From positions 248,001-312,000 of the forward strand of contig NZ_BOMB01000010.1 in assembly GCF_016861975.1 (NCBI RefSeq): a stretch of 64,000 nt of DNA, written 5' to 3'. Origin of the DNA: Actinocatenispora rupis (GTDB lineage: Bacteria; Actinomycetota; Actinomycetes; Mycobacteriales; Micromonosporaceae). How positions within the stretch are numbered: position 1 is the first letter of the stretch; each line of letters opens with the position of its first letter. The translations under genes were made by a program, and so were the position numbers. The notes under the pieces were generated by a model that saw nothing but the letters and a program-made list of their open reading frames with translations, was not told where the DNA came from and searched no databases. Positions 1-64,000 of this stretch are shown in pieces.

Positions 1-608
1 GCGAGGAAGGCGCGGACGCCGGCGGTGGCGTAGTGGTCGAGTTCGGCCTCGGTGTGCTGCGGGCTGCCGTGGAACATGGCGCGGTTGACCGGGATCCACA
101 GCAGCAGCCCGGCGAAGTGGTGCGCTGCGAGGAGCGGTTCGTCGGCGTGCAGCACGCCCTTCTCGGTGAGTCGCCGGAACGTGTCGGCGAGGGTGCCGAG
201 CACCCGCTCGAACCCCTGCTCGTACCAGGTGGCGCCGAGTTCGGGGAAGGTGTCGGCGTTGGCGATGACGAGGCGCCGCAGCTGGAAGACCTCTGCCCCG
301 GTGAGGGCGGCGAGGAACTGCCGGGCGAGCGCGTGGAGGTTCTCCTCCAACGTGTCCGCCTCGGCCGGTACGTCGGCGACGAGGTCGACCATCCCGTCGA
401 CCCGGTCGGTGGTGCCCAGGACGATCTCGGCGAACAGCTTCTCCTTGTCCGCGAAGTGCTTGTAGACGGTCTGTTTGGACACCGCGGCGCGTTTCGCGAT
501 GTCGTCCATGTTGGTGCCGGCGAAGCCCTTCGCCAGGAAGACGCCGGTCGCGGCGTCCAGGATCGCCTGGTGCTTGCGGGCCGACCGGGTCGGCTCGTTC
601 TCTGACAT
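1..608 (-). CDS. TetR/AcrR family transcriptional regulator (3' end cut by the window)
   Basis: Read on the minus strand from ATG at 608, the product begins MSENEPTRSARKHQAIL and has a typical TetR N-terminal helix-turn-helix at about residues 12-58, with the signature VSKQTVYKHFADKEKLF. The ligand-binding half follows and continues past base 1, so about 202 residues are visible and the true stop is missing. The start is supported by a GAGGAGG ribosome site at 612-618. It is divergent from the DUF998 membrane-protein gene at 710, with a pair of matching palindromes between them. The usual inference is that this repressor controls itself and that neighbour. The ligand is unknown. Confidence 0.9.
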   Translation of the reverse strand, partial: MSENEPTRSARKHQAILDAATGVFLAKGFAGTNMDDIAKRAAVSKQTVYKHFADKEKLFAEIVLGTTDRVDGMVDLVADVPAEADTLEENLHALARQFLAALTGAEVFQLRRLVIANADTFPELGATWYEQGFERVLGTLADTFRRLTEKGVLHADEPLLAAHHFAGLLLWIPVNRAMFHGSPQHTEAELDHYATAGVRAFL

Positions 609-629
609 ATCGCCTCCTCGCTTCATAGT

Positions 630-671
630 ACTGGACAGTCCAGTTCTCGCTTGGGTACTGTACCGTCCAGT
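630..671. promoter_or_regulatory. Tandem TetR-type operators in the divergent intergenic region
   Basis: ACTGGACAGTCCAGT at 630-644 is a 7-1-7 palindrome. A second copy at 657-671 differs at two positions, and the centres are 27 bp apart. Both lie between the start of the TetR gene (608) and the DUF998 gene (710). Size, symmetry and position match TetR operators. Binding by the adjacent regulator is inferred. Confidence 0.65.
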
Positions 672-709
672 TCCCGCGGTGGCGGGGCACGAACGAGAGA
701 GGTCCCCGC

Positions 710-1354
710 ATGACCCACCCCAACCCCCTCCGACCTGCGAGTACGCCAGCCCGCGCGCTGCTCGTCGCCGGCGCCGTCGCGGGTCCGCTGTTCCTCGTCA
801 CCGGTGTGGCCGGCGGCCTGGCCCGGGACGGCTTCGACTTCACCCGCAACGCCCTCAGCCAGCTCAGCCTCGGCACGTACGGCTGGGTCCAGATCACGGC
901 GTTCGTCCTCACCGGACTGCTCGCCGTCGCCGGCGCGGTCGGCGTACGGCGGGCGCTGCGCGGCGCACCCGGCGGTACCTGGGCGCCCCCGGTGATCGCC
1001 GTCTTCGGGGTGTCGTTCCTCGTCGCGGCGGTGTTCCGGGCCGACCCCGGCCGGGGCTTCCCCGCCGGTACGCCCGATCTCGCGCCCGCCGCGCTGAGCG
1101 CGCACGGCACCGTACACATGGCCGCTGCCGGGACCGGTTTCCTCGCGCTGTGCGTGGCGTTCCTGGTACTGGCGCGGCACTTCGCGGCGCGCGGCCACCG
1201 CGGCTGGGCGATCGGGTGCCGGGTCGTACCGGTCGGTGTGGTCGCCGGGTTCGCCGGCTCGGCCGCGGCACCGCTGGCGTTCACGCTCGGGGCGGCGCTC
1301 GGGCTGGTGTGGCTCACCGCCGTCATCGCCCGGCTCCGCGCCACCACCGACTGA
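710..1354 (+). CDS. DUF998-type integral membrane protein
   Basis: A 214-residue, highly hydrophobic protein with about six predicted membrane segments. A segment containing LSLGTYGWVQITAFVLTG and a central extracytoplasmic loop resemble the DUF998 family found across actinobacteria. The start ATG follows an AGAGAGG ribosome site at 693-700. It sits behind the tandem TetR-type palindromes and is probably repressed by the divergent TetR protein. DUF998 proteins have no settled biochemical role; transport or membrane-stress functions have been suggested. No catalytic motif was seen. Confidence 0.75.
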   Translation: MTHPNPLRPASTPARALLVAGAVAGPLFLVTGVAGGLARDGFDFTRNALSQLSLGTYGWVQITAFVLTGLLAVAGAVGVRRALRGAPGGTWAPPVIAVFGVSFLVAAVFRADPGRGFPAGTPDLAPAALSAHGTVHMAAAGTGFLALCVAFLVLARHFAARGHRGWAIGCRVVPVGVVAGFAGSAAAPLAFTLGAALGLVWLTAVIARLRATTD

Positions 1355-1389
1355 CCACTTCCGTTGCGTACCAAGGAAAGGACACCGAC

Positions 1390-1602
1390 ATGAGCGAGCC
1401 CGTGAAAGGCCCCGCGAGCTACTTCCCGTCGATCGAGAAGAAGCACGGCAAGCCGATCGCGTACTGGCAGGAGCTGGTGCGGTCGTCGCCGCTGACCAAG
1501 CACATGGAACTGGTCGCCTGGCTCAAGGCCGAACACGGGCTGGGGCACGGGCACGCGAACGCCGTCGTCGCGTACACGCTGGCGCAGGACAGGGCGCGGT
1601 AA
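1390..1602 (+). CDS. DUF4287-like small protein
   Basis: A 70-residue soluble protein starting MSEPVKGPASYFPSIEKKHG. The segments SYFPSIEKKHGKPIAYWQEL and HGLGHGHANAVVAYTL match the compact helical DUF4287 family, often encoded beside stress or DNA-repair genes. The ATG is preceded by an AAGGAAAGGA ribosome site (1373-1382). This lies inside a 16-base stretch (1367-1382) that recurs exactly at 11383-11398 in front of another ORF. It is 35 nt downstream of the DUF998 gene and could share its transcript. Function is unknown. Confidence 0.75.
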   Translation: MSEPVKGPASYFPSIEKKHGKPIAYWQELVRSSPLTKHMELVAWLKAEHGLGHGHANAVVAYTLAQDRAR

Positions 1603-1642
1603 CGGCGGCTCCGTCCCGCGTCGCGAATCCGTTCGGCTGGCG

Positions 1643-1670
1643 TGTCGATCCGGTGGGGCCGCCGTTCGAC
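1643..1670 (+). promoter_or_regulatory. Candidate ECF42-type promoter for the DGPF-sigma pair
   Basis: TGTCGA at 1643-1648 and CGAC at 1667-1670 are separated by 18 bases, about 50 bases before the DGPF gene. From memory, ECF42 sigma factors recognise a TGTCGA-type -35 box and usually drive their own DGPF partner gene. The fit to the sigma gene two positions downstream suggests autoregulation. Only the motif match is seen here. Confidence 0.5.
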
Positions 1671-1719
1671 CTGAGGATGAGAGGGTCCGCACCGGGCCCC
1701 GGACCAGGGAGACACGACC

Positions 1720-2139
1720 ATGAAGTACATGCTGATCATGCGCGCCACCGACGAGACGCTGGAGGCGTACCGGGACGTGGAGTTCACGGACATCCTGGAT
1801 TCGATGGGGCGCTTCAACGACGAGATGATCCAGGCCGGCGTACTCATCGCCGCCGAAGGGCTGGACGACGCGGCGAAGGGCGTCGTGGTCGACTACTCGT
1901 CGCAGCCGCCGGTGGTGACCGACGGCCCGTACGGTGAGACCAAGGAACTGTTCGGCGGCTTCTGGATCCTCGACGTCGCCTCGCAGGAAGAGGCCGTGGA
2001 GTGGGCGAAGCGGGCGCCGATGGCCGGGCCGGGCAGCCGGTGCGAGATCCGCCGGGTGGCGAGCATCGAGGAGTTCCCGCAGGACAACGAGTGGGTACGG
2101 AAGGAACGGGCGTGGCGCGAGGCGACCGGTCAGCTGTGA
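1720..2139 (+). CDS. DGPF/YCII-domain protein, partner of an ECF42 sigma factor
   Basis: A 139-residue protein with a single YCII-related fold (ferredoxin-like alpha/beta). The signature segment VVTDGPYGETKELFGGFWIL corresponds to the DGPF motif. The start ATG follows a GGGAGA ribosome site. Its stop overlaps the GTG start of the downstream sigma factor by four bases (GTGA), so the two are translationally coupled. This DGPF-sigma pairing defines the ECF42 group. The biochemical role of the DGPF proteins in these modules is unresolved, though they have been proposed to act with the sigma factor in stress or resistance responses. Confidence 0.88.
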   Translation: MKYMLIMRATDETLEAYRDVEFTDILDSMGRFNDEMIQAGVLIAAEGLDDAAKGVVVDYSSQPPVVTDGPYGETKELFGGFWILDVASQEEAVEWAKRAPMAGPGSRCEIRRVASIEEFPQDNEWVRKERAWREATGQL

Positions 2140-3446
2140 CGACATCCCGCGGCAGCACGACCGGCGGTACCGCCCGGCCGACCGGGCGGGCCGCCGTCGG
2201 CGCCGTGTGGCGGATCGAGTCGGCGCGGATCGTCGGTGCGCTCGCGCGCTACACCGGCGACTTCGCGCTGGCCGAGGACCTGGCGCAGGAGGCGCTCGCC
2301 GAGGCGCTCGTCACCTGGCCCCGCGACGGCGTACCCGGCAACCCCGCGGGGTGGCTGCTCACGGTCGGCCGGCGGCGCGCGATCGACGCGTACCGCCGGC
2401 GGTCCGCCCTCGACGAGCGGTACGCCGCGCTCGGCCGCGGACTCTCCGAGGGCGGCGCCTTCGCCGGCGCCGCAACCGATCCCGGCGGCGACGACCTGCC
2501 GTACGACCCGGACCAGATCGACGACGACGTACTCGCGCTCATGTTCGTCGCCTGCCACCCGGTGCTGTCGCCGGACGCCCGGGTCGCACTGACCCTGCGC
2601 GTCGTCGGCGGCCTCACCAGCGACGAGATCGCCCGCGCCTTCCTCGTACCGACGGCGACGGTGCAGGCGCGCATCACCCGGGCGAAGAAGACCCTCGCCG
2701 CGGCGCACGTGCCCTTCGCCGTACCACCGGCCGACGAACGTACCGAGCGGCTCGGCTCGGTGTTCAGCGTGGTCTACCTGATCTTCACGGAGGGCTCGTC
2801 GGCCACCTCCGGCGACGCGGTCATCCGTCCCGACCTGGCTGGCGAGGCGCGGCGGCTCGCCCGGATCCTCACCCGGCTCGTACCCGACGTGCCCGAGGCG
2901 TACGGGCTGCTCGCGCTGATCGAACTGACCGCGGCGCGCTTCCCGGCACGTACCGGGCCGGTGGGGGAGCCGGTGCTGCTCGCCGACCAGGACCGTCGGC
3001 GCTGGGACCGCGCCGCCATCCGCCGCGGCCGCGCCGTCCTCGCCCGCGCCGTCCGGATCGGTCGCGGCCTCGGCGCGTACGGCCTCCAGGCGTCCATCGC
3101 CGAATGCCACGCCGTCGCCCCGTCCGTCGCCGACACCGACTGGGACCGCGTCGTCCTGCTGTACGAGGCGCTCGGCCAGCTCGCCCCGTCACCCGTCGTC
3201 GACCTCAACCGCGCGGTCGCCGTGTCCATGGCGCAGGGCCCCGCCGCCGCGCTGCCCATCGTCGACGACCTCGCCGCCGCCGGCGCGCTCGACGGCTCGC
3301 ACCTGCTGCCCAGCGTCCGCGGCGAACTCCTCACCCGACTCGGGCGTACCGACGAGGCCCGTGCCGAACTCGCCCGCGCGGTCCGGCTGTGCGGCAACGA
3401 CCGCGAACGGTTGCTGTTGAGCCGGAAGCTCGACGCGCTCGCCTGA
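2136..3446 (+). CDS. ECF42-type RNA polymerase sigma factor with long C-terminal extension
   Basis: A 436-residue sigma-70-like protein. Region 2 (about residues 25-100) contains GDFALAEDLAQEALAEAL and PRDGVPGNPAGWLLTVGRRR. Region 4 (about 130-190) contains LTLRVVGGLTSDEIARAFLV and VQARITRAKKTL. The remaining 240 residues form the helical, TPR-like extension typical of ECF42, including GSVFSVVYLIFTEG. ECF42 members lack an anti-sigma factor and are thought to be controlled through this extension. The GTG at 2136 was chosen because it overlaps the DGPF stop and gives the usual length. An upstream in-frame extension would run inside the DGPF gene. Confidence 0.9.
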   Translation: MTTSRGSTTGGTARPTGRAAVGAVWRIESARIVGALARYTGDFALAEDLAQEALAEALVTWPRDGVPGNPAGWLLTVGRRRAIDAYRRRSALDERYAALGRGLSEGGAFAGAATDPGGDDLPYDPDQIDDDVLALMFVACHPVLSPDARVALTLRVVGGLTSDEIARAFLVPTATVQARITRAKKTLAAAHVPFAVPPADERTERLGSVFSVVYLIFTEGSSATSGDAVIRPDLAGEARRLARILTRLVPDVPEAYGLLALIELTAARFPARTGPVGEPVLLADQDRRRWDRAAIRRGRAVLARAVRIGRGLGAYGLQASIAECHAVAPSVADTDWDRVVLLYEALGQLAPSPVVDLNRAVAVSMAQGPAAALPIVDDLAAAGALDGSHLLPSVRGELLTRLGRTDEARAELARAVRLCGNDRERLLLSRKLDALA

Positions 3447-3492
3447 CGGTCACCGGCCCGCGCCGGCGGGTGCTCCGCCCACATTCATGCAC

Positions 3493-3512
3493 CGGCAACG
3501 ACCGCGAACGGT
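3493..3512 (+). repeat. 20-base repeat of the sigma gene's 3' end
   Basis: A 20-base stretch here is identical to 3392-3411 inside the last codons of the ECF42 gene, 101 bases upstream. The bases that follow (GTGGTGCTCAGCCG) also loosely resemble the sigma gene's end. It looks like a partial duplication left between the sigma stop (3446) and the convergent gene ending at 3544. Confidence 0.6.
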
Positions 3513-3543
3513 GCGCCGCGACGAGTACCCGGGGGAGTGGTGC

Positions 3544-4953
3544 TCAGCCGCAGATCCGGTTGAGCACCTCGCCGAACCGCGGCGGGATCACGATCGTGAT
3601 CTCCTGCCCGCCCGAGTCGACGTCGTTCGTCAGCGGGGTCAGCTCACCGCGGTCCCACCAGTACACGTGCGGGGTCAGCGGGCCGGGGCTCTGCTCGAAC
3701 AGACCTCGCGCGTAGCGGGTCAGCTCGTTGAGGGCGGGGATCACCGTCTGGTCCACCACCGGATGGAACAGCAGCTCGTGCCGGCTCGGCAGGGCCAGCA
3801 GCACGCCACCGGCCGGCGGGGCGAGCTGCGCCACCTCGCGCATCAGCTCGGGCAGCACGAGCGCCTTGCTCGCCACGAACATCGAGTCGCCGTACACCCG
3901 GTGCAGCACCGCGCCCTCGTCCACGAACCGCTGGTACTCCACCGGCTCGGTCAGCAGGTTGGCGCGCGCGGTGGCCAGCAGCGCGGACAGGTCGGCCCCG
4001 GCCACGTCGTCGTCGTTGAGGATCCGGACCCGGTCCGGCAGGTCGAGCGCGATCGTCTCCACCAGCCCGTCGCCGACCGGACGCGCGTGCCCGACGGCGA
4101 ACTCCTCCGGCAGCCCGTCGTCCGACATCAGGCGCAGCACCGGCCGGCCCGCCGACTCGTCCGGCCGCGGAGCGGTCTCGTCGCCGACCGTGGCGGTCAT
4201 CGCGGCGTGGTTGTCGACGATCCGCTCCCACTCGCTCTCCGGCGCCTGGTTGCACATCCGAGCGAGGTTGTCCATCGGCAGTACGGTCTCGGTGCCGTTG
4301 ACGAGCAGCACCGGACCGCGCTGCGTCGTCCGTACGCCCCGCTCGGCCAGCGCGGCGGCCATCCGCTGCCGGATCCAGGCCGCCTGGTCCTCGTACAGGA
4401 ACGGCCAGTCGGGGTCGGTGCGCCGCGGCCGCCCGCCGAGCGACGGCGTCGACGGCGCGTCGGTGCCGCCGAGCACCCCGCCGACCGGTGCGGCCGAGCG
4501 GCCACCCGACCGTTCGTCGGCCGAGCGGTCATCGAACGGCGTGCCCCCGGCGGGTGCCGTCCGGGTACGGCGGCTGAACGGTGAGCCCGAGTCCCCGTCG
4601 AACGGAGTGGCCGACGGCACCGGATCCGGCCGGTCGTCGGCGGGCCGCCCCGCCGGCGTCGCGCGGGCCCGCTCGAACGCCTCGTCCCACCGGTCCGCCT
4701 CCGGCCGGTCGTGGTCGTGACCGACCGTGGCGTTCACGAACGTGCGCTGCATGAACGAGGCGTCCTCCGGCGACGGCTGCCAGACGCTGTGCACGGCGAC
4801 CACGTCCTGCGCCCGCGGACGGTGCTCCAGGATCACCTTCCACCAGGCTTTCCGTACGGCATCCGGCGCCTGGGCCGCCCCCTCGACCACGACCGGCCCG
4901 TCGATCGACCTCAGCCGGAACGTCACCACGTTCACGGTCGGGTCAGTGCTCAC
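3544..4953 (-). CDS. Unrecognised two-domain protein, C-terminal half DUF1444-like
   Basis: A 469-residue soluble protein that I cannot assign firmly. Residues 1-95 form an alpha/beta domain (FRLRSIDGPVVVEGAAQ; HSVWQPSPEDASFM). Residues 95-185 are a low-complexity, Pro/Arg/Asp-rich linker. Residues 190-469 contain a conserved-looking core (WIRQRMAAALAERGV; NLARMCNQAPESEWERIVDN; ALPSRHELLFHPV; YWWDRGELTPL) resembling proteins annotated DUF1444 or hypothetical in actinomycetes. The GTG at 4953 was chosen for its GGAGGGA ribosome site at 4961-4967; upstream in-frame starts lack one. No signal peptide or membrane segment is seen. It ends tail-to-tail with the sigma gene region. Confidence 0.7.
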   Translation of the reverse strand: MSTDPTVNVVTFRLRSIDGPVVVEGAAQAPDAVRKAWWKVILEHRPRAQDVVAVHSVWQPSPEDASFMQRTFVNATVGHDHDRPEADRWDEAFERARATPAGRPADDRPDPVPSATPFDGDSGSPFSRRTRTAPAGGTPFDDRSADERSGGRSAAPVGGVLGGTDAPSTPSLGGRPRRTDPDWPFLYEDQAAWIRQRMAAALAERGVRTTQRGPVLLVNGTETVLPMDNLARMCNQAPESEWERIVDNHAAMTATVGDETAPRPDESAGRPVLRLMSDDGLPEEFAVGHARPVGDGLVETIALDLPDRVRILNDDDVAGADLSALLATARANLLTEPVEYQRFVDEGAVLHRVYGDSMFVASKALVLPELMREVAQLAPPAGGVLLALPSRHELLFHPVVDQTVIPALNELTRYARGLFEQSPGPLTPHVYWWDRGELTPLTNDVDSGGQEITIVIPPRFGEVLNRICG

Positions 4954-5099
4954 GCCGGGCTCCCTCCGTCGAGTACTCCGCGCCACGCTACAGCCCGTCA
5001 TCAAGGACCGGTGCCGCCGGTTCCGACCCGTGGACCGCCCTCACGATCGGCCACCCCGCCGGTACGCCGCGAAACGCTGCCGGCACCGCCGCGCCCCGG

Positions 5100-5112
5100 T
5101 ACCGTCCGGGGT
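5100..5112 (+). promoter_or_regulatory. TAnnnT box 7 nt before a GTG start (leaderless promoter)
   Basis: TACCGT at 5100-5105 ends exactly 7 nt before the GTG at 5113, and no ribosome site is present. Three other genes in the window share this arrangement (starts at 5515, 44814 and 48216). It fits a -10 box with transcription starting at or next to the start codon. Confidence 0.5.
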
Positions 5113-5334
5113 GTGCGGAAGCGTTCGTGGCGCGAGCTGCCGACGGCGGCGAAGGTGGCGATCGTCGCCGGCGGGGTGGCCGAGGCGGCGGTGACCGCGG
5201 TGTGCGTGGTGGACCTGGTGCAGCCCTCCCGGGGTGCCACCCGCGGGCCGGCCCTGCTGTGGTGGCCGGCGCTCGCCGTCCAGCCGTTCGGCCCGATCGC
5301 GTACCTGGCGTTCGGTCGCCGCCGCCCCCGCTGA
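5113..5334 (+). CDS. PLDc_N-type small membrane protein
   Basis: A 73-residue protein with two hydrophobic segments (KVAIVAGGVAEAAVTAVCVV and ALLWWPALAVQPFGPIAYLA) followed by a basic tail FGRRRPR. The P-x-GPIAYLxFGR pattern matches the phospholipase D-nuclease N-terminal (PLDc_N) family of small two-helix actinobacterial membrane proteins. The GTG start has no Shine-Dalgarno sequence but a TACCGT box 7 nt upstream, suggesting a leaderless mRNA. Function is unknown; it is not an active phospholipase. Confidence 0.7.
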   Translation: MRKRSWRELPTAAKVAIVAGGVAEAAVTAVCVVDLVQPSRGATRGPALLWWPALAVQPFGPIAYLAFGRRRPR

Positions 5335-5501
5335 CCGCCACCCCGCGTACTCCCGACGGCCCAGTCCGCCACCGTGCGTCAGGTGCCGCGCCACCGCCGG
5401 CCCGGACGTACGCGGCGGGGCGTCCGGAGGTACCGCGGCGGGTGGCCGTTGGGGCACGAGGGGCGAACCGTTGGGCAGATCCGGCCGTACGGGGCGCGGC
5501 G

Positions 5502-5514
5502 TAGCGTCGGTGCC
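5502..5514 (+). promoter_or_regulatory. TAnnnT box 7 nt before an ATG start (leaderless promoter)
   Basis: TAGCGT at 5502-5507 lies 7 nt before the ATG at 5515, with no ribosome site between. This is the same geometry as at 5100, 44801 and 48203. Confidence 0.5.
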
Positions 5515-5838
5515 ATGCGGGTGCTGTACAGCCTCGATGGCGCCTGGCGGGTCGAGATCGACACGACACCGCTGGCGTACGACGCGCTGGGCGGCACCGT
5601 GGTGCGCATCCGGTACGAGGGCGTGCTCGTCGCCGAGGTCGACAGCGTCCACGACCTGCGCCGGGCGCTGCCGCCGGGGCTGCTGCTCCGGTTCGCCGAC
5701 GACGGCGGGGAACGCGCCGACCCGACCGCGCTGGTACCGACGACCACGGAGCCGCCGACGGACACCGGTGCCACGCCATCCGGCGACGCGGGGACGGGGC
5801 CAGGCGACGTCGCACCGCCGCGCCCCGACATCGCCTAG
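5515..5838 (+). CDS. Hypothetical 107-residue protein
   Basis: The first 65 residues look like a small beta-rich domain (MRVLYSLDGAWRVEID; TVVRIRYEGVLVAEVDSV). The last 40 are a disordered Pro/Thr/Gly/Asp tail. No signal peptide, membrane segment or known motif was seen. The start ATG has a TAGCGT box 7 nt upstream and no ribosome site, so it is probably leaderless. It ends 12 bases from the convergent GH73 gene. Coding potential is supported by codon-position GC and the promoter box; function is unknown. Confidence 0.6.
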   Translation: MRVLYSLDGAWRVEIDTTPLAYDALGGTVVRIRYEGVLVAEVDSVHDLRRALPPGLLLRFADDGGERADPTALVPTTTEPPTDTGATPSGDAGTGPGDVAPPRPDIA

Positions 5839-5850
5839 CGGGCGGGCGGT

Positions 5851-6687
5851 TCAGGTGTCGTAGCGGTAGAGGTCGTAGCCGCGCATGACACGGACCAGGT
5901 CGCGACCGTAGTGCGGGCTGGTTGCGTACCCGGCGGCGGCGATGGCGGCGGCGAACCGGTCCGGGTCGCGGGAGTACCGGAAGGCGTTGTGGTAGCGGGA
6001 GTTGACGACGAGGAAGCGGCCGTGGTCGCGGAACGAGTCGCGGACGGACAGGTACCCGCGGAACGGTGCGCGGGTGGTGTGGCAGCGGCCCTTCCGGTCG
6101 CACTCGCCGGTGCGGTAGGTACGGCAGGACACGGCGATCGGCCCGTGCACGCCGTCGAAGCACTTGATGCCGAAGTAGTTGGCGTTGGCGCGGGACAGCC
6201 CGCTGCGGCCCCAGTCGGATTCGAGGATCGCCTGCGCCATGGTGACGGACGCGGGCACCGACCAGTCCCGCATGCTCTGCCGGGCGAGCGGCGCGACGGC
6301 GTGGATGAAGCCGGCCTGGTCGGTCGGCGGCGCATCCGGCACGGCCGCGGCGATGCAGGCGGTCGGGCGGACGGGGCGGGAGACGTTCGCGTCAGAGACG
6401 TACGTGCCGTCGCTGAGCCGGTCCCAGTCGGACGTGGTGCGGGCGACCCCGGCGATGCGTTGCGCGGTGACCCGGCAGGCGATGGTGAGCCGCGACCCGT
6501 CCGCGAGCGTACGCACGCGGGCGGCGCCGAGCGACGGGGCGCTGCGTACGTTCAGGCGGATGCCGGCGGTGTGCGCGTGGCCGGTGACGGCGGCGCCGCC
6601 GGCGGACACGGCCGGGCTGTCGAGGGCCATCGCGCCGACCGCGGCCGCGACGCCGCAGGCGATGGCGGTGATCCCGAACTTCGGCAT
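5851..6687 (-). CDS. Secreted GH73 glucosaminidase (FlgJ/LytD type) with SH3-like domain
   Basis: A 278-residue exported peptidoglycan hydrolase. Residues 1-30 form a signal peptide (ITAIACGVAAAVGAMAL, cleavage near VSAGG). Residues 42-108 resemble an SH3b cell-wall-binding domain (IRLNVRSAPSLGAARVRTLA). Residues 125-275 are a mannosyl-glycoprotein endo-beta-N-acetylglucosaminidase-type (GH73) domain with catalytic Glu in VTMAQAILESDWGRS, then NYFGIKCF and the YHNAFRYSRDPDRFAAAIA block typical of the family. It probably cleaves cell-wall glycan during growth. It is the last gene of a minus-strand run after the sigma/membrane pair, but a 199-nt spacer full of stem-loops precedes it, so it may have its own control. 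Confidence 0.9.
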   Translation of the reverse strand: MPKFGITAIACGVAAAVGAMALDSPAVSAGGAAVTGHAHTAGIRLNVRSAPSLGAARVRTLADGSRLTIACRVTAQRIAGVARTTSDWDRLSDGTYVSDANVSRPVRPTACIAAAVPDAPPTDQAGFIHAVAPLARQSMRDWSVPASVTMAQAILESDWGRSGLSRANANYFGIKCFDGVHGPIAVSCRTYRTGECDRKGRCHTTRAPFRGYLSVRDSFRDHGRFLVVNSRYHNAFRYSRDPDRFAAAIAAAGYATSPHYGRDLVRVMRGYDLYRYDT

Positions 6688-6807
6688 GTCGCCTCTTCCT
6701 GCCCGCTCGGTGACGGCCGCGGGCCGGCGGTCGAGAACGGGCCGCGCCGGGCCCGTCGGGTACGCGCGGTGTGCATCCGGCGCAGGTAACTCCCGGTTGG
6801 CGAAGGC

Positions 6808-6874
6808 ATGACACTTCGTGTTTTGTCACGGTAACCGTGCGCTGTCGGCAGCGCAGGGATTCGCCGAAATCCCC
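6808..6874 (-). promoter_or_regulatory. Run of stem-loops in the leader of the GH73 gene
   Basis: Between the membrane-protein stop (6887) and the GH73 start (6687) the minus strand can form consecutive hairpins. One is GGGATT-loop-AATCCC at about 6857-6874. The next is GCGCTG-CCGA-CAGCGC at 6839-6854, then the 6-1-6 inverted repeat CACGGTAACCGTG at 6827-6839, and GTGACA/TGTCAT arms further downstream. None has a T-run. They could terminate the upstream transcript, act as operators or form a regulatory leader. Actinobacterial wall hydrolases are often behind ydaO (c-di-AMP) riboswitches, but the conserved core of that class was not recognised. Confidence 0.45.
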
Positions 6875-6886
6875 GGTACTCGCGGC

Positions 6887-7285
6887 TCACGGCCGGGTGG
6901 GGCCCCAGGAGGAGGACGGCGACGCGGTCGGGCTCGCCGGGGTACTCCCGGGCGACCCAGGGGAGGGCGACACCCCGGGCGGCGCGGCCTGACTGCGCGA
7001 CGGCGACGGCTGGGTCGGCACCGGATCCGCCGGTACGGAGCGGTCCGGGCGGTGCGCGGGCGGTGCCGGGGCCGGCTCGGGTGACCGGTGCGCGCCCGGC
7101 AACGCCAGGAGCAGCGCCACGACGACACCGCACAGTACGGCGACCGCGCCGCCCGCCCACGCCGTACGCCGGCGGCGGCGGGCGCGGCGGCCCGCGTCGA
7201 GCAGCGCGTCCGGGGTGAGCGCCAGCGGCGGCCCGGGCCGGGTACGGAGCTCGGCGAACGTCGCCGCCAGATCGTGCTCGTTCAC
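6887..7285 (-). CDS. Membrane protein paired with SigE-type sigma factor (possible anti-sigma)
   Basis: A 132-residue protein with a cytoplasmic N-terminus (NEHDLAATFAELRTRPG; LTPDALLDAGRRARRRRR). A single membrane helix follows (GGAVAVLCGVVVALLLAL), then a Pro/Ser-rich outer tail of about 65 residues. Its GTG start overlaps the stop of the upstream sigma gene by four bases. This arrangement is typical of the membrane partner encoded after SigE-family sigma factors in actinomycetes. It lacks a zinc-binding HxxxCxxC anti-sigma motif, so an anti-sigma role is only inferred from context. Confidence 0.75.
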   Translation of the reverse strand: MNEHDLAATFAELRTRPGPPLALTPDALLDAGRRARRRRRTAWAGGAVAVLCGVVVALLLALPGAHRSPEPAPAPPAHRPDRSVPADPVPTQPSPSRSQAAPPGVSPSPGSPGSTPASPTASPSSSWGPTRP

Positions 7286-7821
7286 CAGCTCGCCCCTTCC
7301 GTGAGTATCCGGTCGGCGTCGTCGCCGATCTGCCGGCGCAGTACGGCCCGCAGCGTGTCCAGGCCGCGCGCGCACTGGCTCTTCACGTTCCCCACCGAGC
7401 AGCCGAGTACGTCGGCGGCCTGCGCGACGCTCATGTCCTCCCAGTACCGGAGGACGAGGGCGGCGCGCTGCTTCGGCGGCACCTCGACCAGCGCGCGCCA
7501 GATCAGCATCCGTTGCTCCGGCATCGGATCCGGGGCGGCCGGGACGTCCGGCGGCGCGTCCGTCAACCGTTCCCGGTGCCGCCACGTGCGACGCTGCTCG
7601 TTGAGGAACGTGCGCGTGACGATGCGCCGCAGGTACGCGTCGACCGAGTCGCGGCGGTCGATGCGGTCCCAGGCCAGGTACAGCTTGACGAACGCGGTCT
7701 GCGTGATGTCCTCGGCCGTGTGCCAGTCACCGGCCAGCAGGTACGCGGTGAAGCGCATGGCGTCGGCCCGCGCCGCCACGTACTCGCGGAACGCGTCGTC
7801 GCGCTCGGCCCGGCGGGTCAT
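7282..7821 (-). CDS. SigE-family (actinobacterial) ECF RNA polymerase sigma factor
   Basis: A 179-residue protein of normal ECF length. Region 2 spans about residues 8-80 (MRFTAYLLAGDWHTAEDITQ, FVKLYLAWDRIDRRDSVDAY). Region 4 spans about 110-165 (LVEVPPKQRAALVLRYWEDM, SVAQAADVLGCSVGNVKSQC). The sequence fits the SigE-70 actinobacterial subfamily. The ATG at 7821 was chosen because it yields the family N-terminus; the reading frame stays open upstream but without similarity. It is followed by the overlapping membrane-protein gene and preceded by a small secreted-protein gene at 7917-8282. Confidence 0.92.
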   Translation of the reverse strand: MTRRAERDDAFREYVAARADAMRFTAYLLAGDWHTAEDITQTAFVKLYLAWDRIDRRDSVDAYLRRIVTRTFLNEQRRTWRHRERLTDAPPDVPAAPDPMPEQRMLIWRALVEVPPKQRAALVLRYWEDMSVAQAADVLGCSVGNVKSQCARGLDTLRAVLRRQIGDDADRILTEGASW

Positions 7822-7916
7822 CGGCGCCGAGGATGCGGTACTGGCAAGGTTTCTGCCCTCCGGACGGTCTCGGGTGGTGCCGCCGCGCCCGGCCGAGGCA
7901 CGGCGACACCGGCGTA

Positions 7917-8282
7917 CTACCGGTGCGCCGCAGGCGAACGCGACGGTACCGGGGCCGCGGCGGGAGCCGACGGTACGGCGGACTCGATGGGGCCGCTCGG
8001 CACCGGGGACACCTCCGGCGGGGCCGGGGCGGCGGACCGGGTCGCACCGGGCGGCGACGGTACCGGACGGGCCGGCGTCGGCGACCGGTGCTCCGACGGC
8101 GCCGACGCGGACGGCACCGGATCCGCCGGCCGGGACCGTACCGGGGACGGTGCGGACGACGCCGGCACCGGTACCGGCGGTTGCGAGTGGTGTCCCGACG
8201 ACGCCAGCGCCGGCACCGAGACCGCGATCCCCGCCACGACCGCGGCACCGCCCAGGGTGGCCGCGAGAAGCCTGCCGCGCAC
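7917..8282 (-). CDS. Small exported Pro/Ser-rich protein
   Basis: A 121-residue protein. Residues 1-28 form a signal peptide (GRLLAATLGGAAVVAGIAVS, cleavage near ALASS). The rest is low-complexity, rich in Pro, Ser, Ala and Arg, with no recognised domain. The GTG at 8282 is supported by an AGGAGA ribosome site just upstream (minus strand). It lies upstream of, and in line with, the SigE-type sigma gene after a 95-nt gap. It could be a cell-wall-space protein or sensory component; function is unknown. Confidence 0.65.
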   Translation of the reverse strand: MRGRLLAATLGGAAVVAGIAVSVPALASSGHHSQPPVPVPASSAPSPVRSRPADPVPSASAPSEHRSPTPARPVPSPPGATRSAAPAPPEVSPVPSGPIESAVPSAPAAAPVPSRSPAAHR

Positions 8283-8379
8283 GATGTTCTCCTTCGCGTA
8301 CGGGGCGCGGACCGCCCCTCTCGCCCCCTGACACACGGCCCGCCCCGCACCGGGTTGCATCGCCGCGAAAAGAGTCCGA

Positions 8380-9201
8380 TCAGGCGGGCGTACGCCAGGT
8401 CATGATCTCGGTACCGGGCAGGCGTTCGGTGTAGCCGCCGGCGGGCTCGGCGTCGCGCAGGAGTACGCGGAGGTCGCGGTCGAACTCGGGGAGCCGGTCG
8501 CCGAACAGGTGCGGCGCCGAGTCGGACCGGGAGTACACGCCGGCGGCGATGTCGTCGACGCTCCGGGCCACGACCTGCCCGGCCGGTACGGTGCGCCGCG
8601 CGTGGTCGACGAACCCGGCGCGGGCGAGTACCAGGTCCTCGCGGCCCGGTGTGCCGTGCGGGAGGCTGCCCTGCCCGGCGCGACGGACCGGCCCCAGGTA
8701 CTCCCGGACCAGCTCGCGGATCCGCGCGTGCGGGGGAGCGGTCGGCACCGGCTCGACCGTCTTCACGTCGGCCAGGTGGACGAGCCAGCCGCCCGGCGCG
8801 AGCATCCCCCGTACGGTCGCGGCGACCCGGTCCCGGTCGGTCCAGTGGAACGACTGCGCGAACACCACGACCCGGAACGTGCCGAGCCCGGCCGGCAGGT
8901 CCTCGGCCCGCGCCCGTACCCAGCGGACGCCGGTGACGCCGTCTGAGGTGGCGCGGCGCTCCGCCTCGGCCAGCATCCCGGGATCCGGGTCGAGGCCGAC
9001 CGCGGTGCCGACGTACGGCGCGAGCGCCAGCGTCACCGTCCCCGGCCCGCAGCCGACGTCGAGCAGCCGGTCCCGCCCGCGCAGCCCGACGAGGTCGGCG
9101 ACCACCCCGGCGAAGCCCGGCGCGTACGGCAGGCGCCCGCGCTCGTAGTACGGGGCGCTGCCCTGGAACAGGGTGTCGTCCCACTCCCACCCGTCGACCA
9201 C
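8380..9201 (-). CDS. Class I SAM-dependent methyltransferase
   Basis: A 273-residue Rossmann-fold methyltransferase of the type 11/UbiE-like group. Motif I is DRLLDVGCGPGTVTLALAP, followed by the acidic loop VGLDPDPGML. Further conserved parts are WVRARAEDLPAGLG, VVFAQSFHWTDRDRV and RGMLAPGGWLVHL. The GTG at 9201 was chosen because a GGGAGGA site precedes it; a longer frame to 9285 has weaker support. It lies just downstream of a TetR gene read in the same direction (9296-9916). The substrate cannot be told from sequence. Confidence 0.85.
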   Translation of the reverse strand: MVDGWEWDDTLFQGSAPYYERGRLPYAPGFAGVVADLVGLRGRDRLLDVGCGPGTVTLALAPYVGTAVGLDPDPGMLAEAERRATSDGVTGVRWVRARAEDLPAGLGTFRVVVFAQSFHWTDRDRVAATVRGMLAPGGWLVHLADVKTVEPVPTAPPHARIRELVREYLGPVRRAGQGSLPHGTPGREDLVLARAGFVDHARRTVPAGQVVARSVDDIAAGVYSRSDSAPHLFGDRLPEFDRDLRVLLRDAEPAGGYTERLPGTEIMTWRTPA

Positions 9202-9295
9202 GACACGTCCTCCCGGTACGACGGCGGCGCGGGCGGCGGTCCGGCGGCCGTCGCACCTCGCCGGCGCCCGTTCAGAGGTTCTCACAGAAAGGCTC

Positions 9296-9916
9296 TCAGT
9301 CCACGCGGACCGCGTACTCCCCGAGCGACGGCTTCAGCAACGCGAACGCCCGACGCGCCGACCGGGCCACCACGGCGGCGGTCTCGTCGGCGCCGGTCCC
9401 CGCCCGCGTCAGGTCGAGTACCTGGTGGAACAGGGTGCGGTGGACGGCGCCGAGCACCGCGGCCACCACGACGGGCGTGTCGTCGCGCGCGCCGGTCTCG
9501 GCGGCCAGTACCTCGGCGAGCGCCGCCTCGCGCTGCTCGTGCAGCTCCCGCAGCCGCGCGCCCAACGTGGGGCTGCCGGCGATCAGCTCCGCGAACTCCG
9601 GCCCGGAGAAGCCGGCCACCGCGTCCCGCCGGCCCACCGCCGCCAGGTGTTCGCGGCGCAGCGCGGCCAGCGCCGAGTCGCCGCGGCGCCGGTCGCGAAC
9701 CGTCCGGGCGAGGCTGGCCGCGAACACCTCGTGGTGGTCGAGGGCCAGGTCCTCCTTGCGCGGGAAGTAGTTCGTCACGGTCATCTTGGCCACCTGCGCG
9801 GCCGCCGCGATCTCCGCGATGGTCACCGGTTCGAACCCGCGGTCGAGGAACAGCCGGGTGGCGGTGTCCGAGATCGCCTGCCGGGTCTGCGCCTTCTTCG
9901 TCTCGCGGAGTCCCAC
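9296..9916 (-). CDS. TetR family transcriptional regulator
   Basis: A 206-residue regulator. The N-terminal HTH (about residues 8-55) reads TRQAISDTATRLFLDRGFEP and VAKMTVTNYFPRKEDL. The C-terminal half is an all-helical ligand/dimer domain. The start is GTG at 9916. It is preceded on the same strand by an XRE regulator (stop at 9975) and followed after 94 nt by a methyltransferase gene, the likeliest local target. The inducer is unknown. Confidence 0.9.
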   Translation of the reverse strand: MGLRETKKAQTRQAISDTATRLFLDRGFEPVTIAEIAAAAQVAKMTVTNYFPRKEDLALDHHEVFAASLARTVRDRRRGDSALAALRREHLAAVGRRDAVAGFSGPEFAELIAGSPTLGARLRELHEQREAALAEVLAAETGARDDTPVVVAAVLGAVHRTLFHQVLDLTRAGTGADETAAVVARSARRAFALLKPSLGEYAVRVD

Positions 9917-9974
9917 CGCCCCACCCTACCCCGACCGGAAACCTGGGCCCGACCTCATCTTGTACTCGTCCCAG

Positions 9975-10760
9975 TCACGCCGCGAGGTCGGCGAGCAGCC
10001 GGGCGCTGGCGGGATCGGCCGGGAAGAACGTCTCGATCGCGATCTCGTCCAGGGTGACGTCGCGGGGTGCGCCGAACACCGTCGTCGCGTACAGCAGGGC
10101 CAGTTCCCCGTACGGCGTGGCGAGGCGCAGCGGGGTGGCCAGCGCGTCGGCGGGCGCGTCCGGTACGGGGGAGTCGTCGGCCGGTGCCGGGTAGCCCTCC
10201 AGTTCCGCGAGCAGGTCGCGGAGCCCGGGCGCCCCCGTACGGTCGAGCTGCCGGCGTACCCGGCGCAGGGTGTGCCGCCGCCACTGCGGCAGGTTCCGGA
10301 TCCGGCCGGCGAGCCCGTTCGGGTGCAGGGTGGCGCGCAGGACGTTGACCGGCGGGGCGGTGAGCGCCGCCGGCAGGTCGCGCAGGAACCGGGTCATCGC
10401 GTCGTTCGCGGCCAGCAGGTCCCAGTGCACGCCGACGACCACGGCGGGGTTCGGTTCGAGGCCGGCGAGTACCGCCTCGGCCGCGGCCCGCGCCGCACCC
10501 AGGTCACCGAACGGGACCTCCCCGTACCGCGGGGCGAAGCCGGCACCGAGGTAGAGCGCGTTGCGTTCGCGCAGCGGTACGTCCAGCTCGTCGCAGAGCC
10601 GTTCGATCATGTCGCGGCTCGGCCGGGCGCGGCCGGTCTCGATGAAGCTGAGGTGCCGGGCGGACACCTCCGCGGCGAGCGACACGTCGAGCTGCGAGCG
10701 CCGCCGCCGCTCGCGCCAGCGCTTCACGAGCGTACCGACGGGTTCGGTGGTGGCTGTCAT
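9975..10760 (-). CDS. XRE family regulator with MmyB-like ligand domain
   Basis: A 261-residue protein. Residues 8-70 form an XRE helix-turn-helix (LVKRWRERRRRSQLDVSLAA, RHLSFIETGRARPSRDMI). Residues 85-255 carry the MmyB-like PAS-type domain common in actinomycetes (NALYLGAGFAPRYGE; WDLLAANDAMTRFL; PYGELALLYATTVFGAPRDV; ETFFPADPASARLL). The ATG at 10760 fits the family start; an in-frame extension to 10796 lies inside the intergenic region. It is divergent from a SnoaL-like gene. Such regulators often control the divergent neighbour, here probably through TACCACCCGGGTA at about 10797-10810. Confidence 0.9.
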   Translation of the reverse strand: MTATTEPVGTLVKRWRERRRRSQLDVSLAAEVSARHLSFIETGRARPSRDMIERLCDELDVPLRERNALYLGAGFAPRYGEVPFGDLGAARAAAEAVLAGLEPNPAVVVGVHWDLLAANDAMTRFLRDLPAALTAPPVNVLRATLHPNGLAGRIRNLPQWRRHTLRRVRRQLDRTGAPGLRDLLAELEGYPAPADDSPVPDAPADALATPLRLATPYGELALLYATTVFGAPRDVTLDEIAIETFFPADPASARLLADLAA

Positions 10761-10889
10761 GTCGGTCAGCGTGCCCGCGCGGGTGACCGGCGGCAACTAC
10801 CACCCGGGTAATCGACACCATGCCCCCGCCGGCGGCACGGTGGCGGTACCGGCGGATCGCCGGGGCATCCGTACGAAGGAGTGGGGACG

Positions 10890-11270
10890 ATGGACAACGC
10901 AGCAGCGGTCGAACGGTACGTCGAGTTCTGGAACGCCGCGGAGGGCGAGCCGCAGCGCCGGCTCGCCGCGCTGGCGCTGACCGAGGACGTCGAGTACCAC
11001 GCGCCGGTCGGTGCGCTCACCGGCCCGCAGGCGCTGATCGACTTCCGTAACGAGTTCCTTGCGCACGTGGGCGGCGCGACGCTCGCCGTACGCGAGGAGC
11101 CGCAGCACCACCACGACCGTTCCCGGCTGAAGTGGGACATCCGGCTCGCGGACGGCGCATCGTTCGCGACCGGTACGGACGTGCTCGTGGTCGCCGCGGA
11201 CGGCCGGATCGGTGCGGTCACGTCGTTCCTCGACCGCGCGCCGGCGGGCTTCCCGCACGAGCACGACTGA
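10890..11270 (+). CDS. SnoaL/NTF2-like fold protein
   Basis: A 126-residue protein with a single NTF2/SnoaL-like domain (AVERYVEFWNAAEGEPQRRL; VEYHAPVGALTGPQALIDF; LKWDIRLADGASFATGTDVL; GRIGAVTSFLDRAPAGF). Enzymes of this fold act as cyclases, isomerases or small-molecule binders; the substrate is unknown. The ATG at 10890 follows a GAAGGAG ribosome site at 10875-10881. It is divergent from the MmyB-type regulator and is its likely target. It ends just before the AT-rich orphan promoter at 11325. Confidence 0.85.
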   Translation: MDNAAAVERYVEFWNAAEGEPQRRLAALALTEDVEYHAPVGALTGPQALIDFRNEFLAHVGGATLAVREEPQHHHDRSRLKWDIRLADGASFATGTDVLVVAADGRIGAVTSFLDRAPAGFPHEHD

Positions 11271-11324
11271 CCGCCCGGTGGGATCCGGCGCGCGACCGGG
11301 GGGTCGCACCGGAACAAGATTTAT

Positions 11325-11375
11325 AGGCCAGACCTAAAAATAGGTTTGACCGCGCCACGCGCCGGCACCTACCTT
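11325..11375 (+). promoter_or_regulatory. AT-rich promoter with operator-like inverted repeat
   Basis: TTGACC at 11346-11351 and TACCTT at 11370-11375 are spaced 18 bases apart, a good vegetative promoter. ACCTA-AAAA-TAGGT, forming an inverted repeat overlapping the -35 side, lies at about 11331-11345. The surrounding 35 bases are far more AT-rich than the window average. The only downstream ORF in this direction is a 7-codon one at 11405, after which the convergent APC permease begins. Confidence 0.6.
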
Positions 11376-11404
11376 TCCCTGACGTACCAAGGAAAGGAGA
11401 GGTC

Positions 11405-11428
11405 ATGAACCTGCGCGTGACGCGATGA
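11405..11428 (+). CDS. 7-codon ORF (MNLRVTR), possible leader peptide or gene remnant
   Basis: An ATG preceded by a strong AAAGGAGAGG ribosome site and the promoter at 11346-11375 opens a reading frame that stops after seven codons. It may be the start of a deleted gene or a short leader peptide. The N-terminus resembles small Arg-rich actinobacterial leader peptides, but the usual conserved continuation is absent. The next gene in this direction is missing; the convergent APC permease ends at 11471. Confidence 0.3.
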   Translation: MNLRVTR

Positions 11429-11470
11429 ACCGGCGACGGTCCGGGGTGTCGAACGCGGCACTCCGGACGG

Positions 11471-12724
11471 TCAGGCGCGCCGCCGGCGGACGTGCAGGTA
11501 CCCGCACGCCGCGGCGGCGACGAGCAGCGGCCACCCGAGGTACCGGCCGGTGCTCACGGCGAGCGCGGCGACAGCGGCGACGGCCACGAGCGCCAGCCGG
11601 TGCGCCGCGGTACGGCGGGGCAGCAGGCGGACGGCCGCGGCCGTACCGAGGGCGTACACGGTGACGAAGCAGCCGGTGGTGAGTAGCACCAGCGGCGCGG
11701 GGCCGACGCCGGCGGCGGTGGTGACGACGAAGCCGGTGGTGCCGAGGGCGGCGACCACGGCGAGTCCGCGGCGCGGCGTCTCCCCGGCGGCGCTGCCGTG
11801 GGCGAACCAGGACGGCAGCGCGCCGTCCCGGCCGAGCGCGGCGGCGAGCTTGGCGGCGCCGGCGTAGTACGCGTTCATGGTGCCGAGGGTGAGCAGGACC
11901 GCGGCCGCCGCGGCGACCACCGCCGCGCGCCCACCGCCGAACAACGCCGCCAACGGCGCCCCGGTACTCCCGGTCGCGGGTCCGAGTACGAGGAGGCTGG
12001 CGGCGGCGATGGCGAGGTAGAGGACGCCGACGACGGCGACGGCGATGCCGGTGGCGCGCGGCAGGTCGCGGGCCGGGTCGCGGAAGTCGGCCGCCAGGTG
12101 GGTGATCGCCTCCCAGCCGGCGAAGCTCCACACCAGCAGCGCCGCCGCGGATCCGACGGCGAGCCAGCCGTGCGGCGCGAACGGGTGGAGGTTCGCCACC
12201 CGCGCCCGCGGTACGGCGACGGTCACGGCGGCCAGCAGCAGCGCGACGAGCAGCCCGGCGAGCAGCAGCTGCACCCGTCCGGTCAGCCGCACCCCGTACG
12301 CGTTGGTCGCGGTGACGACCACCATCAGCGCGACCGCGGTACCGGTCACGGTGGCCCGCCCGCCACCGAACGCCGCCGCCACGTACGTCCCGGCGAAGGT
12401 CGCCGCGGCCGACGCACCCGGTGGTACGGCGAGGAAGAAGCACCAGCCGACGACGGCGGCGGCACGGGTGCCGAAGGCGTGCCGGACGTACGTCGAGACG
12501 CCGCCGGCGTCCGGGTACCGCGCGCCGAGCGCGGCGAACGTCGCGGCCACCGGTACCGAGAGGAGGACGAGGGCGGCCCAGGCGAGCAGCGACGCGGGGC
12601 CGGCGACCCGCGCGGCCAGGGCGGGCAGCGCGATGACGCCGGTGCCGAGCACCGCCCCGACGTACAGCGCGGTGCCCTGCGGGACGGTCAGCCGTCGCCG
12701 CGTGTCCTCGATGGTCCCGGTCAT
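11471..12724 (-). CDS. APC superfamily amino acid/polyamine permease
   Basis: A 417-residue integral membrane transporter with about 12 hydrophobic helices. The N-terminal helix carries the family signature (QGTALYVGAVLGTGVIALPA). Other conserved parts are GARYPDAGGVSTYVRHAFG in TM3 and SFAGWEAITHLAADFRDPAR in TM6. It probably imports or exchanges an amino acid or amine; specificity is not evident. It starts 76 nt after the secreted-protein gene at 12801, with a strong hairpin between, so it probably has its own promoter. An orphan promoter points at its 3' end from the other side. Confidence 0.9.
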   Translation of the reverse strand: MTGTIEDTRRRLTVPQGTALYVGAVLGTGVIALPALAARVAGPASLLAWAALVLLSVPVAATFAALGARYPDAGGVSTYVRHAFGTRAAAVVGWCFFLAVPPGASAAATFAGTYVAAAFGGGRATVTGTAVALMVVVTATNAYGVRLTGRVQLLLAGLLVALLLAAVTVAVPRARVANLHPFAPHGWLAVGSAAALLVWSFAGWEAITHLAADFRDPARDLPRATGIAVAVVGVLYLAIAAASLLVLGPATGSTGAPLAALFGGGRAAVVAAAAAVLLTLGTMNAYYAGAAKLAAALGRDGALPSWFAHGSAAGETPRRGLAVVAALGTTGFVVTTAAGVGPAPLVLLTTGCFVTVYALGTAAAVRLLPRRTAAHRLALVAVAAVAALAVSTGRYLGWPLLVAAAACGYLHVRRRRA

Positions 12725-12758
12725 CCCCGCTCCGTTCGTCGGCCCGCGGGGACGCTAG

Positions 12759-12795
12759 CCGGCGGTCGCTGACACCCTCCGTCAGCGACCGCCGG
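12759..12795 (-). terminator. 15-bp-stem hairpin after the DUF6528-like gene
   Basis: Two perfectly complementary 15-base arms (12759-12773 and 12781-12795, core GGTCGCTGAC) flank a 7-base loop. The hairpin starts 5 bases past the stop of the minus-strand gene at 12801, the position of an intrinsic terminator. There is no T-run, as is common in GC-rich actinomycetes. Confidence 0.75.
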
Positions 12796-12800
12796 TACGG

Positions 12801-13784
12801 TCAGTGGAAGGCCACGTTGTGCAGCCGCGCCTTGTAGAACTCCGCCCCGTACGACAGCGAGCGGGTGAAGGACGCCGCGCCCGACGCGTCGAAGAACTGC
12901 ACCGCCGGGTTCACCCAGTTGCGGGTGTCCCCGTGGTACGTCGAGCCGGTGGCCTGCACCCACAGCGACTCGCCGGCGGCGGTCCGGGAGTACGACTTGA
13001 CGGCGCCGACGGAGGCGATCGTGGTGACCGCGTGGGAGACCTTGTCGATCGCGATCACGCCGGCGGTGTGGCTGGCGAGCAGCACCGAACTGTCCGCGTA
13101 CGACGCGTCGAGGCTGTGGCCGAGGTTGCCGGAGCCGATGTTCACGTCGCCGTCCTTCGCCGACAGCCGGGTGTCCCGGTACGTGCCGGTCACCGTGAAC
13201 GGCGTCGCCCGCCCCTGCCCGATCGCCCACAGCTTCCCGTGCACGTCGTCGTACCAGAGGCCGTGCGCCCCGGCGTACGGGATGGTCTGGACGAGGGCGA
13301 GGGTGCTCGGCCTGCTGATCGCGGTGGGGCCGTACACGAACAGGTAACCGCCGGAGGTGGCGACGACGATCGCGCCGATGTCCGGGATGCGCTCGATCGC
13401 GTGCGGGTTGTTGCCGGGCGTGGCAGACCAGAGCAGGTCGCCGGTGCCGGTGGCGGTCTTGCTGGTGACGTCGACGATGCCGGCCCGCCCGCCGGACGCG
13501 GCGACCAGCGCCACCTCACCGAACTGCGCGGTGTTGCGGAACTTCACCTCGGACAGGTTCGACCAGCCGTTCGCCGTACCGGGGGCGAACGACCAGCGCA
13601 GCGTGCTCGGCGACCACGCCGTACCGGCCGGGTGGATCTGGACCTGGTTGTGGTACTGCTCGCACACCGCGACCTCGTAGTCGGCGGCCACCCGCGGTGT
13701 GCCGGCCCGCGCGGGCGCCGCCGCCAGCAGTCCCGCGGCGGGCGCGCCGAGCGCCGCCAACCTGAGTACGCCACGCCTGTCCAT
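12801..13784 (-). CDS. Secreted beta-propeller-like protein (DUF6528-like)
   Basis: A 327-residue exported protein. The N-terminus MDRRGVLRLAALGAPAAGLL has a twin-arginine-like signal with a likely cleavage after ARA. The mature part has repeated blades (TLRWSFAPGTANGWSNLSEV; EVALVAASGGRAGIVDV; HAIERIPDIGAIVVATSGGY; AHGLWYDDVHGKLWAIG; HNVAFH end) as in DUF6528 proteins, which are often linked to extracellular carbohydrate use. ATG 13784 follows a GGGAGG ribosome site. A three-codon ORF (ATG at 13827, stop at 13816) with its own GGAGGA site lies just upstream. The exact role is unknown. Confidence 0.8.
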   Translation of the reverse strand: MDRRGVLRLAALGAPAAGLLAAAPARAGTPRVAADYEVAVCEQYHNQVQIHPAGTAWSPSTLRWSFAPGTANGWSNLSEVKFRNTAQFGEVALVAASGGRAGIVDVTSKTATGTGDLLWSATPGNNPHAIERIPDIGAIVVATSGGYLFVYGPTAISRPSTLALVQTIPYAGAHGLWYDDVHGKLWAIGQGRATPFTVTGTYRDTRLSAKDGDVNIGSGNLGHSLDASYADSSVLLASHTAGVIAIDKVSHAVTTIASVGAVKSYSRTAAGESLWVQATGSTYHGDTRNWVNPAVQFFDASGAASFTRSLSYGAEFYKARLHNVAFH

Positions 13785-13967
13785 CGGACCTCCCGGGGCT
13801 CGAACGGTGGGCGAATCATATCTGCATGTCGGATCCTCCGGAATGGCGAAAAGTTCCACGCACTGCCCGGCGACGGGCCGGATCCGTTGGTGTGGCATCG
13901 TTCCGCGCAAGGCACCGCCGTCCAGAGAGGTCCGGCATGGGATACGGGATGGTCCTCGGGGACCGCA

Positions 13968-13993
13968 CGGCTCTCGCGTCGACGCGAGAGCCG
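13968..13993. promoter_or_regulatory. Perfect 26-bp palindrome in a 345-nt intergenic region
   Basis: The 20-base core CTCTCGCGTCGACGCGAGAG (13971-13990) is extended by three more matching bases on each side. It lies in the divergent region between the DUF6528-like gene (start 13784, minus) and the methyltransferase gene (start 14130, plus). The region holds little else apart from the three-codon ORF near 13816-13827 and a short AT-rich patch. The element could be an operator for a dimeric regulator or a hairpin in a leader RNA. Confidence 0.55.
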
Positions 13994-14129
13994 GCCTGAC
14001 GCAGCGTTCCGCCCCGCCCGGTCGACCCGGCGCCACCGCGCCCCGCCGTCGCCGGGCCGTGCCGCGTGCCCGCTCCCGTACCGACGTGATCACCGCGCCC
14101 CGTCCGCGTCACGATCACCGGGAGTCTCG

Positions 14130-15215
14130 ATGGCCCACCTCTCCCGCACCGACCGCACCACCATCTGGTACTCCGCCGCCGGCGTACCGGCGCCCGCCCG
14201 GGTCGTCGCCTGCGACGGGCGGATGCGCACCGGCACCGCGTACCGGCTCGCCCGGTCCGGTACCGCGCTGCTGTGGCGCGGCGACTTCGTCGCCGCCCGG
14301 CGGATGCTGCGCGCGCTCGGCCGGCACGCCGACGGCGCGGCGCCACCGGCCGGCACGTTCGCCGAGCACCGGCGCCGCCGGGCCGAGTACGCCCGGATCC
14401 GCGCCGCCCTGCTGGTACCGCTGGGTCCGGGGCCGCGCGTTCCGTTGCGGGCCGCGCCGGACGTCCGCGCCGCCTGCGCCGCGGCGTACGGGCGGGTCGG
14501 GCGGCCGGGTGCGGTGGCGCTGACCGCACTGCTCGGCGCGCTCGGCGCCGAACGCTGGCGGCGCGTCGGCGTACCGGTTCCGGCGCTGGGCGCGCGGATC
14601 CACCCGCACTACGGGGTGTTCGCGCCGACCCGGCACGAGTACGTGGACCTGGTGGCGGCGGCGCCGCTGCCGGCCACGACCCGGGCGTACGAGGTGGGGA
14701 CGGGGACGGGGGTGCTCGCGGCGGTGCTCGCCCGGCGTGGCGTGGCGGAGATCGTGGCGACCGACACGAACGTCCGGGCGGTGCGCTGCGCGACGGAGAA
14801 CCTGCACCGTCTCGGGTACGGCGGGCGGGTCACGGTGCTCGCCGCGGACCTGTTCCCGCCCGGCCGTGCGCCGCTGGTGGTGTGCAACCCGCCGTGGCTG
14901 CCGGCGACCCCGGCCGGACCGCTCGACACCGCCGTGTACGACCCGGATTCCGTGCTGCTGCGCCGTTTCCTCGCCGGCCTGGCCGACCATCTCGTACCGG
15001 GCGGGGAGGGCTGGCTGGTGCTGTCCGACCTGGCCGAGCGGTTCGGGCTGCGTACCCGGGCGGAGCTGCTGGCGGCGGTGGACGGTGCGGGGCTGCGGGT
15101 GCTGGGCCGGCTGGACACGGCGCCGCGGCATCCGCGGGCGACGGCGGACGACGGGCCGCTGGGTGTCGCGCGTGCCGGGGAGGTCGTCTCGCTGTGGCGT
15201 CTCGCGCCGGCCTGA
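14130..15215 (+). CDS. N5-glutamine/RNA-type methyltransferase with NPPW motif
   Basis: A 361-residue protein with a C-terminal MTS-type SAM fold. Motif I is RAYEVGTGTGVLAAVLARRG, then VAEIVATDTNVRAVRCATEN. The catalytic-loop signature LVVCNPPWLP (N-P-P-W) typifies enzymes that methylate planar nitrogens, such as PrmC/RlmG-like proteins. The N-terminal 170 residues are Arg/Ala-rich and less conserved, possibly for substrate binding. ATG 14130 follows a GGGAG site at 14120-14124. The target (RNA, release factor or small molecule) is open; it is followed by the biosynthetic cluster but probably not part of it. Confidence 0.8.
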   Translation: MAHLSRTDRTTIWYSAAGVPAPARVVACDGRMRTGTAYRLARSGTALLWRGDFVAARRMLRALGRHADGAAPPAGTFAEHRRRRAEYARIRAALLVPLGPGPRVPLRAAPDVRAACAAAYGRVGRPGAVALTALLGALGAERWRRVGVPVPALGARIHPHYGVFAPTRHEYVDLVAAAPLPATTRAYEVGTGTGVLAAVLARRGVAEIVATDTNVRAVRCATENLHRLGYGGRVTVLAADLFPPGRAPLVVCNPPWLPATPAGPLDTAVYDPDSVLLRRFLAGLADHLVPGGEGWLVLSDLAERFGLRTRAELLAAVDGAGLRVLGRLDTAPRHPRATADDGPLGVARAGEVVSLWRLAPA

Positions 15216-15222
15216 CGTGCGG

Positions 15223-15234
15223 CAGTGATCACTG
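15223..15234. promoter_or_regulatory. CAGTGATCACTG palindrome upstream of operon A
   Basis: This perfect 12-bp palindrome lies between the methyltransferase stop (15215) and the first gene of the cluster. A CATAGT box at 15272-15277 could be its -10. The palindrome is a candidate operator for the five-gene operon. No regulator gene is present in the cluster itself. Confidence 0.45.
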
Positions 15235-15319
15235 TGCGGCGTGTTGTGGCCACGAAGAGTTCCCAGTCGGTCATAGTGGGCGACGTGCCGGCGCAGGCCG
15301 GTGGACGGCGAGGTGCGCG

Positions 15320-16309
15320 GTGGAGACGATGCGGTTCCGGACACTGGTCGTCGGGCTCGGGCGCGCCGGCGCCGGCCTGCACGTCCCCGTCGTACGCGCG
15401 GCCGGCTCGCCGCACGTCGACCCCGCGCCGATCCTCGGGTACGACCCGCGCGACGTGCCCGCCCCACCCGGTACGACGGTGGTCGGGTCGCTCGCCGCGG
15501 CCGCCGCTGCGGCCGACCCGGCCCGTACGGTGGTGCACCTGTGCACGCCGCCGACCGTACGGGCCGCGGCGCTCGCCGAACTCGGCCGACTCGGGTACCG
15601 GAAGGTCCTGGTGGAGAAGCCGCTGGCGACCGACGACGCCGGCGTCGCCGAGGTACTGCGGGTGCGCGACGCGTACCGGATGGATCTGGTGGTCGTGTCG
15701 CAGTGGTTGGAGAGCGGGCTGACCGCCCGGCTGGCCGCCGCCGTCGCCGACGAGCGGTACGGGACGCTCCGGGCGCTGGCCGTCTCCCAGCACAAGCCGC
15801 GGTTCGCCCGGTCGGCCGGCGGCGACGGGCATCCGACCGCGTTCGACGTGGAGATGCCGCACGGGCTCGGCGTCGCGCTGCGGCTCGCCGGGCCGGCCGA
15901 GGTGACCGCCGCGGAGGGCGACGACCTGCGCTTCGCGGACGTGTGCGTCCCGCGGATGGGGCGGGCGTGCCTGTCGCTGCGGCACGCCAACGGCGTCCGC
16001 ACCGAGCTGCGGTCCGACCTGGCCGCGCCGATCCGGGAGCGCAGCGTCACCGCCCGGTTCGAGGGCGCGACGGTGACGGGGCACTTCCCGGTCAGCGAGA
16101 CCGACGAGTACGCGCAGGTGCTGACGACGGTGGGCGGGCGGACCGAACGCGAGGTGTTCGCCGACCCGTCGCTGACCACGTTCACCGCGCGGGCGTACGA
16201 GCACTTCGCGGGGCGCCGGGTGCTCGCCGACGTCGACCTCAACGCCGAGGTGGTACGCCTGCTCGGGGTCGGCAAGCGGCTCGCCGCACCGGTCGCCGCC
16301 CATGCCTGA
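15320..16309 (+). CDS. Gfo/Idh/MocA family NAD(P)-dependent oxidoreductase (cluster gene 1)
   Basis: About 329 residues. The Rossmann N-terminus is LVVGLGRAGAGLHVPVVRA; the family hallmark EKP occurs in KVLVEKPLATDDAGVAEVL (about residue 100). The C-terminal alpha/beta substrate domain follows, with an HGLGVALRL segment. Such enzymes oxidise or reduce ring hydroxyls of sugars, UDP-sugars or inositols. GTG 15320 is preferred because GGCGAGG lies at a good distance; ATG 15329 is an alternative. The next gene overlaps it by eight bases. It has only distant resemblance to the second Gfo/Idh gene at 18697, so the two probably act on different substrates. Confidence 0.85.
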   Translation: METMRFRTLVVGLGRAGAGLHVPVVRAAGSPHVDPAPILGYDPRDVPAPPGTTVVGSLAAAAAAADPARTVVHLCTPPTVRAAALAELGRLGYRKVLVEKPLATDDAGVAEVLRVRDAYRMDLVVVSQWLESGLTARLAAAVADERYGTLRALAVSQHKPRFARSAGGDGHPTAFDVEMPHGLGVALRLAGPAEVTAAEGDDLRFADVCVPRMGRACLSLRHANGVRTELRSDLAAPIRERSVTARFEGATVTGHFPVSETDEYAQVLTTVGGRTEREVFADPSLTTFTARAYEHFAGRRVLADVDLNAEVVRLLGVGKRLAAPVAAHA

Positions 16310-17555
16310 CCCGGTACTGACCGGCGCGGACCGGCGGCTGCTGCTGGACCTGCTGGCGCTGCCGACCGCCGGCCCGCTGGAGACCGGGACGTGCGGCGGC
16401 CGGATGTGGGAGGCGCAGCGCCGGTACGCCGCGGCGGCGGCCGAGATCGGCCTGACCGTGGCGTACCACGGGGCGCCGACGGCGGACGCGCTCGGCCCGG
16501 ACCTGCCGCTGGCCGTACGGGAGCGGCTGGACGAGCCGGGGTTCCTCGCCGAGCAGCCGAGTCTGGTGCTACGACTGGGATCCGCGCTGCCGCGCGCGGC
16601 GACGGTGCTGTTCAACGTGCACCTGGACACGGTCGCCGGCGACGTACCGGTGGGCGACGACGGGGTGCGGGTGACCGGGCGCGGCGCGATCGACGCGAAG
16701 GGTCCGGCGGTGGCGCTGCTGGCCGGGATCCGCGCCGCGACGGCGATCGATCCCGCGGTCGGCCGCGACCTCGGCGTACTGGTGTGCGCGGTGTCCGGCG
16801 AGGAGGGCGGCGCGATGGGCACCCTCGGCACCCGCCCGCTCGTCGACGCCGGGTACGTGGGGCGGCTCAACGTGTTCTGCGAGCCGACCGGCCTGACGTA
16901 CCTGGGGCGGGTGACGGCCGCGGCGACCGCCCGGATCCGCGTCACCGGGCGGGATGCGGTCGACGACCGGCCCGGCCACGGCCACAACGCGACGGTACTG
17001 CTCGGGCACGTCGCCGCGCACCTGGCCCGTACGCTGCCCGGCCGGGTCTGCGTCGGCGGCCTCACCACCGGCACCCGCCACAACCGCGTGTACGGCACCG
17101 GCGAACTCGCGCTGAACCTGCCGTACGGCAGCGCGCCGGAGGGGCGGCGGGCGGTGGACGCGGTGGAGACGGCGCTCGGCACCGCGCTGGCGGAGTTCAC
17201 CGCCACGTACTCGGGGACGCCGGGATTCGGGCGCACCGCAACGGATGCGGCGCGCATCACCCGGCTGGACTGGCTCAAGCGCGGGCTGCCCACGATCGAG
17301 GGCGTACCGGGTTGGGCCGAGGACCTGCTCGCCGCGGCGGGCGTGCCGCGCTGGCCCGCCGGCGAGCCGCCGTTCAGCTGCGACGCGATCTGGCTCGCCG
17401 GCATCCCCGACACCGCCACCGTCGTGTACGGGCCGGGCCGGCTCGACACCAACCACGCGCACGCCGCCGGCGAGTACGCCACCCTCGCCGAACTGTCCGC
17501 GTACGCCGCCGGCATCGCCCGGCTGCTCGTCACCACCGCCCGGGAGTACGCATGA
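16302..17555 (+). CDS. M20 family zinc amidohydrolase/deacylase (cluster gene 2)
   Basis: A 417-residue M20/ArgE-DapE-type metalloenzyme. Metal-site segments are present: NVHLDTVAGD (His107, Asp109), GRGAIDAKGP, the catalytic Glu pair in SGEEGGAMGT, Glu in FCEPTGL, and a C-terminal His in DTNHAHAAGEYA. The lid segment GHGHNATVLL is also typical. Members remove N-acyl groups or cleave amides of amino acids and amino sugars; here it may deprotect or hydrolyse a cluster intermediate. It overlaps both neighbours (ATG inside the previous gene, ATGA into the next), so all are co-translated. Confidence 0.88.
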   Translation: MPDPVLTGADRRLLLDLLALPTAGPLETGTCGGRMWEAQRRYAAAAAEIGLTVAYHGAPTADALGPDLPLAVRERLDEPGFLAEQPSLVLRLGSALPRAATVLFNVHLDTVAGDVPVGDDGVRVTGRGAIDAKGPAVALLAGIRAATAIDPAVGRDLGVLVCAVSGEEGGAMGTLGTRPLVDAGYVGRLNVFCEPTGLTYLGRVTAAATARIRVTGRDAVDDRPGHGHNATVLLGHVAAHLARTLPGRVCVGGLTTGTRHNRVYGTGELALNLPYGSAPEGRRAVDAVETALGTALAEFTATYSGTPGFGRTATDAARITRLDWLKRGLPTIEGVPGWAEDLLAAAGVPRWPAGEPPFSCDAIWLAGIPDTATVVYGPGRLDTNHAHAAGEYATLAELSAYAAGIARLLVTTAREYA

Positions 17556-18700
17556 CCGACGTACCGCGGCCGTCGACCGCGCTCGCCGACCGGTCCGCCA
17601 CCGACCCGCTGCCGTACTCGGGGCTGCTGACGTTCACCACCCGGGTGTTCGTCGCCCGCGGCGTACCGTGCGAGCGGGCGCGGCGGGCCGCGGAAGCGCT
17701 CTGTTACGGCGATCTGACCGGTACCGACTCGCACGGCCTGGTCAACCTGACCCGGCTGTACCTGCCGCTGCTGGACGCCGGGCGGGCCGATCCGCGCGCC
17801 GCACCGGTCGTCCTCGCCGACCGGGGTGCGGCGGTCCGCGTCGACGCCCGCCGCGCGCTCGGCCTGTGGCACGCCAGCGACGCGATGGACCTGGCCGCCG
17901 ACCGGGCCGCCGAGTACGGGGTGGGGCTGGTGTCGGTGCGCGGCGGCACGCACGTCGGCTGCGCCGGGTACCACGCGCTGCGCGCCGTACGCCGCGGCAT
18001 GGTCGGGCTGGTCGCCAGCAACTGCGGCGGGCAGCGGATCGCCCGGCCGCCGGGCGGCGCCGTCGCCATGCTCGGTACGAACCCGCTCGCGGTGGCCGCG
18101 CCGACCGGCACCCGCCACCCGTACGTGCTGGACATGAGCACCACCGTGGTACCGACCGGTCGGGTCCGGGCCGCGGCGCGTGCCGGGCGCGCGATCCCGG
18201 CCGGCTGGCTGGCCGACGACCGCGGCGCGCCGGTCACCGACCCCACCGCGTACGACCGCGGCGAGGCGCACCTGCTGTGGCTGGGCGGCACGCCGGAAAC
18301 CGGCTCGTACAAGGGATTCGGGCTCGGGTTGGCGGTGGAGGTGCTGGCCGCGCTGGTGTCCGGGTCGGGCACCGGGCCGGCACCGGAGGCGCTGACCGGT
18401 GACGGCCGGCCGACCGGCCGCGACGACGACATCGGCTACACCGCCGTCGCGATCGCCCCCGGTACGCTGCGCGACCCGGCAACCATCGCCGACGACGCGC
18501 GGCGGATGTTCGGCGCACTGCTCGACTGCCCGCCCACCGGTACGGACCCGGTCCGCCACCCCGGCTGGTACGAGGCGGAACGGGCGGCGACCCGGCAGCG
18601 CGCGGGAGTACCGCTGGCGGGTCCGCTCGCCGCGGAGCTGCGCGCGCTGTCCGCCGCGACGGGCGTCCCGTTCCCGCTTCCCGTGGCGGGTGCGCGATGA
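17552..18700 (+). CDS. Ldh2-family (malate/L-sulfolactate-type) dehydrogenase (cluster gene 3)
   Basis: A 382-residue protein of the Ldh2/malate-lactate dehydrogenase fold. Conserved parts are the first helix SGLLTFTTRVFVARGV, the catalytic-region DLTGTDSHGLVNLTRLYL, the cofactor-loop VGLVSVRGGTHVGCAGYHAL, AMLGTNPLAVAAPTG, and ETGSYKGFGLGLAVEVL near the C-terminus. Family members reduce 2-oxo acids or cyclic imino acids with NAD(P)H and differ from ordinary LDH. In this cluster it may make a 2-hydroxy or 2-amino acid unit. It overlaps the genes on both sides by four bases. The central segment looks somewhat shorter than usual. Confidence 0.85.
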   Translation: MTDVPRPSTALADRSATDPLPYSGLLTFTTRVFVARGVPCERARRAAEALCYGDLTGTDSHGLVNLTRLYLPLLDAGRADPRAAPVVLADRGAAVRVDARRALGLWHASDAMDLAADRAAEYGVGLVSVRGGTHVGCAGYHALRAVRRGMVGLVASNCGGQRIARPPGGAVAMLGTNPLAVAAPTGTRHPYVLDMSTTVVPTGRVRAAARAGRAIPAGWLADDRGAPVTDPTAYDRGEAHLLWLGGTPETGSYKGFGLGLAVEVLAALVSGSGTGPAPEALTGDGRPTGRDDDIGYTAVAIAPGTLRDPATIADDARRMFGALLDCPPTGTDPVRHPGWYEAERAATRQRAGVPLAGPLAAELRALSAATGVPFPLPVAGAR

Positions 18701-19647
18701 GCCTGCGCATCGGGATCGTCGGACTCGGCGTCATCTCCCGGTACTACCTGGCCGCACTCGACGCCGTCCCCGACGTACGGCTCGGCGCGGTGTGCGACAC
18801 CGACCCGGACCGGCTGGCCGCGCACCCCGGTGTGCCCGCGTACCGGGACCACCGGGCGCTGCTCGCCGCGGGCGACGTGGACGCCGTCGTCGTCACCGTG
18901 CCGAACGACCTGCACGCGCCGATCTGCCGCGACGTGCTGACCGCCGGAATGCCGGTGTGCGTGGAGAAACCGCTCGCCACCACCCTCGACGAGGGGCTGG
19001 CCGTCGACCGGCTCGCGGCCGACCGGGGCGTGCCGCTGTTCACCGCGTTCCACCGCCGCTACAACACGTCCGTACGCGAGCTGGTGCGCGCCGCGCCCGA
19101 CCCGGTCGCCGTGACCGTCCGGTACCACGAGCGGATCGAGGAGCACGTCGGCGCCGACCGCTGGTACCTGGACCCGGCGCGTACCGGGGGCGGGTGCGTC
19201 GCCGACAACGGACCCAACGCGTACGACCTGGCGCGGCTGCTGCTCGGCGAGCTGACCGTGACCGGCGCCCGGATCGGCGTCGACGCCGCCGGGGTGGACC
19301 GCACCGCGCTGGTCGACCTGCGCGCCGACTCCGGCGCCACCTGCCGCGTCGACCTCGACTGGTCGTACCCGCACGGCGAACGCAAGGACATCGAGGTACG
19401 TCTCGCCGACGGCACCGTACGGCGGGCCGACATGCTCGCCGGGCACGACGGCTTCAAGGCGTCGCTGTGGCACGAGTACCGGGCGATCGTGCGGGGGTTC
19501 GCGGCGGTGGCGACCGGCCGCGTGGACCACCGGACCGACGGCGGGCTCGCCGCGCTGAGCCTGGTGACCGACACGTACCGGCTGGGCCTGCCGACCGCGA
19601 CGCCGGTACGCGTCGGGGCGGAACGACCGGGACGGGTGGCGCGGTGA
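18697..19647 (+). CDS. Gfo/Idh/MocA family oxidoreductase (cluster gene 4)
   Basis: A 316-residue oxidoreductase with a standard N-terminus (RIGIVGLGVISRYYLAALDA; VCDTDPDRL), VTVPNDLHAPICRDVL, the EKP motif in VCVEKPLATTLDEG, and AFHRRYNTSVREL at the domain junction. A substrate-binding His/Asp-rich segment (LDPARTGGGCVADNGPNAYD) follows. It is closer to the sugar/inositol dehydrogenase group than cluster gene 1. A Gfo/Idh plus DegT pair is the established way to install a ring amino group (for example UDP-kanosamine formation by RifL/RifK-type enzymes or the Wbp pathway). It shares ATGA junctions with the genes on both sides. Confidence 0.88.
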   Translation: MSLRIGIVGLGVISRYYLAALDAVPDVRLGAVCDTDPDRLAAHPGVPAYRDHRALLAAGDVDAVVVTVPNDLHAPICRDVLTAGMPVCVEKPLATTLDEGLAVDRLAADRGVPLFTAFHRRYNTSVRELVRAAPDPVAVTVRYHERIEEHVGADRWYLDPARTGGGCVADNGPNAYDLARLLLGELTVTGARIGVDAAGVDRTALVDLRADSGATCRVDLDWSYPHGERKDIEVRLADGTVRRADMLAGHDGFKASLWHEYRAIVRGFAAVATGRVDHRTDGGLAALSLVTDTYRLGLPTATPVRVGAERPGRVAR

Positions 19648-20042
19648 TCGAGGACGGTGCGAAGCGTTCGGTGTCCGGCGCGCTGGTGAAGGTGCTGGTG
19701 CACCGGCGCGACGACCGCGGCATGCGGCTGGAGGAGTACGCCAGCCGCTGCGTACGGGTCGGTGAACTGCACGAGCTGGTCACCACCGACCACACCGACA
19801 CCGAGCCGGGCGCGCGCGTCGACCGGGTCGGGTTCCTCGGGTTCGTGGAGATCGGCGTGGCCGGCGTGATCGACCGCGGCGACGAGGTACGCCTCGGCGA
19901 CCGTACGGTGGGGCGGGTACTCGGCTTCGACGCCTGCCACTTCCCGAACCACTACAACATCCTGATCGCCACCGACGTCCCGCGTACCGGCGCGGATCTG
20001 GCGCTGGCGCCGGAGCTGCCGGTGACGTTCGGCCGGCCGTAG
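19644..20042 (+). CDS. Small conserved-looking protein of unknown function (cluster gene 5)
   Basis: A 132-residue soluble protein. It looks beta-rich (GALVKVLVHRRDDRGMRLEE; VGFLGFVEIGVAGVIDRGDE; VRLGDRTVGRVLGFDACHFP; NHYNILIATD). The His/Asn segment HFPNHYN could bind metal or substrate. I do not recognise the family with confidence; it may belong to a recent actinobacterial DUF. The GTG start overlaps the previous stop by four bases, so it is co-translated with the oxidoreductase. It is the last gene of operon A, closed by a strong hairpin. An enzyme-assisting or small-molecule-binding role is possible. Confidence 0.75.
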   Translation: MIEDGAKRSVSGALVKVLVHRRDDRGMRLEEYASRCVRVGELHELVTTDHTDTEPGARVDRVGFLGFVEIGVAGVIDRGDEVRLGDRTVGRVLGFDACHFPNHYNILIATDVPRTGADLALAPELPVTFGRP

Positions 20043-20077
20043 GGGCGGATCGGTTGTGGCGCAAGGGAAGACGCCGC

Positions 20078-20109
20078 GGGCGGCCGGCCCCCAGGGGGAC
20101 CGGCCGCCC
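20078..20109. terminator. Bidirectional hairpin terminator between operon A and the EF-hand gene
   Basis: GGGCGGCCGG at 20078-20087 pairs perfectly with CCGGCCGCCC at 20100-20109; the 12-base interval (CCCCC/GGGGG) can extend the stem. It lies between the convergent stops at 20042 and 20125, so it can serve both strands. Confidence 0.8.
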
Positions 20110-20124
20110 GATGGTGCTGCCGCG

Positions 20125-20661
20125 TCAGCGACCGAGCAGGGAGAACTCCAGCCTGCCCAGGTGGTAGTCCTTGACGGCCTGGACGAGTTCCTGGACCGAC
20201 AGTTCGCCGTTGCCGTCGGTGTCGATGCGCCGGAACGCCTCGTCCGCCACGGACGGATCCGCGCCCACCGCCTGGATCCAGCGGCGGAACTCCTGCGGGC
20301 TGACCGCGCCGTCGCCGTCGGTGTCCGCGAGCTTGAGGATCGCGTTGATGGTCGGCTGCAGCACCTTGGCGAACCCGGCCCCGTCGTCGGCCAGGATGTG
20401 CCGGTCGGCGACCTGCCGGAACTGGTCCGGGGTCATCGAACCGTTGTTGCCCACGCCCGCCTTGTTGGCGAGGTAGTCCCACATGCCGAGGTACGCGTTC
20501 ATCAGCTTGGTCGCCTTCGGCGAGTCCTCCGGCTCGCCGAAGCCGCGCAGGATGCGCCGCGCCTCGGCCTCCCAGTCGGACTTGTCGATCGTGCCGTCAC
20601 CGTTGACGTCCCACAGATCGAACCGCTCCTGAAGACGCTGCTCCTGAACGACAGTAGCCAT
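20125..20661 (-). CDS. Calerythrin-like four-EF-hand calcium-binding protein
   Basis: A 178-residue protein close in length to calerythrin of Saccharopolyspora (about 177). Calcium loops: DVNGDGTIDKSDWE (about residue 18), DTDGDGAVSPQEF (about 113) and DTDGNGELSVQEL (about 146) are intact 12-residue loops. The second one (GVGNNGSMTPDQF, about 70) has lost key acidic residues, as in calerythrin where site 2 does not bind. It is a cytoplasmic Ca2+ buffer or sensor. The ATG follows a GGAG ribosome site. It is divergent from operon B and convergent with operon A; its presence inside a biosynthetic locus may be coincidental. Confidence 0.93.
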   Translation of the reverse strand: MATVVQEQRLQERFDLWDVNGDGTIDKSDWEAEARRILRGFGEPEDSPKATKLMNAYLGMWDYLANKAGVGNNGSMTPDQFRQVADRHILADDGAGFAKVLQPTINAILKLADTDGDGAVSPQEFRRWIQAVGADPSVADEAFRRIDTDGNGELSVQELVQAVKDYHLGRLEFSLLGR

Positions 20662-20760
20662 GACGTCGTGCTCCTTAAGCCTCGTGAGGTCGCCAGCTCT
20701 TACTGCTCGCGAGAGGGTGTGGTCGGTACTGCCGGGGACCGGGTGCACGGCCGGCCCACC

Positions 20761-20778
20761 GCTGCGAGGCCTCGCAGC
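20761..20778. promoter_or_regulatory. Perfect 18-bp palindrome in the divergent EF-hand/operon B promoter region
   Basis: GCTGCGAGGCCTCGCAGC is fully self-complementary. It sits in the 267-nt divergent region between the EF-hand start (20661) and the first aminotransferase (20929). A TAGTGT-like -10 for the minus strand lies just beside it. It could be the operator for one or both directions. Confidence 0.5.
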
Positions 20779-20928
20779 CACGACACTACCATTCGTGACT
20801 CTGTGGCTACTGTCTGTGCAAGAATCGGGGGAGAATCAGGGCAACCTCGGCGACCGCGCGCCACCGATGCGTACCGTCCGCGTTTCGGCGGGGCCGGTGC
20901 GCGGTGCCGGATGCGGGAAAGGAGCAGC

Positions 20929-22131
20929 GTGCTCAGTCAGGTCCAGACCGCCACCGACCGGACCGACGCGGGCCCACCGCCCGTCCCGTTCTTCAGCCAG
21001 GCAAGGACCTTCGACGCGCTGTGGCCGGTACTCGAACGCCGGCTGTCCGACGTCGTCAGCCACGGCAAGTACTCGCACGGCCGTACGGTCGCGGAGCTGG
21101 AGGCGGCGCTCGCGGCCTGGACCGGCGCCGCCCGCGTGGTCGGCGTCAACTCCGGTACGGACGCGCTCGTGCTGCTGCTGCGCGCCTGCGGCCTCGAACC
21201 CGGCGACGAGGTACTGGTGCCGGCGTTCACGTTCGTGGCGTCCGCGTCCGCGGTCACGCTCGCCCGCGGCCGGCCGGTGTTCACCGACATCGACCCCGTC
21301 ACGTACGGGATGGACGTCGACTCGGCCGCCGCCGCGGTCACCGACCGGACCCGGATCGTCCAGCCGGTGCACCTGTTCTGCCAGCTCGCCGACATGGCCG
21401 GGGTACGCGCGCTCGCCGCGCGACACCGCCTGACCGTACTGGAGGACAGCGCGGAGGCGGTGGGGATGCGGTGGGACGGCGTGCATGCCGGGTTGCTCGG
21501 CGCGGGTGGCGTGCTGTCCTTCTTCCCCACCAAGACACTCGGCGCGATCGGCGACGCCGGCGCCGTACTCACCAACGACGAGCGGATCGCCGACACGGTC
21601 GCCGCGCTGCGCCACCACGGCCGCGCCGGCCGTACGATCGACAACTTTCCCGGCATCTCCAACGCGACCGTGCTGGCCGGGGTCAACAGCAAGATGGACG
21701 ACATCCAGGCCGCCGTACTGCTGGCGAAGCTGGCCGGGCTGGACGCGCAGATCGCCCGCCGCGCCGAGCTGGCCGCGCGGTACACGGAGCTGTTGCGGCC
21801 GTGCTCGGGGGTGCGGCGGCTGCCGACGGTGGTGGACCGCGGGGTGCCGACGCGCGCGGTGTTCTACGTCTACCTGATCGAGGTGGACCGGCGCGACGAG
21901 CTGGCCGAACACCTTGCCGCACAAGGGATCGGCACCGAGACGTACTACCCGGTGCCGCTGCACCTGCAACCGTCGTTCGCCCATCTGGGGTACCGGGAGG
22001 GGCAGTTTCCGAACGCGGAGGCGGCCTGCCGGCGCACGCTGGCGCTGCCGCTGTACCCGGACCTCGCGGACGCGGCGGTCGACACGGTGTGCGCGGCGAT
22101 CCGGACGTTCTACGACGGGAGAAGCGCATGA
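20929..22131 (+). CDS. DegT/DnrJ/EryC1 PLP-dependent sugar aminotransferase (cluster gene 6)
   Basis: A 400-residue type-I-fold aminotransferase of the DegT/DnrJ/EryC1/StrS family. Conserved parts are GVNSGTDALVLLLRACGLEP, EVLVPAFTFVASASAVTLAR, the PLP-Asp region LEDSAEAVG, and the Schiff-base Lys202 in SFFPTKTLGAIGDAGAVLT. A C-terminal YYPVPLHLQPSF segment is typical of nucleotide-sugar aminotransferases. It probably transfers an amino group to a keto-sugar or keto-cyclitol. The GTG start follows AAAGGAG. The stop overlaps the next gene by four bases. First gene of operon B. Confidence 0.93.
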   Translation: MLSQVQTATDRTDAGPPPVPFFSQARTFDALWPVLERRLSDVVSHGKYSHGRTVAELEAALAAWTGAARVVGVNSGTDALVLLLRACGLEPGDEVLVPAFTFVASASAVTLARGRPVFTDIDPVTYGMDVDSAAAAVTDRTRIVQPVHLFCQLADMAGVRALAARHRLTVLEDSAEAVGMRWDGVHAGLLGAGGVLSFFPTKTLGAIGDAGAVLTNDERIADTVAALRHHGRAGRTIDNFPGISNATVLAGVNSKMDDIQAAVLLAKLAGLDAQIARRAELAARYTELLRPCSGVRRLPTVVDRGVPTRAVFYVYLIEVDRRDELAEHLAAQGIGTETYYPVPLHLQPSFAHLGYREGQFPNAEAACRRTLALPLYPDLADAAVDTVCAAIRTFYDGRSA

Positions 22132-23243
22132 CCGTACCGTTCTTCCCGCCGGACCTGTTCGAGGCGGACCGCGCGGTGCTGCTCGACCTGGTACGCGAGA
22201 TCGGCACGGATCCGCGGCAGACGTTCATCCTCGGCCCGCGGACCGCGCGCTTCGAACGCGAACTGGCGGACTCGGTCGGCGCGCGCGAGGCGGTCTGCTG
22301 CGGCAGCGGCACCGGCGCCCTCACCCTGGTACTGGCGGCCATGGGTGTCGGGCCCGGTGACGAGGTGGTGGTGCCGGCGCTGGGCTGTGCGCCGCTCGCC
22401 GCGACCGTGGTGAACCTGGGCGCCACGCCGGTGTTCGCCGACGTCGACGCGTACCGGCTGGTGGTGGATCCGGACCGGGCGGCCGGGGCGGTCACGTCGC
22501 GGACCCGGGCGCTGATGCCGGCGCACCTGTTCTCCACCATGGCCGACATGCCACGGTTCAGGGACCTGGCCTCGGCGTACCGGCTGCGGTTGGTGGAGGA
22601 CTCGGCGGTGGGGCAGGGCGGGGTGCTCGCCGGAGTGCCGGCCGGACGCTGGGGAGACGCCGGCGTGTACTCCTTCGTCCAGGTGAAGACGTTCGGTACG
22701 GCCGGCGAGGGCGGCGCGGTGGTCACCGACGACGAGGATCTGGCACGGACCGTACGGCGGCTGCGCAACCACGGCCAGCGCAGCCGGTTCCGGTACGCGG
22801 CGATCGGGTACAACAGCCGGTTCGACGAGGTGCTCGCCGCGTTCCAGTCGTACCGGCTGCCGGGGTTCCCGGCGCGGCTGGCCCGGCGCGCCGCGATCGC
22901 CGACCACTACTCCGAACGCTTCGCCGGGCTGCCCGGCGTGCTCGCCCCGCCGCCCGGCCGCGACGGCCGCTGCGCCTACGTGTACACGCTGCTGGCCGAC
23001 CGCCGCGACGAACTCTCCGGACACCTTGCGGCACATGGCATCGAGAGCCACGTGTACTACCCGCGCGCGCTGCCGTACCAGCCGGCGTTCGCCCGGTACG
23101 CGCCGCCCGGCGTCCGCTGGCCGCACGCCGAGTCGGCCGCCGACCGGATGCTGTCGATCCCGGTGCACCACCTGCTGACCGACGCGCAGGTCGAGCACAT
23201 CGCCGACACCGTCTGCTCGTTCGCCGCCGCGAGGGTCGCATGA
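22128..23243 (+). CDS. Second DegT/DnrJ/EryC1 aminotransferase (cluster gene 7)
   Basis: A 371-residue relative of the gene before it, but clearly divergent. It retains CCGSGTGALTLVLAAMGVGP, DEVVVPALGCAPLAATVVNL, LVEDSAVGQGG, and a Schiff-base Lys187 in YSFVQVKTFGTAGEGGAV. Its PLP loop differs (VQVKTFG instead of PTKTLG) and it has a YYPRALPYQPAF end. Two side-by-side aminotransferases suggest two amination steps, or a specialised dehydratase or dimeric partner. It is coupled by ATGA on both sides. Confidence 0.9.
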   Translation: MTVPFFPPDLFEADRAVLLDLVREIGTDPRQTFILGPRTARFERELADSVGAREAVCCGSGTGALTLVLAAMGVGPGDEVVVPALGCAPLAATVVNLGATPVFADVDAYRLVVDPDRAAGAVTSRTRALMPAHLFSTMADMPRFRDLASAYRLRLVEDSAVGQGGVLAGVPAGRWGDAGVYSFVQVKTFGTAGEGGAVVTDDEDLARTVRRLRNHGQRSRFRYAAIGYNSRFDEVLAAFQSYRLPGFPARLARRAAIADHYSERFAGLPGVLAPPPGRDGRCAYVYTLLADRRDELSGHLAAHGIESHVYYPRALPYQPAFARYAPPGVRWPHAESAADRMLSIPVHHLLTDAQVEHIADTVCSFAAARVA

Positions 23244-24178
23244 GTACGGTGCTGGCGCGGCCGGTCGCGCACCGGATCCGCGCGTACGTGCGGCTGGCGA
23301 AGCTGGACATCTTCGACTACTACCTGAGCCTGCTGGTGGTGTGGTCGCTGCTGGCCCCGGCCGTACGGTGGCAGCCGCGCACGCTCGCGGTGCTGCTCGT
23401 ACTGCTGGCCGGGCAGGTGTGCGTGGCGGCGGCGATGGTCACGTTCGACGACGTCACCGGGTACCGGGACGGCAGCGACGCGGCCAACTACGGCCCGGAC
23501 GCGCCGGCCCGCCGGCTGGCCCGCAAACCGTTGCTGGCCGGTACGTTGACCGAGCCGGAGGCGATCCGGTTCGGCTGGCTGACGGCCGCCGCGGGCACCG
23601 CGCTCTGGGCGCTGGCCGTCGCCGTCGCCCCGCACCATCCACTGTGGACGGTGTTGGTCGCCGCGCTCTGCCTCGCCAGTTCCGTCCAGTACTCGTGGGG
23701 CGTGAAGCTGTCGTACCGGGGCGGGCAGGAGGTGTTCCTCGCCGGGCTCGGCATCGGCTGGGTGCTGGCCCCGTACGGGCTGCTGGCCGGGACGCCGGGC
23801 GGCTTCGTCGCCGTCCAGGCGGTGCTGTTCGGGTTGGGGCCGCTGCTGTTCGGCGTCTGGTCGAACACCAACGACATCGCGGGCGACGCCGCGGTCGGCC
23901 GGATCACCGTCGCGGCAAGGGTTTCCGCCCGCGGCAACGCGGCGTTCATCGCCGCGGTGACGGTCGGCGAGATGCTGCTGATCGTGCTCGCCCCGGCGTT
24001 CGGCGCGCCTTGGTGGTTCCCGCTGGTACTGCTGCCCGTGGTGCTGGCCCGGATCGGGCAGCTCGTGACCGGGCTCGGCCGCGGCGACATCCTGGCCGCG
24101 CGCCGGCTCGGGATCCGCGCGCACCGGCTCACCGTCGCCCTCCTGGTACTGGCGAACCTCGTCGCGGCATGGGTCTGA
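23240..24178 (+). CDS. UbiA-family membrane prenyltransferase (cluster gene 8)
   Basis: A 312-residue protein with about eight or nine membrane helices. The two Asp-rich motifs of the UbiA superfamily are present: FDDVTGYRDGSD (Asp70, 71, 77, 80) and TNDIAGDAAVGR (Asn211, Asp212, Asp216). These bind the Mg2+-diphosphate of an isoprenoid donor. The acceptor is usually aromatic or a polar head group. Its location directly after two aminotransferases and before an FAD enzyme suggests prenylation of a cluster product at the membrane. ATG overlaps the previous stop. A short 57-nt gap follows. Confidence 0.88.
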   Translation: MSTVLARPVAHRIRAYVRLAKLDIFDYYLSLLVVWSLLAPAVRWQPRTLAVLLVLLAGQVCVAAAMVTFDDVTGYRDGSDAANYGPDAPARRLARKPLLAGTLTEPEAIRFGWLTAAAGTALWALAVAVAPHHPLWTVLVAALCLASSVQYSWGVKLSYRGGQEVFLAGLGIGWVLAPYGLLAGTPGGFVAVQAVLFGLGPLLFGVWSNTNDIAGDAAVGRITVAARVSARGNAAFIAAVTVGEMLLIVLAPAFGAPWWFPLVLLPVVLARIGQLVTGLGRGDILAARRLGIRAHRLTVALLVLANLVAAWV

Positions 24179-24184
24179 GGGGGC

Positions 24185-24214
24185 AGGGGTGACAGCGGCA
24201 GGGGTGGCAGCGGC
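24185..24214 (+). repeat. Two tandem 15-base repeats in the UbiA-FAD gene gap
   Basis: GGGGTGACAGCGGCA is followed directly by GGGGTGGCAGCGGCA (one base different) in the 57-nt gap between genes 8 and 9. This is the only real gap in operon B. Its role is unknown. Confidence 0.5.
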
Positions 24215-24235
24215 ATGGTTGCGAGAGGTGGGGGA

Positions 24236-25564
24236 ATGAGCGGGGAACTGGACGTCGCCGTGGTCGGCGCCGGGATCGCCGGCCTGTCCGTGGCGTACGC
24301 GCTGCGCCGGTCCGGGCGGCGGGTCCGCGTGTACGAGGCGGCCGACGCGGTCGGCGGGCGGATGCGGACCGAGCGGCGCGACGGGTACCGGATCGACACG
24401 GGGGCGGAGATGCTGTCCGGGCGCGGGTACCCGGCGACGTGGCGGATGATCCGCCGGCTCGGGCTGACGCCCGCGGACGTGCCGCGCATCGACGGCGGTC
24501 TTGCCTTGTGGCGCAACGGAAAGGCCCGTCGGAACGCGGGCCGGCCGCTCGGCCTGCTGACCGGCGCCGGGATGTCCGTCCGGGGCCGGCTCGCGATGCT
24601 GCGGTTCGGCCGGGAGCTGGCCGCCGCGCCCGACCCGGAACACCCGGAACGCTCCGCGCTGGCCGGGCTCACGGTCGCCGACCTCGCCGAACGGTACGAC
24701 CCGGAACTGGCGGCGGCGGTGCTGCGCCCGCTCGTCGGCGGGTTCTTCGGCGCGCTGCCGGACACGTTCGGCGCGGCGCCGCTGGTGGCGCACCTGGCCG
24801 CGGTGGGCGACCCGACGCGGTGGCGCACGTACGCCGGGGGCATGGACCGGATGGCGCGCGAACTCGCCGGCCGCGTCGACGTGACCACCGGTACCCCGGT
24901 CGAGTCGGTACGCGCGGCGGACGGCGGCGTGGTGCTGTCGGTGCACGACGGCGAGGTCCGCGCCCGCGCGGCCGTCCTCGCGGTCCCGGCTCCGGTGGCC
25001 GCCGCGCTGCACCCGGAAGCCCCGGCCGACGAGGCCGAGTACCTGGCCGCCAGCACGTACGCGCCGATGCTGCGGGTGGCGTTCCTGCTGGACCGGCCGC
25101 TGCGGCCGACCGGGTCGCGGGCCGCCGCGGTACTGGTGCGCGGCACCGACAACCCGCACCTGGCGGTGCTGACCGTGGACCACCACAAGGCGATCGACCG
25201 CGCGCCGCTCGGCCGCGGCCTGGTCACCGCTATCGCGTCCCCGGCGGCGAGCCGGCTGCTGCTGTCCGCGCCGGACTGCCCGGTCGCCGCGCTGCTCGCC
25301 GAACAGGCCGAGCGGTACGTGCCGGGGCTCGCGCCGGCGATCCGCGCGACCGTCGTGCACCGCTTCCCGTACGGGCTGCCCGAGTGCACGCCGACGGCGC
25401 TGGCCCGGCGCGAGGCGTTCCTGCGCCGCCCGGTCCGGCCGGTCGAGTACGCGGGGGACTGGGTGCTTGCCCGGCCGTGCAGCGAGGGCGCGGTCCGGTC
25501 CGCCGAACTCGCCGTGCCCCGCGTACTGTCCATGGTGGACAGTCCGGTGGTGGTCGGTGCCTGA
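24236..25564 (+). CDS. FAD-dependent amine-oxidase/protoporphyrinogen-oxidase-like enzyme (cluster gene 9)
   Basis: A 442-residue flavoprotein. The N-terminal FAD-binding GxGxxG motif occurs in VAVVGAGIAGLSVAYALRRS, followed by YEAADAVGGRMRTERRDGY and IDTGAEMLSGRGYP. The C-terminal FAD segment is EYAGDWVLARPCSEGAVRSA. This architecture is shared by monoamine oxidases, protoporphyrinogen oxidases and phytoene-desaturase-like enzymes. It might oxidise an amine or desaturate a prenyl-derived part. ATG 24236 follows a GGTGGGGG purine run. The end overlaps the next gene by eight bases. Confidence 0.88.
   Translation: MSGELDVAVVGAGIAGLSVAYALRRSGRRVRVYEAADAVGGRMRTERRDGYRIDTGAEMLSGRGYPATWRMIRRLGLTPADVPRIDGGLALWRNGKARRNAGRPLGLLTGAGMSVRGRLAMLRFGRELAAAPDPEHPERSALAGLTVADLAERYDPELAAAVLRPLVGGFFGALPDTFGAAPLVAHLAAVGDPTRWRTYAGGMDRMARELAGRVDVTTGTPVESVRAADGGVVLSVHDGEVRARAAVLAVPAPVAAALHPEAPADEAEYLAASTYAPMLRVAFLLDRPLRPTGSRAAAVLVRGTDNPHLAVLTVDHHKAIDRAPLGRGLVTAIASPAASRLLLSAPDCPVAALLAEQAERYVPGLAPAIRATVVHRFPYGLPECTPTALARREAFLRRPVRPVEYAGDWVLARPCSEGAVRSAELAVPRVLSMVDSPVVVGA
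25525..25543. repeat. Dispersed GTCCAC-type palindrome (family representative)
   Basis: Here ACTGTCCA and TGGACAGT flank TGG, near the end of the FAD-enzyme gene. The related 13-base palindrome GTCCAC-T/A-GTGGAC is exact at 26695-26707, 37484-37496, 39001-39013 and 41908-41920. Variants occur at 37061-37073 and 32774-32787. Most lie in frame inside coding regions, three encoding Ser-Thr-Val-Asp. Confidence 0.55.
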
Positions 25565-26333
25565 GACCGGCTACCTGTTCGAGGCGGCCGACGAGGCCGA
25601 CCGCCTCGCGTACGGCGAGACGCTGTGGGATCCGGGCAGCCGGGAGCGGCTCACCGCGCTCGGCATCGGCCCCGGGGCGGCCTGCCTGGAGGTCGGCGCC
25701 GGCCGCGGCGGGCTCGCGCACTGGCTCGCCGAACGCGTCGGCTCCACCGGCCGGGTCACCGCCACCGATCTGCGTACCGACCGGCTCGACTGGTTGCGCC
25801 GGCACCGGGTCGACGTCCGCGCGCACGACATCGACCGCGACGAGTCGCCCACCGGGTACGACCTGGTGCACGCCCGGCTGGTGGTGCCGCACCTCGCCGA
25901 CCCGGCCGCCGCCGTGGCCCGGATGTGCCGCGCGCTGCGGCCCGGCGGCCTGCTCGTACTGGAGGACTTCGACGGGGCGTCGCTGTTCCGGCACGCCGAC
26001 ACGGACGACTTCTGCGCGGACGTCAAGGCCGCCGCGTACGAGGTGATGGCGGACGCCGGGTACCGCGCGCGGTGCGGGCTGCTCGACGCCCGGCTCGCCG
26101 CGGGCGCCGGCCTGGCCGACGTCCGGGCCGAGGGCCGCGCGGTCGTCGTACGCGGCGGCACGGACCAGGCCCGCTGGTACGTGCGGTGGCTCGCGCGGCT
26201 GCGTACCGCGATGGTGGCGCGGGGGCGGGTGACCGACGACGACATCGACCGGGCGCTCGCCGACCTGTCCGACCCGCGCAACACGTGGCTGTCCCAGGTG
26301 ATGGTGACCGTGACCGGGAGGTCGTTGGCATGA
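25557..26333 (+). CDS. SAM-dependent methyltransferase (cluster gene 10)
   Basis: A 258-residue class I methyltransferase. Motif I is AACLEVGAGRGGLAHWLAER, then RVTATDLRTDRLDWL, YDLVHARLVVPHLADP, and CRALRPGGLLVLEDFDGAS. This pattern is common to small-molecule O- or N-methyltransferases of secondary metabolism. The C-terminal half (WYVRWLARLRTAMVARGRV) is helical and may bind substrate. The GTG start lies eight bases inside the previous gene, and the stop overlaps the ligase start by four. The acceptor atom is unknown. Confidence 0.88.
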   Translation: MPETGYLFEAADEADRLAYGETLWDPGSRERLTALGIGPGAACLEVGAGRGGLAHWLAERVGSTGRVTATDLRTDRLDWLRRHRVDVRAHDIDRDESPTGYDLVHARLVVPHLADPAAAVARMCRALRPGGLLVLEDFDGASLFRHADTDDFCADVKAAAYEVMADAGYRARCGLLDARLAAGAGLADVRAEGRAVVVRGGTDQARWYVRWLARLRTAMVARGRVTDDDIDRALADLSDPRNTWLSQVMVTVTGRSLA

Positions 26334-27919
26334 CACCGAAACCGCTCGATCTGGGGATCCTGTTCGACGTCGCCGCCGACCGCGGCGTGCCCACCGAGGT
26401 ACGCCTGAGCCGGCCGTTCGACCTCGCGCCGGACGGCGGGGTGAGCTGGCGGATGCCGGCGCTCGCCGAGCTGGTCCGGGACACCGCGGGCGCGCTGCGG
26501 GCGGCCGGAGCCGGGCCGGGCGCGACCGTCGCCGTGGTCAAGGACAACCACTGGGACATCGTGCTGCTGGCCTGCGCGGCGGCCCGGATCGGCGCGGTGC
26601 CGGCGCTGCTGTCCGCCGACCTGCCCCCCGACACCCTCGCCGTACTCCTCGCGCGCCTCGACCCCGCCGTCCTCGTCGCCGCCCCCCGGGTACTGTCCAC
26701 TGTGGACATGGCCGGCCTGGTGGAGCGGACCGTCGCGCTGCCCGGCCCCGGTACGGTGCCCGCCGGGGCGGTGCCGCTGGACGACCTGCGCGGGCACCGG
26801 GCACCCCCGCCGTACCGGCGGCGCGACGACGACCCGCTCGTCGTGCACCACACCTCCGGTACCACCGGAGTACCGAAGCTGGTGGTGCACTCGACGCGGA
26901 CGATCATCCGGCGGCTGGCCGGTTTCGAGGCCGTACGCTGGCCGCTGCTCGCCAGCCGCCGCACCGACACCGTCGCCTCGGCGATCGCGTTCCACCACGG
27001 CCGGGCGGTGCCGTGGTCGGTCAGCGTCACCTGGCTCGCGCCGCGGCGGATGCTGCTGCTCGCCGACCGCGACCCCGCCGTCGCCGGGCCCGTCCTGCGC
27101 GCCTGCCCGCCGTCGACGCTGGAAACCGACCCCGCCACGTACGTCCGGTGGACGCCGCTGACGGCCGGCGCCGACACCCCGTTCCGCGACGTCCGCCTGT
27201 ACGTCAGCACCTTCGACGCAGCGCACCCGCCGATGGTCCGCGCGTACCTGGGGGCGAGCCGGCGGCGGCTGCCGGTCTGGATGCAGGGCTGGGGGCAGAC
27301 CGAGACCGGGCCGCTGACGTTCCGGTTCCTCACCCGCGGTTCGCTCGCCGCGCGCGGCCGGCGCCGCCCGACCACCCGCGACCTCGGCCGTCCGGTACCG
27401 GGGCGCACCAGGCTGCGGATCGTCGACGAGCACACGTTCCAGCCGGTACCGGACGGGCGGCCCGGGTTGGTGCTCGCCCGTACCGACGCGCGCTGCCTCG
27501 GCTACGTGGGCGAGCAGGACCGCTGGGACGACAAGGTCGACGGCCCCTGGTGGAACACCGGCGACATCGGCGTACTGTCCCGCGGCGCGCTGCGGCTGCT
27601 CGACCGCGAGGTCGACCGGGTACCGGGCGGAAGCTGCCTCGAACTGGAGGACGTACTGGAGGACCGGCTCCCCGCGGTGGTGGAGGCGACGGTGCTCGCC
27701 GCGCCGGGCGGCCCGGCCGTACCGGTGCTGGTGACCGCGGATGGGCGGCTCGACGGCACCGCGTTCCGGGCCGCGACGCGCGACCTGCCGCCGCTCACCG
27801 AACCCGTCGTCGTCACCTGGGACGAACTGCCCCGCACCGCCACCGGCAAGGTACGCCGGGCCGAACTGCGCGCCCGACTGCGTACCGCCGCGGTACCCGG
27901 TACCGGCCGCTGGACCTGA
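26330..27919 (+). CDS. AMP-forming acyl/aryl-CoA synthetase-like ligase (cluster gene 11)
   Basis: A 529-residue class I adenylate-forming enzyme. Core motifs: A3 HHTSGTTGVPKLVVHS (residues 173-188, Lys183), A5 GWGQTETG, A7 PWWNTGDIG, A8 LDREVDRVPGG, and A10 ELPRTATGKVRR with the C-terminal catalytic Lys near 507. It activates a carboxylic acid as acyl-AMP and may pass it to CoA, an amine or a carrier. No carrier protein is encoded nearby, so direct amide formation or CoA activation is possible. The A8 region varies from the usual GRxKD motif. Last gene of operon B; its stop lies inside a tandem repeat. Confidence 0.88.
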   Translation: MTPKPLDLGILFDVAADRGVPTEVRLSRPFDLAPDGGVSWRMPALAELVRDTAGALRAAGAGPGATVAVVKDNHWDIVLLACAAARIGAVPALLSADLPPDTLAVLLARLDPAVLVAAPRVLSTVDMAGLVERTVALPGPGTVPAGAVPLDDLRGHRAPPPYRRRDDDPLVVHHTSGTTGVPKLVVHSTRTIIRRLAGFEAVRWPLLASRRTDTVASAIAFHHGRAVPWSVSVTWLAPRRMLLLADRDPAVAGPVLRACPPSTLETDPATYVRWTPLTAGADTPFRDVRLYVSTFDAAHPPMVRAYLGASRRRLPVWMQGWGQTETGPLTFRFLTRGSLAARGRRRPTTRDLGRPVPGRTRLRIVDEHTFQPVPDGRPGLVLARTDARCLGYVGEQDRWDDKVDGPWWNTGDIGVLSRGALRLLDREVDRVPGGSCLELEDVLEDRLPAVVEATVLAAPGGPAVPVLVTADGRLDGTAFRAATRDLPPLTEPVVVTWDELPRTATGKVRRAELRARLRTAAVPGTGRWT

Positions 27920-28057
27920 AATCCTTGCGTCCCAAGCGTTCGGCGATCGCGGGTACCGGCTGCTGGACCTGGATCCTTGCGTCCCAGGCGTGTCGGTGGC
28001 CGCGGGTACCGGTGGAGCTGAAGGCCGGAAAGCGTTGCGTCACAAGCGTTCGGCGTG
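27899..28057. repeat. Three tandem ~53-bp repeats spanning two convergent gene ends
   Basis: Units begin with GGTACCGG at 27899, 27952 and 28005, giving an exact 53-base period. Units 1 and 2 share GGTACCGG, CTGGACCT, CCTTGCGTCCCA and TTCGG/TGTCGG-type ends; unit 3 is more diverged. The stop of the ligase (27917-27919) lies in unit 1 and the stop of the convergent dehydrogenase (28040-28042) in unit 3. Each unit carries a TTGCG-CAAGCG element of the family described at 32855. Confidence 0.75.
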
Positions 28058-29293
28058 CCCGGTGTCCTCGATCCGGCCCCGCGTGTCCAGCAGCGCCGGT
28101 ACGGTCGCGGCGAGCGCGTCGAGGTCGTAGCAGCCGTGGTCGGCGAGCACGATCGCCAGGTCCGCGGCGGGGCGGGCCGGGTCCTCCGCGCGCGGCACCG
28201 GCACCCCGTCCACCGTCCAGGCCGGCACGTACGGGTCGTGGTAGCGCACGCGCGCCCCCGCCGCGCGCAGCGCCCGCGCCACCGGTACCGCCGGCGTCTC
28301 CCGTACGTCCGCCACGTCCGGCTTGTACGTGACGCCCAGCAGCAGCACGTCCGCGCCGGCGAGCGTACGGCCGGTCCGGTCCAGCAGCCGCCCGGCCCGC
28401 TCCGCCACGTACGCCGGCATGGCGCCGTTGACCGCGCCGGCCGCGGCGATCAGCGGCGTGTCGACACCGGCCGCGGCTGCCCGGTGCGCCAGGTACACGG
28501 GGTCGACGGGGATGCAGTGCCCGCCGACGCCCGGCCCCGGCCGGAACGACGAGAACCCGAACGGCTTGGTACCGGCGCAGCGCACCACGTCCCACACGTC
28601 GATGTCGAGCGCGTCGCAGATCCGCGCGACCTCGTTCACCAGCGCGATGTTCACGCTCCGGTACGCGTTCTCCAGCAGCTTCGCCATCTCCGCCTCGCGG
28701 GTACCGGCGGCGACGACCACGTCGGCGGCGAGCGACTCGTAGAACACCTGGGCGCGTTTGGCGCAGACCGGCGTGTGCCCGGCGACGACCTTCGGCGTGG
28801 TCGCGAGACCGTACCGGGTGTTGCCGGGGTCGATCCGTTCCGGCGAGTACGCCAGCGCGAAGTCCAGCCCGGCGCGCAGCCCGCCGCGTTCCAGGATCGG
28901 GCGTACCAGCTCGTCGGTGGTGCCGGGCCAGCTCGTCGACTCGACGACGACCAGGGTGCCGGGGCGCAGGTGCGCGCCGACCGCGTCGACCGCGGCGACC
29001 AGGTCGGCGAGATCCGGCGCCCGGTCCGCCGTCAGCCCCGTCGGTACGCACACGACGACGGTGTCGGCGCCCGCGACGGCCGCCGGGTCGCCGGTCGCCC
29101 GGAACCCCGCGCCGAGCATGGCCCGTACGTCGGCGTCGGACACGTCGCCGACGTGTGAGCGGCCGGCGGTCAGCCCGGCGACGACGGCCGGTGCGCTGTC
29201 CACGCCGACCACGCCCAGCCCCACGGAACAGGCACGCCGGGCCAGCGGCAGCCCCACGTACCCCAGGCCCACCACGGTCAGGCACGGTGACAC
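28040..29293 (-). CDS. Nucleotide-sugar (UDP-GlcNAc/ManNAc-type) 6-dehydrogenase
   Basis: A 417-residue NAD-dependent enzyme of the UDP-glucose/UDP-ManNAc dehydrogenase family. Rossmann start: LTVVGLGYVGLPLARRACSV; middle: STSWPGTTDELVRPIL and FALAYSPERIDPGN; catalytic Cys in GVGGHCIPVDPVYLAHR; C-terminal domain: LLLGVTYKPDVADVRETPA. The GGHCIPVDP form is typical of WbpA/TviB-like UDP-N-acetylhexosamine dehydrogenases, which make uronic acids. In the Wbp pathway this enzyme works with a Gfo/Idh and a DegT enzyme, both present upstream. GTG 29293 follows AGGAGGA. It is convergent with operon B, so co-regulation is not certain. Confidence 0.88.
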   Translation of the reverse strand: MSPCLTVVGLGYVGLPLARRACSVGLGVVGVDSAPAVVAGLTAGRSHVGDVSDADVRAMLGAGFRATGDPAAVAGADTVVVCVPTGLTADRAPDLADLVAAVDAVGAHLRPGTLVVVESTSWPGTTDELVRPILERGGLRAGLDFALAYSPERIDPGNTRYGLATTPKVVAGHTPVCAKRAQVFYESLAADVVVAAGTREAEMAKLLENAYRSVNIALVNEVARICDALDIDVWDVVRCAGTKPFGFSSFRPGPGVGGHCIPVDPVYLAHRAAAAGVDTPLIAAAGAVNGAMPAYVAERAGRLLDRTGRTLAGADVLLLGVTYKPDVADVRETPAVPVARALRAAGARVRYHDPYVPAWTVDGVPVPRAEDPARPAADLAIVLADHGCYDLDALAATVPALLDTRGRIEDTGHAERL

Positions 29294-29366
29294 GGGTTCG
29301 TCCTCCTTGGTTGCTGCGGTCGGGAGGTGCCGCGGGCGGCCCGGGGGACCGCCCGCGGGAGGCGGG

Positions 29367-29672
29367 TCACGCCGAGAAGCTGCCGGAGCCGGCCGCCACG
29401 TGCGAGCCGTACCCGGGGTTCACGGTCAGGGACGGCGTCACGCAGAACGGGTCCGCGTACACGTGCACCGGGCTGTCGGTCTGGTTGGTCAGGACGTGCG
29501 CGGCGATCGGCAGCTTGTAACAGCCGCTCGGGTTCACGTACGTGTCGAGCGGTGTCAGCTCGCTGCTGAACACGGTGACCTGACCCTGCGCGGCGGACGC
29601 CGGCGCACTGACGCCGATCGTGAGTACCGCGGCGGCGGCTGCGGTGGCGGCGATCGCGACGATGCGTCGCAT
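29367..29672 (-). CDS. Small secreted protein of unknown function
   Basis: A 101-residue exported protein. The signal peptide MRRIVAIAATAAAAAVLTIG ends near ASAAQG. The mature 70 residues contain two Cys (PSGCYKLPIAAHV, DPFCVTPSL) that could form a disulfide, and a beta-rich pattern (GQVTVFSSELTPLDTYVNPS). It resembles the small beta-gamma-type or chaplin-sized secreted proteins of actinomycetes, but no family is certain. ATG 29672 is preceded by an AGGAGG ribosome site. An inverted repeat at 29729-29744 lies in its promoter region. Confidence 0.7.
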   Translation of the reverse strand: MRRIVAIAATAAAAAVLTIGVSAPASAAQGQVTVFSSELTPLDTYVNPSGCYKLPIAAHVLTNQTDSPVHVYADPFCVTPSLTVNPGYGSHVAAGSGSFSA

Positions 29673-29728
29673 GTGACCTCCTCTGTCGAAGGGGCCGGGG
29701 AGCCCGCGCTCCCCGACAGTCACGAATA

Positions 29729-29744
29729 GTAGTTGTCGAACTAC
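29729..29744. promoter_or_regulatory. GTAGTT-GTCG-AACTAC inverted repeat
   Basis: Two 6-base arms flank a 4-base loop in an AT-rich stretch between the secreted-protein start (29672) and the stop of the DUF4239-like gene (29775), both on the minus strand. A possible operator or promoter hairpin. Confidence 0.4.
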
Positions 29745-29774
29745 AGATGGTCATCGATGTTCGGGAGACCCGGA

Positions 29775-30533
29775 TCAGGTCGACGCGGACAGCAGGCGCA
29801 GCGCCGAGGTCAGGTCCGTCGGCCGCAGGTGCGTCGCCGGCCCGAACGGGTACTGGAGCTGGAAGCACGCGTACAGCAGCAGGGTGACCGTTCCGACCAG
29901 GGACACCACCATCACCAGGTGGGCGACCCGGTTCGGCACCCCGAACAGGTACGCCAGCGCGACGGTCAGCACCCCGCCGGCCACCAGGACGAACCACATC
30001 ATCCCGGAGAGGTTCTGCCGGGCCAGGGTGAGCCGCTGCTGCCGACCCTGGAGTACGTCGCCGATGCCGGCGGACAGGTCGCCGGCCTGCGTGTCGCCGA
30101 GATCGCCGGGCGGCTGCGCGGCGTGCGCCAGCTGGTTCAGGAGCCGTTGCCCCGCCGGGCCCACCGGGCGACCCGCAGCCATCGCCGGCCACTCCTGGTC
30201 CCGCACCACCGTCCCGTACCGCTGCGCGAGCGTGCGTACCTGGGCGGCGCGGTCGGCCGGCAGTGCGGCGGCGGCCCAGTGCAGCCGGACGAGACCGTTG
30301 GCCTCCTGCGCGGCGGCGTCCCGGGCGTTGCCGACGTTCTCCCACTGCGCGGTGACCACGAACCCCACGACGATCGCGTACAGCACGCCGACGATGGCGA
30401 ACATCAGGCCGTTGACGTCGTTGTTGGACTCGCGTCGCTCGTGCTCGCCGAACCGGAACACCAGCAGCAGGATGACGGCGGCGACCACGCAGGCGCCGCC
30501 GATGATGAGGGCCCCGTGGACGTAGACCGACAT
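29775..30533 (-). CDS. DUF4239-type integral membrane protein
   Basis: A 252-residue protein with two N-terminal helices (LIIGGACVVAAVILLLVF; GLMFAIVGVLYAIVVGFVV). A central soluble region of about 130 residues follows (NARDAAAQEANGLVRLHWAA; VRDQEWPAMAAGRP), then two C-terminal helices (MMWFVLVAGGVLTVALAYLF; VVSLVGTVTLLLYACF). The layout and the FAIVGVLYAIVVGF segment match DUF4239, a bestrophin-like group of unknown function, possibly an anion channel. ATG 30533 is close to the inverted repeat at 30536-30570, which is shared with the divergent gene at 30605. Confidence 0.8.
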   Translation of the reverse strand: MSVYVHGALIIGGACVVAAVILLLVFRFGEHERRESNNDVNGLMFAIVGVLYAIVVGFVVTAQWENVGNARDAAAQEANGLVRLHWAAAALPADRAAQVRTLAQRYGTVVRDQEWPAMAAGRPVGPAGQRLLNQLAHAAQPPGDLGDTQAGDLSAGIGDVLQGRQQRLTLARQNLSGMMWFVLVAGGVLTVALAYLFGVPNRVAHLVMVVSLVGTVTLLLYACFQLQYPFGPATHLRPTDLTSALRLLSAST

Positions 30534-30535
30534 GA

Positions 30536-30570
30536 CTACCCTTCGTATAGATGATCGACACTTAGGGTAG
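30536..30570. promoter_or_regulatory. CTACCCT...AGGGTAG inverted repeat between divergent genes
   Basis: Arms at 30536-30542 and 30564-30570 are perfectly complementary with a 21-base AT-rich interval. They lie in the 71-nt divergent region between the DUF4239-like gene (start 30533) and the secreted gene at 30605. Probably a shared promoter/operator. Confidence 0.45.
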
Positions 30571-30604
30571 CTTGTCGAGAGTCGTCGACCGGTAGGGATC
30601 GCCC

Positions 30605-31939
30605 ATGCGCCTGCTCGCCGCCCTCGCCGCCGCCGCACTCGGCGGGATTCTCGCCGCAGCACCCGCCACCGCCCCCGCCGCACCACCGGCCACGGGCCGC
30701 CCCGGCGACCTGCTCACCGTCTGGAACCGCGCCACCGGCGCCCCCAGCACCCTCCTCCGGTACTCCCCGGCCACGCGCCGCCTCCGCGTCGTGCGGACCC
30801 TCGCGTACACGGTCAACGCGCTCGGGTACGACCGGGCGAGCGGGCGGGCGATCGGCGTCGCCACCCGCCGGTACGGGCGCGGCATCGGCGACGGCGGGCA
30901 CCTGCTCGCCCTCGGCGCCGGCGGTACGGTGCGGGATCTCGGTGCGGTACCGGGGATGCGGCCACCGCTCGCCGCGTCGTACGCCGCGGACGTGGTCGAC
31001 GGGCGGCTGCTGCTGCTCGACCGCGGCCGGCTCGACGTCGTCGCCCTGCGCCCGGCGCCGCACCTGACCCGCACCGTACGGCTGGGGCGGCTGCCGTGGC
31101 TCGGCGACTGGGCCGCAAACCCCACCGACCACCTGCTGTACGGGCTCGGCGCGGTCCGCGGCGGCACCGCCCTCGTCCGCGTCGACCCGCGTACCGGTGC
31201 GGTCCGCGTCGGCCCCGCCCGTCGACTGCCCGGCACCGGATCGTTCGGCGCCGTCGCCATCGACGACACCGGCCATCTGTACGCCTGGCGGCACGGTCCA
31301 CGCCACCCCGGCGTGTTGCTGCGGATTCCGTTGCGGCACAAGGGATCCGTGGCCAGGTTGGCGACCGCGCCGGAGCTGGCCGGCAGCGACGCCGCCTGGT
31401 GTCCGGCCCGCCCCACCAGCCCGTCGCCGTCGCCCTCCGTCTCCGCGTCGGTGTCGCCGTCGCCCTCCCCGTCGCCGCCGTCCTCCCCGTCGCCTTCGCG
31501 CTCGCCGTCGTCCGCGCCGTCCGCCCGGCCGGTGTCGCCGTCGGGGAGCCCGTCGCCGACGGTAGGGGTGCCGCCGGTCCGGCCGCCGCGGTCGGCGGGT
31601 CCGGCGCCGGGCGGTGCGCCGCCGGTACGGCCGGGTGGGCCGGCGCCACCGCCGCTGCGGGCCGCGACCGCGCCGCGCCCGCCACCGCCACCGGCCCGCG
31701 GCGGACCCGTACCGCGGGGTGCGCCGCCGGCACCGGCCACGCCGCGGCCACCCCGCCCCGTACCGCCGGCATCGCGTCGGGCCGGGCACGCCGCGGCCGT
31801 ACCGGAACGGTGGTCCACCCGTACGCTCACCACGGCGCAGCGCCGCTGGTTGATCACCAGCATGTCCCTGCTCACCCTCGCCGGTGTGCTCGCCGCCCGC
31901 ATCGCCCGCCGCGTACGGTCCGGCCGCGCCGGCCGCTGA
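30605..31939 (+). CDS. Exported DUF6923-like protein with Pro/Ser-rich stalk and C-terminal membrane anchor
   Basis: A 444-residue surface protein. Residues 1-25 form a signal peptide (LLAALAAAALGGILAAAPAT). Residues 35-265 resemble DUF6923 beta-propeller repeats (RPGDLLTVWNRATGAPSTLL; GDWAANPTDHLLYGLGAVRG; GAVAIDDTGHLYAWRHGP). Residues 265-400 are Pro/Ser/Gly-rich with no charge pattern, likely a cell-wall-spanning stalk. The end has a helix (WLITSMSLLTLAGVLAARIA) and a basic tail. No LPxTG sorting motif is seen, so it is held by the helix. A copy of the CAAGGGATCC element (31329-31348) lies in frame (LRHKGS). Confidence 0.75.
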   Translation: MRLLAALAAAALGGILAAAPATAPAAPPATGRPGDLLTVWNRATGAPSTLLRYSPATRRLRVVRTLAYTVNALGYDRASGRAIGVATRRYGRGIGDGGHLLALGAGGTVRDLGAVPGMRPPLAASYAADVVDGRLLLLDRGRLDVVALRPAPHLTRTVRLGRLPWLGDWAANPTDHLLYGLGAVRGGTALVRVDPRTGAVRVGPARRLPGTGSFGAVAIDDTGHLYAWRHGPRHPGVLLRIPLRHKGSVARLATAPELAGSDAAWCPARPTSPSPSPSVSASVSPSPSPSPPSSPSPSRSPSSAPSARPVSPSGSPSPTVGVPPVRPPRSAGPAPGGAPPVRPGGPAPPPLRAATAPRPPPPPARGGPVPRGAPPAPATPRPPRPVPPASRRAGHAAAVPERWSTRTLTTAQRRWLITSMSLLTLAGVLAARIARRVRSGRAGR

Positions 31940-32062
31940 GCCCGACCGGGAGTCACCGGCGTGGCTCGTCGTACGTGCGATGGTCCCTGATTCCGGCCGC
32001 GTGCCCCGGTACTTCCGGTCGTGCCGTGGCTGCGCCCGGCCCCGGGCGGGCGTACTGGCGGG

Positions 32063-32809
32063 TCAGGAGAGGAAGGTGAGGACGCGTTGCCAGGCGTCGG
32101 CGCAGGCGGCGGTGTGGTCGCGCTGGTACAGGTCGAAGAAGCCGTGCGGCGCCCCCGGGTACGTGACGGTCTCGTGGTCGACGCCGGCGCCGGTGAGTGC
32201 GGCGTCGAAGTCGGCGACCGCGTCGGGTGGGATGCCGTCGTCGGCGCCGCCGAACAGTCCGAGGATCGGGCCGGTCAGCTCGCCGGCGAGGTCGGTCGGT
32301 CCGGGGCGGCCGAACAGCGGCACGGTCGCGCCGTAGAAGCCGATGGCGCCGGCGAGGCCGAGCCCGAGCGTACGGCGGGTGGCCGTGAACGCGAACCGTC
32401 CGCCGATGCAGAACCCGAGGCAGCACACGGGCGCGCCGGTACCGCGCAGCCGGCGTACCGCGGTGGCGACGTCGCCGTACACGCCGTCGGTGGTGAGGCG
32501 CATCAGGTGCGGCATCGGGTCGAAGTCGGCGGGCCGGTCCCGCCGCACCCCGTCGGTCCGGCCGTACGGGTCGACGACGACGGCGGGGTGCCCCTGCTCG
32601 GCGAGACGTACCGCGAGGTCGGCGTAGAAGCGGTGCAGGCCGCGGTTGTCGGGCAGGACGACCACGGCGTGTCCGGTGACGTCGTCGGGGCGCGCCTCGT
32701 ACGCCGCGAAACGGGTGCCGTCGGCGGACGTCAGCACCAGGTCGGCACCGGACGCGCCGGTACGCGGGGGCGTGTCCACGGGTGGACGGGCCGAGTCGTC
32801 GTAGCACAT
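32063..32809 (-). CDS. Dienelactone hydrolase family alpha/beta hydrolase
   Basis: A 248-residue alpha/beta hydrolase. The nucleophile elbow GFCIGG carries Cys, as in dienelactone hydrolases. The acid is likely in LFGGADDGIP and the catalytic His in PGAPHGFFD. The N-terminal beta strands (FAAYEARPDD; AVVVLPDNRGL) match the family. These enzymes open lactones or cleave small esters. The ATG at 32809 begins near a GGGGATCCCC palindrome (32814-32823). It is downstream of the PucR gene on the same strand, separated by the strong hairpin repeat at 32855-32877, so co-transcription is doubtful. Confidence 0.87.
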   Translation of the reverse strand: MCYDDSARPPVDTPPRTGASGADLVLTSADGTRFAAYEARPDDVTGHAVVVLPDNRGLHRFYADLAVRLAEQGHPAVVVDPYGRTDGVRRDRPADFDPMPHLMRLTTDGVYGDVATAVRRLRGTGAPVCCLGFCIGGRFAFTATRRTLGLGLAGAIGFYGATVPLFGRPGPTDLAGELTGPILGLFGGADDGIPPDAVADFDAALTGAGVDHETVTYPGAPHGFFDLYQRDHTAACADAWQRVLTFLS

Positions 32810-32854
32810 GCCGGGGGATCCCCTCGTCGGTCGGGTCGGACGACCGCAACCCTA

Positions 32855-32877
32855 GATCCCTTGGCACACAAGGGATC
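32855..32877. repeat. Full-length copy of a dispersed hairpin element (GATCCCTTG-N5-CAAGGGATC)
   Basis: Two perfect 9-base arms flank a 5-base loop between the PucR stop (32980) and the DLH start (32809). Shorter relatives, TTG(C/T)GnnnCAAGGGATC or parts of it, occur at 1364-1376, 20054-20067, 21912-21927, 24504-24519, 27923-27938, 27975-27990, 28033-28048, 31329-31348, 42915-42933 and 46080-46095. Some are in genes, some between them. Here it may also end the PucR transcript. Confidence 0.6.
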
Positions 32878-32979
32878 CGCATCATACCAGCAAGATCAAC
32901 GGAAAGACAGCACCGCGCGGCCCGACCCGGCTCGGCCGTTCGTACCACCGCGTCGACCCGACGCGGGCGTACGAGGGGA

Positions 32980-34494
32980 TCAGGGGGTGCGGAGGGCCAG
33001 GTAGAGGTCGACGCGGTCGGTGAAGCGGGACAGGTCGCGGCCGGTGAGCCGCTCGATCCGGCCGATCCGGTACCGCAGGGTGTTGACGTGCAGGTGGAGC
33101 CGTTCGGCGGTACGGGTCCAGGAGCCGTCGCAGGCGAGGAACACCTCCAGGGTGTACGCGAGTTCGGTGTGGTGGCGGGTGTCGTAGTCGAGCAGCGGGC
33201 CGAGCAGCCGCCCGCGGAACGACCGGCGCAGGTCGTCGGGCACGCTGGACAGCAGCAGCGTGTGCGAGGTGAGTTCGCCGGAGTCGGTGACGCGGATCCG
33301 GCCCGGCGCCCGGTGTCCGAGCCGGCACAGGTGGCGTGCCTCGTCGGCGGCGGCGGGCAGTCCGGACGCGGCCGCGGCGGTGCTCACGCCGATGCCGAGC
33401 CGGCAGCCGCCGATCCCGGCGGACAGGGTGGCCGCGCGGGCGCGCAGGTCGGCGAGGAGCGCGTCGTACCGGTCGAGGGCGACGGGGACGACCGCGACCG
33501 CCTCCTCGCCGTGCCGGGTGACGAGCCAGCGGCCGTCGAGCCCGGCGCACAGTTCCCGCAGCACGGGTACGCCCGGCTCGCCGTACGCGACGGCCACGGC
33601 GACCGGTTCGTCCGCGTCGAAGCCGGCGACGGCCAGCCGGGACGCCGTCTCCGCCGCGGAGGCCGCCGGCGCGACCAGGTGCTCGCCCTGCCGCGCGGCG
33701 ACCGCGAGCGCCTCGTCGTACCGGGACCATTCGAGCGCGAGCAGCGTGCACACCTCGGTCACCGCGCCCTTCGCGTACGGCGGGGCGGTGTCGACGTCGC
33801 CGCGGAGCGCGAGGCACCAGCCGGCGATGCGCTGCTGCCGGGGCGCCACCGCGATCAGCGTGTACGTGCCGCCGTCGACGCGGACCCGGCGCGGCAGCGC
33901 GTCCGCCGACAGGTACGCCCGGGCGAGCCGGGTACGGGTGCCGGCGGGCAGCCCGTCCGCGCCGGCGACGAGCCGCCCGCCGGCGGACAGCAGCCAGCAG
34001 TCCATGCCGGTCTCGTCGGACAGCAGCGCGCAGACCGCGCCCGTACCGGCTCCGGCGACGACCAGGGCGTTGAGCGCGTCCCGCCAGCGGGCGGCGCCGG
34101 CGTCCGGACCGTCCCCGCCGGCGGACAGTTCGCGGGCGACCCGTTCGGTGACGGCGGCGAACGACACCTCCGCCGGCACCTCCAGGAGTACGACGTCGTG
34201 TTTGCGGCAGGCGTCGACCAGGTCGTCCGGTACGCCGGCGAGGTCGCTCCCGCCGTACCCGGCGGCGAGCGCGGCGACGTGCCCGGCGGCGAGCGCCGCC
34301 ACGAACCGTTCGGAGTCGGCGGGGTCGCGGCGCCACATCATGCCGGTGAGGACCAGCTCGCCGCCGTCCAGGTAGCGCCGCGGGTCGCGCAGGTCCGTCG
34401 TGTACACCCAGCGCACCTGCCGGTCCAGCGCGGTGTCCCCGGTCAGCAGGCGAAGCCGGAGATCGGGCATGTCCAGCAGGGTACGAATCCTCAA
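32980..34494 (-). CDS. pucR: PucR family purine-catabolism regulator
   Basis: A 504-residue regulator. The N-terminal PucR domain (residues 1-125) includes RTLLDMPDLRLRLLTGDTAL and RRYLDGGELVLTGMMWRRD. A GGDEF-like/GAF-type middle follows, and the C-terminal HTH_30 domain has LLDYDTRHHTELAYTLEVFL, TAERLHLHVNTLRYRIGRIE and RLTGRDLSRFTDRVDLYLAL. TTG 34494 is chosen because GAGGAGGA lies 6 bases upstream and it gives the family N-terminus. The frame runs much further upstream only because of high GC. It is divergent from the purine operon, which it most likely controls in response to a purine intermediate. Confidence 0.9.
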   Translation of the reverse strand: MRIRTLLDMPDLRLRLLTGDTALDRQVRWVYTTDLRDPRRYLDGGELVLTGMMWRRDPADSERFVAALAAGHVAALAAGYGGSDLAGVPDDLVDACRKHDVVLLEVPAEVSFAAVTERVARELSAGGDGPDAGAARWRDALNALVVAGAGTGAVCALLSDETGMDCWLLSAGGRLVAGADGLPAGTRTRLARAYLSADALPRRVRVDGGTYTLIAVAPRQQRIAGWCLALRGDVDTAPPYAKGAVTEVCTLLALEWSRYDEALAVAARQGEHLVAPAASAAETASRLAVAGFDADEPVAVAVAYGEPGVPVLRELCAGLDGRWLVTRHGEEAVAVVPVALDRYDALLADLRARAATLSAGIGGCRLGIGVSTAAAASGLPAAADEARHLCRLGHRAPGRIRVTDSGELTSHTLLLSSVPDDLRRSFRGRLLGPLLDYDTRHHTELAYTLEVFLACDGSWTRTAERLHLHVNTLRYRIGRIERLTGRDLSRFTDRVDLYLALRTP

Positions 34495-34541
34495 ACGGTG
34501 TCCTCCTCGGCGGACCGCCCACCCACGGTAGCCCCCGCACC

Positions 34542-34559
34542 CTCGTAGGAACGTACGAG
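34542..34559. promoter_or_regulatory. CTCGTA-N6-TACGAG inverted repeat in the pucR/uraD divergent region
   Basis: Two 6-base arms spaced by 6 bases sit in the 175-nt region between the PucR start (34494) and the first purine-degradation gene (34670). Position and symmetry make it a candidate PucR site. A CCCGCC/GGCGGG hairpin (about 34614-34636) is also present. Confidence 0.5.
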
Positions 34560-34669
34560 CGGCGGGACGCGTCGGACCGCCGCTTTCGGAGCTTCCGTGC
34601 CTGGTTCGGTCCGTCCCGCCGGGTTCTACTGGGCGGGTCCGACAGCCACCGGCGTGCGGGGGAGTTTGG

Positions 34670-35170
34670 GTGACCGACGACGGGGTACGCGCGTTCAACG
34701 GTGCGGCCGACGCCCGCGACCGGCTGCGGGTCTGCTGCGCCGCCCCGGGCTGGGCGGACGCGGTCGCCGCCGGCCGGCCGTACGCGGACCGGGTGGCGGT
34801 GGTGGGCGCGGCGGACCGGGCCTCGGCGGGTCTGGACTGGCCGGCGGTGGTGGTGGCGCTCGCCGACCATCCACCGATCGGCCGCCCCGGTACGGGTCGT
34901 TCCGCGGCGTGGTCGGCGACCGAGCAGTCGGCGGCGGCGGACGGTGACCCGGGGGAGCTGGCCGCCGCGAACGAGGAGTACCGGCGGAGGTTCGGGCACG
35001 TGTTCCTGGTGTGCGCGGACGGGTTGGGCGCCGGGGAGGTGTTGGCCGCGTTGCGGGAACGACTCGACAACGACCCGGCGACCGAACGCGCCGTCGTACG
35101 GCGGGAGCTGGCGGCGATCGCCCGGCTGCGGCTGGGGCGGCTGCTGGACGAGCTGGCGGTGCGGCGGTGA
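34670..35170 (+). CDS. uraD: OHCU decarboxylase
   Basis: A 166-residue enzyme. Family signatures: FNGAADARDRLRVCCAAPGW near the start; the active-site region ADHPPIGRPG (His) and AAWSATEQSAA; and NEEYRRRFGHVFLVCADG. It decarboxylates 2-oxo-4-hydroxy-4-carboxy-5-ureidoimidazoline to (S)-allantoin, the third step of urate breakdown. The GTG at 34670 follows GGGGAG at 34659-34664. It is the first gene of the purine operon and overlaps the HIU hydrolase gene by four bases. Cytoplasmic. Confidence 0.93.
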   Translation: MTDDGVRAFNGAADARDRLRVCCAAPGWADAVAAGRPYADRVAVVGAADRASAGLDWPAVVVALADHPPIGRPGTGRSAAWSATEQSAAADGDPGELAAANEEYRRRFGHVFLVCADGLGAGEVLAALRERLDNDPATERAVVRRELAAIARLRLGRLLDELAVRR

Positions 35171-35493
35171 GCACGCTGTCCACGCACGTCCTCGACGCGG
35201 TACGGGGTGGCCCGGCGGCGGGTGTACCGGTGCGGTTGACGGGGCCGCTGGCCGCGCCGGGCGGGCAGGTGGACGAGGCGGGGGTGACGTCCGACGACGG
35301 GCGGTGGCGGGCGGCGGCCGAGCTGCCGCCGGGGACGTACCGGCTGGTGTTCGACACGGGGGCGTGGTTCGCGGCGACGGGGACGGACGGGTTCTACCCG
35401 GAGGTGGCGGTGACGTTCACGGTGCGCGCCGGGCACCATCACGTGCCGCTGCTGCTCAGCCCCTTCGCGTACTCGACCTACCGAGGGAGCTGA
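35167..35493 (+). CDS. uraH: 5-hydroxyisourate hydrolase
   Basis: A 108-residue transthyretin-like enzyme. Conserved features: STHVLDAVRGGPAAGVPVRL at the N-terminus (catalytic His), TSDDGRWRA, YRLVFDTGAWF, FYPEVAVTFTVR, HHHVPLLLSPFAYSTYRGS with the C-terminal YRGS signature. It hydrolyses the urate oxidase product 5-hydroxyisourate to OHCU. The GTG start overlaps the uraD stop (GTGA), and the urate oxidase gene begins 4 nt after its stop. The three enzymes form the urate-to-allantoin unit. Confidence 0.95.
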   Translation: MSTLSTHVLDAVRGGPAAGVPVRLTGPLAAPGGQVDEAGVTSDDGRWRAAAELPPGTYRLVFDTGAWFAATGTDGFYPEVAVTFTVRAGHHHVPLLLSPFAYSTYRGS

Positions 35494-35496
35494 CGC

Positions 35497-36369
35497 ATGG
35501 CGATCGTCCTGGGCGACAACCGGTACGGCAAGGCCGGGGTGCGGCTGGTGCGGGTGGACCGCGGCGAGGCGTGGCACCGGATCACCGACCTGACGGTCGA
35601 CGTGGCGCTGTCCGGCGAGCTGACCGCCGTGCACCTGTCCGGCGACAACGCGCACGTGCTGCCCACCGACACCCAGAAGAACACCGTGTACGCCTTCGCC
35701 GCGGACGGGGTCGGCGAGGTGGAGGAGTTCGGGCTGCGGCTGGCGCGGCACTTCGTCGCGACGCAGCCGGCGATCGGCCGGGCGGTCGTGACGCTCGCCG
35801 AGTACGAGTGGGACCGGATCGAGGGCGCGGACGGGCCGGCGCCGCACTCGTTCAGCCGGTCCGGCCGGTACACCCGGACGGCGCGGGTGGTGCACGACGC
35901 GGCCGCCGGTACCGAGGTGGTGTCCGGGTTGCGCGGGCTGACCGTGCTCAACACCACCGACTCGGAGTTCGTCGGGTACGCTGTCGACCGGTACACGACG
36001 CTGCCGGAGACGAAGGACCGGATCCTCGCCACGGACATCGACGCCCGCTGGCGGCACCGCGGCACGGACGGCGACTGGGCCGCCTCGTTCGCCGCCGTAC
36101 GCCGGGCCCTGCTCGCCGCGTTCGCCGGCACGTACTCGCGGTCCCTGCAACAGACCCTTTACGCGATGGGCCGGCAGGTGCTCGCCGAGCGGGACGAGCT
36201 GGTCGAGGTGCGGCTGTCGCTGCCGAACCGGCACCACTACCTGGTGGACCTGGCGCCGTTCGGCCGGGACAACCCGAACGCGGTGTTCCTTGCCGGCGAC
36301 CGGCCGTACGGGCTGGTCGAGGGGACCGTGCGGCGTGACGACGCGCCCGCGGCGCTGGTGGAGCTGTAG
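35497..36369 (+). CDS. Urate oxidase (uricase)
   Basis: A 290-residue cofactor-free oxidase. Conserved parts: LGDNRYGKAGVRLVRVDRGE with the catalytic Lys, LPTDTQKNTVYAFA with the active-site Thr, LARHFVATQPAIG, LTVLNTTDSEFVGYAVDRY, and SLPNRHHYLVDLAPFG. It oxidises urate with O2 to 5-hydroxyisourate and H2O2. Length matches bacterial uricases. It lies between HIU hydrolase and the xanthine dehydrogenase genes, in operon order with spacing of 3-9 nt. An H2O2-scavenging gene is not in this operon. Confidence 0.96.
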   Translation: MAIVLGDNRYGKAGVRLVRVDRGEAWHRITDLTVDVALSGELTAVHLSGDNAHVLPTDTQKNTVYAFAADGVGEVEEFGLRLARHFVATQPAIGRAVVTLAEYEWDRIEGADGPAPHSFSRSGRYTRTARVVHDAAAGTEVVSGLRGLTVLNTTDSEFVGYAVDRYTTLPETKDRILATDIDARWRHRGTDGDWAASFAAVRRALLAAFAGTYSRSLQQTLYAMGRQVLAERDELVEVRLSLPNRHHYLVDLAPFGRDNPNAVFLAGDRPYGLVEGTVRRDDAPAALVEL

Positions 36370-36378
36370 GGGGCGGCG

Positions 36379-37260
36379 GTGGACTTCCTGAGACCGCGCA
36401 CGCTCGACGAGGCGCTGGCGATGCGCGCCGAGCGGCCCGACGCGGTGCCGATCCGCGGCGGTACGGACGTCATGGTCGAGATGAACTTCGACCGGCGGCG
36501 GCCCGGCGCGCTGCTCGATCTCGCCGGGCTGGCCGAGCTGGACACCTGGCACCGCACCGCCGACACGGTACGGCTCGGCGCCGGCGTCTCGTACGCGCGG
36601 ATCATGGCGGAGCTGGCGGATCCGTTGCCCGGCCTGGCGATGGCGTCGCGGACGGTCGGCTCGCCGCAGATCCGCAACCGCGGCACGGTCGGCGGCAACC
36701 TCGGTTCGGCGTCCCCGGCGGGCGACGCGCACCCGCCGCTGCTGACGGCTGGCGCGACGGTCGAGGTGGCCTCCACGCGCGGCACCCGCCTGGTACCGGC
36801 GGCGGACTGGTACCTGGGGGTGAAGCGGTCCGCGCTGGCCGCCGACGAACTGATCACCGCGGTGCACGTGCCGGTCGCGGCCGGGCCGCAGCAGTTCGCG
36901 AAGGTCGGTACCCGCAACGCGATGGTCATCGCGGTCTGCTCGCTGGCGCTGGAGCTGGCCCCCGCGACCGGCGCGGTACGCGTGGCGATCGGTTCGGCGG
37001 CGCCGACCCCGCGCCGTTGCCCGGACGCCGAGGCGTACGCGGGGGCGGAGTTCGCGGACCGTCGACTGTGGACGGTCGGGTCGCCGCTGCCGGCGGTGCT
37101 GGTGCAGCGTTTCGGGGAGCTTGTCGCGGCGGCGGCCGACCCGATCGACGACGTGCGCTCGACCGCGGCGTACCGGCGGACGGCGCTGGCGGTGCTGGCG
37201 CGGCGGACGCTGACCTGGGCGTGGCGGGAGTTTCGGGACGGGGGACGGCGATGCGCGTGA
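36379..37260 (+). CDS. Xanthine dehydrogenase FAD-binding subunit
   Basis: A 293-residue protein of the CoxM/XdhB type. The FAD-binding motifs are IRGGTDVMVEMNFDRRRPGA and TVGSPQIRNRGTVGGNLGSA. The CO dehydrogenase flavoprotein C-terminal domain follows (KRSALAADELITAVHVPV; KVGTRNAMVIAVCSLALEL). It transfers electrons from the iron-sulfur subunit to NAD. The GTG start follows a GGGGGCGG purine-rich stretch. The stop overlaps the iron-sulfur subunit gene by 10 bases. Confidence 0.92.
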   Translation: MDFLRPRTLDEALAMRAERPDAVPIRGGTDVMVEMNFDRRRPGALLDLAGLAELDTWHRTADTVRLGAGVSYARIMAELADPLPGLAMASRTVGSPQIRNRGTVGGNLGSASPAGDAHPPLLTAGATVEVASTRGTRLVPAADWYLGVKRSALAADELITAVHVPVAAGPQQFAKVGTRNAMVIAVCSLALELAPATGAVRVAIGSAAPTPRRCPDAEAYAGAEFADRRLWTVGSPLPAVLVQRFGELVAAAADPIDDVRSTAAYRRTALAVLARRTLTWAWREFRDGGRRCA

Positions 37261-37718
37261 CCATCGAGATCAACGGCACCGAGCGGGTGCTCGACGACGT
37301 CTGGGAGGGCGAGAGCCTGCTCTACGCGTTGCGCGAGCGGGCCGGGCTGCCCGGCGCCAAGAACGCCTGCGAGCAGGGCGAGTGCGGCTCGTGCACGGTG
37401 TACCTGGACGGCCGGCCGGTGTGCGCGTGCCTGGTCGCGGCCGGGCAGGCGGCCGGCCACGCGGTCCGTACCGTGGAGGGTCTGTCCACTGTGGACGGCG
37501 AGCTGGACCGGGTGCAGCGGGCGTTCCTGGCGGCCGGCGCGGTGCAGTGCGGCTTCTGCACACCCGGCCTGATCGTCGCCACGCACGACCTGCTGGCCCG
37601 TGTACCGTCGCCGGACGACGCGCAGATCCGCGAGGCGCTGTCCGGCAACCTGTGCCGGTGCACCGGGTACGAGAAGATCCTCGACGCGGTACGGCTGGCC
37701 GCCGGGAGCCCGGCGTGA
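37251..37718 (+). CDS. Xanthine dehydrogenase 2Fe-2S subunit
   Basis: A 155-residue protein with the two expected clusters. The plant-ferredoxin-like N-terminus has CEQGECGSCTVYLDGRPVCAC (Cys at about 43, 48, 51, 63). The helical C-terminal domain has CGFCTPG and CRCTGYEKIL (Cys at about 103, 106, 138, 140). It passes electrons from the molybdenum site to FAD. A GTCCACTGTGGAC palindrome lies inside the gene (37484-37496) encoding STVD. ATG 37251 overlaps the previous gene, and the stop overlaps the next start. Confidence 0.95.
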   Translation: MRVTIEINGTERVLDDVWEGESLLYALRERAGLPGAKNACEQGECGSCTVYLDGRPVCACLVAAGQAAGHAVRTVEGLSTVDGELDRVQRAFLAAGAVQCGFCTPGLIVATHDLLARVPSPDDAQIREALSGNLCRCTGYEKILDAVRLAAGSPA

Positions 37719-39067
37719 CCGGCCGTACGGTGCTCGCCGGCGGGTACGTGGTGACCGTCTCGGGCGACGAGTACCCGGTGGGGCACGTGATCGTGGACGG
37801 TGGCCGGATCGCCGCCGTACGGCCGGGTCCGCCGCCCGCCGACGAACCCGGCCGGCGCGTCGACGTCACCGGCTGCCTGGTCACGCCCGGCCTCGTCAAC
37901 ACCCACCACCACCTGTACCAGTGGGCGTACCGGGGGCTCGCGGTGGACGCGACGCTGTTCGAGTGGCTGGTGCAGCTCTACCCGGCGTGGGCGCGGATGG
38001 ACGCCGACGTGGTGTACGCGGCGGCCACCGCCGGCCTCGCCCGGCTCGCGCTGACCGGCTGCACGCTGTCCACCGACCACCACTACGTCTTCCCGGCCGG
38101 CGTCGGGGATCTGTTGTCCGCCACCGTGTCCGCCGCGACCGAGGTGGGGCTGCGGTTCCACCCGACGCGCGGGTCGATGGACCGCGGCGAGTCGGACGGC
38201 GGGCTGCCGCCGGACACGATCGTCGAGGACACCGGCAGCGCGCTCGCCGCGACCGCCGCCGCGATCGAGAAGTTCCACGACCCGGCACCCGACGCGATGG
38301 TACGGGTCGGCGTCGCGCCGTGCTCGCCGTTCTCCGTCAGTACCGGGCTGTTGCGGGGTGCGGCGGACCTGGCGCGGGAGTACGGGGTGCGGCTGCACAC
38401 GCATCTCGCCGAGACCCTCGACGAGGAACGCCAGTGCCTCGACGAGCACGGCTGCACGCCGGTGGAGTACCTGGAACGCTTGGGGTGGCTGGGATCCGAC
38501 GTGTGGCTCGCGCACACCGTGCACCTGTCCGCGGCGAACGTGACGCGGCTGGCGGACACCGGGACCGGGTCCGCGCACTGCCCGAGTTCCAACGGGCGCC
38601 TCGGGTCTGGCGTGAGCCCGGTGTGCGAGCTGCTGGCCGCCGGCGTACCGGTCGGGCTGGGGGTGGACGGGCCGGCGTCCAACGAGGACGGCGGGCTCGT
38701 GACCGAGCTGCGCCAGGCGGTACTCGCGGCCCGCGGGCGCGGCGGCCCCACCGCCCTCGGCGTACGGGAGGCGCTGCGGATGGCGACGCTCGGCGGTGCC
38801 CGGTGCCTCGGCCGGGACACCGAACTGGGGTCGCTGGAGGTCGGCAAGCTCGCCGACATCGCCGTGTGGCGGCTGGACGGGTTGGACCACGGCGACATCG
38901 CCGATCCGGTGGCGGCGCTCGTCCTCGGCCCGCCGCCGCCGGTGGACACGCTGCTGGTGGGCGGCCGTCCGGTGGTGTCCGGCGGCACCCTCCGTACGGT
39001 GTCCACAGTGGACGCCGGCCGGCGGCTCCGGGTACAGGCGCGGCGGATGCGGGAGGCGGGGCGGTGA
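37715..39067 (+). CDS. 8-oxoguanine-deaminase-type amidohydrolase
   Basis: A 450-residue metal-dependent hydrolase. Metal ligands: the LVTPGLVNTHHHLYQWAYRG start (HxH), His in VRLHTHLAETLDEE, His in WLAHTVHLSAANV, and Asp in VGLGVDGPASNEDGG. Other blocks match 8-oxoguanine deaminases (PTRGSMDRGESDGGLPPD; GSAHCPSSNGRLGSG). It deaminates 8-oxoguanine, or a related purine, to urate, feeding directly into uricase. Its setting among xanthine dehydrogenase genes supports this. GTG 37715 overlaps the previous stop by four bases. Guanine deaminase is a less likely alternative. Confidence 0.88.
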   Translation: MTGRTVLAGGYVVTVSGDEYPVGHVIVDGGRIAAVRPGPPPADEPGRRVDVTGCLVTPGLVNTHHHLYQWAYRGLAVDATLFEWLVQLYPAWARMDADVVYAAATAGLARLALTGCTLSTDHHYVFPAGVGDLLSATVSAATEVGLRFHPTRGSMDRGESDGGLPPDTIVEDTGSALAATAAAIEKFHDPAPDAMVRVGVAPCSPFSVSTGLLRGAADLAREYGVRLHTHLAETLDEERQCLDEHGCTPVEYLERLGWLGSDVWLAHTVHLSAANVTRLADTGTGSAHCPSSNGRLGSGVSPVCELLAAGVPVGLGVDGPASNEDGGLVTELRQAVLAARGRGGPTALGVREALRMATLGGARCLGRDTELGSLEVGKLADIAVWRLDGLDHGDIADPVAALVLGPPPPVDTLLVGGRPVVSGGTLRTVSTVDAGRRLRVQARRMREAGR

Positions 39068-41364
39068 GCACCGTGCCGGCGCGTACCGCGCAGGACCTGA
39101 CGGCGGACGTGGCCGGCGGGATCGGCCACAGCCCGCAGCGACCCGACGGGGTGTTGAAGGTGCGCGGCGAGTTCGCGTACTCCTCGGACCTGTGGGCCGA
39201 CGACATGCTGTGGGGCGCGACGCTGCGCAGCCCGCACCCCAGCGCCCGGATCCGCGGCGTCGACACCTCCGCCGCGCTCGCCCTGCCCGGCGTGTACGCG
39301 GTGCTCACGCACGCCGATATTCCCGGCCCCAGCAAGCACTTCGGCCTCGTCGTCAGCGACCAGCCGGTACTCGCGATCGACGAGGTGCGGTACCAGGGCG
39401 AGGCGGTGGCGGTGGTGGCCGCCGACCACCCGGAGACGGCACGCCGTGCGGTGGCGGCGATCCGCGTCGACTACGCGGTACGCGAGCCGGTCACGGACGC
39501 CGCCGCGGCCCGCGCCGACGACGCGCCCCGGGTCCACCCGGACGGCAACATCGTCCGGTACGCCCGGATCCGGCGCGGTGACCCCGCGCCCACGGCGGAC
39601 GTGGTGGTGCGCGGGGAGTACGCGATCGGCATGCAGGACCAGGCGTTCCTCGGGCCGGAGTCGGGGCTGGCGGTGCCCGCCGCGGACGGCGGCGTCGACC
39701 TGTACGTGGCGACCCAGTGGCTGCACGCCGACCAGCGCCAGATCGCGCCGTGCCTCGGCCTGCCGCAGGACAAGGTACGGCTGACGCTGGCCGGCGTGGG
39801 CGGCGCGTTCGGCGCGCGGGAGGACCTGTCCATGCAGATCCACGCGTGCCTGCTGGCGCTGCGCACCGGACGCCCCGTCAAGTTCGTGTACTCCCGCGAG
39901 GAGTCCTTCTTCGGCCACGTGCACCGCCACCCGGCGACCCTGTCGTACGAGACGGGGGCGACGCGGGACGGGAAACTGGTGTACGTCAAGGGATCAGTGG
40001 TCCTCGACGGCGGGGCGTACGCGTCGAGCACGCCGGCGGTGGTCGGCAACGCGACGAGCCTCGGCGCCGGCCCGTACGAGGTGCCGAACGTGCACATGGA
40101 CGTGTGGGGCATGTACACCAACAACCCGCCGTGCGGGGCGATGCGCGGGTTCGGCTCCGTCCAGGCCGCCTTCGGGTACGAGTCGCAGCTGGACAGGCTG
40201 GCCGCCGCGCTCGGCCTCGACCCGGTCGAGCTGCGGCTGCGCAACGCGCTGCACCAGGGTTCGACGATGCCGACCGGGCAGGTGGTCGACAGCGCCGCGG
40301 CGGTCCGCGAGATCCTCACCGCAGTACGCGACATGCCTGTGCCACCAACGGATCCCGGCACCGATCCGCTCGGGCTGCCCGGCGGCGCCGGCAACACCAC
40401 GCACGGCGAGGGCGTCCGCCGCGGCATCGGGTACGCCGTCGGCTTCAAGAACGTCGGCTTCTCCGAGGGCTTCGACGACCACTCCACCGCCCGGGTACGC
40501 CTGGGCGTGGTCGGCGGCGAGCCGGTGGCGGTCGTACGGACCGCGGCGGTGGAGGTCGGGCAGGGCCACGTCACGGTGCAGCAGCAGATCGCGCGGACCG
40601 AACTGGGCGTCGACCGGGTCGTGATCCCGCCCGCCGACACGTCGATGGGCAACGCCGGATCCTCGTCGGCGTCGCGCCAGACGTACCTGACGGGTGGGGC
40701 GGTGCGCGCCGCCTGCCGTGCGGTCCGCGACCGGGTACTCGACCGGGCCCGCGCCCGCACCGGCGTACGGGACGGGCTGGACCTGGCCGGTGGCAACGTG
40801 GTCGACGCGGGCGGCGCGGTACTCGTACCGCTGGCGGAGCTGCTGGCGGACGGCGAGATCGACGAGACCGCCGTGTACCGGCCGCGGCGTACCGCGCCGA
40901 TGGATCCGGACACCGGCCGGCAGGACTTCGCGCACCTGCAGTTCGCGTTCTGCGCGCACCGCGCGGTCGTCGACGTGGACACCGAACTCGGCCTGGTCCG
41001 GGTGGTGGAGCTGGCCGCCGCGCAGGACGTCGGGAAGGCCGTCAACCCGGGCGCGCTCGTCGGCCAGATCCACGGCGGCAGCGTGCAGGGGATGGGGTTG
41101 GCGCTGATGGAGGAGATCCAGGTCGAGGGCGGCATCGTCCGCAACCCGTCGTTCACCGACTACCTGATCCCGACGATCCTCGACACGCCGCCGATGCCCG
41201 TCGAGGTACTCGAACTGGCCGACCCGCACGCGCCGTACGGGTTGCGTGGGGTGGCCGAGCCGCCGACGATCTCGGCCGCCCCCGCGGTCGTCGCCGCGAT
41301 CCGCGCCGCCACCGGCCGCCCGCTCACCCGCATCCCGGTACGCCCGCAGGACATCACCGGCTGA
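39064..41364 (+). CDS. Xanthine dehydrogenase molybdopterin-binding subunit
   Basis: A 766-residue large subunit. The Ald_Xan_dh_C domain opens at about residues 30-130 (GEFAYSSDLWADDMLWGATL), followed by the Mo-binding domain (AFLGPESGLAVPAADGG; VGGAFGAREDLSMQIHACLL; CGAMRGFGSVQAAFGYESQL; AAVEVGQGHVTVQQQIARTE). The catalytic Glu is in GLRGVAEPPTISAAPAV, where the usual GVGE reads GVAE. It oxidises hypoxanthine/xanthine to urate with molybdopterin cytosine or mono dinucleotide. GTG 39064 overlaps the previous stop. An XdhC insertion chaperone is not encoded here. Confidence 0.94.
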   Translation: MSTVPARTAQDLTADVAGGIGHSPQRPDGVLKVRGEFAYSSDLWADDMLWGATLRSPHPSARIRGVDTSAALALPGVYAVLTHADIPGPSKHFGLVVSDQPVLAIDEVRYQGEAVAVVAADHPETARRAVAAIRVDYAVREPVTDAAAARADDAPRVHPDGNIVRYARIRRGDPAPTADVVVRGEYAIGMQDQAFLGPESGLAVPAADGGVDLYVATQWLHADQRQIAPCLGLPQDKVRLTLAGVGGAFGAREDLSMQIHACLLALRTGRPVKFVYSREESFFGHVHRHPATLSYETGATRDGKLVYVKGSVVLDGGAYASSTPAVVGNATSLGAGPYEVPNVHMDVWGMYTNNPPCGAMRGFGSVQAAFGYESQLDRLAAALGLDPVELRLRNALHQGSTMPTGQVVDSAAAVREILTAVRDMPVPPTDPGTDPLGLPGGAGNTTHGEGVRRGIGYAVGFKNVGFSEGFDDHSTARVRLGVVGGEPVAVVRTAAVEVGQGHVTVQQQIARTELGVDRVVIPPADTSMGNAGSSSASRQTYLTGGAVRAACRAVRDRVLDRARARTGVRDGLDLAGGNVVDAGGAVLVPLAELLADGEIDETAVYRPRRTAPMDPDTGRQDFAHLQFAFCAHRAVVDVDTELGLVRVVELAAAQDVGKAVNPGALVGQIHGGSVQGMGLALMEEIQVEGGIVRNPSFTDYLIPTILDTPPMPVEVLELADPHAPYGLRGVAEPPTISAAPAVVAAIRAATGRPLTRIPVRPQDITG

Positions 41365-41458
41365 GTCGTACGGTCCGGTACCGCAGCACCCGCCCACTGT
41401 CCGATGTGGACGGATCCAGCCACGCGGCGGGACACCCGCCCGGTACGAGGAGGACGCG

Positions 41459-41839
41459 ATGGCCCTGATGTTCCTGAGTGGGGACGGGATGCGCGGCGGC
41501 CGGCTGCACGACCAGCTGGGCGGCGCACCGCTGGTCGCCGTCACCCGCACCGCCCCGGCGTACCGGTGCTTCGCCGTGGCGGGGCGGTTTCCGGCGCTGC
41601 GGCGGGTCGAGTCGGGCGGCGGCAGCTTCGGCGGCGAGCTGTACGATCTGCCGCTCGCCACGCTCGGCCGCGCCCTGCTCCCCGCCGAACCCGACGACCT
41701 CGAACTCGGCGCGGTCGAACTCGTCGACGGCGCGTGGGCGCTCGCCACCGTGCTGCGCCGGGACGTACCGGAGCGGGGGGAGCTGGCGGACATCACCGAC
41801 CTGGGCGACTGGCACGCGTACCGGGCGGCGCGCCCGTGA
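41459..41839 (+). CDS. Stand-alone allophanate-hydrolase C-terminal-like domain protein
   Basis: A 126-residue protein. It resembles only the C-terminal (non-amidase) domain of allophanate hydrolases, a gamma-glutamylcyclotransferase-like fold: [85 protein letters not shown]. In full-length enzymes this domain acts on the intermediate released by the amidase part. Here it stands alone between xanthine dehydrogenase and allantoinase, with ribosome site GGAGGA. It might bind or process a ureido intermediate. Function in this pathway is unproven. Confidence 0.8.
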
Positions 41840-43149
41840 CCGCGGACCTCGTCGTACGGTCCCGGCGCGCGGTGCTGCCCGACGGCGAGCGCCCCGCCGC
41901 CGTGTACGTCCACAGTGGACGGATCGTCGCCGTCGAGGAGTACGCGAGCCGCCGGGGTGCGGACAGCGACGTGGACCTGGCGGACGTGGCGCTGCTGCCC
42001 GGCCTGGTCGACACGCACGTGCACGTCGACGAGCCCGGGCGTACCGAGTGGGAGGGGTTCGCGACGGCGACCGCGGCGGCCGCGGCCGGCGGGGTGACCA
42101 CGCTGGTCGACATGCCGCTCAACAGCATCCCGCCGACCGTGGACGTGCCCGCGCTGCGTACCAAGCGGGCCGCGGCGGACGGCGCCTGCCGGGTCGACGT
42201 GGGCTTCTGGGGTGGCGCGGTCCCGGGAAACCTGCCCGAACTGGCCCGGTTGCACGAGGCCGGCGTGTTCGGGTTCAAGTGCTTCCTGTCGCCGTCCGGG
42301 GTGGCCGAGTTCGGGCACCTGTCGCCGGCGGAACTGGAGGCCGTCGCGGCCGAGACCGCCCGGCTCGGTGCGCTGCTGATCGTGCACGCCGAGGACCCCG
42401 CCGAACTGCGCGAGCCCGCACCGGGCCGCCGGTACGCCGGGTTCCTGGACAGCCGGCCGCCGGCCGCCGAGTACCGGGCGGTGGCACGGCTGGCGGACCT
42501 GGCCGAACGGACCGGCGCGCGGATCCACGTCCTGCACGTGTCGTCCGCCGGGGTGGCGCCGCTGATCGCCGGCTCGCCGCTGACCGCCGAGACCTGCCCG
42601 CACTACCTGACCCTCGCCGCCGAGACGATCCCGGACGGGCTGACCGCCGCCAAGTGCTGCCCGCCGGTACGTGACGCCGCCAACCGCGAACGGCTCTGGC
42701 ACCACCTCGCCGCCGGTACGGTCGGCTGCGTGGTGTCCGACCACTCGCCGGCCACCGCGGACCTGAAGGAGAGCGGCGACTTCGCGACGGCCTGGGGCGG
42801 CGTCTCCTCGCTCCAGCTCGGCCTGCCGCTCACGTGGACCGGCGCCCGCCGCCGCGGGTACCCGCTGGCTCACGTCGTACGGTGGATGGCGAGCGGGCCC
42901 GCCGCGCTGGTCGGCTTGCGTACCAAGGGATCCCTGGCGGTCGGGTGCGACGCGGACCTGGTGGCGTTCGCCCCGGACGAGACGTTCACGGTGGACGTGG
43001 CACGGCTGCGGCACCGGCACCCCGTCAGCCCGTACGCGGGGTGGACGCTGACCGGCGTGGTCCGCCGTACCTGGCTGCGCGGTGTCGCGGTGACCGACGA
43101 GGGCGCGGCGGCCGGGCGGCTGCTCGCCGGACAGGGGAGTGCCCGATGA
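41836..43149 (+). CDS. allB: Allantoinase
   Basis: A 437-residue zinc amidohydrolase. Metal and carboxylated-Lys signatures: [20 protein letters not shown] (HxH), the Lys in [15 protein letters not shown], His in [13 protein letters not shown], then [13 protein letters not shown] and [15 protein letters not shown] (Asp). This pattern is specific to allantoinase and not to dihydroorotase. It opens the hydantoin ring of allantoin to allantoate. GTG 41836 overlaps the previous stop. A GTCCACAGTGGAC palindrome lies near its start (41908-41920), and a TTGCG-CAAGGGATCC element at 42915-42933 encodes LRTKGS. Confidence 0.95.
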
Positions 43150-44216
43150 CCGACCTGGCGTCCGCCGCGCTGCGCGGCACCGTGATCGCCGCCAACGACG
43201 ACTTCTTCGCCGCCAAGGAGAACCTGATCGAGCCCGCCGCGCCGACCCACGCGGCGCACACGTTCGACGGCCACGGCCAGGTGTACGACGGCTGGGAGAC
43301 CCGCCGCCGGCGTACCCCCGGCGAGGACTGGGCGGTGGTACGGCTCGGCGCGCCCGGCGTGGTGCGCACCGTCGTCGTCGACACCGCGTACTTCGTCGGC
43401 AACTACCCGCCGCGCTGCGCCGTCGACGCCACCGCCGCCGACGGGTACCCGACCGTCGACGAACTGACCGACTGGGTACCGCTGGTCGCGGAGACCCCGC
43501 TCGGTGGCGACGCCGTGCACGAGTTCCCGGTCACCGACCCGCACCGCTACACCCACGTACGGCTGCGGATCCGGCCCGACGGGGGCGTCGCGCGGCTGCG
43601 CGTGCACGGCGACCCGGTACCCGACCCGCGCGACCTCGCCGGCCCCGTCGACCTCGTCGCCGCCGCGCTCGGCGGGCGGGCGGTCGCCGCCAGTGACGGC
43701 TTCTTCGCCCCGCCCGACAACCTTCTGCTGCCCGACCCCGGCCGCACCATGGGCGACGGCTGGGAGACCGCCCGCCGGCGTACCCCGGGCAACGAGTGGG
43801 TCGAGTTGGCGCTCGGCGTACCCGGGGTGCCGCGGGTCGCGGAGGTCGACGCGCGCCGTTTCCTCGGCAACGCGCCCGGCGGGATCCGGCTCACCGCAAC
43901 CGATCCCGCCGGTGTCACGCTGCTCGCCGAGACGCGCCTGCAACCCGACACGTACCACCGGTTCCGGCTCGCCGGCGACCGCGCGGTGCGGCGCGTGCGG
44001 CTCGACATCCTGCCCGACGGCGGTCTCGGCCGTCTCCGCCTGTACGGCACGCCCACCGCCGACGCCCGTACGGCCGCCACCCTCCGCTGGTGGAACGCCC
44101 TGCCCGCGGCCCACGCCGACGCCGTCCTCGCCCACCACCCCGCCGACGTACGCCAGCGCCTGCGCGCCACCCGCCCGCACTCCGTCGTACCGCCGGAGGT
44201 CGCCGCGCTGCGGTGA
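43146..44216 (+). CDS. alc: Allantoicase
   Basis: A 356-residue protein made of two repeats of the allantoicase fold (about 20-165 and 190-330). The repeats share [17 protein letters not shown] / [36 protein letters not shown] / [20 protein letters not shown], and [12 protein letters not shown] / [12 protein letters not shown]. It splits allantoate into ureidoglycolate and urea. The ATG overlaps the allantoinase stop. The locus ends here; a ureidoglycolate lyase and urease are not included, so the last steps must be encoded elsewhere. Confidence 0.95.
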
Positions 44217-44275
44217 CGCGCGCGGGACCGGTCCCGGCGGGGTGCCGGTACAACGTGCGGCGAAGGGAGGGCGCC

Positions 44276-44758
44276 ATGCGTCGTACCGTCGCCGTCACGA
44301 TGACCGCGCTGGGGGTGTTCGCCGGCGCGGGCTGCGCGTCGCACAACGGGGGTGCGCGGCCCGTACCGTCGGCCACCCGGTCGTCGTCGGCCACCAGATC
44401 CGGGCCGTCGTCGGCCACCGCGTCGCCGTCGCCCTCCCCGACGACGGGACCGCCGCTGACCAGCGGGCCGATGCGCGCCCGGGACGGCCGCAACACCGCG
44501 GCGTGCGCGGACGGTACGTGCGAGGTGCTGGTCGAGGCGGGCACCTCGTTCCGGTTCGCCGACCGGAACGGCGGGGGCACGGTCACGGTCGACTCGGTGG
44601 GCGCGGCGGGCATCGACATCACGCTCGCCGCCGGGGTGAGCGGCGCGATCGGCTCGGGGCCGCGGCAGGGCCGGTTCGCCTCGCTCAACGACGTACGCTT
44701 CGAGGCCGTCGCGGTGCGCGGCGGCCTCGGCGTGCTGCGGCTGGTGCGCTCGTCCTGA
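44276..44758 (+). CDS. Small lipoprotein of unknown function
   Basis: A 160-residue lipoprotein. The signal peptide ends in a lipobox FAGAGC with lipidation Cys at about residue 20. A Ser/Thr/Pro linker of about 45 residues follows, then a compact C-terminal domain with two Cys (NTAACADGTCEVLVEAGTSF) and beta strands (GGGTVTVDSVGAAGIDITLA). ATG 44276 has a GAAGGGAGG ribosome site. It starts 59 nt after the allantoicase stop and is in the same direction, but nothing links it to purine catabolism. Confidence 0.8.
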   Translation: MRRTVAVTMTALGVFAGAGCASHNGGARPVPSATRSSSATRSGPSSATASPSPSPTTGPPLTSGPMRARDGRNTAACADGTCEVLVEAGTSFRFADRNGGGTVTVDSVGAAGIDITLAAGVSGAIGSGPRQGRFASLNDVRFEAVAVRGGLGVLRLVRSS

Positions 44759-44800
44759 CCGCGGATCCGCCGCACGGTGGGCGATCCCGCCCGATCCGGG

Positions 44801-44813
44801 TACGGTGCGGCGA
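44801..44813 (+). promoter_or_regulatory. TAnnnT box 7 nt before an ATG start (leaderless promoter)
   Basis: TACGGT at 44801-44806 lies exactly 7 nt before ATG 44814. No ribosome site is seen in between. Same geometry as at 5100, 5502 and 48203, which also helps choose the ATG over GTG starts at 44805 and 44817. Confidence 0.5.
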
Positions 44814-46073
44814 ATGGTGCACGCGCCCCGGGTGCTCGGCCGGTACCCGGACTTCCGGCGGCTGTTCGCCGGCAACACGGTGTCGCTGCTGGGATCCAGC
44901 GTCACCCGCGTCGCGCTGCCGTTGACCGCCGTCGGCCTGCTCGACGCCTCCCCGGTACAGATGGGGTTGCTCGGCGCCGCCGCGCTGGTGCCGCATCTGG
45001 TGTTGGGGCTTCCCGCGGGCGTGTGGATCGGGCGCCTGCCGTACCGGCGGGTGCTGGTGCTCGCCGACGCCGCCCAGGCCGTACTGCTCGCCGCGGTGCC
45101 GGTGCTGGCGCTGACCGGCCTGCTCGCCATGTGGCAGCTGTACGTGGTGGTCCTGCTGGCCGGCGCGGGCAACCTGTTCGAGACCGTCACCGCGCAGTCG
45201 TTCACCCCGCACCTGGTGCCGCGGGAACGGTTGCTGCCGGCCAACAGCGCGCTGATGCTGAGCAACGCGACCGTCGACACCAGCGGGTCCGCGCTCGCCG
45301 GGCTGCTCGTGACGGCGCTCGGCGCGCCCGTCGCGATCGTCGCCGACGCGGTGTCGTTCGTGGTCGCGCTCGCCTGCAAGGCCCGCATCCGTACGCCCGG
45401 GCCGGTGCTCGCGCCGGTCGCCCCGCGGGCCTCGCTGCGCGCCGACGTCGTCGCCGGAATCCGTGCCATGGTCGGCGATCCCGTGCTTCGCGCGGTGACC
45501 CTCGCGGCCACCCTCGGCGCGTTCGGCGGCCAGCTCCAGGCCGTCGTCCTGCTCCTCTACCTGGTCCGTACGCTGCGGTTCGGCACCACGGCGGTCGGGT
45601 TGCTCGTCGCCGTCGCCGGTCTGGCCGGCATCCTCGGCGCGCTGCTCGCCACCCCGGTCACGCGCCGGCTCGGGCCTGGCCGCGCGTTCGTCGCCGGGAT
45701 GGTACTGGCGGGCGTCGGTGGCCCGGTGCTCGCCGCCACCGCCGGCCCGCCCGCACTGCTCGTCGCCGTACCGGTGCTGGCACAACTGCTGCGCGGCACC
45801 GGTCCCGCGCTGTACGGCGTCAACCAGCAGACGGTGCGGCAGACGCTGACCCCGCCCGGGCTCCTCTCCCGCGTCAACGCCACCTGGCGCTTCCTCGTGT
45901 ACGGCACGCAGCCGCTCGGCGCCCTCCTCGGCGGCGTACTCGGTGCCGCGGTCGGGCTGCGCGCCACGCTCGTCGTCAGCGGCGCCGTGATGCTCCTCGG
46001 CGCCGGGCTCGCCGCCGCGTCACCGCTGCGCCGCCGTACCGCCACCGAGGCACCGCGCAGCGACGCCGCCTGA
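44814..46073 (+). CDS. MFS transporter (enterobactin/macrolide-exporter type)
   Basis: A 419-residue transporter with about 12 hydrophobic helices. The N-terminal RYPDFRRLFAGNTVSLLGSS and VALPLTAVGLLDASPVQMGL, with loops such as GVWIGRLPYRRVLVLADA, match the MFS_3/EntS-like drug and siderophore exporter group. The central segment has PHLVPRERLLPANSALM. It probably exports a small molecule or drug. The ATG at 44814 is picked by the TACGGT box 7 nt upstream. The final codons precede a hairpin between two convergent genes. Confidence 0.87.
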   Translation: MVHAPRVLGRYPDFRRLFAGNTVSLLGSSVTRVALPLTAVGLLDASPVQMGLLGAAALVPHLVLGLPAGVWIGRLPYRRVLVLADAAQAVLLAAVPVLALTGLLAMWQLYVVVLLAGAGNLFETVTAQSFTPHLVPRERLLPANSALMLSNATVDTSGSALAGLLVTALGAPVAIVADAVSFVVALACKARIRTPGPVLAPVAPRASLRADVVAGIRAMVGDPVLRAVTLAATLGAFGGQLQAVVLLLYLVRTLRFGTTAVGLLVAVAGLAGILGALLATPVTRRLGPGRAFVAGMVLAGVGGPVLAATAGPPALLVAVPVLAQLLRGTGPALYGVNQQTVRQTLTPPGLLSRVNATWRFLVYGTQPLGALLGGVLGAAVGLRATLVVSGAVMLLGAGLAAASPLRRRTATEAPRSDAA

Positions 46074-46191
46074 CGGAACCCTTGCGCCGCAACGCTTCCA
46101 GTGCACCGCGGTGCTGCTGTCGACCCGGTGCGGCCGGGCACCGCGGCGGCACGGACACGCGGCGGCCCGCGCCCGCCGGAGCGGTACGCGG

Positions 46192-46205
46192 GCCTCGCGC
46201 GAGGC
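46192..46205. terminator. GCCTCGCGCGAGGC hairpin between convergent genes
   Basis: A perfect 14-bp palindrome just before the stop of the convergent AhpD-like gene (46212). GTAC arms on both sides (46184-46187 and 46206-46209) can extend it with a 4-base bulge. Another palindrome, GCACCGCGGTGC, lies at 46103-46114. Likely a bidirectional terminator region. Confidence 0.5.
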
Positions 46206-46211
46206 GTACGG

Positions 46212-46685
46212 CTAGCTCCACTGGCCGGGGACGTAGTCGCCGGCCGGCTGCTGGGTGATGACGTTGAGCCGGTTGAACGCGTTGATCGCGGCGAGCGTGC
46301 AGACCAGCGCGGCGAGCTGCTCGTCGTCGTAGTGCTTGCGCAGGGTGGCCCACAGCTCGTCGCTGACTCCGCCTGCCGCGTCGGCGATCCGGGTACCCTG
46401 CTCGGCGAGTTCCAGGGCGGCGCGCTCGGCCTCGGTGAACACGGTGGCCTCGCGCCACGCGGCGACCAGGTGCAGCCGGATGTCGGTCTCGCCGGCCGCG
46501 GCGGCGTCCTTGGTGTGCATGTCGACGCAGTACCCGCAGCCGTTGATCTGGCTGGCGCGGATCTCGACCAGCAGCACGGTCGACTCGGGCAGGGACGAGT
46601 TGGCGACGGCACGCCCGGCGCCGATGAGACCCTTGACGAACTTGGTGGCGACGGGGTTCTCGAAGTAGTTCAGTCGTGCTTCCAC
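46212..46685 (-). CDS. AhpD/carboxymuconolactone-decarboxylase-like protein
   Basis: A 157-residue all-helical protein with a redox CxxC (INGCGYCVDMHTKDA, Cys at about 50 and 53). It fits the AhpD-type alkylhydroperoxidase family (LVEIRASQINGCGYC; LVAAWREATVFTEAERAALE; FNRLNVITQQPAG). It may reduce peroxides or act as a thiol-dependent adaptor. The GTG start at 46685 follows GGAG. A CGGTGAC-TCCG-GTCACCG inverted repeat (46761-46778) lies upstream, in the gap after the glycosyltransferase gene. No thioredoxin partner is encoded nearby. Confidence 0.87.
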   Translation of the reverse strand: MEARLNYFENPVATKFVKGLIGAGRAVANSSLPESTVLLVEIRASQINGCGYCVDMHTKDAAAAGETDIRLHLVAAWREATVFTEAERAALELAEQGTRIADAAGGVSDELWATLRKHYDDEQLAALVCTLAAINAFNRLNVITQQPAGDYVPGQWS

Positions 46686-46760
46686 GGTTCTTCTCCCTGC
46701 TCCAGCATGGTTGCCTTCACCGGATAGACACCGTGGCGGCGGACAGTGTGACAGCCCTGG

Positions 46761-46778
46761 CGGTGACTCCGGTCACCG
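46761..46778. promoter_or_regulatory. CGGTGAC-TCCG-GTCACCG inverted repeat
   Basis: Two 7-base arms around a 4-base loop in the gap between the glycosyltransferase stop (46816) and the AhpD-like start (46685), both minus strand. It could end the first transcript or control the second. Confidence 0.45.
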
Positions 46779-46784
46779 CGCTGC

Positions 46785-46841
46785 GATCTCAGGCGGCGGG
46801 TGCCGCGCCGGGATCTCAGGCGGCGGCGGGTGCCGCGCCGG
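46785..46841 (-). repeat. Tandem duplication of a gene's last codons
   Basis: GATCTCAGGCGGCGGG...TGCCGCGCCGG at 46785-46811 is repeated at 46812-46841 with one extra GCG. The second copy holds the stop and final Ala-rich codons of the glycosyltransferase; the first lies just past the stop. Confidence 0.75.
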
Positions 46842-47898
46842 CCAGTCCGGCGAGCAGGTCGACCGGGTCCGGCGCCGGCCCGAACGGGTCGCGGTCCACC
46901 CGCCGACCCAGGTGGTACGCCAGCGCCGGCGCGAGCCCGTCCGGCGTGGTGACCCACGGGATCAGTCCGGCCCGGTCGAGCGCGCGGGCGTTGGCGCGCC
47001 CGTGCCCCGGGATGCACCGGTACGTGATCGCGGGGATGCCGGTGGCGAGCGCCTCCAGCGAGCTGAGCCCGCCGGCGTTCTGGATGACGATGTCGCAGGC
47101 GCGCAGCAGGGTCGGCATGTCGTCGACCCAGTCGAGCGCCACCACGTCGGGCCGGTCGGCGAGCCGGCGGCGCAGCGCGGGATGCCGGCCGCAGGCCACG
47201 ACCGGGGTGGCGAGGCCGGTGGCGGCCACGTCCGCCGCCGTACCGGCCGGCTCGCCCAGCCCGAGCGAACCGGTGACCACCAGCGCGAGCCGCCCCGCCG
47301 GCAAACCGAACCGGCGGCGCGCCGCGGCCACCTCGTCCGGCCCGGTCGCCGGCCGGAACCGCGGGTCCATCGCCGGCCGCACCACCCGTACGCCGGTGGC
47401 GCCGAGCAGCCGCGCCGCCTCGGCCGTCGACTCGTGCAGGGCCAGGTGCGCGTCGACGCCGGCGCCGACCCACTGCGGGTGCACCGACAGGTCCGTCAGG
47501 TACGTCACCGCCGGTACGCCGAGCAGCCCGCGTCGCCGCAGCCGCCCCAGCGCCAGGCTCGCCAGCGGGTACGTGGACAGCACGGCCACCGTGTCGGACC
47601 GCACCGTACGCAGCAGCCGCCGGTCGGCGCCGGCGGTCAGCGCGGCCGTACCGGCGGAGAGCCAGGGGTGTTCCAGCGCGCCGATCAGCCACTGGTAGCT
47701 GCGCGGCGCCCGGCGCAGCTGCCACCGGTACCCGTTGCGTACCAGGTCGCCGGAGCGGGCCGGCAGCAGCCGACAGAAGTCGTACGTGTCGGTGTCGTAG
47801 CCGTGCGCGTGGAGCCGGCGGACCAGCTCCCGTGCGGCGCCGTCGTGCCCGGCGCCGACGCTGGCCGACACGACGACCACATGCCCGTTGCCTCGCAT
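46816..47898 (-). CDS. MurG/MGDG-synthase-like glycosyltransferase
   Basis: A 360-residue GT28-like enzyme. The N-terminal domain has VVVSASVGAGHDGAARELVR and a DFCRLLPARSGDLVRNGYRW acceptor region like monogalactosyldiacylglycerol synthases. A donor-binding C-terminal domain has LALVVTGSLGLGEPAGTAAD, ALDWVDDMPTLLRACDIVIQ, and NAGGLSSLEALATGIPAITY. Substrates of such actinobacterial proteins include lipids and glycolipids; none is proven here. ATG 47898 has a GAAAGG ribosome site 7 bases upstream. The frame stays open upstream but lacks similarity. Divergent from the PIG-L gene. Confidence 0.87.
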   Translation of the reverse strand: MRGNGHVVVVSASVGAGHDGAARELVRRLHAHGYDTDTYDFCRLLPARSGDLVRNGYRWQLRRAPRSYQWLIGALEHPWLSAGTAALTAGADRRLLRTVRSDTVAVLSTYPLASLALGRLRRRGLLGVPAVTYLTDLSVHPQWVGAGVDAHLALHESTAEAARLLGATGVRVVRPAMDPRFRPATGPDEVAAARRRFGLPAGRLALVVTGSLGLGEPAGTAADVAATGLATPVVACGRHPALRRRLADRPDVVALDWVDDMPTLLRACDIVIQNAGGLSSLEALATGIPAITYRCIPGHGRANARALDRAGLIPWVTTPDGLAPALAYHLGRRVDRDPFGPAPDPVDLLAGLAGAAPAAA

Positions 47899-48121
47899 CC
47901 GGTGTCCCTTTCGCGGCGACCTGCCCGTTCGTCGGTCACCCTGCCGGTACCGGTCGCACGGCGGCTTGCCGGCGGGCGTACCGACGGCCGCGGGCGGGTG
48001 ACGACCCGGTGACCCGGCCGCCGTCAGATGGCGCGAATCGTCGTTCCGCCCCGAATGGGCGACGGTGACCGTACCCACCGGCATCGCGTTCGTCGGCAAA
48101 CAGCCTCATCAGGGCATATTT

Positions 48122-48135
48122 CACCCGTACGGGTG
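48122..48135. promoter_or_regulatory. Perfect CACCCGTACGGGTG palindrome in a 317-nt divergent region
   Basis: This 14-bp palindrome lies between the glycosyltransferase start (47898, minus) and the PIG-L start (48216, plus). The surrounding region is otherwise GC-rich with one AT-rich patch (about 48097-48122). A short GTG ORF (47936-48124, minus) overlaps this region but is weak. The palindrome is a candidate operator. Confidence 0.45.
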
Positions 48136-48202
48136 GCACGTTCGCACGCCCTGGCGGCGGCCGGACCGGACACTCCGGGGCACCGCGGGTGAGGCCGGTC
48201 CG

Positions 48203-48215
48203 TAGTCTGCGTGTC
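48203..48215 (+). promoter_or_regulatory. TAnnnT box 7 nt before an ATG start (leaderless promoter)
   Basis: TAGTCT at 48203-48208 lies exactly 7 nt before ATG 48216, with no ribosome site. Same spacing as at 5100, 5502 and 44801. Confidence 0.5.
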
Positions 48216-49025
48216 ATGCGTGTACTTGCGGTCGTCGCGCACCCGGACGACGAGACGCTGTTCCTCGGCGGGGTTCTCGCCGGGCTTGCCGCGTCCGGCG
48301 CCGAGGTGTCGGTGCTCTCCGCGACCCTCGGGGAAGGCGCGCTGTGGCGGCCGGAGGACGGCGAGAAAGGCTGGGTACGCGCCGCCGAGCAGCGCAGCGA
48401 CCAGTGGCGCGAGGCGTGCGCCCTGCTCGGCGCCCGGCGCACCATCCCGCTCGGTGGCGCCGGCCGCTGGCGCGACTACGGCCACGTGCCGGGGCCGTAC
48501 AGTCCGGCGCGGGCGGACCGGGCCGAGCTGGCCGGCGCGATCCGTACCGTGGCCGCCGCGCTCGACCCGGACATCGTGCTGACCACCGGCGACCAGGGCA
48601 TCACCCGCCACCCCGACCACATCGCCGTGCACGCCGCCGTCGCCGCCTGCAAGTTCCCCATCGTGCTCGCCGCCTGCCTGCCGATCCGGCAGGTACTGTT
48701 CGCCGAGCTGACCCTCGCCGAGGCCGGCCTCGCACCCGAACCGGTCGGGCTGGCCGGCGGCGGCGGGTTCCCGTTCGCCGTGCCGCTGCCGGACGCCGCG
48801 ACCGCCGCCAAACAGGCCGCCTGCGACGTGTACTACCCGGGCCTCGGCACCGCGCCGCTGCGCGACCTCACCACCACCGGGTACGGCCGGGACGTGCTCG
48901 CCCTGCGCGCCATCTGGGACGAGACGGACTGGACCGTCGAATGGTTCGAGAACCACGGCACCCGGCGCGGCACCCGGCTGCTCGCCCGCTGGACCACCGC
49001 CGCGGAGATCGCGCACGCCGACTGA
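48216..49025 (+). CDS. PIG-L/LmbE family deacetylase
   Basis: A 269-residue zinc-dependent deacetylase. Metal site and signatures: VVAHPDDETLFLGGVLAGLA near the N-terminus (HPDD) and TGDQGITRHPDHIAVHAAVA (HPDH). The TLGEGALWRPEDGEKG segment and Arg-rich DYGHVPGPYSPAR are consistent with N-acetylglucosaminyl or similar deacetylases (including MshB-type mycothiol enzymes). The substrate is unknown; the nearby glycosyltransferase on the other strand would fit an N-acetylhexosamine. It is probably leaderless. Confidence 0.9.
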   Translation: MRVLAVVAHPDDETLFLGGVLAGLAASGAEVSVLSATLGEGALWRPEDGEKGWVRAAEQRSDQWREACALLGARRTIPLGGAGRWRDYGHVPGPYSPARADRAELAGAIRTVAAALDPDIVLTTGDQGITRHPDHIAVHAAVAACKFPIVLAACLPIRQVLFAELTLAEAGLAPEPVGLAGGGGFPFAVPLPDAATAAKQAACDVYYPGLGTAPLRDLTTTGYGRDVLALRAIWDETDWTVEWFENHGTRRGTRLLARWTTAAEIAHAD

Positions 49026-49192
49026 CCCGGCCGGGGTAACACGATCGGGCGGTCCGGCGTCCCGGTTCGGACGACTGTGCCGGTCCGGCGGGGGCGCGGA
49101 ACGCGGCGCGGGCGGACAGTGAGGAAGGTCGACTTCCGCCCGCCATGGGTACGTCGACCGCACCGTGACAGCCCCGACGATCCGAGGTACCG

Positions 49193-51352
49193 ATGCGCCG
49201 GCACCCGCGTACGCCGCGCCCCGGCCTTGCCGCCGCGACCGTACTCGGTGCTGCCGTCGCCGTCGCCCTGACCGTCCCGCCCGCCTCGCCGTACGCGCTC
49301 CTGCCGACCGCCGCCCCCGGTACGGGCCGCGCCGCGGCGCCCGCCGTCGTCCCGGCCCCGGCCGCGCCGTCCCGTTCGTCCCCCGCCCCGTCGGCCAGCC
49401 CCGGCACCCCCGCACGCGGCGCACCCGGTACCAGAGAGGAGGGCGCGGCACCGTCGGCGTCGAGCCCGCCGCAGACCTTCGCCGGGGCACCGGTCGCCGC
49501 CCGGGCCACCCACCCGCCGTCCCCCAGCCCGTCGCCGTCGTCCAGCCCGCCCAAGCCACCGCCCCCGCCGAAGCACTCGGCCGCCAAGCATCCCGCCGCG
49601 AAGCACCCGGCTGCGCCCAAGCATCCGGCCGCGAAGCATCCGGCCGCACCGAAGCACCCCGCGGCGCCGAAGCACCCGGCCGAGAAGCACCCCGCCGCGA
49701 AGCACCCGGCTGCGCCCAAGCATCCGGCCGCGAAGCACCCGGCCGCGAAGCGCCCCGCGGCGCCGAAGCACCCGGCCGCGAAGCACCCGGCTGCACCGAA
49801 GGGTCCGGCCGCACCGAAGGCGAAGCAACCCGCCGCGGCGAAGCCGAGCCCGTCGGCGTCGGGGCCGCCGACCACGGCCGGTACGGCGAAGTCGAGCGCA
49901 CCGGCAGCCCCGCCCACCGTGTCCGCGCCGGCCAAGCCGAGCCCGTCGACGGCGCCCGCTTCCCCGAGGCCGAGCCCGTCGGCGTCGAGTCCGTCGAAGG
50001 CGTCGAGTCCGGCGAAGCCGAGTCCGTCGACGGCGCCCGCCTCGCCCAAGCCAAGTCCCTCGAATGCGCCAGGCTCACCGAAGCCGAGCCCGTCGGCGTC
50101 CAGTCCGGGTAGGCCGAGCCCGTCGGCGTCCAGTCCGGGGAAGCCGAGCCCGTCGTCCTCGTCGCCAGGTACGCCCGCGTCGCCGAGTCCGTCGTCCCCG
50201 TCGCCGAGTGCGTCCGCGTCGTCGGGTCCGCCGTCGCATCCCGCGTCGCCGTCGCCGTCCGGGTCGCACGCGCGGCCGACCTCGCCGGCGCCGTCGCACC
50301 CGCGTACGACGACGCACCGGCCGCCGGCGCACCATGGCGGCGCGCCGGCCCGGCACGGTACGGCGTCGCCGGCGAACCCGGGCGGCGGACTCGGGAGTAC
50401 GGGATGGGGGAGCGGGTTGCCGCGGGAGCAGGCGCCGTGGGTGACCGGGGACGGGCCGTCGGCGCCGTACACCGGGTATGTGCCGCCGGCGGGCTGGTTC
50501 GGGACCTGCCCGGCGGGGCGCGGGCCGGGCAGCCTCGCCGCGGCGGGGGTGACGCCGGAGATGATGGCGAACGCGGAGACGATCGTGTCGGTGGGCGAGC
50601 TGATGGGCCTCCCCACCCGGGCGTACGTGGTGGCGGTGGCGACGGCGCTGGAGGAGTCGGGCCTGCGCAACCTGCCGTACGGGGACCGCGACTCGCTCGG
50701 ACTGTTCCAGCAGCGGCCGTCGCAGGGCTGGGGTGACCCGGCGGAGATCATGGACCCGGCGGCGTCGGCGGCGACCTTCTACGCCCGGCTCACGGCCGTG
50801 CCCGGCTGGCGCATCATGCCACTGACCCGGGCGGCGCAGGCGGTGCAGCGTTCCGCGTACCCGCTGGCGTACGCGCCGCTGGAGCCGCTGGCGACCGCGA
50901 TCGTGGACCGGATCACCGCGGTGTGCACCCGCCAGCGGCTCACCTCGAACGCCGGCGCGGCGGCGGTCGTCGCGGCGGCCGCGTCGCAGCTCGGCGTGCC
51001 GTACGTGTTCGCGGGCGGGGACACGCGGGGCCCGACCCTCGGTACGACGCCCGGTGTCGGCTTCGACTGCTCCGGCCTCGCCCTGTACGCCTGGGCGCAC
51101 GTGCACGTCGACCTGCCGCACTCGTCCGAGGCACAGTACGCGATGGGGACGCCGGTGCCGCGCAACCGGCTGCGCCCGGGCGACCTGGTCTTCTTCCACA
51201 CCGAGGGCCCGCCCGGCGACGCCTCGCACGTCGGCGTGTACCTCGGTGACGGCCGGATGATCGCCGCGCCGGACGTCGGCCAGACCGTCACCATCCAGTC
51301 GATCGACACGCCGTACTTCACGACGCGCTGGCTGGGCGCCCGCCGCTACTGA
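49193..51352 (+). CDS. Large secreted NlpC/P60 peptidase with repeat-rich linker
   Basis: A 719-residue exported wall hydrolase. A signal peptide (LAAATVLGAAVAVALTVPPA) is followed by 390 residues of low-complexity sequence. This contains KHPAA repeats (residues about 127-200) and PSPSxxSPxKP repeats (about 220-340). Residues 430-560 have a lytic-type helper domain (MANAETIVSVGELMGLPTRA; LFQQRPSQGWGDPAEIMDPA). Residues 590-719 are NlpC/P60: VGFDCSGLALYAW (Cys626), DASHVGVYLGDGR (His679), and an Asp after IAAP. It cleaves stem peptides of peptidoglycan. The long stalk may span the wall. The start ATG has CGAGG upstream. Confidence 0.9.
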   Translation: MRRHPRTPRPGLAAATVLGAAVAVALTVPPASPYALLPTAAPGTGRAAAPAVVPAPAAPSRSSPAPSASPGTPARGAPGTREEGAAPSASSPPQTFAGAPVAARATHPPSPSPSPSSSPPKPPPPPKHSAAKHPAAKHPAAPKHPAAKHPAAPKHPAAPKHPAEKHPAAKHPAAPKHPAAKHPAAKRPAAPKHPAAKHPAAPKGPAAPKAKQPAAAKPSPSASGPPTTAGTAKSSAPAAPPTVSAPAKPSPSTAPASPRPSPSASSPSKASSPAKPSPSTAPASPKPSPSNAPGSPKPSPSASSPGRPSPSASSPGKPSPSSSSPGTPASPSPSSPSPSASASSGPPSHPASPSPSGSHARPTSPAPSHPRTTTHRPPAHHGGAPARHGTASPANPGGGLGSTGWGSGLPREQAPWVTGDGPSAPYTGYVPPAGWFGTCPAGRGPGSLAAAGVTPEMMANAETIVSVGELMGLPTRAYVVAVATALEESGLRNLPYGDRDSLGLFQQRPSQGWGDPAEIMDPAASAATFYARLTAVPGWRIMPLTRAAQAVQRSAYPLAYAPLEPLATAIVDRITAVCTRQRLTSNAGAAAVVAAAASQLGVPYVFAGGDTRGPTLGTTPGVGFDCSGLALYAWAHVHVDLPHSSEAQYAMGTPVPRNRLRPGDLVFFHTEGPPGDASHVGVYLGDGRMIAAPDVGQTVTIQSIDTPYFTTRWLGARRY
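49571..49834 (+). repeat. KHPAA-coding DNA repeats in the NlpC/P60 gene
   Basis: Units of 15-18 bases coding KHPAA, KHPAAP and KHPAE, with variants KRPAA and KGPAA, follow each other through this stretch. Further downstream (about 49840-50200) 18-30-base units code PSPSxSSPGKP. The high identity suggests recent expansion and contraction, and length variation between strains is likely. Confidence 0.8.
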
Positions 51353-51360
51353 GGGCCGGG

Positions 51361-52326
51361 TCAGCGGCTCTGCCGGGCGCGGAACGTGCGCCGGTACGGC
51401 GTCGGTTCCACGCCCACCAGCCGGGTGAAGTGGTGGCGCAGGTTGGCTTCGCTGCCGAGACCGCACTCGTCGGCGATACGGCCGAGCGGTTCGCTGGTGG
51501 ACTCCAGCAGGGTCCGCGCCCGCTGTACGCGCTGGGTCAGCAGCCAGCGCAGCGGCGCGGTGCCGGTGGCCGCCCGGAACCGGCGGATCAGGGTGCGCGG
51601 CGTGAGGTGTTCGTGCCGGGCGAGGTCGGCGATGGTGAGCGGTTCGTGCAGGTGCGCGAGCGCCCAGTCGAGCAGCGGCGCGAGGCTGTCGTCGTCGCGG
51701 GCCGGCACCGGCGCCTCGACGTACTGTGCCTGGCCGCCGGTCCGGTGCGGCGGGGTGACGAGGCGCCGGGCGAGGAGGTTGGCGATCTCGGCGCCGAGGT
51801 CGAGCCGGACGAGGTGCAGGCAGAGGTCCATGCCGGCGGCGGTGCCCGCGCTGGTGAGGACGTCGCCCTCGTCGACGTACAGGGCGGTCTCGTCGACGGT
51901 GACGGCCGGGTACCGCGTGGCGAGGGTGCGGGCGTGCATCCAGTGCGTGGTGGCGCGCCGGCCGTCGAGCAGCCCGGCCTCGGCGAGTACGAACGCGCCG
52001 GTGCACAGCGACACGATCCGGGCGCCGGCCTCGTACGCGGTGCGGACGGCGGCGACGAGCCCGGGCGGTTGCGGTACGCGCGGGTCGGCGCAGGCCGGCA
52101 CGATCACGGTGTCGGCGGCGGCCAGCTCGGCCAGCCCGTACCCGGTGTCGACGAGGAAGCCCCCACCGGTACGGGTGCGGCCGGGATCGGCGGAGCAGAC
52201 CCGGAAGTCGTAGTGCCAGGGGTCGGCGATGTCGGGGCGGGGCCGGCCGAACACCTCGCAGGGCACGGCGGCCTCGTAGATCGGGACCTGGTCGGCGACG
52301 GCCAGGGCGACCCGGTGACGCGTCAT
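51361..52326 (-). CDS. GlxA/FtrA-type AraC family regulator with DJ-1/PfpI domain
   Basis: A 321-residue protein. The N-terminal DJ-1/PfpI-like domain (residues 1-180) includes VALAVADQVPIYEAAVPCEV, PACADPRVPQ, RIVSLCTGAFVLAEAGLLDG, RRATTHWMHA and the VLTSAGTAAGMDLCLHLVR block. The AraC-type HTH pair follows at about 220-315 (TPRTLIRRFRAATGTAPLRW; GRIADECGLGSEANLRHHFT). Such proteins control amine/amide uptake or catabolism in response to small molecules. It is divergent from an MFS gene and an amidase, which would fit an amide or drug response. It is 8 bases from the NlpC/P60 stop on the other side. Confidence 0.92.
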   Translation of the reverse strand: MTRHRVALAVADQVPIYEAAVPCEVFGRPRPDIADPWHYDFRVCSADPGRTRTGGGFLVDTGYGLAELAAADTVIVPACADPRVPQPPGLVAAVRTAYEAGARIVSLCTGAFVLAEAGLLDGRRATTHWMHARTLATRYPAVTVDETALYVDEGDVLTSAGTAAGMDLCLHLVRLDLGAEIANLLARRLVTPPHRTGGQAQYVEAPVPARDDDSLAPLLDWALAHLHEPLTIADLARHEHLTPRTLIRRFRAATGTAPLRWLLTQRVQRARTLLESTSEPLGRIADECGLGSEANLRHHFTRLVGVEPTPYRRTFRARQSR

Positions 52327-52360
52327 GGCAAGATTTTAGCTCTTAATGGCATTGTTGCCA
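52326..52360. promoter_or_regulatory. TGGCAA...TTGCCA inverted repeat at the divergent regulator/MFS promoter
   Basis: Arms at 52326-52331 and 52355-52360 flank an AT-rich interval (TTTTAGCTCTTAAT). They lie in the short divergent gap between the regulator start (52326) and the MFS start (52398), so a shared operator is likely. Confidence 0.45.
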
Positions 52361-52397
52361 CTCGTTCCGGGGCCGTGCCGCCGGGATCGTGGTGGGC

Positions 52398-53762
52398 GTG
52401 ACCGACACCGCCCGCCGCTGGGCCGTCCTGGCCGTGGTCTCCGCCGCGCAGTTCCTCGCCATCCTCGACCTGTGGGTGGTCAACATCGCGCTGCCCGCGC
52501 TCGGGCGTGACTTCGCGCCGGCCGGACTGGCGCAGGTGTCCTGGATCCTCAACGGATACACGATCGTGCTCGCCGCGCTGCTGGTGCCCGCCGGCCAGCT
52601 CGCCGACTCGTACGGTCGGCGTCGCGCGTTCCTCGCCGGGCTCGCCGTGTTCGGCGCCGCGTCGCTGGGCTGCGCGCTCGCCCCCGACCTCCCCGTACTC
52701 GTGGCCTGCCGGGTGGTGCAGGCGGTCGGCGCCGCCGTCGTCCTGCCCACGTCGCTCGGCCTGGCTCTCGCCGCGTTCCCGGCGCGGCAACGCGGCGCGG
52801 CCGTCGGTACGTGGGCGGCCGTCGGTGCCGTCGCCGCCGGCAGCGGCCCGGTACTCGGCGGCCTGCTGGTCGCGGGGAGCTGGCGCTGGATCTTCCTCGT
52901 CGGCGTACCGCTGGCGCTGGCGGCGCTGGTCGCCGGCCGCGCCGTGCTGCCGCGTACCGAGGTGGTGCGGGCGGGGCGCCTCGACGTCCGCGGCGTCCTG
53001 CTGGCGCTCGGCGCGACCGGCCTGACCTGTACTGCGCTGACCGAGGCCGCGGCCTGGCCGCCCGCGCTGGTGGCGCCGCTGCTCGCCGGTGGGCTCGGGC
53101 TGGCCGGCGCGTTCGCGGTGCACCTGCGCCGGCACCCGGACCCGGTCGTACCGCCGCGGTTGTTCGCCGTGCGGGCGTTCCGGACCGGTGTGCTCGGCGT
53201 CGCCGCGTACTACCTGGGTTTCGCCACGCTGCTGCTCGGCACCACGCTGCTGCTGACCGGCCCCTGGCACTGGTCGGTCCTGCGCGCCGCGGCCGGCATC
53301 GCGCCCGGCCCGCTGGTCGCCGGCCTGGTGTCGCCGGTCGCCGGCCGGCTGCTGGCCCGTACCGGTCGCCGCGGCGCGATCCTCGTCGGCGCCCCGCTGT
53401 TCGCGCTGGCGGGCGTCGTACCGCTGGTGGCCGGCGGCACCACGTACGCGGTGGTGGTGCTGCCGAGCATGGTGCTGTGGGGCGTGGCCAACGGGTTCCT
53501 GCAACCCGCGCTGTTCGCCACCGCCGGGGTGGTACCGCCCGGCGACCTCGCCGTGGGCTCCGCCGTCCTGGCCACCGCCCGGCAGCTCGGCTCGGCGGTG
53601 GGCGTGGCGCTGCTCGTCGCCGTACTCGGCGCCCGCCCCGCGGCCTTCGGGTACGCGTGGCTCGTCGTCGTCGGCACCGCCGTGCTCACCGCGGCGACCG
53701 CGATCCCCGTCCCCGACCGTGCCGCGTCTCGTGTGCGGCCGTCCGAAGGAGCTACCCGATGA
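52398..53762 (+). CDS. DHA2-type MFS drug exporter
   Basis: A 454-residue transporter with 14 predicted helices. Family motifs: FLAILDLWVVNIALPALGRD in TM1, NGYTIVLAALLVPAGQLADS and YGRRRAFLAGLAVFGAASLG (motif A), AVGAAVVLPTSLGLALAAF, and GPVLGGLLVAGSWRWIFLV (motif C). It likely exports small drugs or metabolites. GTG 52398 was chosen over 52389 because the protein starts MTDTARRWAVLAVVS-like there. The stop overlaps the amidase start (ATGA), so the two are translationally coupled, and the regulator divergent from it may control both. Confidence 0.9.
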   Translation: MTDTARRWAVLAVVSAAQFLAILDLWVVNIALPALGRDFAPAGLAQVSWILNGYTIVLAALLVPAGQLADSYGRRRAFLAGLAVFGAASLGCALAPDLPVLVACRVVQAVGAAVVLPTSLGLALAAFPARQRGAAVGTWAAVGAVAAGSGPVLGGLLVAGSWRWIFLVGVPLALAALVAGRAVLPRTEVVRAGRLDVRGVLLALGATGLTCTALTEAAAWPPALVAPLLAGGLGLAGAFAVHLRRHPDPVVPPRLFAVRAFRTGVLGVAAYYLGFATLLLGTTLLLTGPWHWSVLRAAAGIAPGPLVAGLVSPVAGRLLARTGRRGAILVGAPLFALAGVVPLVAGGTTYAVVVLPSMVLWGVANGFLQPALFATAGVVPPGDLAVGSAVLATARQLGSAVGVALLVAVLGARPAAFGYAWLVVVGTAVLTAATAIPVPDRAASRVRPSEGATR

Positions 53763-55315
53763 CCGTCCCCGAGATCCTCACGTACGGCGCGGCGGAGGCC
53801 GCCCGGCGGCTGCGCGACCGCGAGCTGACCAGTACCGAGCTGGTCGGGGCGGTGCTGGAGCGCATCGCCGAGGTCGACCCGGCGGTGAACGCGGTGCGCC
53901 AGGTCCTCGCCGACGACGCGCTGCGTGCGGCGGCGGCCGCGGACCGGCGGCTCGCGGCGGGGCTGCCGGCCGGGCCGCTGGACGGCGTTCCGGTGACGGT
54001 GAAGGACAACGTCGACGTGGCGGGTTCGGCGACGACCTGTGGCGCGGCGGCGCTGGCCGACGCCGTCGCGTACGCCGATGCGCCGGTGGTGGCGAACCTG
54101 CGGCGGGCCGGCGCGATTCCGTTGGCGCGCACCACGATGCCGGACTTCGCGCTGCGCTGGCACACCGACTCCGGTCTCACCGGCGCCACCGTCAACCCGT
54201 GGGACGCGGCGCTCACCCCGGGCGGGTCCAGCGGTGGCGAGGCGGTCGCGCTGGCGACCGGGATGAGCGTGCTGGGCGTCGGCAACGACCTGGGCGGCTC
54301 GCTCCGGTTCCCGTCGATGTGCGCCGGTACGGTCGCGCTGCGCCCGACGCTCGGCCGCATCCCGCAGGCGACGGCGACCGTACCGGCGATGAGTCTCCAG
54401 CTCATCGAGGTGCCGGGGCCGATGGCGCGGCGGGTCGCCGACCTGTGGCCGGCGTTCGCGGCGATGACCGCACCCGACCCGCGCGACCCCTGGTACGTGC
54501 CGGTGCCGGCGGACCACGCGCCGGAGGCGCCGCGCCGGATCGGTGTCGTCCGCGAGATGCCCGGCGTGCCGTACGACCCGGGCGTGGCGGCGGCGCTGGA
54601 CCGGGCGGCCGGCGCGCTCGCCGCCGACGGGTACGAGGTGCTCGACGTGGCGCCGCCCGCGCTGGCCGACGCGGCGGAGACCTGGGCCCGGCTGATGGCG
54701 ACCGACGCGCGGCGTACCTGGCCCGCGGTGGAACACCTCGCCGCGAAGGACGCGCGCCGGTTCATGGACCTGGTGTTCGAGCTGGTACCGCGGCTGGACC
54801 TGGACGGCTACGCGGAACTGTTCACCACCCGGCACCGGATCGCCCGCGCCTGGGCCGAGCACCAGCGCCGGACACCGCTCGTCCTCGCCCCGGTGTACGC
54901 CCGGCCGCTGTTCCGGGCGGGTACCGACGTCGACGGTCCGGACGCGGCGGACGCGGTGATCAGCGGGCTGCGCGCCACGGTCGCGGTCAACCTGCTCGGC
55001 CTGCCCGCGGTCGCCGTACCGGTCGGCCCGGTCGAGGTCGTACCGCGGGGCGTGCAGGTGATCGGCCCGCGGTTCGGTGAACGGCACTGCCTGGCCGCGG
55101 TGGCGGTGATCGAGGCGGCGCACCCGGTCCGGACCCCGGTCGATCCGGCCGCCGGGGCCGGGTCCGCAAGGTGGACCTCCGCCGACCCGGCCGCCATGGG
55201 ACCGGTCGGCCGGGGCGACCCCGCTGAACCCGGCCGGCGCCGCCGAACCGGGGCGGCGCACCCGGTCCGGACGCCGGTCGATCCGCGCCCGCCGGCCCCG
55301 GATCAGGTGCGGTGA
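53759..55315 (+). CDS. Amidase-signature family hydrolase with duplicated C-terminal tail
   Basis: A 518-residue amidase-signature enzyme. Catalytic triad segments: Lys in DGVPVTVKDNVDVAG, Ser in LTPGGSSGGEAVALATGM, and the second Ser in GVGNDLGGSLRFPSMCAG. It cleaves carboxylic amides; GatA, fatty amide hydrolase and drug amidases share the fold. The last 70 residues are unusual: AAHPVRTPVDP occurs twice (coded at 55114-55147 and 55252-55285), with a low-complexity stretch between. The gene overlaps the convergent methyltransferase by 13 bases at the 3' end. ATG 53759 has a GAAGGAG site. Confidence 0.88.
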   Translation: MTVPEILTYGAAEAARRLRDRELTSTELVGAVLERIAEVDPAVNAVRQVLADDALRAAAAADRRLAAGLPAGPLDGVPVTVKDNVDVAGSATTCGAAALADAVAYADAPVVANLRRAGAIPLARTTMPDFALRWHTDSGLTGATVNPWDAALTPGGSSGGEAVALATGMSVLGVGNDLGGSLRFPSMCAGTVALRPTLGRIPQATATVPAMSLQLIEVPGPMARRVADLWPAFAAMTAPDPRDPWYVPVPADHAPEAPRRIGVVREMPGVPYDPGVAAALDRAAGALAADGYEVLDVAPPALADAAETWARLMATDARRTWPAVEHLAAKDARRFMDLVFELVPRLDLDGYAELFTTRHRIARAWAEHQRRTPLVLAPVYARPLFRAGTDVDGPDAADAVISGLRATVAVNLLGLPAVAVPVGPVEVVPRGVQVIGPRFGERHCLAAVAVIEAAHPVRTPVDPAAGAGSARWTSADPAAMGPVGRGDPAEPGRRRRTGAAHPVRTPVDPRPPAPDQVR

Positions 55316-56037
55316 GCGCGGGTGCGGCCGTGCAGCACGATCATGCCGTCGTCGCCGTACGCGGGCAGGGTCTCGTCGCGCGGCACGACCGTCACCACGC
55401 ACTCCCGGGTGAGCGGCGCGAACACCTCGGCCACGGTGTCGGCGTCGACCGGCAGGCCCGGCCACGTCGACCCGTCGCCGAGGGAGTACGTCGGCATGCC
55501 GTTCATGAACGCGGCGACGAGGTGCCCGCCGGGGCGTACCGCGGCGGCGAACGCACCGCACAGCGCGCGGAACTCGGCCGGGTCGGTGGTCACGCTCTCC
55601 GCGACGAAGTGCATCGACGCCAGGTCGTACCCGGCGCCGACGGCACTGGTGAGGTCGGCGTGCCGGACCCGTACCCGGGACAGCGCGGTGGGCAGGTCGG
55701 GCAGGTCCGGGTTGTGCCGCCGGCACTCGTCGTGGAACGCCGCCCAGCTCGGGTCGGCCCCGCCGGTGACCTGCGCCCGCAGGTACGCGACGTTCGCGGC
55801 GCTGGTCTCGACGGCGTCGATGTGCCGGCTGGCCGCGGACGCGAGCATCAGCGGGTACAGGTTCGGCCCGGCGCCCAGCTCGACGGTGCGGTCCAGCGAC
55901 CCGGCGGGGATCCGCCGGTAGTACGCGGAGTGCGCGGCGATGACGGCGGCGTCGCTGGGGTGCACGACCCGGTAGTTCTCCGCCAGGTACGTGGTGACCG
56001 GCCAGCGGTCCCAGTCGGCGTCCGCGTTGCGCGTCAC
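55303..56037 (-). CDS. NNMT/PNMT/TEMT-like SAM methyltransferase
   Basis: A 244-residue class I methyltransferase. It has the RYLAENY-type N-terminus (WPVTTYLAENYRVVHPSDAA), motif I LDRTVELGAGPNLYPLMLAS and the VETSAANVAYLRAQV block. The C-terminal half has DLASMHFVAESVTTDPAEFR and AVRPGGHLVAAFMNGMPTYS. This is similar to bacterial members of the nicotinamide/phenylethanolamine N-methyltransferase family. The GTG start overlaps the stop of the PLP enzyme (GTGA), so it is the last gene of the presumed signalling operon. It may methylate the PLP enzyme's product. Its tail overlaps the amidase gene. Confidence 0.85.
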   Translation of the reverse strand: MTRNADADWDRWPVTTYLAENYRVVHPSDAAVIAAHSAYYRRIPAGSLDRTVELGAGPNLYPLMLASAASRHIDAVETSAANVAYLRAQVTGGADPSWAAFHDECRRHNPDLPDLPTALSRVRVRHADLTSAVGAGYDLASMHFVAESVTTDPAEFRALCGAFAAAVRPGGHLVAAFMNGMPTYSLGDGSTWPGLPVDADTVAEVFAPLTRECVVTVVPRDETLPAYGDDGMIVLHGRTRAHRT

Positions 56038-57248
56038 GGCGCCGGGTACCGCTGGTCGAGGGCGGTCAGGGTGTCGGTGAGCCGGTCGATCTCGGCGTCC
56101 GTGTTGGCCGCCGTGACCTGGATCCGTACGCCGGCCTCGGCCCGCGGCACCAGCGGGTACGGCGCGAGCGTCACGTACACGCCGCGGTCCCACAGGAACC
56201 GGCCGATCTCGGCGACGTCGCCGCGGTCGCCGAGCGGCAGCTCGACGATCGGCAGCCCGCTGGTGTTCGGCGTGCTGAGGCCGAGCCCGTGCACGTGGTG
56301 CAGCACCCGGGCGGTCTTGCGGGCTAGGTCGGCGCGGATCGCGTCGCCGCGGCGTTCGTTGACGTCCAGCCCGGCCAGTACGGTGGCCAGCGAGGCGGTC
56401 GGTGAGGGCCCCGAGTACAGGTACGGCGCGGCGGCGACCTTCAGGTGTTCCTTCAGTTCGGTCGGCAGCGCCAGGAACGCCGCGAGCGACGAGTACGCCT
56501 TGGAGAACCCGCCGACCAGGACCACCCCGTCGTACGTGCCGCCGAGGTGCCGCACCACCGCGTTCCCGCGCATCCCGTACGGCGAGGTCTCGTCCGTGCG
56601 GCGCTCGCCGACCAGGCCGAAGCCGTGCGCGTCGTCGACGTACAGCAGGGCGCCGGCGGCGCGGCACACGTCCGCGAGTACCGGCAGGTCGGGGACGTTG
56701 CCGGTCATCGAGTTGACGCCGTCCAGGCACACGAGCCGCGGCCCGGCGCCGTCGTCGCGCAGCATCGCGGCCAGCGCGTCCGGCTCCTCGGCGCGGAACC
56801 GCCGCAACGTCGCCCCGTACGCGGTGGCGGCCCGCGCGCCGTCGTAGATGGAGCGGTGCGCGCGGGCCTCGACGTACACGGTGCCGTTCTCGGCGAGGAC
56901 CGGGATGACGGCCGAGTGGATCAGCGTGATCGTGGGCAGTACCAGGGTGTCCGGGGCGCCGAGCAGGTCGGTGAGCCGGTCCTCGATCTCCACGTACGGC
57001 CGGGGGCTGCCGAGCAGCCGCGACCAGCTCGGGTGCGTACCCCAGCGGCGGACCAGCGGCCCGATCGCGTCCTGGATCTCCGCGTCGAGGTCGAAGCCCA
57101 GGTAGTTGCAGGAGGCGAAGTCGACGAGCCAGTGGTCGCCGACGCGCAGTTCCCGGCCCCGGATCTCGTCGATGACCGCGTCGCTCATCGGATGCCGCGC
57201 GAGCAGGTGCTCCAGCTCCGTCCAGCGGGTGGTGGCCGTCCCGGTCAT
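56034..57248 (-). CDS. Alpha-oxoamine-synthase-like PLP enzyme (CqsA/KBL type)
   Basis: A 404-residue type-I-fold PLP enzyme. It has VDFASCNYLGFDLDAEIQDA, GSPRPYVEIEDRLTDLLGAP, and EARAHRSIYDGARAATAYGA. Then come LYVDDAHGFGLVGERR (Asp for PLP N1) and VVLVGGFSKAYSSLAAFL with the Schiff-base Lys. Alpha-oxoamine synthases condense an amino acid with an acyl-CoA; CqsA makes the autoinducer precursor of Vibrio. The group also includes KBL and AONS. The product here is unknown. It overlaps the methyltransferase gene and starts 63 nt after a GGDEF-EAL protein gene. ATG 57248 has GGGAGGA. Confidence 0.88.
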   Translation of the reverse strand: MTGTATTRWTELEHLLARHPMSDAVIDEIRGRELRVGDHWLVDFASCNYLGFDLDAEIQDAIGPLVRRWGTHPSWSRLLGSPRPYVEIEDRLTDLLGAPDTLVLPTITLIHSAVIPVLAENGTVYVEARAHRSIYDGARAATAYGATLRRFRAEEPDALAAMLRDDGAGPRLVCLDGVNSMTGNVPDLPVLADVCRAAGALLYVDDAHGFGLVGERRTDETSPYGMRGNAVVRHLGGTYDGVVLVGGFSKAYSSLAAFLALPTELKEHLKVAAAPYLYSGPSPTASLATVLAGLDVNERRGDAIRADLARKTARVLHHVHGLGLSTPNTSGLPIVELPLGDRGDVAEIGRFLWDRGVYVTLAPYPLVPRAEAGVRIQVTAANTDAEIDRLTDTLTALDQRYPAP

Positions 57249-57311
57249 CGTCACCGTCCTCCCTCGTGGGTATCCGTGACCCGCCATGATGGCCCGTACG
57301 TCATCGATGGG

Positions 57312-60300
57312 CTACCCCCTGTTGGTAGTACGCAGCAGGTCGGCGACCTCCTCCGGCGGCAGCGGACGCGAGTACAGGTAGCCCTGGCCGTACCGGCAGC
57401 CGATGTCGGCGAGCAGGTCGCGCTGCTCCGCGGACTCGATGCCCTCGGCCACCGCGGACAGCCCGAGTGTCGCGGCGATCCGGACGATGCCGTCGGTCAG
57501 CCGCAGGTCCGCCGGCGAGCGCGCGATGTCCCGGACGAACGACTTGTCGATCTTGATCATGTCGATCGGCAGCTCGCGCAGGTAGCTGAGCGACGAGTAC
57601 CCGGTGCCGAAGTCGTCGATGGCCAGGCCGACGCCGAGTTCCTTGAGCGCCAACAGATCCGCCTCGATGTTCTCGTCCCGGCCCATCAGGATGCTCTCGG
57701 TCAGTTCCAGCAGCAGCGCGCCCGGCGGCAGGCCGCTGGACGCCAGCGCGTCGCGTACCAGGTCGACGAAGCCCGGCTCGCGCAGCTGCCGCGCGGACAT
57801 GTTGACGCTGACCCGCAGCTCGCCGCCCGCCGCGTCGGTCGCGCGCCAGGCGGCCAGGTCGCGCGTCGCCGACTCCAGTACCCAGGCGCCGAGCTGCACG
57901 ATGTGCCCGGTCTCCTCGGCCAGCGCGATGAACCGGTCCGGCAGCAGGACGCCGTGCTGGCTGGTCGGCCAGCGCGCCAGCGCCTCCAGCCCGACGATCC
58001 GGCCCGTCGACAGCTCCACGATCGGCTGGTACCGCAGGCGGAACTCGGCGCCCTGCACGGCCTCCTCCAGGCTCAGCTGCAACGCGCGGCGCTCCATCAT
58101 GCCTGTGTGCAGGTGCGGCTGGAACCGGCACCACTGGCGGCGGCCGGCGGCCTTCGCCGCGTACAGCGCCAGGTCGGCGTGCCGTAGCAGGTCGTCGCCC
58201 GTCTCCGACTCCAGCGAGGTCGCCACGCCGATGCTGGCCGACGTCCGCGTCACGCCGCCACCCAGCCGGAACGGGGTGCTCAACGTACGCGTGAGCTGCT
58301 CGGCGAGACGTTCGACGTCGGCGACCGTACCGACGTCCTCGGCGAGCAGCGCGAACTCGTCGCCGCCCAGCCGCGCCGGGGTGTCCGAGTCGCGTACCGA
58401 GCCGGACAGCCGTGCCGCGACCGTGGTCAGCAGCTCGTCGCCGACCGGGTGCCCCATCGTGTCGTTGACGACCTTGAAGTCGTCCAGGTCGATCAGCAGC
58501 ACCGCCACCAGCTTCCCGGTACGCCGGGCCCGGGTCAGCGCGTGCTCCACCCGGTCGGTGAACAGCACGCGGTTCGGCAGCCCGGTCAGCGCGTCGTGGA
58601 ACGCGCGGTGCGACAGTTCGCGCTCCAGTTCGCGCTGCGCCGTCACGTCCCGCAGCGTCAACACCAGCCCGTGTACGGTCGGGTCGCGCCGCAGGTCGGA
58701 GTACCGGACCTCGACGTGCGCGGCGGCGTCGTCGCGGGACCGCAGCCGCCACTCGTCCTGCCCGTCGCCGGCGACCCGGCGCATCTCCTGAAGCGACGCG
58801 CGGACCCGGTCCCGGTCGCCGGGCAGCACCAGCTCCGGGAACCGCGTACCGAGGACGGGGCGGTGGTCGAACATGCTCGCCGCGGACGGGCTGGCGTACC
58901 GGACGGTGTCGTCGTCCTCGACGATGAGGATCACGTCGAACGCGTTGTGCACCAACGTCCGGAAGTACGCCTCGCTGTTGCGGCGGCCGACCTCCTCGGC
59001 CAGCGCGACCCGTTCGACCGCGAGCGCCACCTGCGCGGCCAATGTGATCAGCGAGTCCCAGGCGCCGCTCAGCGCGCGCTTGTCCGCGGCGACCAGCAGC
59101 AGCCCCGCCGGCCGGTCCCCGGACGTACGGTGCGTCGCCAGCGGGTACGCCAGGACGGCGGGGAACTCGGCGAACCGGGCGGCGAGCGGGCCGCCCAGGT
59201 CGGTCACCGGCATGATCCGGCCCGGCTGCCGCCCGAGCAGTACCTCGCGGGCCGGTCCGGTCACGTCGACCGACCAGGCCGGGCCGGTGCCCTCGGTGAC
59301 CTCGGCGACCAGGTCGCCGTGCCGCAGCGCGAGCAGCGCCCGGCGCGGGCTCGCCGCGGGCAGCAGCGACCCCACCGCGTACCGGAGTTCGGCGACGATC
59401 TGGTCGTAGTCCACCGCGGACACCAGCGCCGCGGCCGACTGGCGCAGCACGCGCTCGCGTTCGACGGCCTGCCGGTGCGTACCGACCACGCCGGCCAGCC
59501 GGGTGATGACCAGCGCGAACAGCACCATCGAGAACACGCCGATGACCAGCGCGTCCGTCGGCCTGCCGCGGAGGGACTCGGCCACGAGGACGGCGGGCGG
59601 GATCAGGGACGCGGTGCCGATCAGGACGAGCCGGGTCACCGGCATCGGGATCGTCCGGCTCGGCCGTACCGGTTCGGTCAGCCCGCGCATCGCCGGGTGC
59701 AGCGCCGCCAGTCCCCACGCCCAGTAGAAGACGAGCCAGCCGAGGTCGACGACGGTACCGAGGCGCCAGTGCCCGTGCAGCTGGATCAGCCCGTACCAGA
59801 CGTCGGAGTACAGGATGCCGACGGTGCCGATGCCGAGCAGCCGTACCGACGCGTTGCGGATGCCGTCGCCGCTGAACACCAGCCGGGCCAGCATCGCCAG
59901 CATCAGCACGTCACCCAGCGGGTACGCGATGGAGGTGACCTTGGTGGTCCAGGTGCCGATGCCGGCGTTCGGCTGGATGAGGAAGATCCAGGACAGGACG
60001 GCGACGCCGGCGGTGACGATCAGCGCGTCGAGCAGGCCGCCGCGGTCCTTGCCGGTGCGGTACCGGACGAAGCCGTACAGGCCGGCGGCGAACAGCGGAT
60101 ACGTGGCCAGGTACTGCGCGTCGGCGACGGACGGGTACGGGTTGGTCCGGCCGAGCACGGACACCATCACGTTGTACGTGGTGTCGCCGGCGGTGTAGGC
60201 GAGGTTGGCGGCGCCGAGGAGCACCCAGGGGAGGATGTGCGCGGGGCGGTTGCGGGCCACGCCGGCCGCGATGGCGGCGACGCAGGTCAGCCCGATCAGG

Positions 60301-60413
60301 CCCCAGGCGACCAGGTGGAACGACGGGTGCGCGAAGTACGCGACCGCGAGCAGCACCATCCAGCCCGTGTACCCGGCGCTGATTCGCCAGGGCAGGGCCG
60401 ACCGTGGCCGCAT
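57312..60413 (-). CDS. Membrane GAF-PAS-GGDEF-EAL cyclic-di-GMP protein
   Basis: A 1033-residue sensor. Residues 10-310 hold about ten hydrophobic helices in a MASE-like array (WMVLLAVAYFAHPSFHLVAW). A GAF-like domain (about 330-480) and a PAS domain (about 490-600) follow. The GGDEF domain has an intact LGGDEFALL motif near residue 685 (DALTGLPNRVLFTDR start). The EAL domain has GLEALARW near 809, ELTESILM, IDDFGTGYSSLSYL and KIDKSFV. Both catalytic centres look complete, so it could make and break c-di-GMP. ATG 60413. It precedes the PLP enzyme and methyltransferase genes on the same strand. Confidence 0.95.
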   Translation of the reverse strand: MRPRSALPWRISAGYTGWMVLLAVAYFAHPSFHLVAWGLIGLTCVAAIAAGVARNRPAHILPWVLLGAANLAYTAGDTTYNVMVSVLGRTNPYPSVADAQYLATYPLFAAGLYGFVRYRTGKDRGGLLDALIVTAGVAVLSWIFLIQPNAGIGTWTTKVTSIAYPLGDVLMLAMLARLVFSGDGIRNASVRLLGIGTVGILYSDVWYGLIQLHGHWRLGTVVDLGWLVFYWAWGLAALHPAMRGLTEPVRPSRTIPMPVTRLVLIGTASLIPPAVLVAESLRGRPTDALVIGVFSMVLFALVITRLAGVVGTHRQAVERERVLRQSAAALVSAVDYDQIVAELRYAVGSLLPAASPRRALLALRHGDLVAEVTEGTGPAWSVDVTGPAREVLLGRQPGRIMPVTDLGGPLAARFAEFPAVLAYPLATHRTSGDRPAGLLLVAADKRALSGAWDSLITLAAQVALAVERVALAEEVGRRNSEAYFRTLVHNAFDVILIVEDDDTVRYASPSAASMFDHRPVLGTRFPELVLPGDRDRVRASLQEMRRVAGDGQDEWRLRSRDDAAAHVEVRYSDLRRDPTVHGLVLTLRDVTAQRELERELSHRAFHDALTGLPNRVLFTDRVEHALTRARRTGKLVAVLLIDLDDFKVVNDTMGHPVGDELLTTVAARLSGSVRDSDTPARLGGDEFALLAEDVGTVADVERLAEQLTRTLSTPFRLGGGVTRTSASIGVATSLESETGDDLLRHADLALYAAKAAGRRQWCRFQPHLHTGMMERRALQLSLEEAVQGAEFRLRYQPIVELSTGRIVGLEALARWPTSQHGVLLPDRFIALAEETGHIVQLGAWVLESATRDLAAWRATDAAGGELRVSVNMSARQLREPGFVDLVRDALASSGLPPGALLLELTESILMGRDENIEADLLALKELGVGLAIDDFGTGYSSLSYLRELPIDMIKIDKSFVRDIARSPADLRLTDGIVRIAATLGLSAVAEGIESAEQRDLLADIGCRYGQGYLYSRPLPPEEVADLLRTTNRG

Positions 60414-60543
60414 GCGGGATACCTGCCGTTCCGAGACCGTCCGTACCGCCCGCCGGTGCGGGCGTCACCCTCCGTACGGAAAGTACGCCCCGGGCGACGG
60501 GTACGACAGCAAGACGGCGCCTCACCGCCGGTACGGCAGGCGC

Positions 60544-60580
60544 GGACGCCCGGCGCCGGGCGGTCCCGGGCCGGGCGTCC
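60544..60580 (-). terminator. 11-bp-stem hairpin after the sugar-porter gene
   Basis: GGACGCCCGGC at 60544-60554 pairs with GCCGGGCGTCC at 60570-60580, 16 bases past the stop of the minus-strand transporter (60597). The 183-nt gap to the GGDEF gene otherwise holds no gene. Likely an intrinsic terminator. Confidence 0.7.
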
Positions 60581-60596
60581 ACGTGGTGGCAGGCGG

Positions 60597-61994
60597 TCAG
60601 TCCGGGTCGCCGACCGGTTCCGGCGCGGCTGCGCCCGACCGGCCGCGCAGGTCCAGTTCGATCTGCTCCAGGCTGCGCCCCTTGGTCTCCGGCACCCGCC
60701 AGCGCACCAGGACGAACAGCACCACGCTGACCGCCGCGAAGATCCACGCCGAGTACGCGAGGCCGATGCCGTCGTTCATGATCGGGAACACGAACGTGAT
60801 CGCGAACGTGGCCGCCCACAGCACCACGCTGCCGGTACCCATCCCGATCCCGCGCACCTTCAACGGGAACACCTCGGCCATCATCACCCAGACCACCGCA
60901 CCCCAGCCCAGCTCGTACCCGGCGAGGTACACGACGAGCAGGATCAGCGCGGTGACGCCGACGGCAATGCGGTCGGACAGCAGGGTCACGGCGACGCCGA
61001 GCAGCAGCAGCGTCCCGGCCATCAGTACGTTGCCCAGCAACAGCAGCGGCTTGCGGCCCCACCGGTCGACCACCGCGATCACCCACGCCGTGAACCCGAC
61101 CTTGACCGCCCCGAGTACGACCGCGGCGAGCAGCGCGGTGGAGTCGCCGAAGCCGAGGTTGGTGAACATGGTCGGCGCGTACACGTTGATGGCGTTGACG
61201 CCGGACAGCTGCTGGCCGATCGCGAGGATCAGCGCGACGACCAGCGCCGGTCGGATCCACGGGGTGAGCAGGTCGCGCAGCCGGCCGCGGCGTTCGCCGT
61301 CGATCCGGAGTACCTCGTGGATGTCGGCGATCTCCCGATCGATCGCGTCGGCCGGGCGCACCCGGGCGAGGACGGCACGGGCGTCGGCCTCGCGCCCGGC
61401 CCGGACCAGCCAGCGCGGGGTCTCCGGCATGACGGTCATGCCGCCCAGCAGTACCAGCGCCGGGACGACCGCGGCGGCGAACATCGCGCGCCAGTTGCCG
61501 CTGCCGGTGAACGCCCAGTCCACCAGGTACGCGGCGAGGATGCCGGTGACGATCATGAGCTGGTTGAGCGTGGCCAGGGCACCGCGGGCGGCGGTCGGCG
61601 CCAGTTCCGACAGGTACGTGGGGACGGTCGCCGACGAGGCGCCGATCGCCAGCCCGACGGCGAACCGGGCCGCCACGAGGACCCCGACGTTCGGGGCGAA
61701 CGTGCAGCCGAGCGTGGCCACCAGGAACACCAGCGCGGCCAGCATGATCGTGCGGCGGCGGCCGAGCCGGTCGGTCAACCGGCCGGCGCAGAGCGCCCCG
61801 ATCACCGCGCCGACGGCGAGGCAGCCGCCGACCATGCCCTGCGCGACGGCGCCGAGCTGCCAGGTCTTCTTGATGAACAGCAGCACCCCGGAGATGACGC
61901 CGAGGTCGTAGCCGAACAGGATGCCGCCGAGGGCACCGAAGAAGTAGAGGGTGGCCCGGTTGAGCGGCCGGCGGGGATGCACGTCGTCCTGCAC
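60597..61994 (-). CDS. MFS sugar porter (SP family)
   Basis: A 465-residue transporter with 12 helices and strong SP-family signatures: FGALGGILFGYDLGVISGVL in TM1, GRLTDRLGRRRTIMLAALVF, PTYLSELAPTAARGALATLN, PETPRWLVRAGREADARAVL, IGQQLSGVNAINVYAPTMF in TM7, VDRWGRKPLLLLGNVLMAG, and VPETKGRSLEQIE at the C-terminus. It imports a sugar, probably a uronate or pentose, by proton symport. GTG 61994 has a GAGG site upstream. The next gene upstream in the same direction is uronate dehydrogenase, after a 271-nt spacer with a GTAACG direct repeat. Confidence 0.93.
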   Translation of the reverse strand: MQDDVHPRRPLNRATLYFFGALGGILFGYDLGVISGVLLFIKKTWQLGAVAQGMVGGCLAVGAVIGALCAGRLTDRLGRRRTIMLAALVFLVATLGCTFAPNVGVLVAARFAVGLAIGASSATVPTYLSELAPTAARGALATLNQLMIVTGILAAYLVDWAFTGSGNWRAMFAAAVVPALVLLGGMTVMPETPRWLVRAGREADARAVLARVRPADAIDREIADIHEVLRIDGERRGRLRDLLTPWIRPALVVALILAIGQQLSGVNAINVYAPTMFTNLGFGDSTALLAAVVLGAVKVGFTAWVIAVVDRWGRKPLLLLGNVLMAGTLLLLGVAVTLLSDRIAVGVTALILLVVYLAGYELGWGAVVWVMMAEVFPLKVRGIGMGTGSVVLWAATFAITFVFPIMNDGIGLAYSAWIFAAVSVVLFVLVRWRVPETKGRSLEQIELDLRGRSGAAAPEPVGDPD

Positions 61995-62034
61995 GTCGAT
62001 CGCCTCACTTGGCTGGCGGTCCGCCGGGGGAGTC

Positions 62035-62198
62035 CGTCCGACAGCGGACGCGAATCGTCAGGTACGTGCGGGCAGGAAGGGATCTCCTCGTGGTACTGCC
62101 CGCGTGCGTGGGTTGCGTGCTGTGCGAGCGATATGCCAGACACGCTCACACCCACCCGAATCCACGGCAAGCCGTGCAGCGGTAACGATTCAGTAACG
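62035..62198. promoter_or_regulatory. Leader hairpin and GTAACG direct repeats upstream of the sugar porter
   Basis: The 271-nt spacer between the sugar-porter start (61994) and the uronate dehydrogenase stop (62266) has CGTCCG-ACAG-CGGACG at 62035-62050. It also has two GTAACG repeats at 62182-62187 and 62193-62198, one helical turn (11 bases) apart. The repeats lie in the only AT-rich part and could be a site for the nearby IclR regulator. No gene is seen in the spacer. Confidence 0.45.
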
Positions 62199-62265
62199 TG
62201 ATCGTCATTCACGGATGTGAACGCAGGTGGGGTCGGGTCGTCCCGTCGGCGCGCGCCGGGGTGGG

Positions 62266-63054
62266 TCAGTTCGGCTCGCCGAGGGGCGCGGTCGCGAACC
62301 CGCCCCCGACGTACGGCACGTCGTCGTCACCCGCCGCCCGCACCGCGTCGGCGTACGCCTCGGAGTCGTCCTGCGGCCGGTAGCCGAGCGCCTCGGCGGC
62401 GTCCAGCGGCAGGTACCGGCGGGTGTTCGCGGACACGCCCCACACCACCCGGTACCCGGGGTGCTCGGCGGCCAGGCACGCCTCCATCAGCCGGGCGCAG
62501 TCGTCCGGCGACAGCCACATCGCCAGCGTGCGTACCGACACCGGACGCGGGAAGCAGAACCCGATCCGTACGCAGACGACGTCCAGTCCGAAGCGCGAGT
62601 GGTACAGGCTGCCCAGCGCCTCCATCGCCGCCTTGCCGACCCCGTAGTACGTGTCGGGGCGCGGGGGCGAGTCGGCCGGCATGCCGGTCGCCTCGCGGAT
62701 CGTCCGGAACCCCGCGACGTGGTTGCTCGACGCCAGCACCACCCGCGGTACGCCGGCGCACCGCGCGGCCTCCAGCACCGTACGGGTGCCGTCGATGTTC
62801 GTGGCGAGCACGTCCGCCCACGCGGCCTCCCGGCTCAGCCCGCCGAGATGGATGACCGCGTCGACGTCCCGGCACGCCGCGGTCGTCGCCGCCAGGTCGG
62901 TCACCGAGCCGGTCACCAGCTCGACCCCGTCGCCCGGCTCCTGGTCGGCCAGGTCCATCAGCCGCAGCACCCGGCCGTCCCGCCGCAGCCGCGGCCGCAG
63001 CTCGCGCCCGACCGCACCGGCCGCCCCCGTCACCAGCACCCGTTGTACGCCCAC
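62266..63054 (-). CDS. udh: Uronate dehydrogenase (NAD-dependent, SDR type)
   Basis: A 262-residue extended-SDR enzyme. Rossmann start: VLVTGAAGAVGRELRPRLRR; then DVDAVIHLGGLSREAAWADV; active-site segments ASSNHVAGFRTIREATG (Ser, His, near the SSNHV signature) and YYGVGKAAMEALGSLYHSRF (Tyr, Lys). LAMWLSPDDCARLMEACL follows as in Agrobacterium-type uronate dehydrogenases. It oxidises galacturonate or glucuronate to the aldarolactone, the first step of oxidative uronate breakdown. GTG 63054. It is encoded between the sugar porter and an IclR regulator. Confidence 0.87.
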   Translation of the reverse strand: MGVQRVLVTGAAGAVGRELRPRLRRDGRVLRLMDLADQEPGDGVELVTGSVTDLAATTAACRDVDAVIHLGGLSREAAWADVLATNIDGTRTVLEAARCAGVPRVVLASSNHVAGFRTIREATGMPADSPPRPDTYYGVGKAAMEALGSLYHSRFGLDVVCVRIGFCFPRPVSVRTLAMWLSPDDCARLMEACLAAEHPGYRVVWGVSANTRRYLPLDAAEALGYRPQDDSEAYADAVRAAGDDDVPYVGGGFATAPLGEPN

Positions 63055-63179
63055 GTTCGTCCTCCCGGCTCGTCGTCCCCGCGGTGTGGTACCGCGTGGA
63101 TCCCCGTGGTGTCAACGCATCCGCGCCGTTACCCGCGGATCCGGTGCCGCGTCCCGGGGGCCGCGTCCCGCGTACTGGG

Positions 63180-63953
63180 TCAGCGGATGCCGGCGCGGCG
63201 CAGCCGGGCGGCGAGGTCGGCGGCGGCGTCCCGGAGCAGTACGCCGACCCGGTGCGTCTCGTCGTCGTCGACCGCGTCGGCGGGCAGCGAGCAGCTCATC
63301 GCGTCCGTCGCCGGGATCCGGTACGCGACGGCCGCCGCGGCGCAGGCGATCCCCGGCGTGCCCTCCTCGCGCTCCACCGCGTACCCCCGCTCGCGGGTGG
63401 CGGCCAGCTCGGCACGCAGCGCGGCCGGATCGGTGACGGTACGCGGGGTCCGTGCGGTCAGTACGGTCGGGAGCAGGGCCGTCACCTCGTCGTCGGTCAG
63501 CTCGGCCAGCAGCGCCTTGCCCAGCGCGGTCGCGTGCGCCGGCAGCGTGCGGCCGACCCGCGAGACGAGCACTGCGGCCTGCCGCGACGCCCGCGTCTCC
63601 AGGTACACCACCTGCGTACCGTCGCGCCGGGCGTAGTGCGCGGTGTACCCGGTGGCGTCGCGGACGTGTTCCAGCGCCTCCGTGGCGTACCGGACGGCGG
63701 GGTCGCGGTCGAGGTACGCGGTGCCGCAGATGAGCGCGCGTACGCCGAGCCGGAACCGGGTGCCCGAGGCGTCGGTCGTCACCCAGCCGGTGTCGGCCAG
63801 GGTGCGCAGCAGGCCGTGCAGGCTGGACCGCGGAAAGCCGGTACGTTCGCGCAGGTCGGCCAGCGACAGCCAGGCGTCGTCCGCCGCGAACGCCTCCAGC
63901 AGCGCGATCGTGCGTCGCGCCGACTTGACCCCGTTCGCGGGCTCGTCCGCCAT
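63180..63953 (-). CDS. IclR family transcriptional regulator
   Basis: A 257-residue regulator. The N-terminal winged HTH (residues 8-70) reads VKSARRTIALLEAFAADDAW, LSLADLRERTGFPRSSLHGL and RTLADTGWVTTDASGTRFRL. The C-terminal IclR effector domain follows with YTAHYARRDGTQVVYLETRA, LPAHATALGKALLAELTDDE and RERGYAVEREEGTPGIACAA. It resembles KdgR-like regulators of uronate or sugar-acid catabolism. The ATG is at 63953. Genes downstream on the same strand are uronate dehydrogenase and the sugar porter, its probable targets. Confidence 0.93.
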   Translation of the reverse strand: MADEPANGVKSARRTIALLEAFAADDAWLSLADLRERTGFPRSSLHGLLRTLADTGWVTTDASGTRFRLGVRALICGTAYLDRDPAVRYATEALEHVRDATGYTAHYARRDGTQVVYLETRASRQAAVLVSRVGRTLPAHATALGKALLAELTDDEVTALLPTVLTARTPRTVTDPAALRAELAATRERGYAVEREEGTPGIACAAAAVAYRIPATDAMSCSLPADAVDDDETHRVGVLLRDAAADLAARLRRAGIR

Positions 63954-64000
63954 GCCGCTCCCTCCACCACCGTCGCGCCGGCCGCCACGTCCCGGCGCGG

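What the first reader, a model, noticed from the sequence alone, without database searches (positions are those of the whole stretch)
15320..29293. Candidate undescribed biosynthetic gene cluster without a core synthase
Eleven genes in two overlapping operons encode two Gfo/Idh oxidoreductases, two DegT aminotransferases, an Ldh2-type dehydrogenase, an M20 deacylase, a UbiA prenyltransferase, an FAD oxidase-like enzyme, a methyltransferase, an adenylate-forming ligase and a small unknown protein. A UDP-sugar dehydrogenase is convergent. The enzymes point to an aminated sugar or cyclitol unit joined to prenyl and acyl parts. There is no PKS, NRPS, glycosyltransferase, terpene cyclase, carrier protein or in-cluster regulator, so it fits no standard class I know.
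Basis: partly seen in the sequence, partly recalled or inferred. Interest (0 to 1): 0.8.

Follow-up and report, generated by a model that had tools for sequence, protein, structure and literature searches.

The report
Widespread uncharacterised actinomycete biosynthesis gene cluster
The window holds a set of about fourteen genes that recurs as a unit in soil bacteria and seems to turn a sugar, by two aminations and several rearrangements, into a small compound that is then joined to an oily prenyl chain; no matching described pathway was found.

Summary
All named enzymes are at 15320-29293 with expected catalytic motifs. Missed: an EF-hand gene (20125-20748, minus) between the operons, a small secreted-looking protein (29367-29672, minus), and the absence of a TIM-barrel sugar isomerase that all 76 M20-bearing named relatives have.

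The operons form one pathway. Of 80 named relatives found through the DUF6917 protein, 74 have g16-g19, 69 also both DegT genes, 50 also UbiA (lower bounds: 10 kb flanks). Nine genomes or records with the core but no DegT in the fetched locus all have a close DegT pair elsewhere or just beyond the flank; none of 12 DUF6917-free genomes has one, nor have two DUF6917 carriers that lack the core. One relative carries all 13 families g16-g28, split over two contigs.

Best reading: a dedicated pathway that oxidises and twice aminates a nucleotide sugar, reshapes it into a small acid, prenylates, methylates and adenylates it. A sugar-derived (hetero)aromatic amino acid is favoured but unproven. DUF6917 models confidently as all-beta with no significant PDB fold match. 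Limited literature searches showed no characterised counterpart; antiSMASH and MIBiG were unavailable.

The parts
15320..16309 (+). g16, divergent Gfo/Idh-type NAD(P) oxidoreductase
   Evidence: no Pfam hit; EKP motif; family profile matches Gfo/Idh structures, best E 5e-8; in 75 of 80 named relatives
16302..17555 (+). g17, M20 metallohydrolase/deacylase
   Evidence: PF01546 E 1.6e-11; HLDT and GEEGG; in 76 of 80 named relatives
17552..18700 (+). g18, Ldh2-type dehydrogenase (malate/lactate/ureidoglycolate/piperideine-carboxylate reductase family)
   Evidence: PF02615 E 1.3e-93; in 78 of 80 named relatives
18697..19647 (+). g19, Gfo/Idh oxidoreductase, nearest solved structures L-arabinose 1-dehydrogenases
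   Evidence: PF01408 E 5.4e-24; 6jnk E 4.3e-23; in 78 of 80 named relatives
19644..20042 (+). g20, DUF6917 protein used as search marker; all-beta model, no significant PDB fold match
   Evidence: PF21891 E 6.6e-56; model pLDDT 95.4; 0 Foldseek matches at E<=0.001
20125..20748 (-). g21, EF-hand calcium-binding protein between the operons
   Evidence: PF13499 E 4.4e-24; three canonical loops; in 58 of 80 named relatives
20911..22131 (+). g22, DegT/DnrJ/EryC1/StrS aminotransferase
   Evidence: PF01041 E 1.8e-105; Lys in SFFPTKT; in 73 of 80 named relatives
22128..23243 (+). g23, second DegT-family aminotransferase, 41% identical to g22 (start 22128 preferred by me to the 22089: 4-base overlap with g22)
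   Evidence: PF01041 E 6.3e-87; SFVQVKT; 41%; in 72 of 80 named relatives
23240..24178 (+). g24, UbiA-superfamily prenyltransferase
   Evidence: PF01040 E 1.2e-11; both Asp-rich motifs; family profile hits UBIAD1 (8djk) E 1.1e-5; in 54 of 80 named relatives
24236..25564 (+). g25, FAD-dependent amine-oxidase/desaturase-like oxidoreductase
   Evidence: PF01593 E 2e-40; its protein cluster in 44 of 80 named relatives
25557..26333 (+). g26, SAM-dependent methyltransferase
   Evidence: PF13489 E 2.6e-13; in 11 of 80 named relatives, a lower bound because of the 10 kb flanks
26330..27919 (+). g27, AMP-forming acyl/aryl ligase
   Evidence: PF00501 E 3.9e-40; TSGTTGVPK and TGKV; in 13 of 80 named relatives, a lower bound
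28040..29293 (-). g28, UDP-sugar 6-dehydrogenase; UDP-HexNAc type suggested only weakly
   Evidence: TIGR03026 E 8.6e-117; next best UDP-ManNAc dehydrogenase models, below their cut-offs; GHCIP; in 50 of 80 named relatives
29367..29672 (-). g29, 101-aa secreted-looking protein
   Evidence: start at 29672 with GGAGG upstream; no Pfam match for residues scanned; family c10 in 26 of 80 named relatives

Best explanation
A single, patchily distributed actinomycete specialised-metabolite pathway. Shown: the gene set and its conservation as a unit. Inferred from enzyme families: UDP-sugar dehydrogenase g28 makes a UDP-uronic acid; the Gfo/Idh enzymes oxidise it and the paired DegT enzymes put in two amino groups; a sugar isomerase (absent here, lost or replaced in trans), the M20 hydrolase, Ldh2 and DUF6917 reshape it into a small nitrogen-bearing carboxylic acid; UbiA attaches a prenyl chain; the FAD enzyme and methyltransferase tailor it; the AMP ligase activates it or an acyl partner. 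The EF-hand and secreted-looking proteins are probably handling, storage or export helpers (guess). No carrier-protein assembly line is needed.
For: Unit: 74 of 80 named relatives have g16-g19 together, 69 with both DegT, 50 with UbiA too, 43 with the UDP-sugar dehydrogenase too. Linkage without proximity: in 9 of 9 genomes/records with core genes but no DegT in the fetched locus, a tandem DegT pair (first member 59-70% identical to g22) lies elsewhere or just beyond the flank; the best g22 match is at most 39% in 12 of 12 DUF6917-free genomes that I picked and in two DUF6917 carriers without the core (39% in G612, none in the Thermomicrobium plasmid). In G249 two fetched stretches on different contigs together hold every one of g16-g28; a Streptomyces plasmid holds 11 of these 13 in two blocks. 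Pairwise distances of 12 families correlate, r 0.68-0.90. UDP-sugar dehydrogenase heads the gene run in four same-family genomes. Prenyl role: DXS in 9, IspG in 7, IspH in 5 and polyprenyl synthase in 4 of 80 named loci. Methylation role: MetK and a PfkB-type kinase (recognised by eye) beside the set in G600. Expected motifs present (motifs recalled).
Against: The isomerase found in all 76 M20-bearing named relatives is absent from this cluster and no ortholog was found in the genome, so this copy may be incomplete. UbiA, FAD enzyme, ligase and methyltransferase are not in every relative within 10 kb; the UDP-sugar dehydrogenase is missing from the fetched stretches of G384, G346, G250 and G267, and the plasmid lacks the EF-hand and FAD genes in the parts seen. 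Four same-family genomes pair the core with Trp genes and show no UbiA and no g16 in the 34 kb seen, so prenylation is not universal. DUF6917 also occurs outside the pathway. The 12 control genomes are relatives of the window, whereas the nine test genomes come mostly from other orders, so the control is not matched. UDP-sugar substrate identity rests on weak family resemblance. Part of the distance correlation can be shared ancestry.
Confidence: 0.6

Rival explanations
1. The product is a non-aromatic amino-sugar acid or aminocyclitol head joined to a prenyl chain: a membrane-active amphiphile exported by a lipid transporter.
For: DegT and Gfo/Idh proteins resemble amino-sugar enzymes; an MMPL-type transporter (c29, named by eye from its sequence) is in 4 of 80 named loci and has homologues near the second blocks of the plasmid and G691; polyprenyl synthase in 4 of 80.
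Against: No cyclitol synthase or glycosyltransferase among the scanned genes; the only solved structure hit by the UbiA family profile is UBIAD1, which prenylates an aromatic ring (reaction recalled).
Confidence: 0.3
2. A cell-surface polysaccharide or envelope glycolipid pathway: a UDP-diamino-uronic acid is made for a surface polymer and UbiA makes a lipid carrier.
For: UDP-HexNAc dehydrogenase plus Gfo/Idh plus DegT is the WbpA-WbpB-WbpE kind of set (set recalled); WbpE is among the best structure hits of both DegT proteins.
Against: No glycosyltransferase or acyltransferase among the scanned genes; patchy distribution (8 of 300 family genomes with DUF6917, own included); M20, Ldh2, ligase and DUF6917 have no evident place in it.
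Confidence: 0.12
3. Two unrelated operons that happen to be neighbours.
For: They are separated by an oppositely oriented EF-hand gene in the window and are divergent in many relatives.
Against: They co-occur even when on different contigs or in separate blocks (against 100, 101).
Confidence: 0.02
4. A decaying or altered cluster in this genome: the loss of the isomerase gene has switched off or changed the pathway.
For: Among core-bearing loci examined the isomerase is absent only here; no ortholog in the 96.8% complete genome.
Against: The other genes have open frames, expected motifs and tight overlaps; a TIM-barrel homologue elsewhere in the genome (contig 28) matches profile positions 29-254 of 290 at E 1e-14 and could stand in.
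Confidence: 0.2
5. A catabolic pathway for an unusual sugar acid, since Gfo/Idh, TIM isomerase, M20 and Ldh2 are common in catabolism.
For: Family tendencies.
Against: UbiA, AMP ligase, methyltransferase, paired aminotransferases and, in some relatives, added MEP-pathway genes point to synthesis.
Confidence: 0.05

Closest known systems
UDP-GlcNAc3NA pathway (WbpA/WbpB/WbpE, WlbA/WlbC; pathway recalled)
   Same: UDP-HexNAc 6-dehydrogenase, Gfo/Idh dehydrogenase and DegT aminotransferase in series; WbpE is among the top structure hits of both DegT proteins
   Different: here two DegT, plus M20, Ldh2, (in relatives) TIM isomerase, DUF6917, UbiA and AMP ligase; no acyltransferase or glycosyltransferase among the scanned genes
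Congocidine/distamycin pyrrole precursor (4-acetamidopyrrole-2-carboxylate)
   Same: a nitrogen heteroaromatic acid of sugar origin (title of Lautru 2012 seen as a reference in PMC4047045, passages read); an amidohydrolase also takes part there
   Different: pyrrolamide clusters carry NRPS domains; none found here. Gene-by-gene homology was not tested
Kanosamine/AHBA and NtdABC amino-sugar sets
   Same: Gfo/Idh plus DegT partnership (recalled); NtdA and AHBA synthase are hits of both DegT proteins
   Different: no phosphatase, kinase or dehydroquinate-synthase-like gene among the scanned genes; other partner enzymes
Menaquinone/UBIAD1 prenylation
   Same: UbiA superfamily; profile of the g24 family hits UBIAD1 at E 1.1e-5; AMP ligase and methyltransferase alongside
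   Different: g24 reaches no NCBIfam model at E 0.01; the host has four other UbiA-like matches
Prenylated pyrroles (pyrrolostatin, nitropyrrolins, heronapyrroles; structures partly recalled)
   Same: prenyl chain on a small nitrogen heteroaromatic, the product type I favour
   Different: no sequence link was tested; PMC10897937 (passages read) says nitropyrrolin biosynthesis is unresolved and a candidate heronapyrrole cluster is unverified

Membership tests
DUF6917 (PF21891) | match above the curated Pfam score | tested here: met
   188 bits against a cut-off of 27
DUF6917-core pathway (defined here) | Gfo/Idh, TIM isomerase, M20, Ldh2, Gfo/Idh, DUF6917 in this order | tested here: not met
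   all but the TIM isomerase are present in order; isomerase absent
DUF6917-core pathway (defined here) | tandem DegT pair in the genome | tested here: met
   g22, g23; general rule supported
2-deoxystreptamine or C7-cyclitol pathway | sugar phosphate cyclase (DOI or valiolone synthase; DHQ-synthase fold) in the cluster | tested here: not met
   no such Pfam hit among the genes scanned; rest of the genome not searched
Pyrrolamide (congocidine) cluster | free-standing NRPS condensation and carrier domains | tested here: not met
   none among the scanned genes
UDP-GlcNAc3NA surface-sugar pathway | UDP-HexNAc 6-dehydrogenase, Gfo/Idh and DegT together | tested here: inconclusive
   all three families present, but g28 stays below the cut-offs of the substrate-specific models
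UDP-GlcNAc3NA surface-sugar pathway | N-acetyltransferase and glycosyltransferase alongside | tested here: not met
   none among the scanned genes of 15320-29293
UbiA superfamily | two Asp-rich motifs and Pfam score | tested here: met
   DDVTGYRDGSD, NTNDIAGD; 44.8 bits against 34.2
Aromatic prenyltransferase of the MenA/UBIAD1 clade | aromatic acceptor | tested here: inconclusive
   only a profile hit at E 1.1e-5; substrate needs an assay
Known antiSMASH/MIBiG cluster classes | match to a characterised cluster | not testable with these tools
   neither antiSMASH nor MIBiG was available

The most novel reading that the evidence does not exclude
The core with its DegT pair is a new, non-shikimate route from a nucleotide sugar to a (hetero)aromatic amino acid, an anthranilate or aminopicolinate/aminopyrrole analogue. 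Different bacteria elaborate it differently: UbiA prenylates it in the window type, extra DXS/IspG/IspH/polyprenyl-synthase genes feed the chain in some Streptomyces and Actinomadura, and duplicated Trp-pathway genes turn it into a tryptophan analogue in four same-family genomes, guarded by a B3/4 tRNA-editing protein and an EamA-like exporter. DUF6917 would be a new enzyme with a new fold.
Probability: 0.2. Interest if true: 0.88.

Novelty: new variant of a known kind. Interest (0 to 1): 0.66.

Why it matters
A gene set kept together across several actinomycete orders for a product that no source I could search describes is a direct lead to a new class of natural product that standard detectors, which look for PKS, NRPS or terpene synthases, would probably pass over. 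DUF6917 is a useful, though not exclusive, marker for finding it, and as an all-beta protein with no recognised fold match it is a candidate for new enzymology. If the aromatic reading is right, it would add another route from sugars to aromatic amino-acid-like compounds.

Tried and rejected
Chance neighbourhood: rejected. Cyclitol or C7-cyclitol pathway: no cyclase among the scanned genes. Pyrrolamide membership: no NRPS domains. Literature on DUF6917 or the gene combination: searches returned 0 papers each (one search used 'Gfo Idh' without its slash, which may not match the usual spelling); some searches listed only 20 of 48, 15 of 92 and 10 of 2,755 papers and 12 of 12, and no matching cluster was seen in those titles and abstract starts; two searches looked for the congocidine precedent. 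Annotated phages: no DUF6917. Rfam and tRNA on the window: none. Promoter/terminator scan: nothing clearly above shuffles. DUF6917 against PDB sequences by profile: one hit at E 0.46, not meaningful; by fold: 128 matches at E<=10, none at E<=0.001. A specialised TrpD in the trp variant: the intact cluster copies (2 of 4 genomes) read KAGN where all 4 housekeeping copies read KHGN (the motif's role in substrate binding is recalled), but G651 keeps only a remnant and G581 gave no cluster TrpD match, which weakens the idea that TrpD takes a special substrate. Self-resistance (spare DXS or Trp enzymes as insensitive copies) was considered for the variants and is not excluded.

Full report
WHAT IS THERE. 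The window is positions 248001-312000 of contig 10 of a 7.83-Mb genome, 70-78% G+C in 2-kb steps. A genome put in the same family, G398, has a contig of the same length as the Catenuloplanes japonicus contig behind L042, and its ligase and methyltransferase match those of L042 at 100%, so the family is very probably Micromonosporaceae. A simple codon-position gene caller and Pfam/NCBIfam scans confirm every enzyme in the finding. The first operon is Gfo/Idh-like g16, M20 g17, Ldh2 g18, Gfo/Idh g19, DUF6917 g20. The second is DegT g22, DegT g23, UbiA g24, FAD enzyme g25, methyltransferase g26, AMP ligase g27. Neighbours within an operon overlap by 4-8 bases except g24/g25, 57 bases apart (g22/g23 overlap by 43 with the start, by 4 with the start at 22128 that I prefer). 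Between the operons lies an EF-hand gene on the other strand (g21). UDP-sugar dehydrogenase g28 is convergent, and upstream of it is a 101-aa protein with a signal-peptide-like start (g29, 29367-29672). Motif checks, with motifs recalled, found the expected residues in g16-g19 and g22-g28 and three EF-hand loops in g21.

IT IS ONE CONSERVED UNIT. A scan of one genome per species with the DUF6917 protein found 156 relatives, of which the best 80 were kept; these are ranked by similarity to the window, so they are not a random sample. Their flanks of up to 10 kb were gene-called and compared. Of 80 loci, 74 have g16, g17, g18 and g19 together, 69 also have both DegT genes, 50 also UbiA and 43 also the UDP-sugar dehydrogenase. 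UbiA and FAD genes begin near the 10-kb limit, so these, the ligase (13 of 80) and the methyltransferase (11 of 80) are lower bounds. The EF-hand family is in 58 of 80 and the secreted-looking protein family in 26 of 80. The host genome has five UbiA matches, g24 included, in 7.8 Mb, so a chance UbiA within 20 kb would be a matter of about one percent (my arithmetic).

THE LINK HOLDS WITHOUT PROXIMITY. Seven of the 80 loci had no DegT label (several are cut short by contig ends), and neither did the plasmid locus L092 or the first G249 locus. In the genomes or records behind all nine, a tandem DegT pair is present elsewhere or, for L014, just beyond the flank: the first member is 59-70% identical to g22 and the next gene 39-43%. 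In 12 genomes without DUF6917 that I picked from the listings, the best g22 match is 39% or less; these controls are relatives of the window and not matched to the nine. Two DUF6917 carriers without the core, G612 and the Thermomicrobium plasmid record, have no such pair either: best 39% and no match. So the pair tracks the core, not DUF6917 alone. In G249, one contig has c5, M20 and a Gfo/Idh-DUF6917 fusion; another has UDP-sugar dehydrogenase, EF-hand, Ldh2, a short isomerase, a g16-like gene, both DegT, UbiA, FAD enzyme, methyltransferase and ligase. Together the two stretches hold every one of g16-g28. A Streptomyces plasmid (NZ_CP107870.1) holds 11 of these 13 in two blocks, lacking EF-hand and FAD genes in the parts seen. 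Pairwise protein distances of 12 families correlate at r 0.68-0.90 across loci; shared ancestry contributes to this.

DISTRIBUTION. DUF6917 is in 11 of 394 genomes sampled across the class (own included), 8 of 300 of the family (own included), and none of the three other genomes of the own genus in that draw. This patchiness and the plasmid copy fit a specialised-metabolite cluster that moves or is often lost.

THE MISSING ISOMERASE. Of 76 named loci with the M20 gene, 74 have a xylose-isomerase-like TIM-barrel gene (PF01261) called directly upstream of it, in 73 of them right behind g16; tblastn finds it in the other two. Its closest solved relatives include tagatose 3-epimerase, UlaE, IolE, IolI and AsbF. 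It is absent from the window, where g16 and g17 overlap directly, and no ortholog was found elsewhere in the host: the best single-sequence hit was E 0.003, and the best profile hit, on contig 28, E 1e-14 over profile positions 29-254 of 290. Either this cluster works without it, another TIM barrel such as that one stands in, or the pathway is altered.

VARIANTS THAT SPEAK TO FUNCTION. (a) Three f19-family genomes (G384, G346, G250) show the fullest form: core, EF-hand, both DegT, UbiA, FAD enzyme, ligase, a CoA-transferase-III-like protein, a second AMP ligase and a methyltransferase, but no UDP-sugar dehydrogenase in the fetched stretch. (b) DXS is in 9, IspG in 7, IspH in 5 and polyprenyl synthase in 4 of the 80 named loci, which argues for a prenyl part. 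(c) G600 adds MetK and a PfkB-type kinase beside UbiA and a methyltransferase (named by eye). (d) Four same-family genomes (G567, G593, G651, G581) have a same-strand run of UDP-sugar dehydrogenase, TrpC, TrpB, TrpA, both DegT, isomerase, M20, Ldh2 and a Gfo/Idh-DUF6917 fusion, followed by a B3/4-domain gene (Pfam for G567 only); a full TrpD is present in two of the four. All four also have housekeeping TrpD and TrpC. The intact cluster TrpD copies read KAGN where the housekeeping copies read KHGN. No g16 and no UbiA were seen there. (e) DUF6917 is fused to Gfo/Idh, to DXS, and lies in one continuous frame with an alpha/beta hydrolase in G600. (f) Thermomicrobium roseum and G612 have DUF6917 in other settings, near acetolactate-synthase-like and ATP-grasp-like genes (partly named by eye), so DUF6917 is not exclusive to this pathway.

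DUF6917. An AlphaFold2 model from 35 sequences has mean pLDDT 95.4 and is all beta. Foldseek against the PDB gave no match at E<=0.001. Invariant residues in that alignment include H20, R22, R25, R35, H43, E44, D60, D96, H99, N102, H103 and N105; with the Thermomicrobium and plasmid rows, R25, R35, E44, D96, H99, N102, H103 and N105 remain. This looks like an active site. A missing match does not prove a new fold.

HOW IT PROBABLY WORKS. g28 is a UDP-sugar 6-dehydrogenase; after the general family model its best matches are UDP-ManNAc dehydrogenase models, below their cut-offs, so a UDP-HexNAc uronic acid is a possible first product. Gfo/Idh plus DegT is a known way to oxidise a sugar carbon and aminate it (recalled); the closest solved DegT relatives include 2oga (DesV, name recalled) and WbpE. 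M20 would remove an N-acyl group, and Ldh2 would reduce or oxidise a 2-keto or cyclic-imine acid; its family includes the piperideine-2-carboxylate reductase. UbiA then prenylates. Its family profile finds only UBIAD1 among solved structures (E 1.1e-5), a hint that the acceptor is aromatic. With the Trp-gene variant, this leads me to favour a small (hetero)aromatic amino acid as the head group. The steps from g28 onward are inference; only the gene set, its conservation and the co-occurrence are shown.

PRECEDENT AND NOVELTY. A sugar origin for a nitrogen heteroaromatic acid is known for congocidine: the title of Lautru 2012 is cited in PMC4047045 (passages read). Prenylated nitropyrroles are known from Streptomyces, and PMC10897937 (passages read) calls nitropyrrolin biosynthesis unresolved. 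All other papers were seen only as search listings. I saw no description of this gene set (only part of the papers found by 51, 82 and 83 was listed). Most subscription literature, antiSMASH and MIBiG were out of reach, so 'undescribed' remains provisional.

Noticed in passing
window 16302-16309: Overlap of g16 and g17, where M20-bearing named relatives have a TIM-barrel isomerase gene upstream of M20; no remnant was detected by tblastn on the window (best E 0.009, elsewhere).
   Followed up: yes
window 20125-20748 (-): EF-hand protein on the opposite strand between the two operons; family present in 58 of 80 named relatives, in two copies in some; role unknown.
   Followed up: partly
L125:3855-16526 (G567; likewise G593, G651, G581): Variant in the same family joining the core to Trp-pathway genes and a B3/4 tRNA-editing domain; TrpD is a remnant in G651, not found in G581, and reads KAGN instead of KHGN where intact.
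   Followed up: partly
L092:17989-20316: DUF6917 fused to the N terminus of a DXS on a Streptomyces plasmid; annotated simply as dxs.
   Followed up: yes
L093:11944-14191: Thermomicrobium roseum DUF6917 gene beside a thiamine-diphosphate enzyme, with a proline-racemase-family gene and lysX nearby, outside any core pathway; the plasmid has no g22-like DegT.
   Followed up: partly
L129:4364-16772 (G612): DUF6917 next to threonine-synthase-like, acetolactate-synthase-like, three ATP-grasp-like and a radical-SAM-like gene (all named by eye): another possible uncharacterised cluster.
   Followed up: no
window 32980-36369: PucR regulator and uricase genes, probably part of a urate catabolism block unrelated to the finding.
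   Followed up: no
window 12801-13691 (-): 296-aa protein with no Pfam or NCBIfam match and high third-position GC; no homologue in the relatives' loci at the cut-off used.
   Followed up: no
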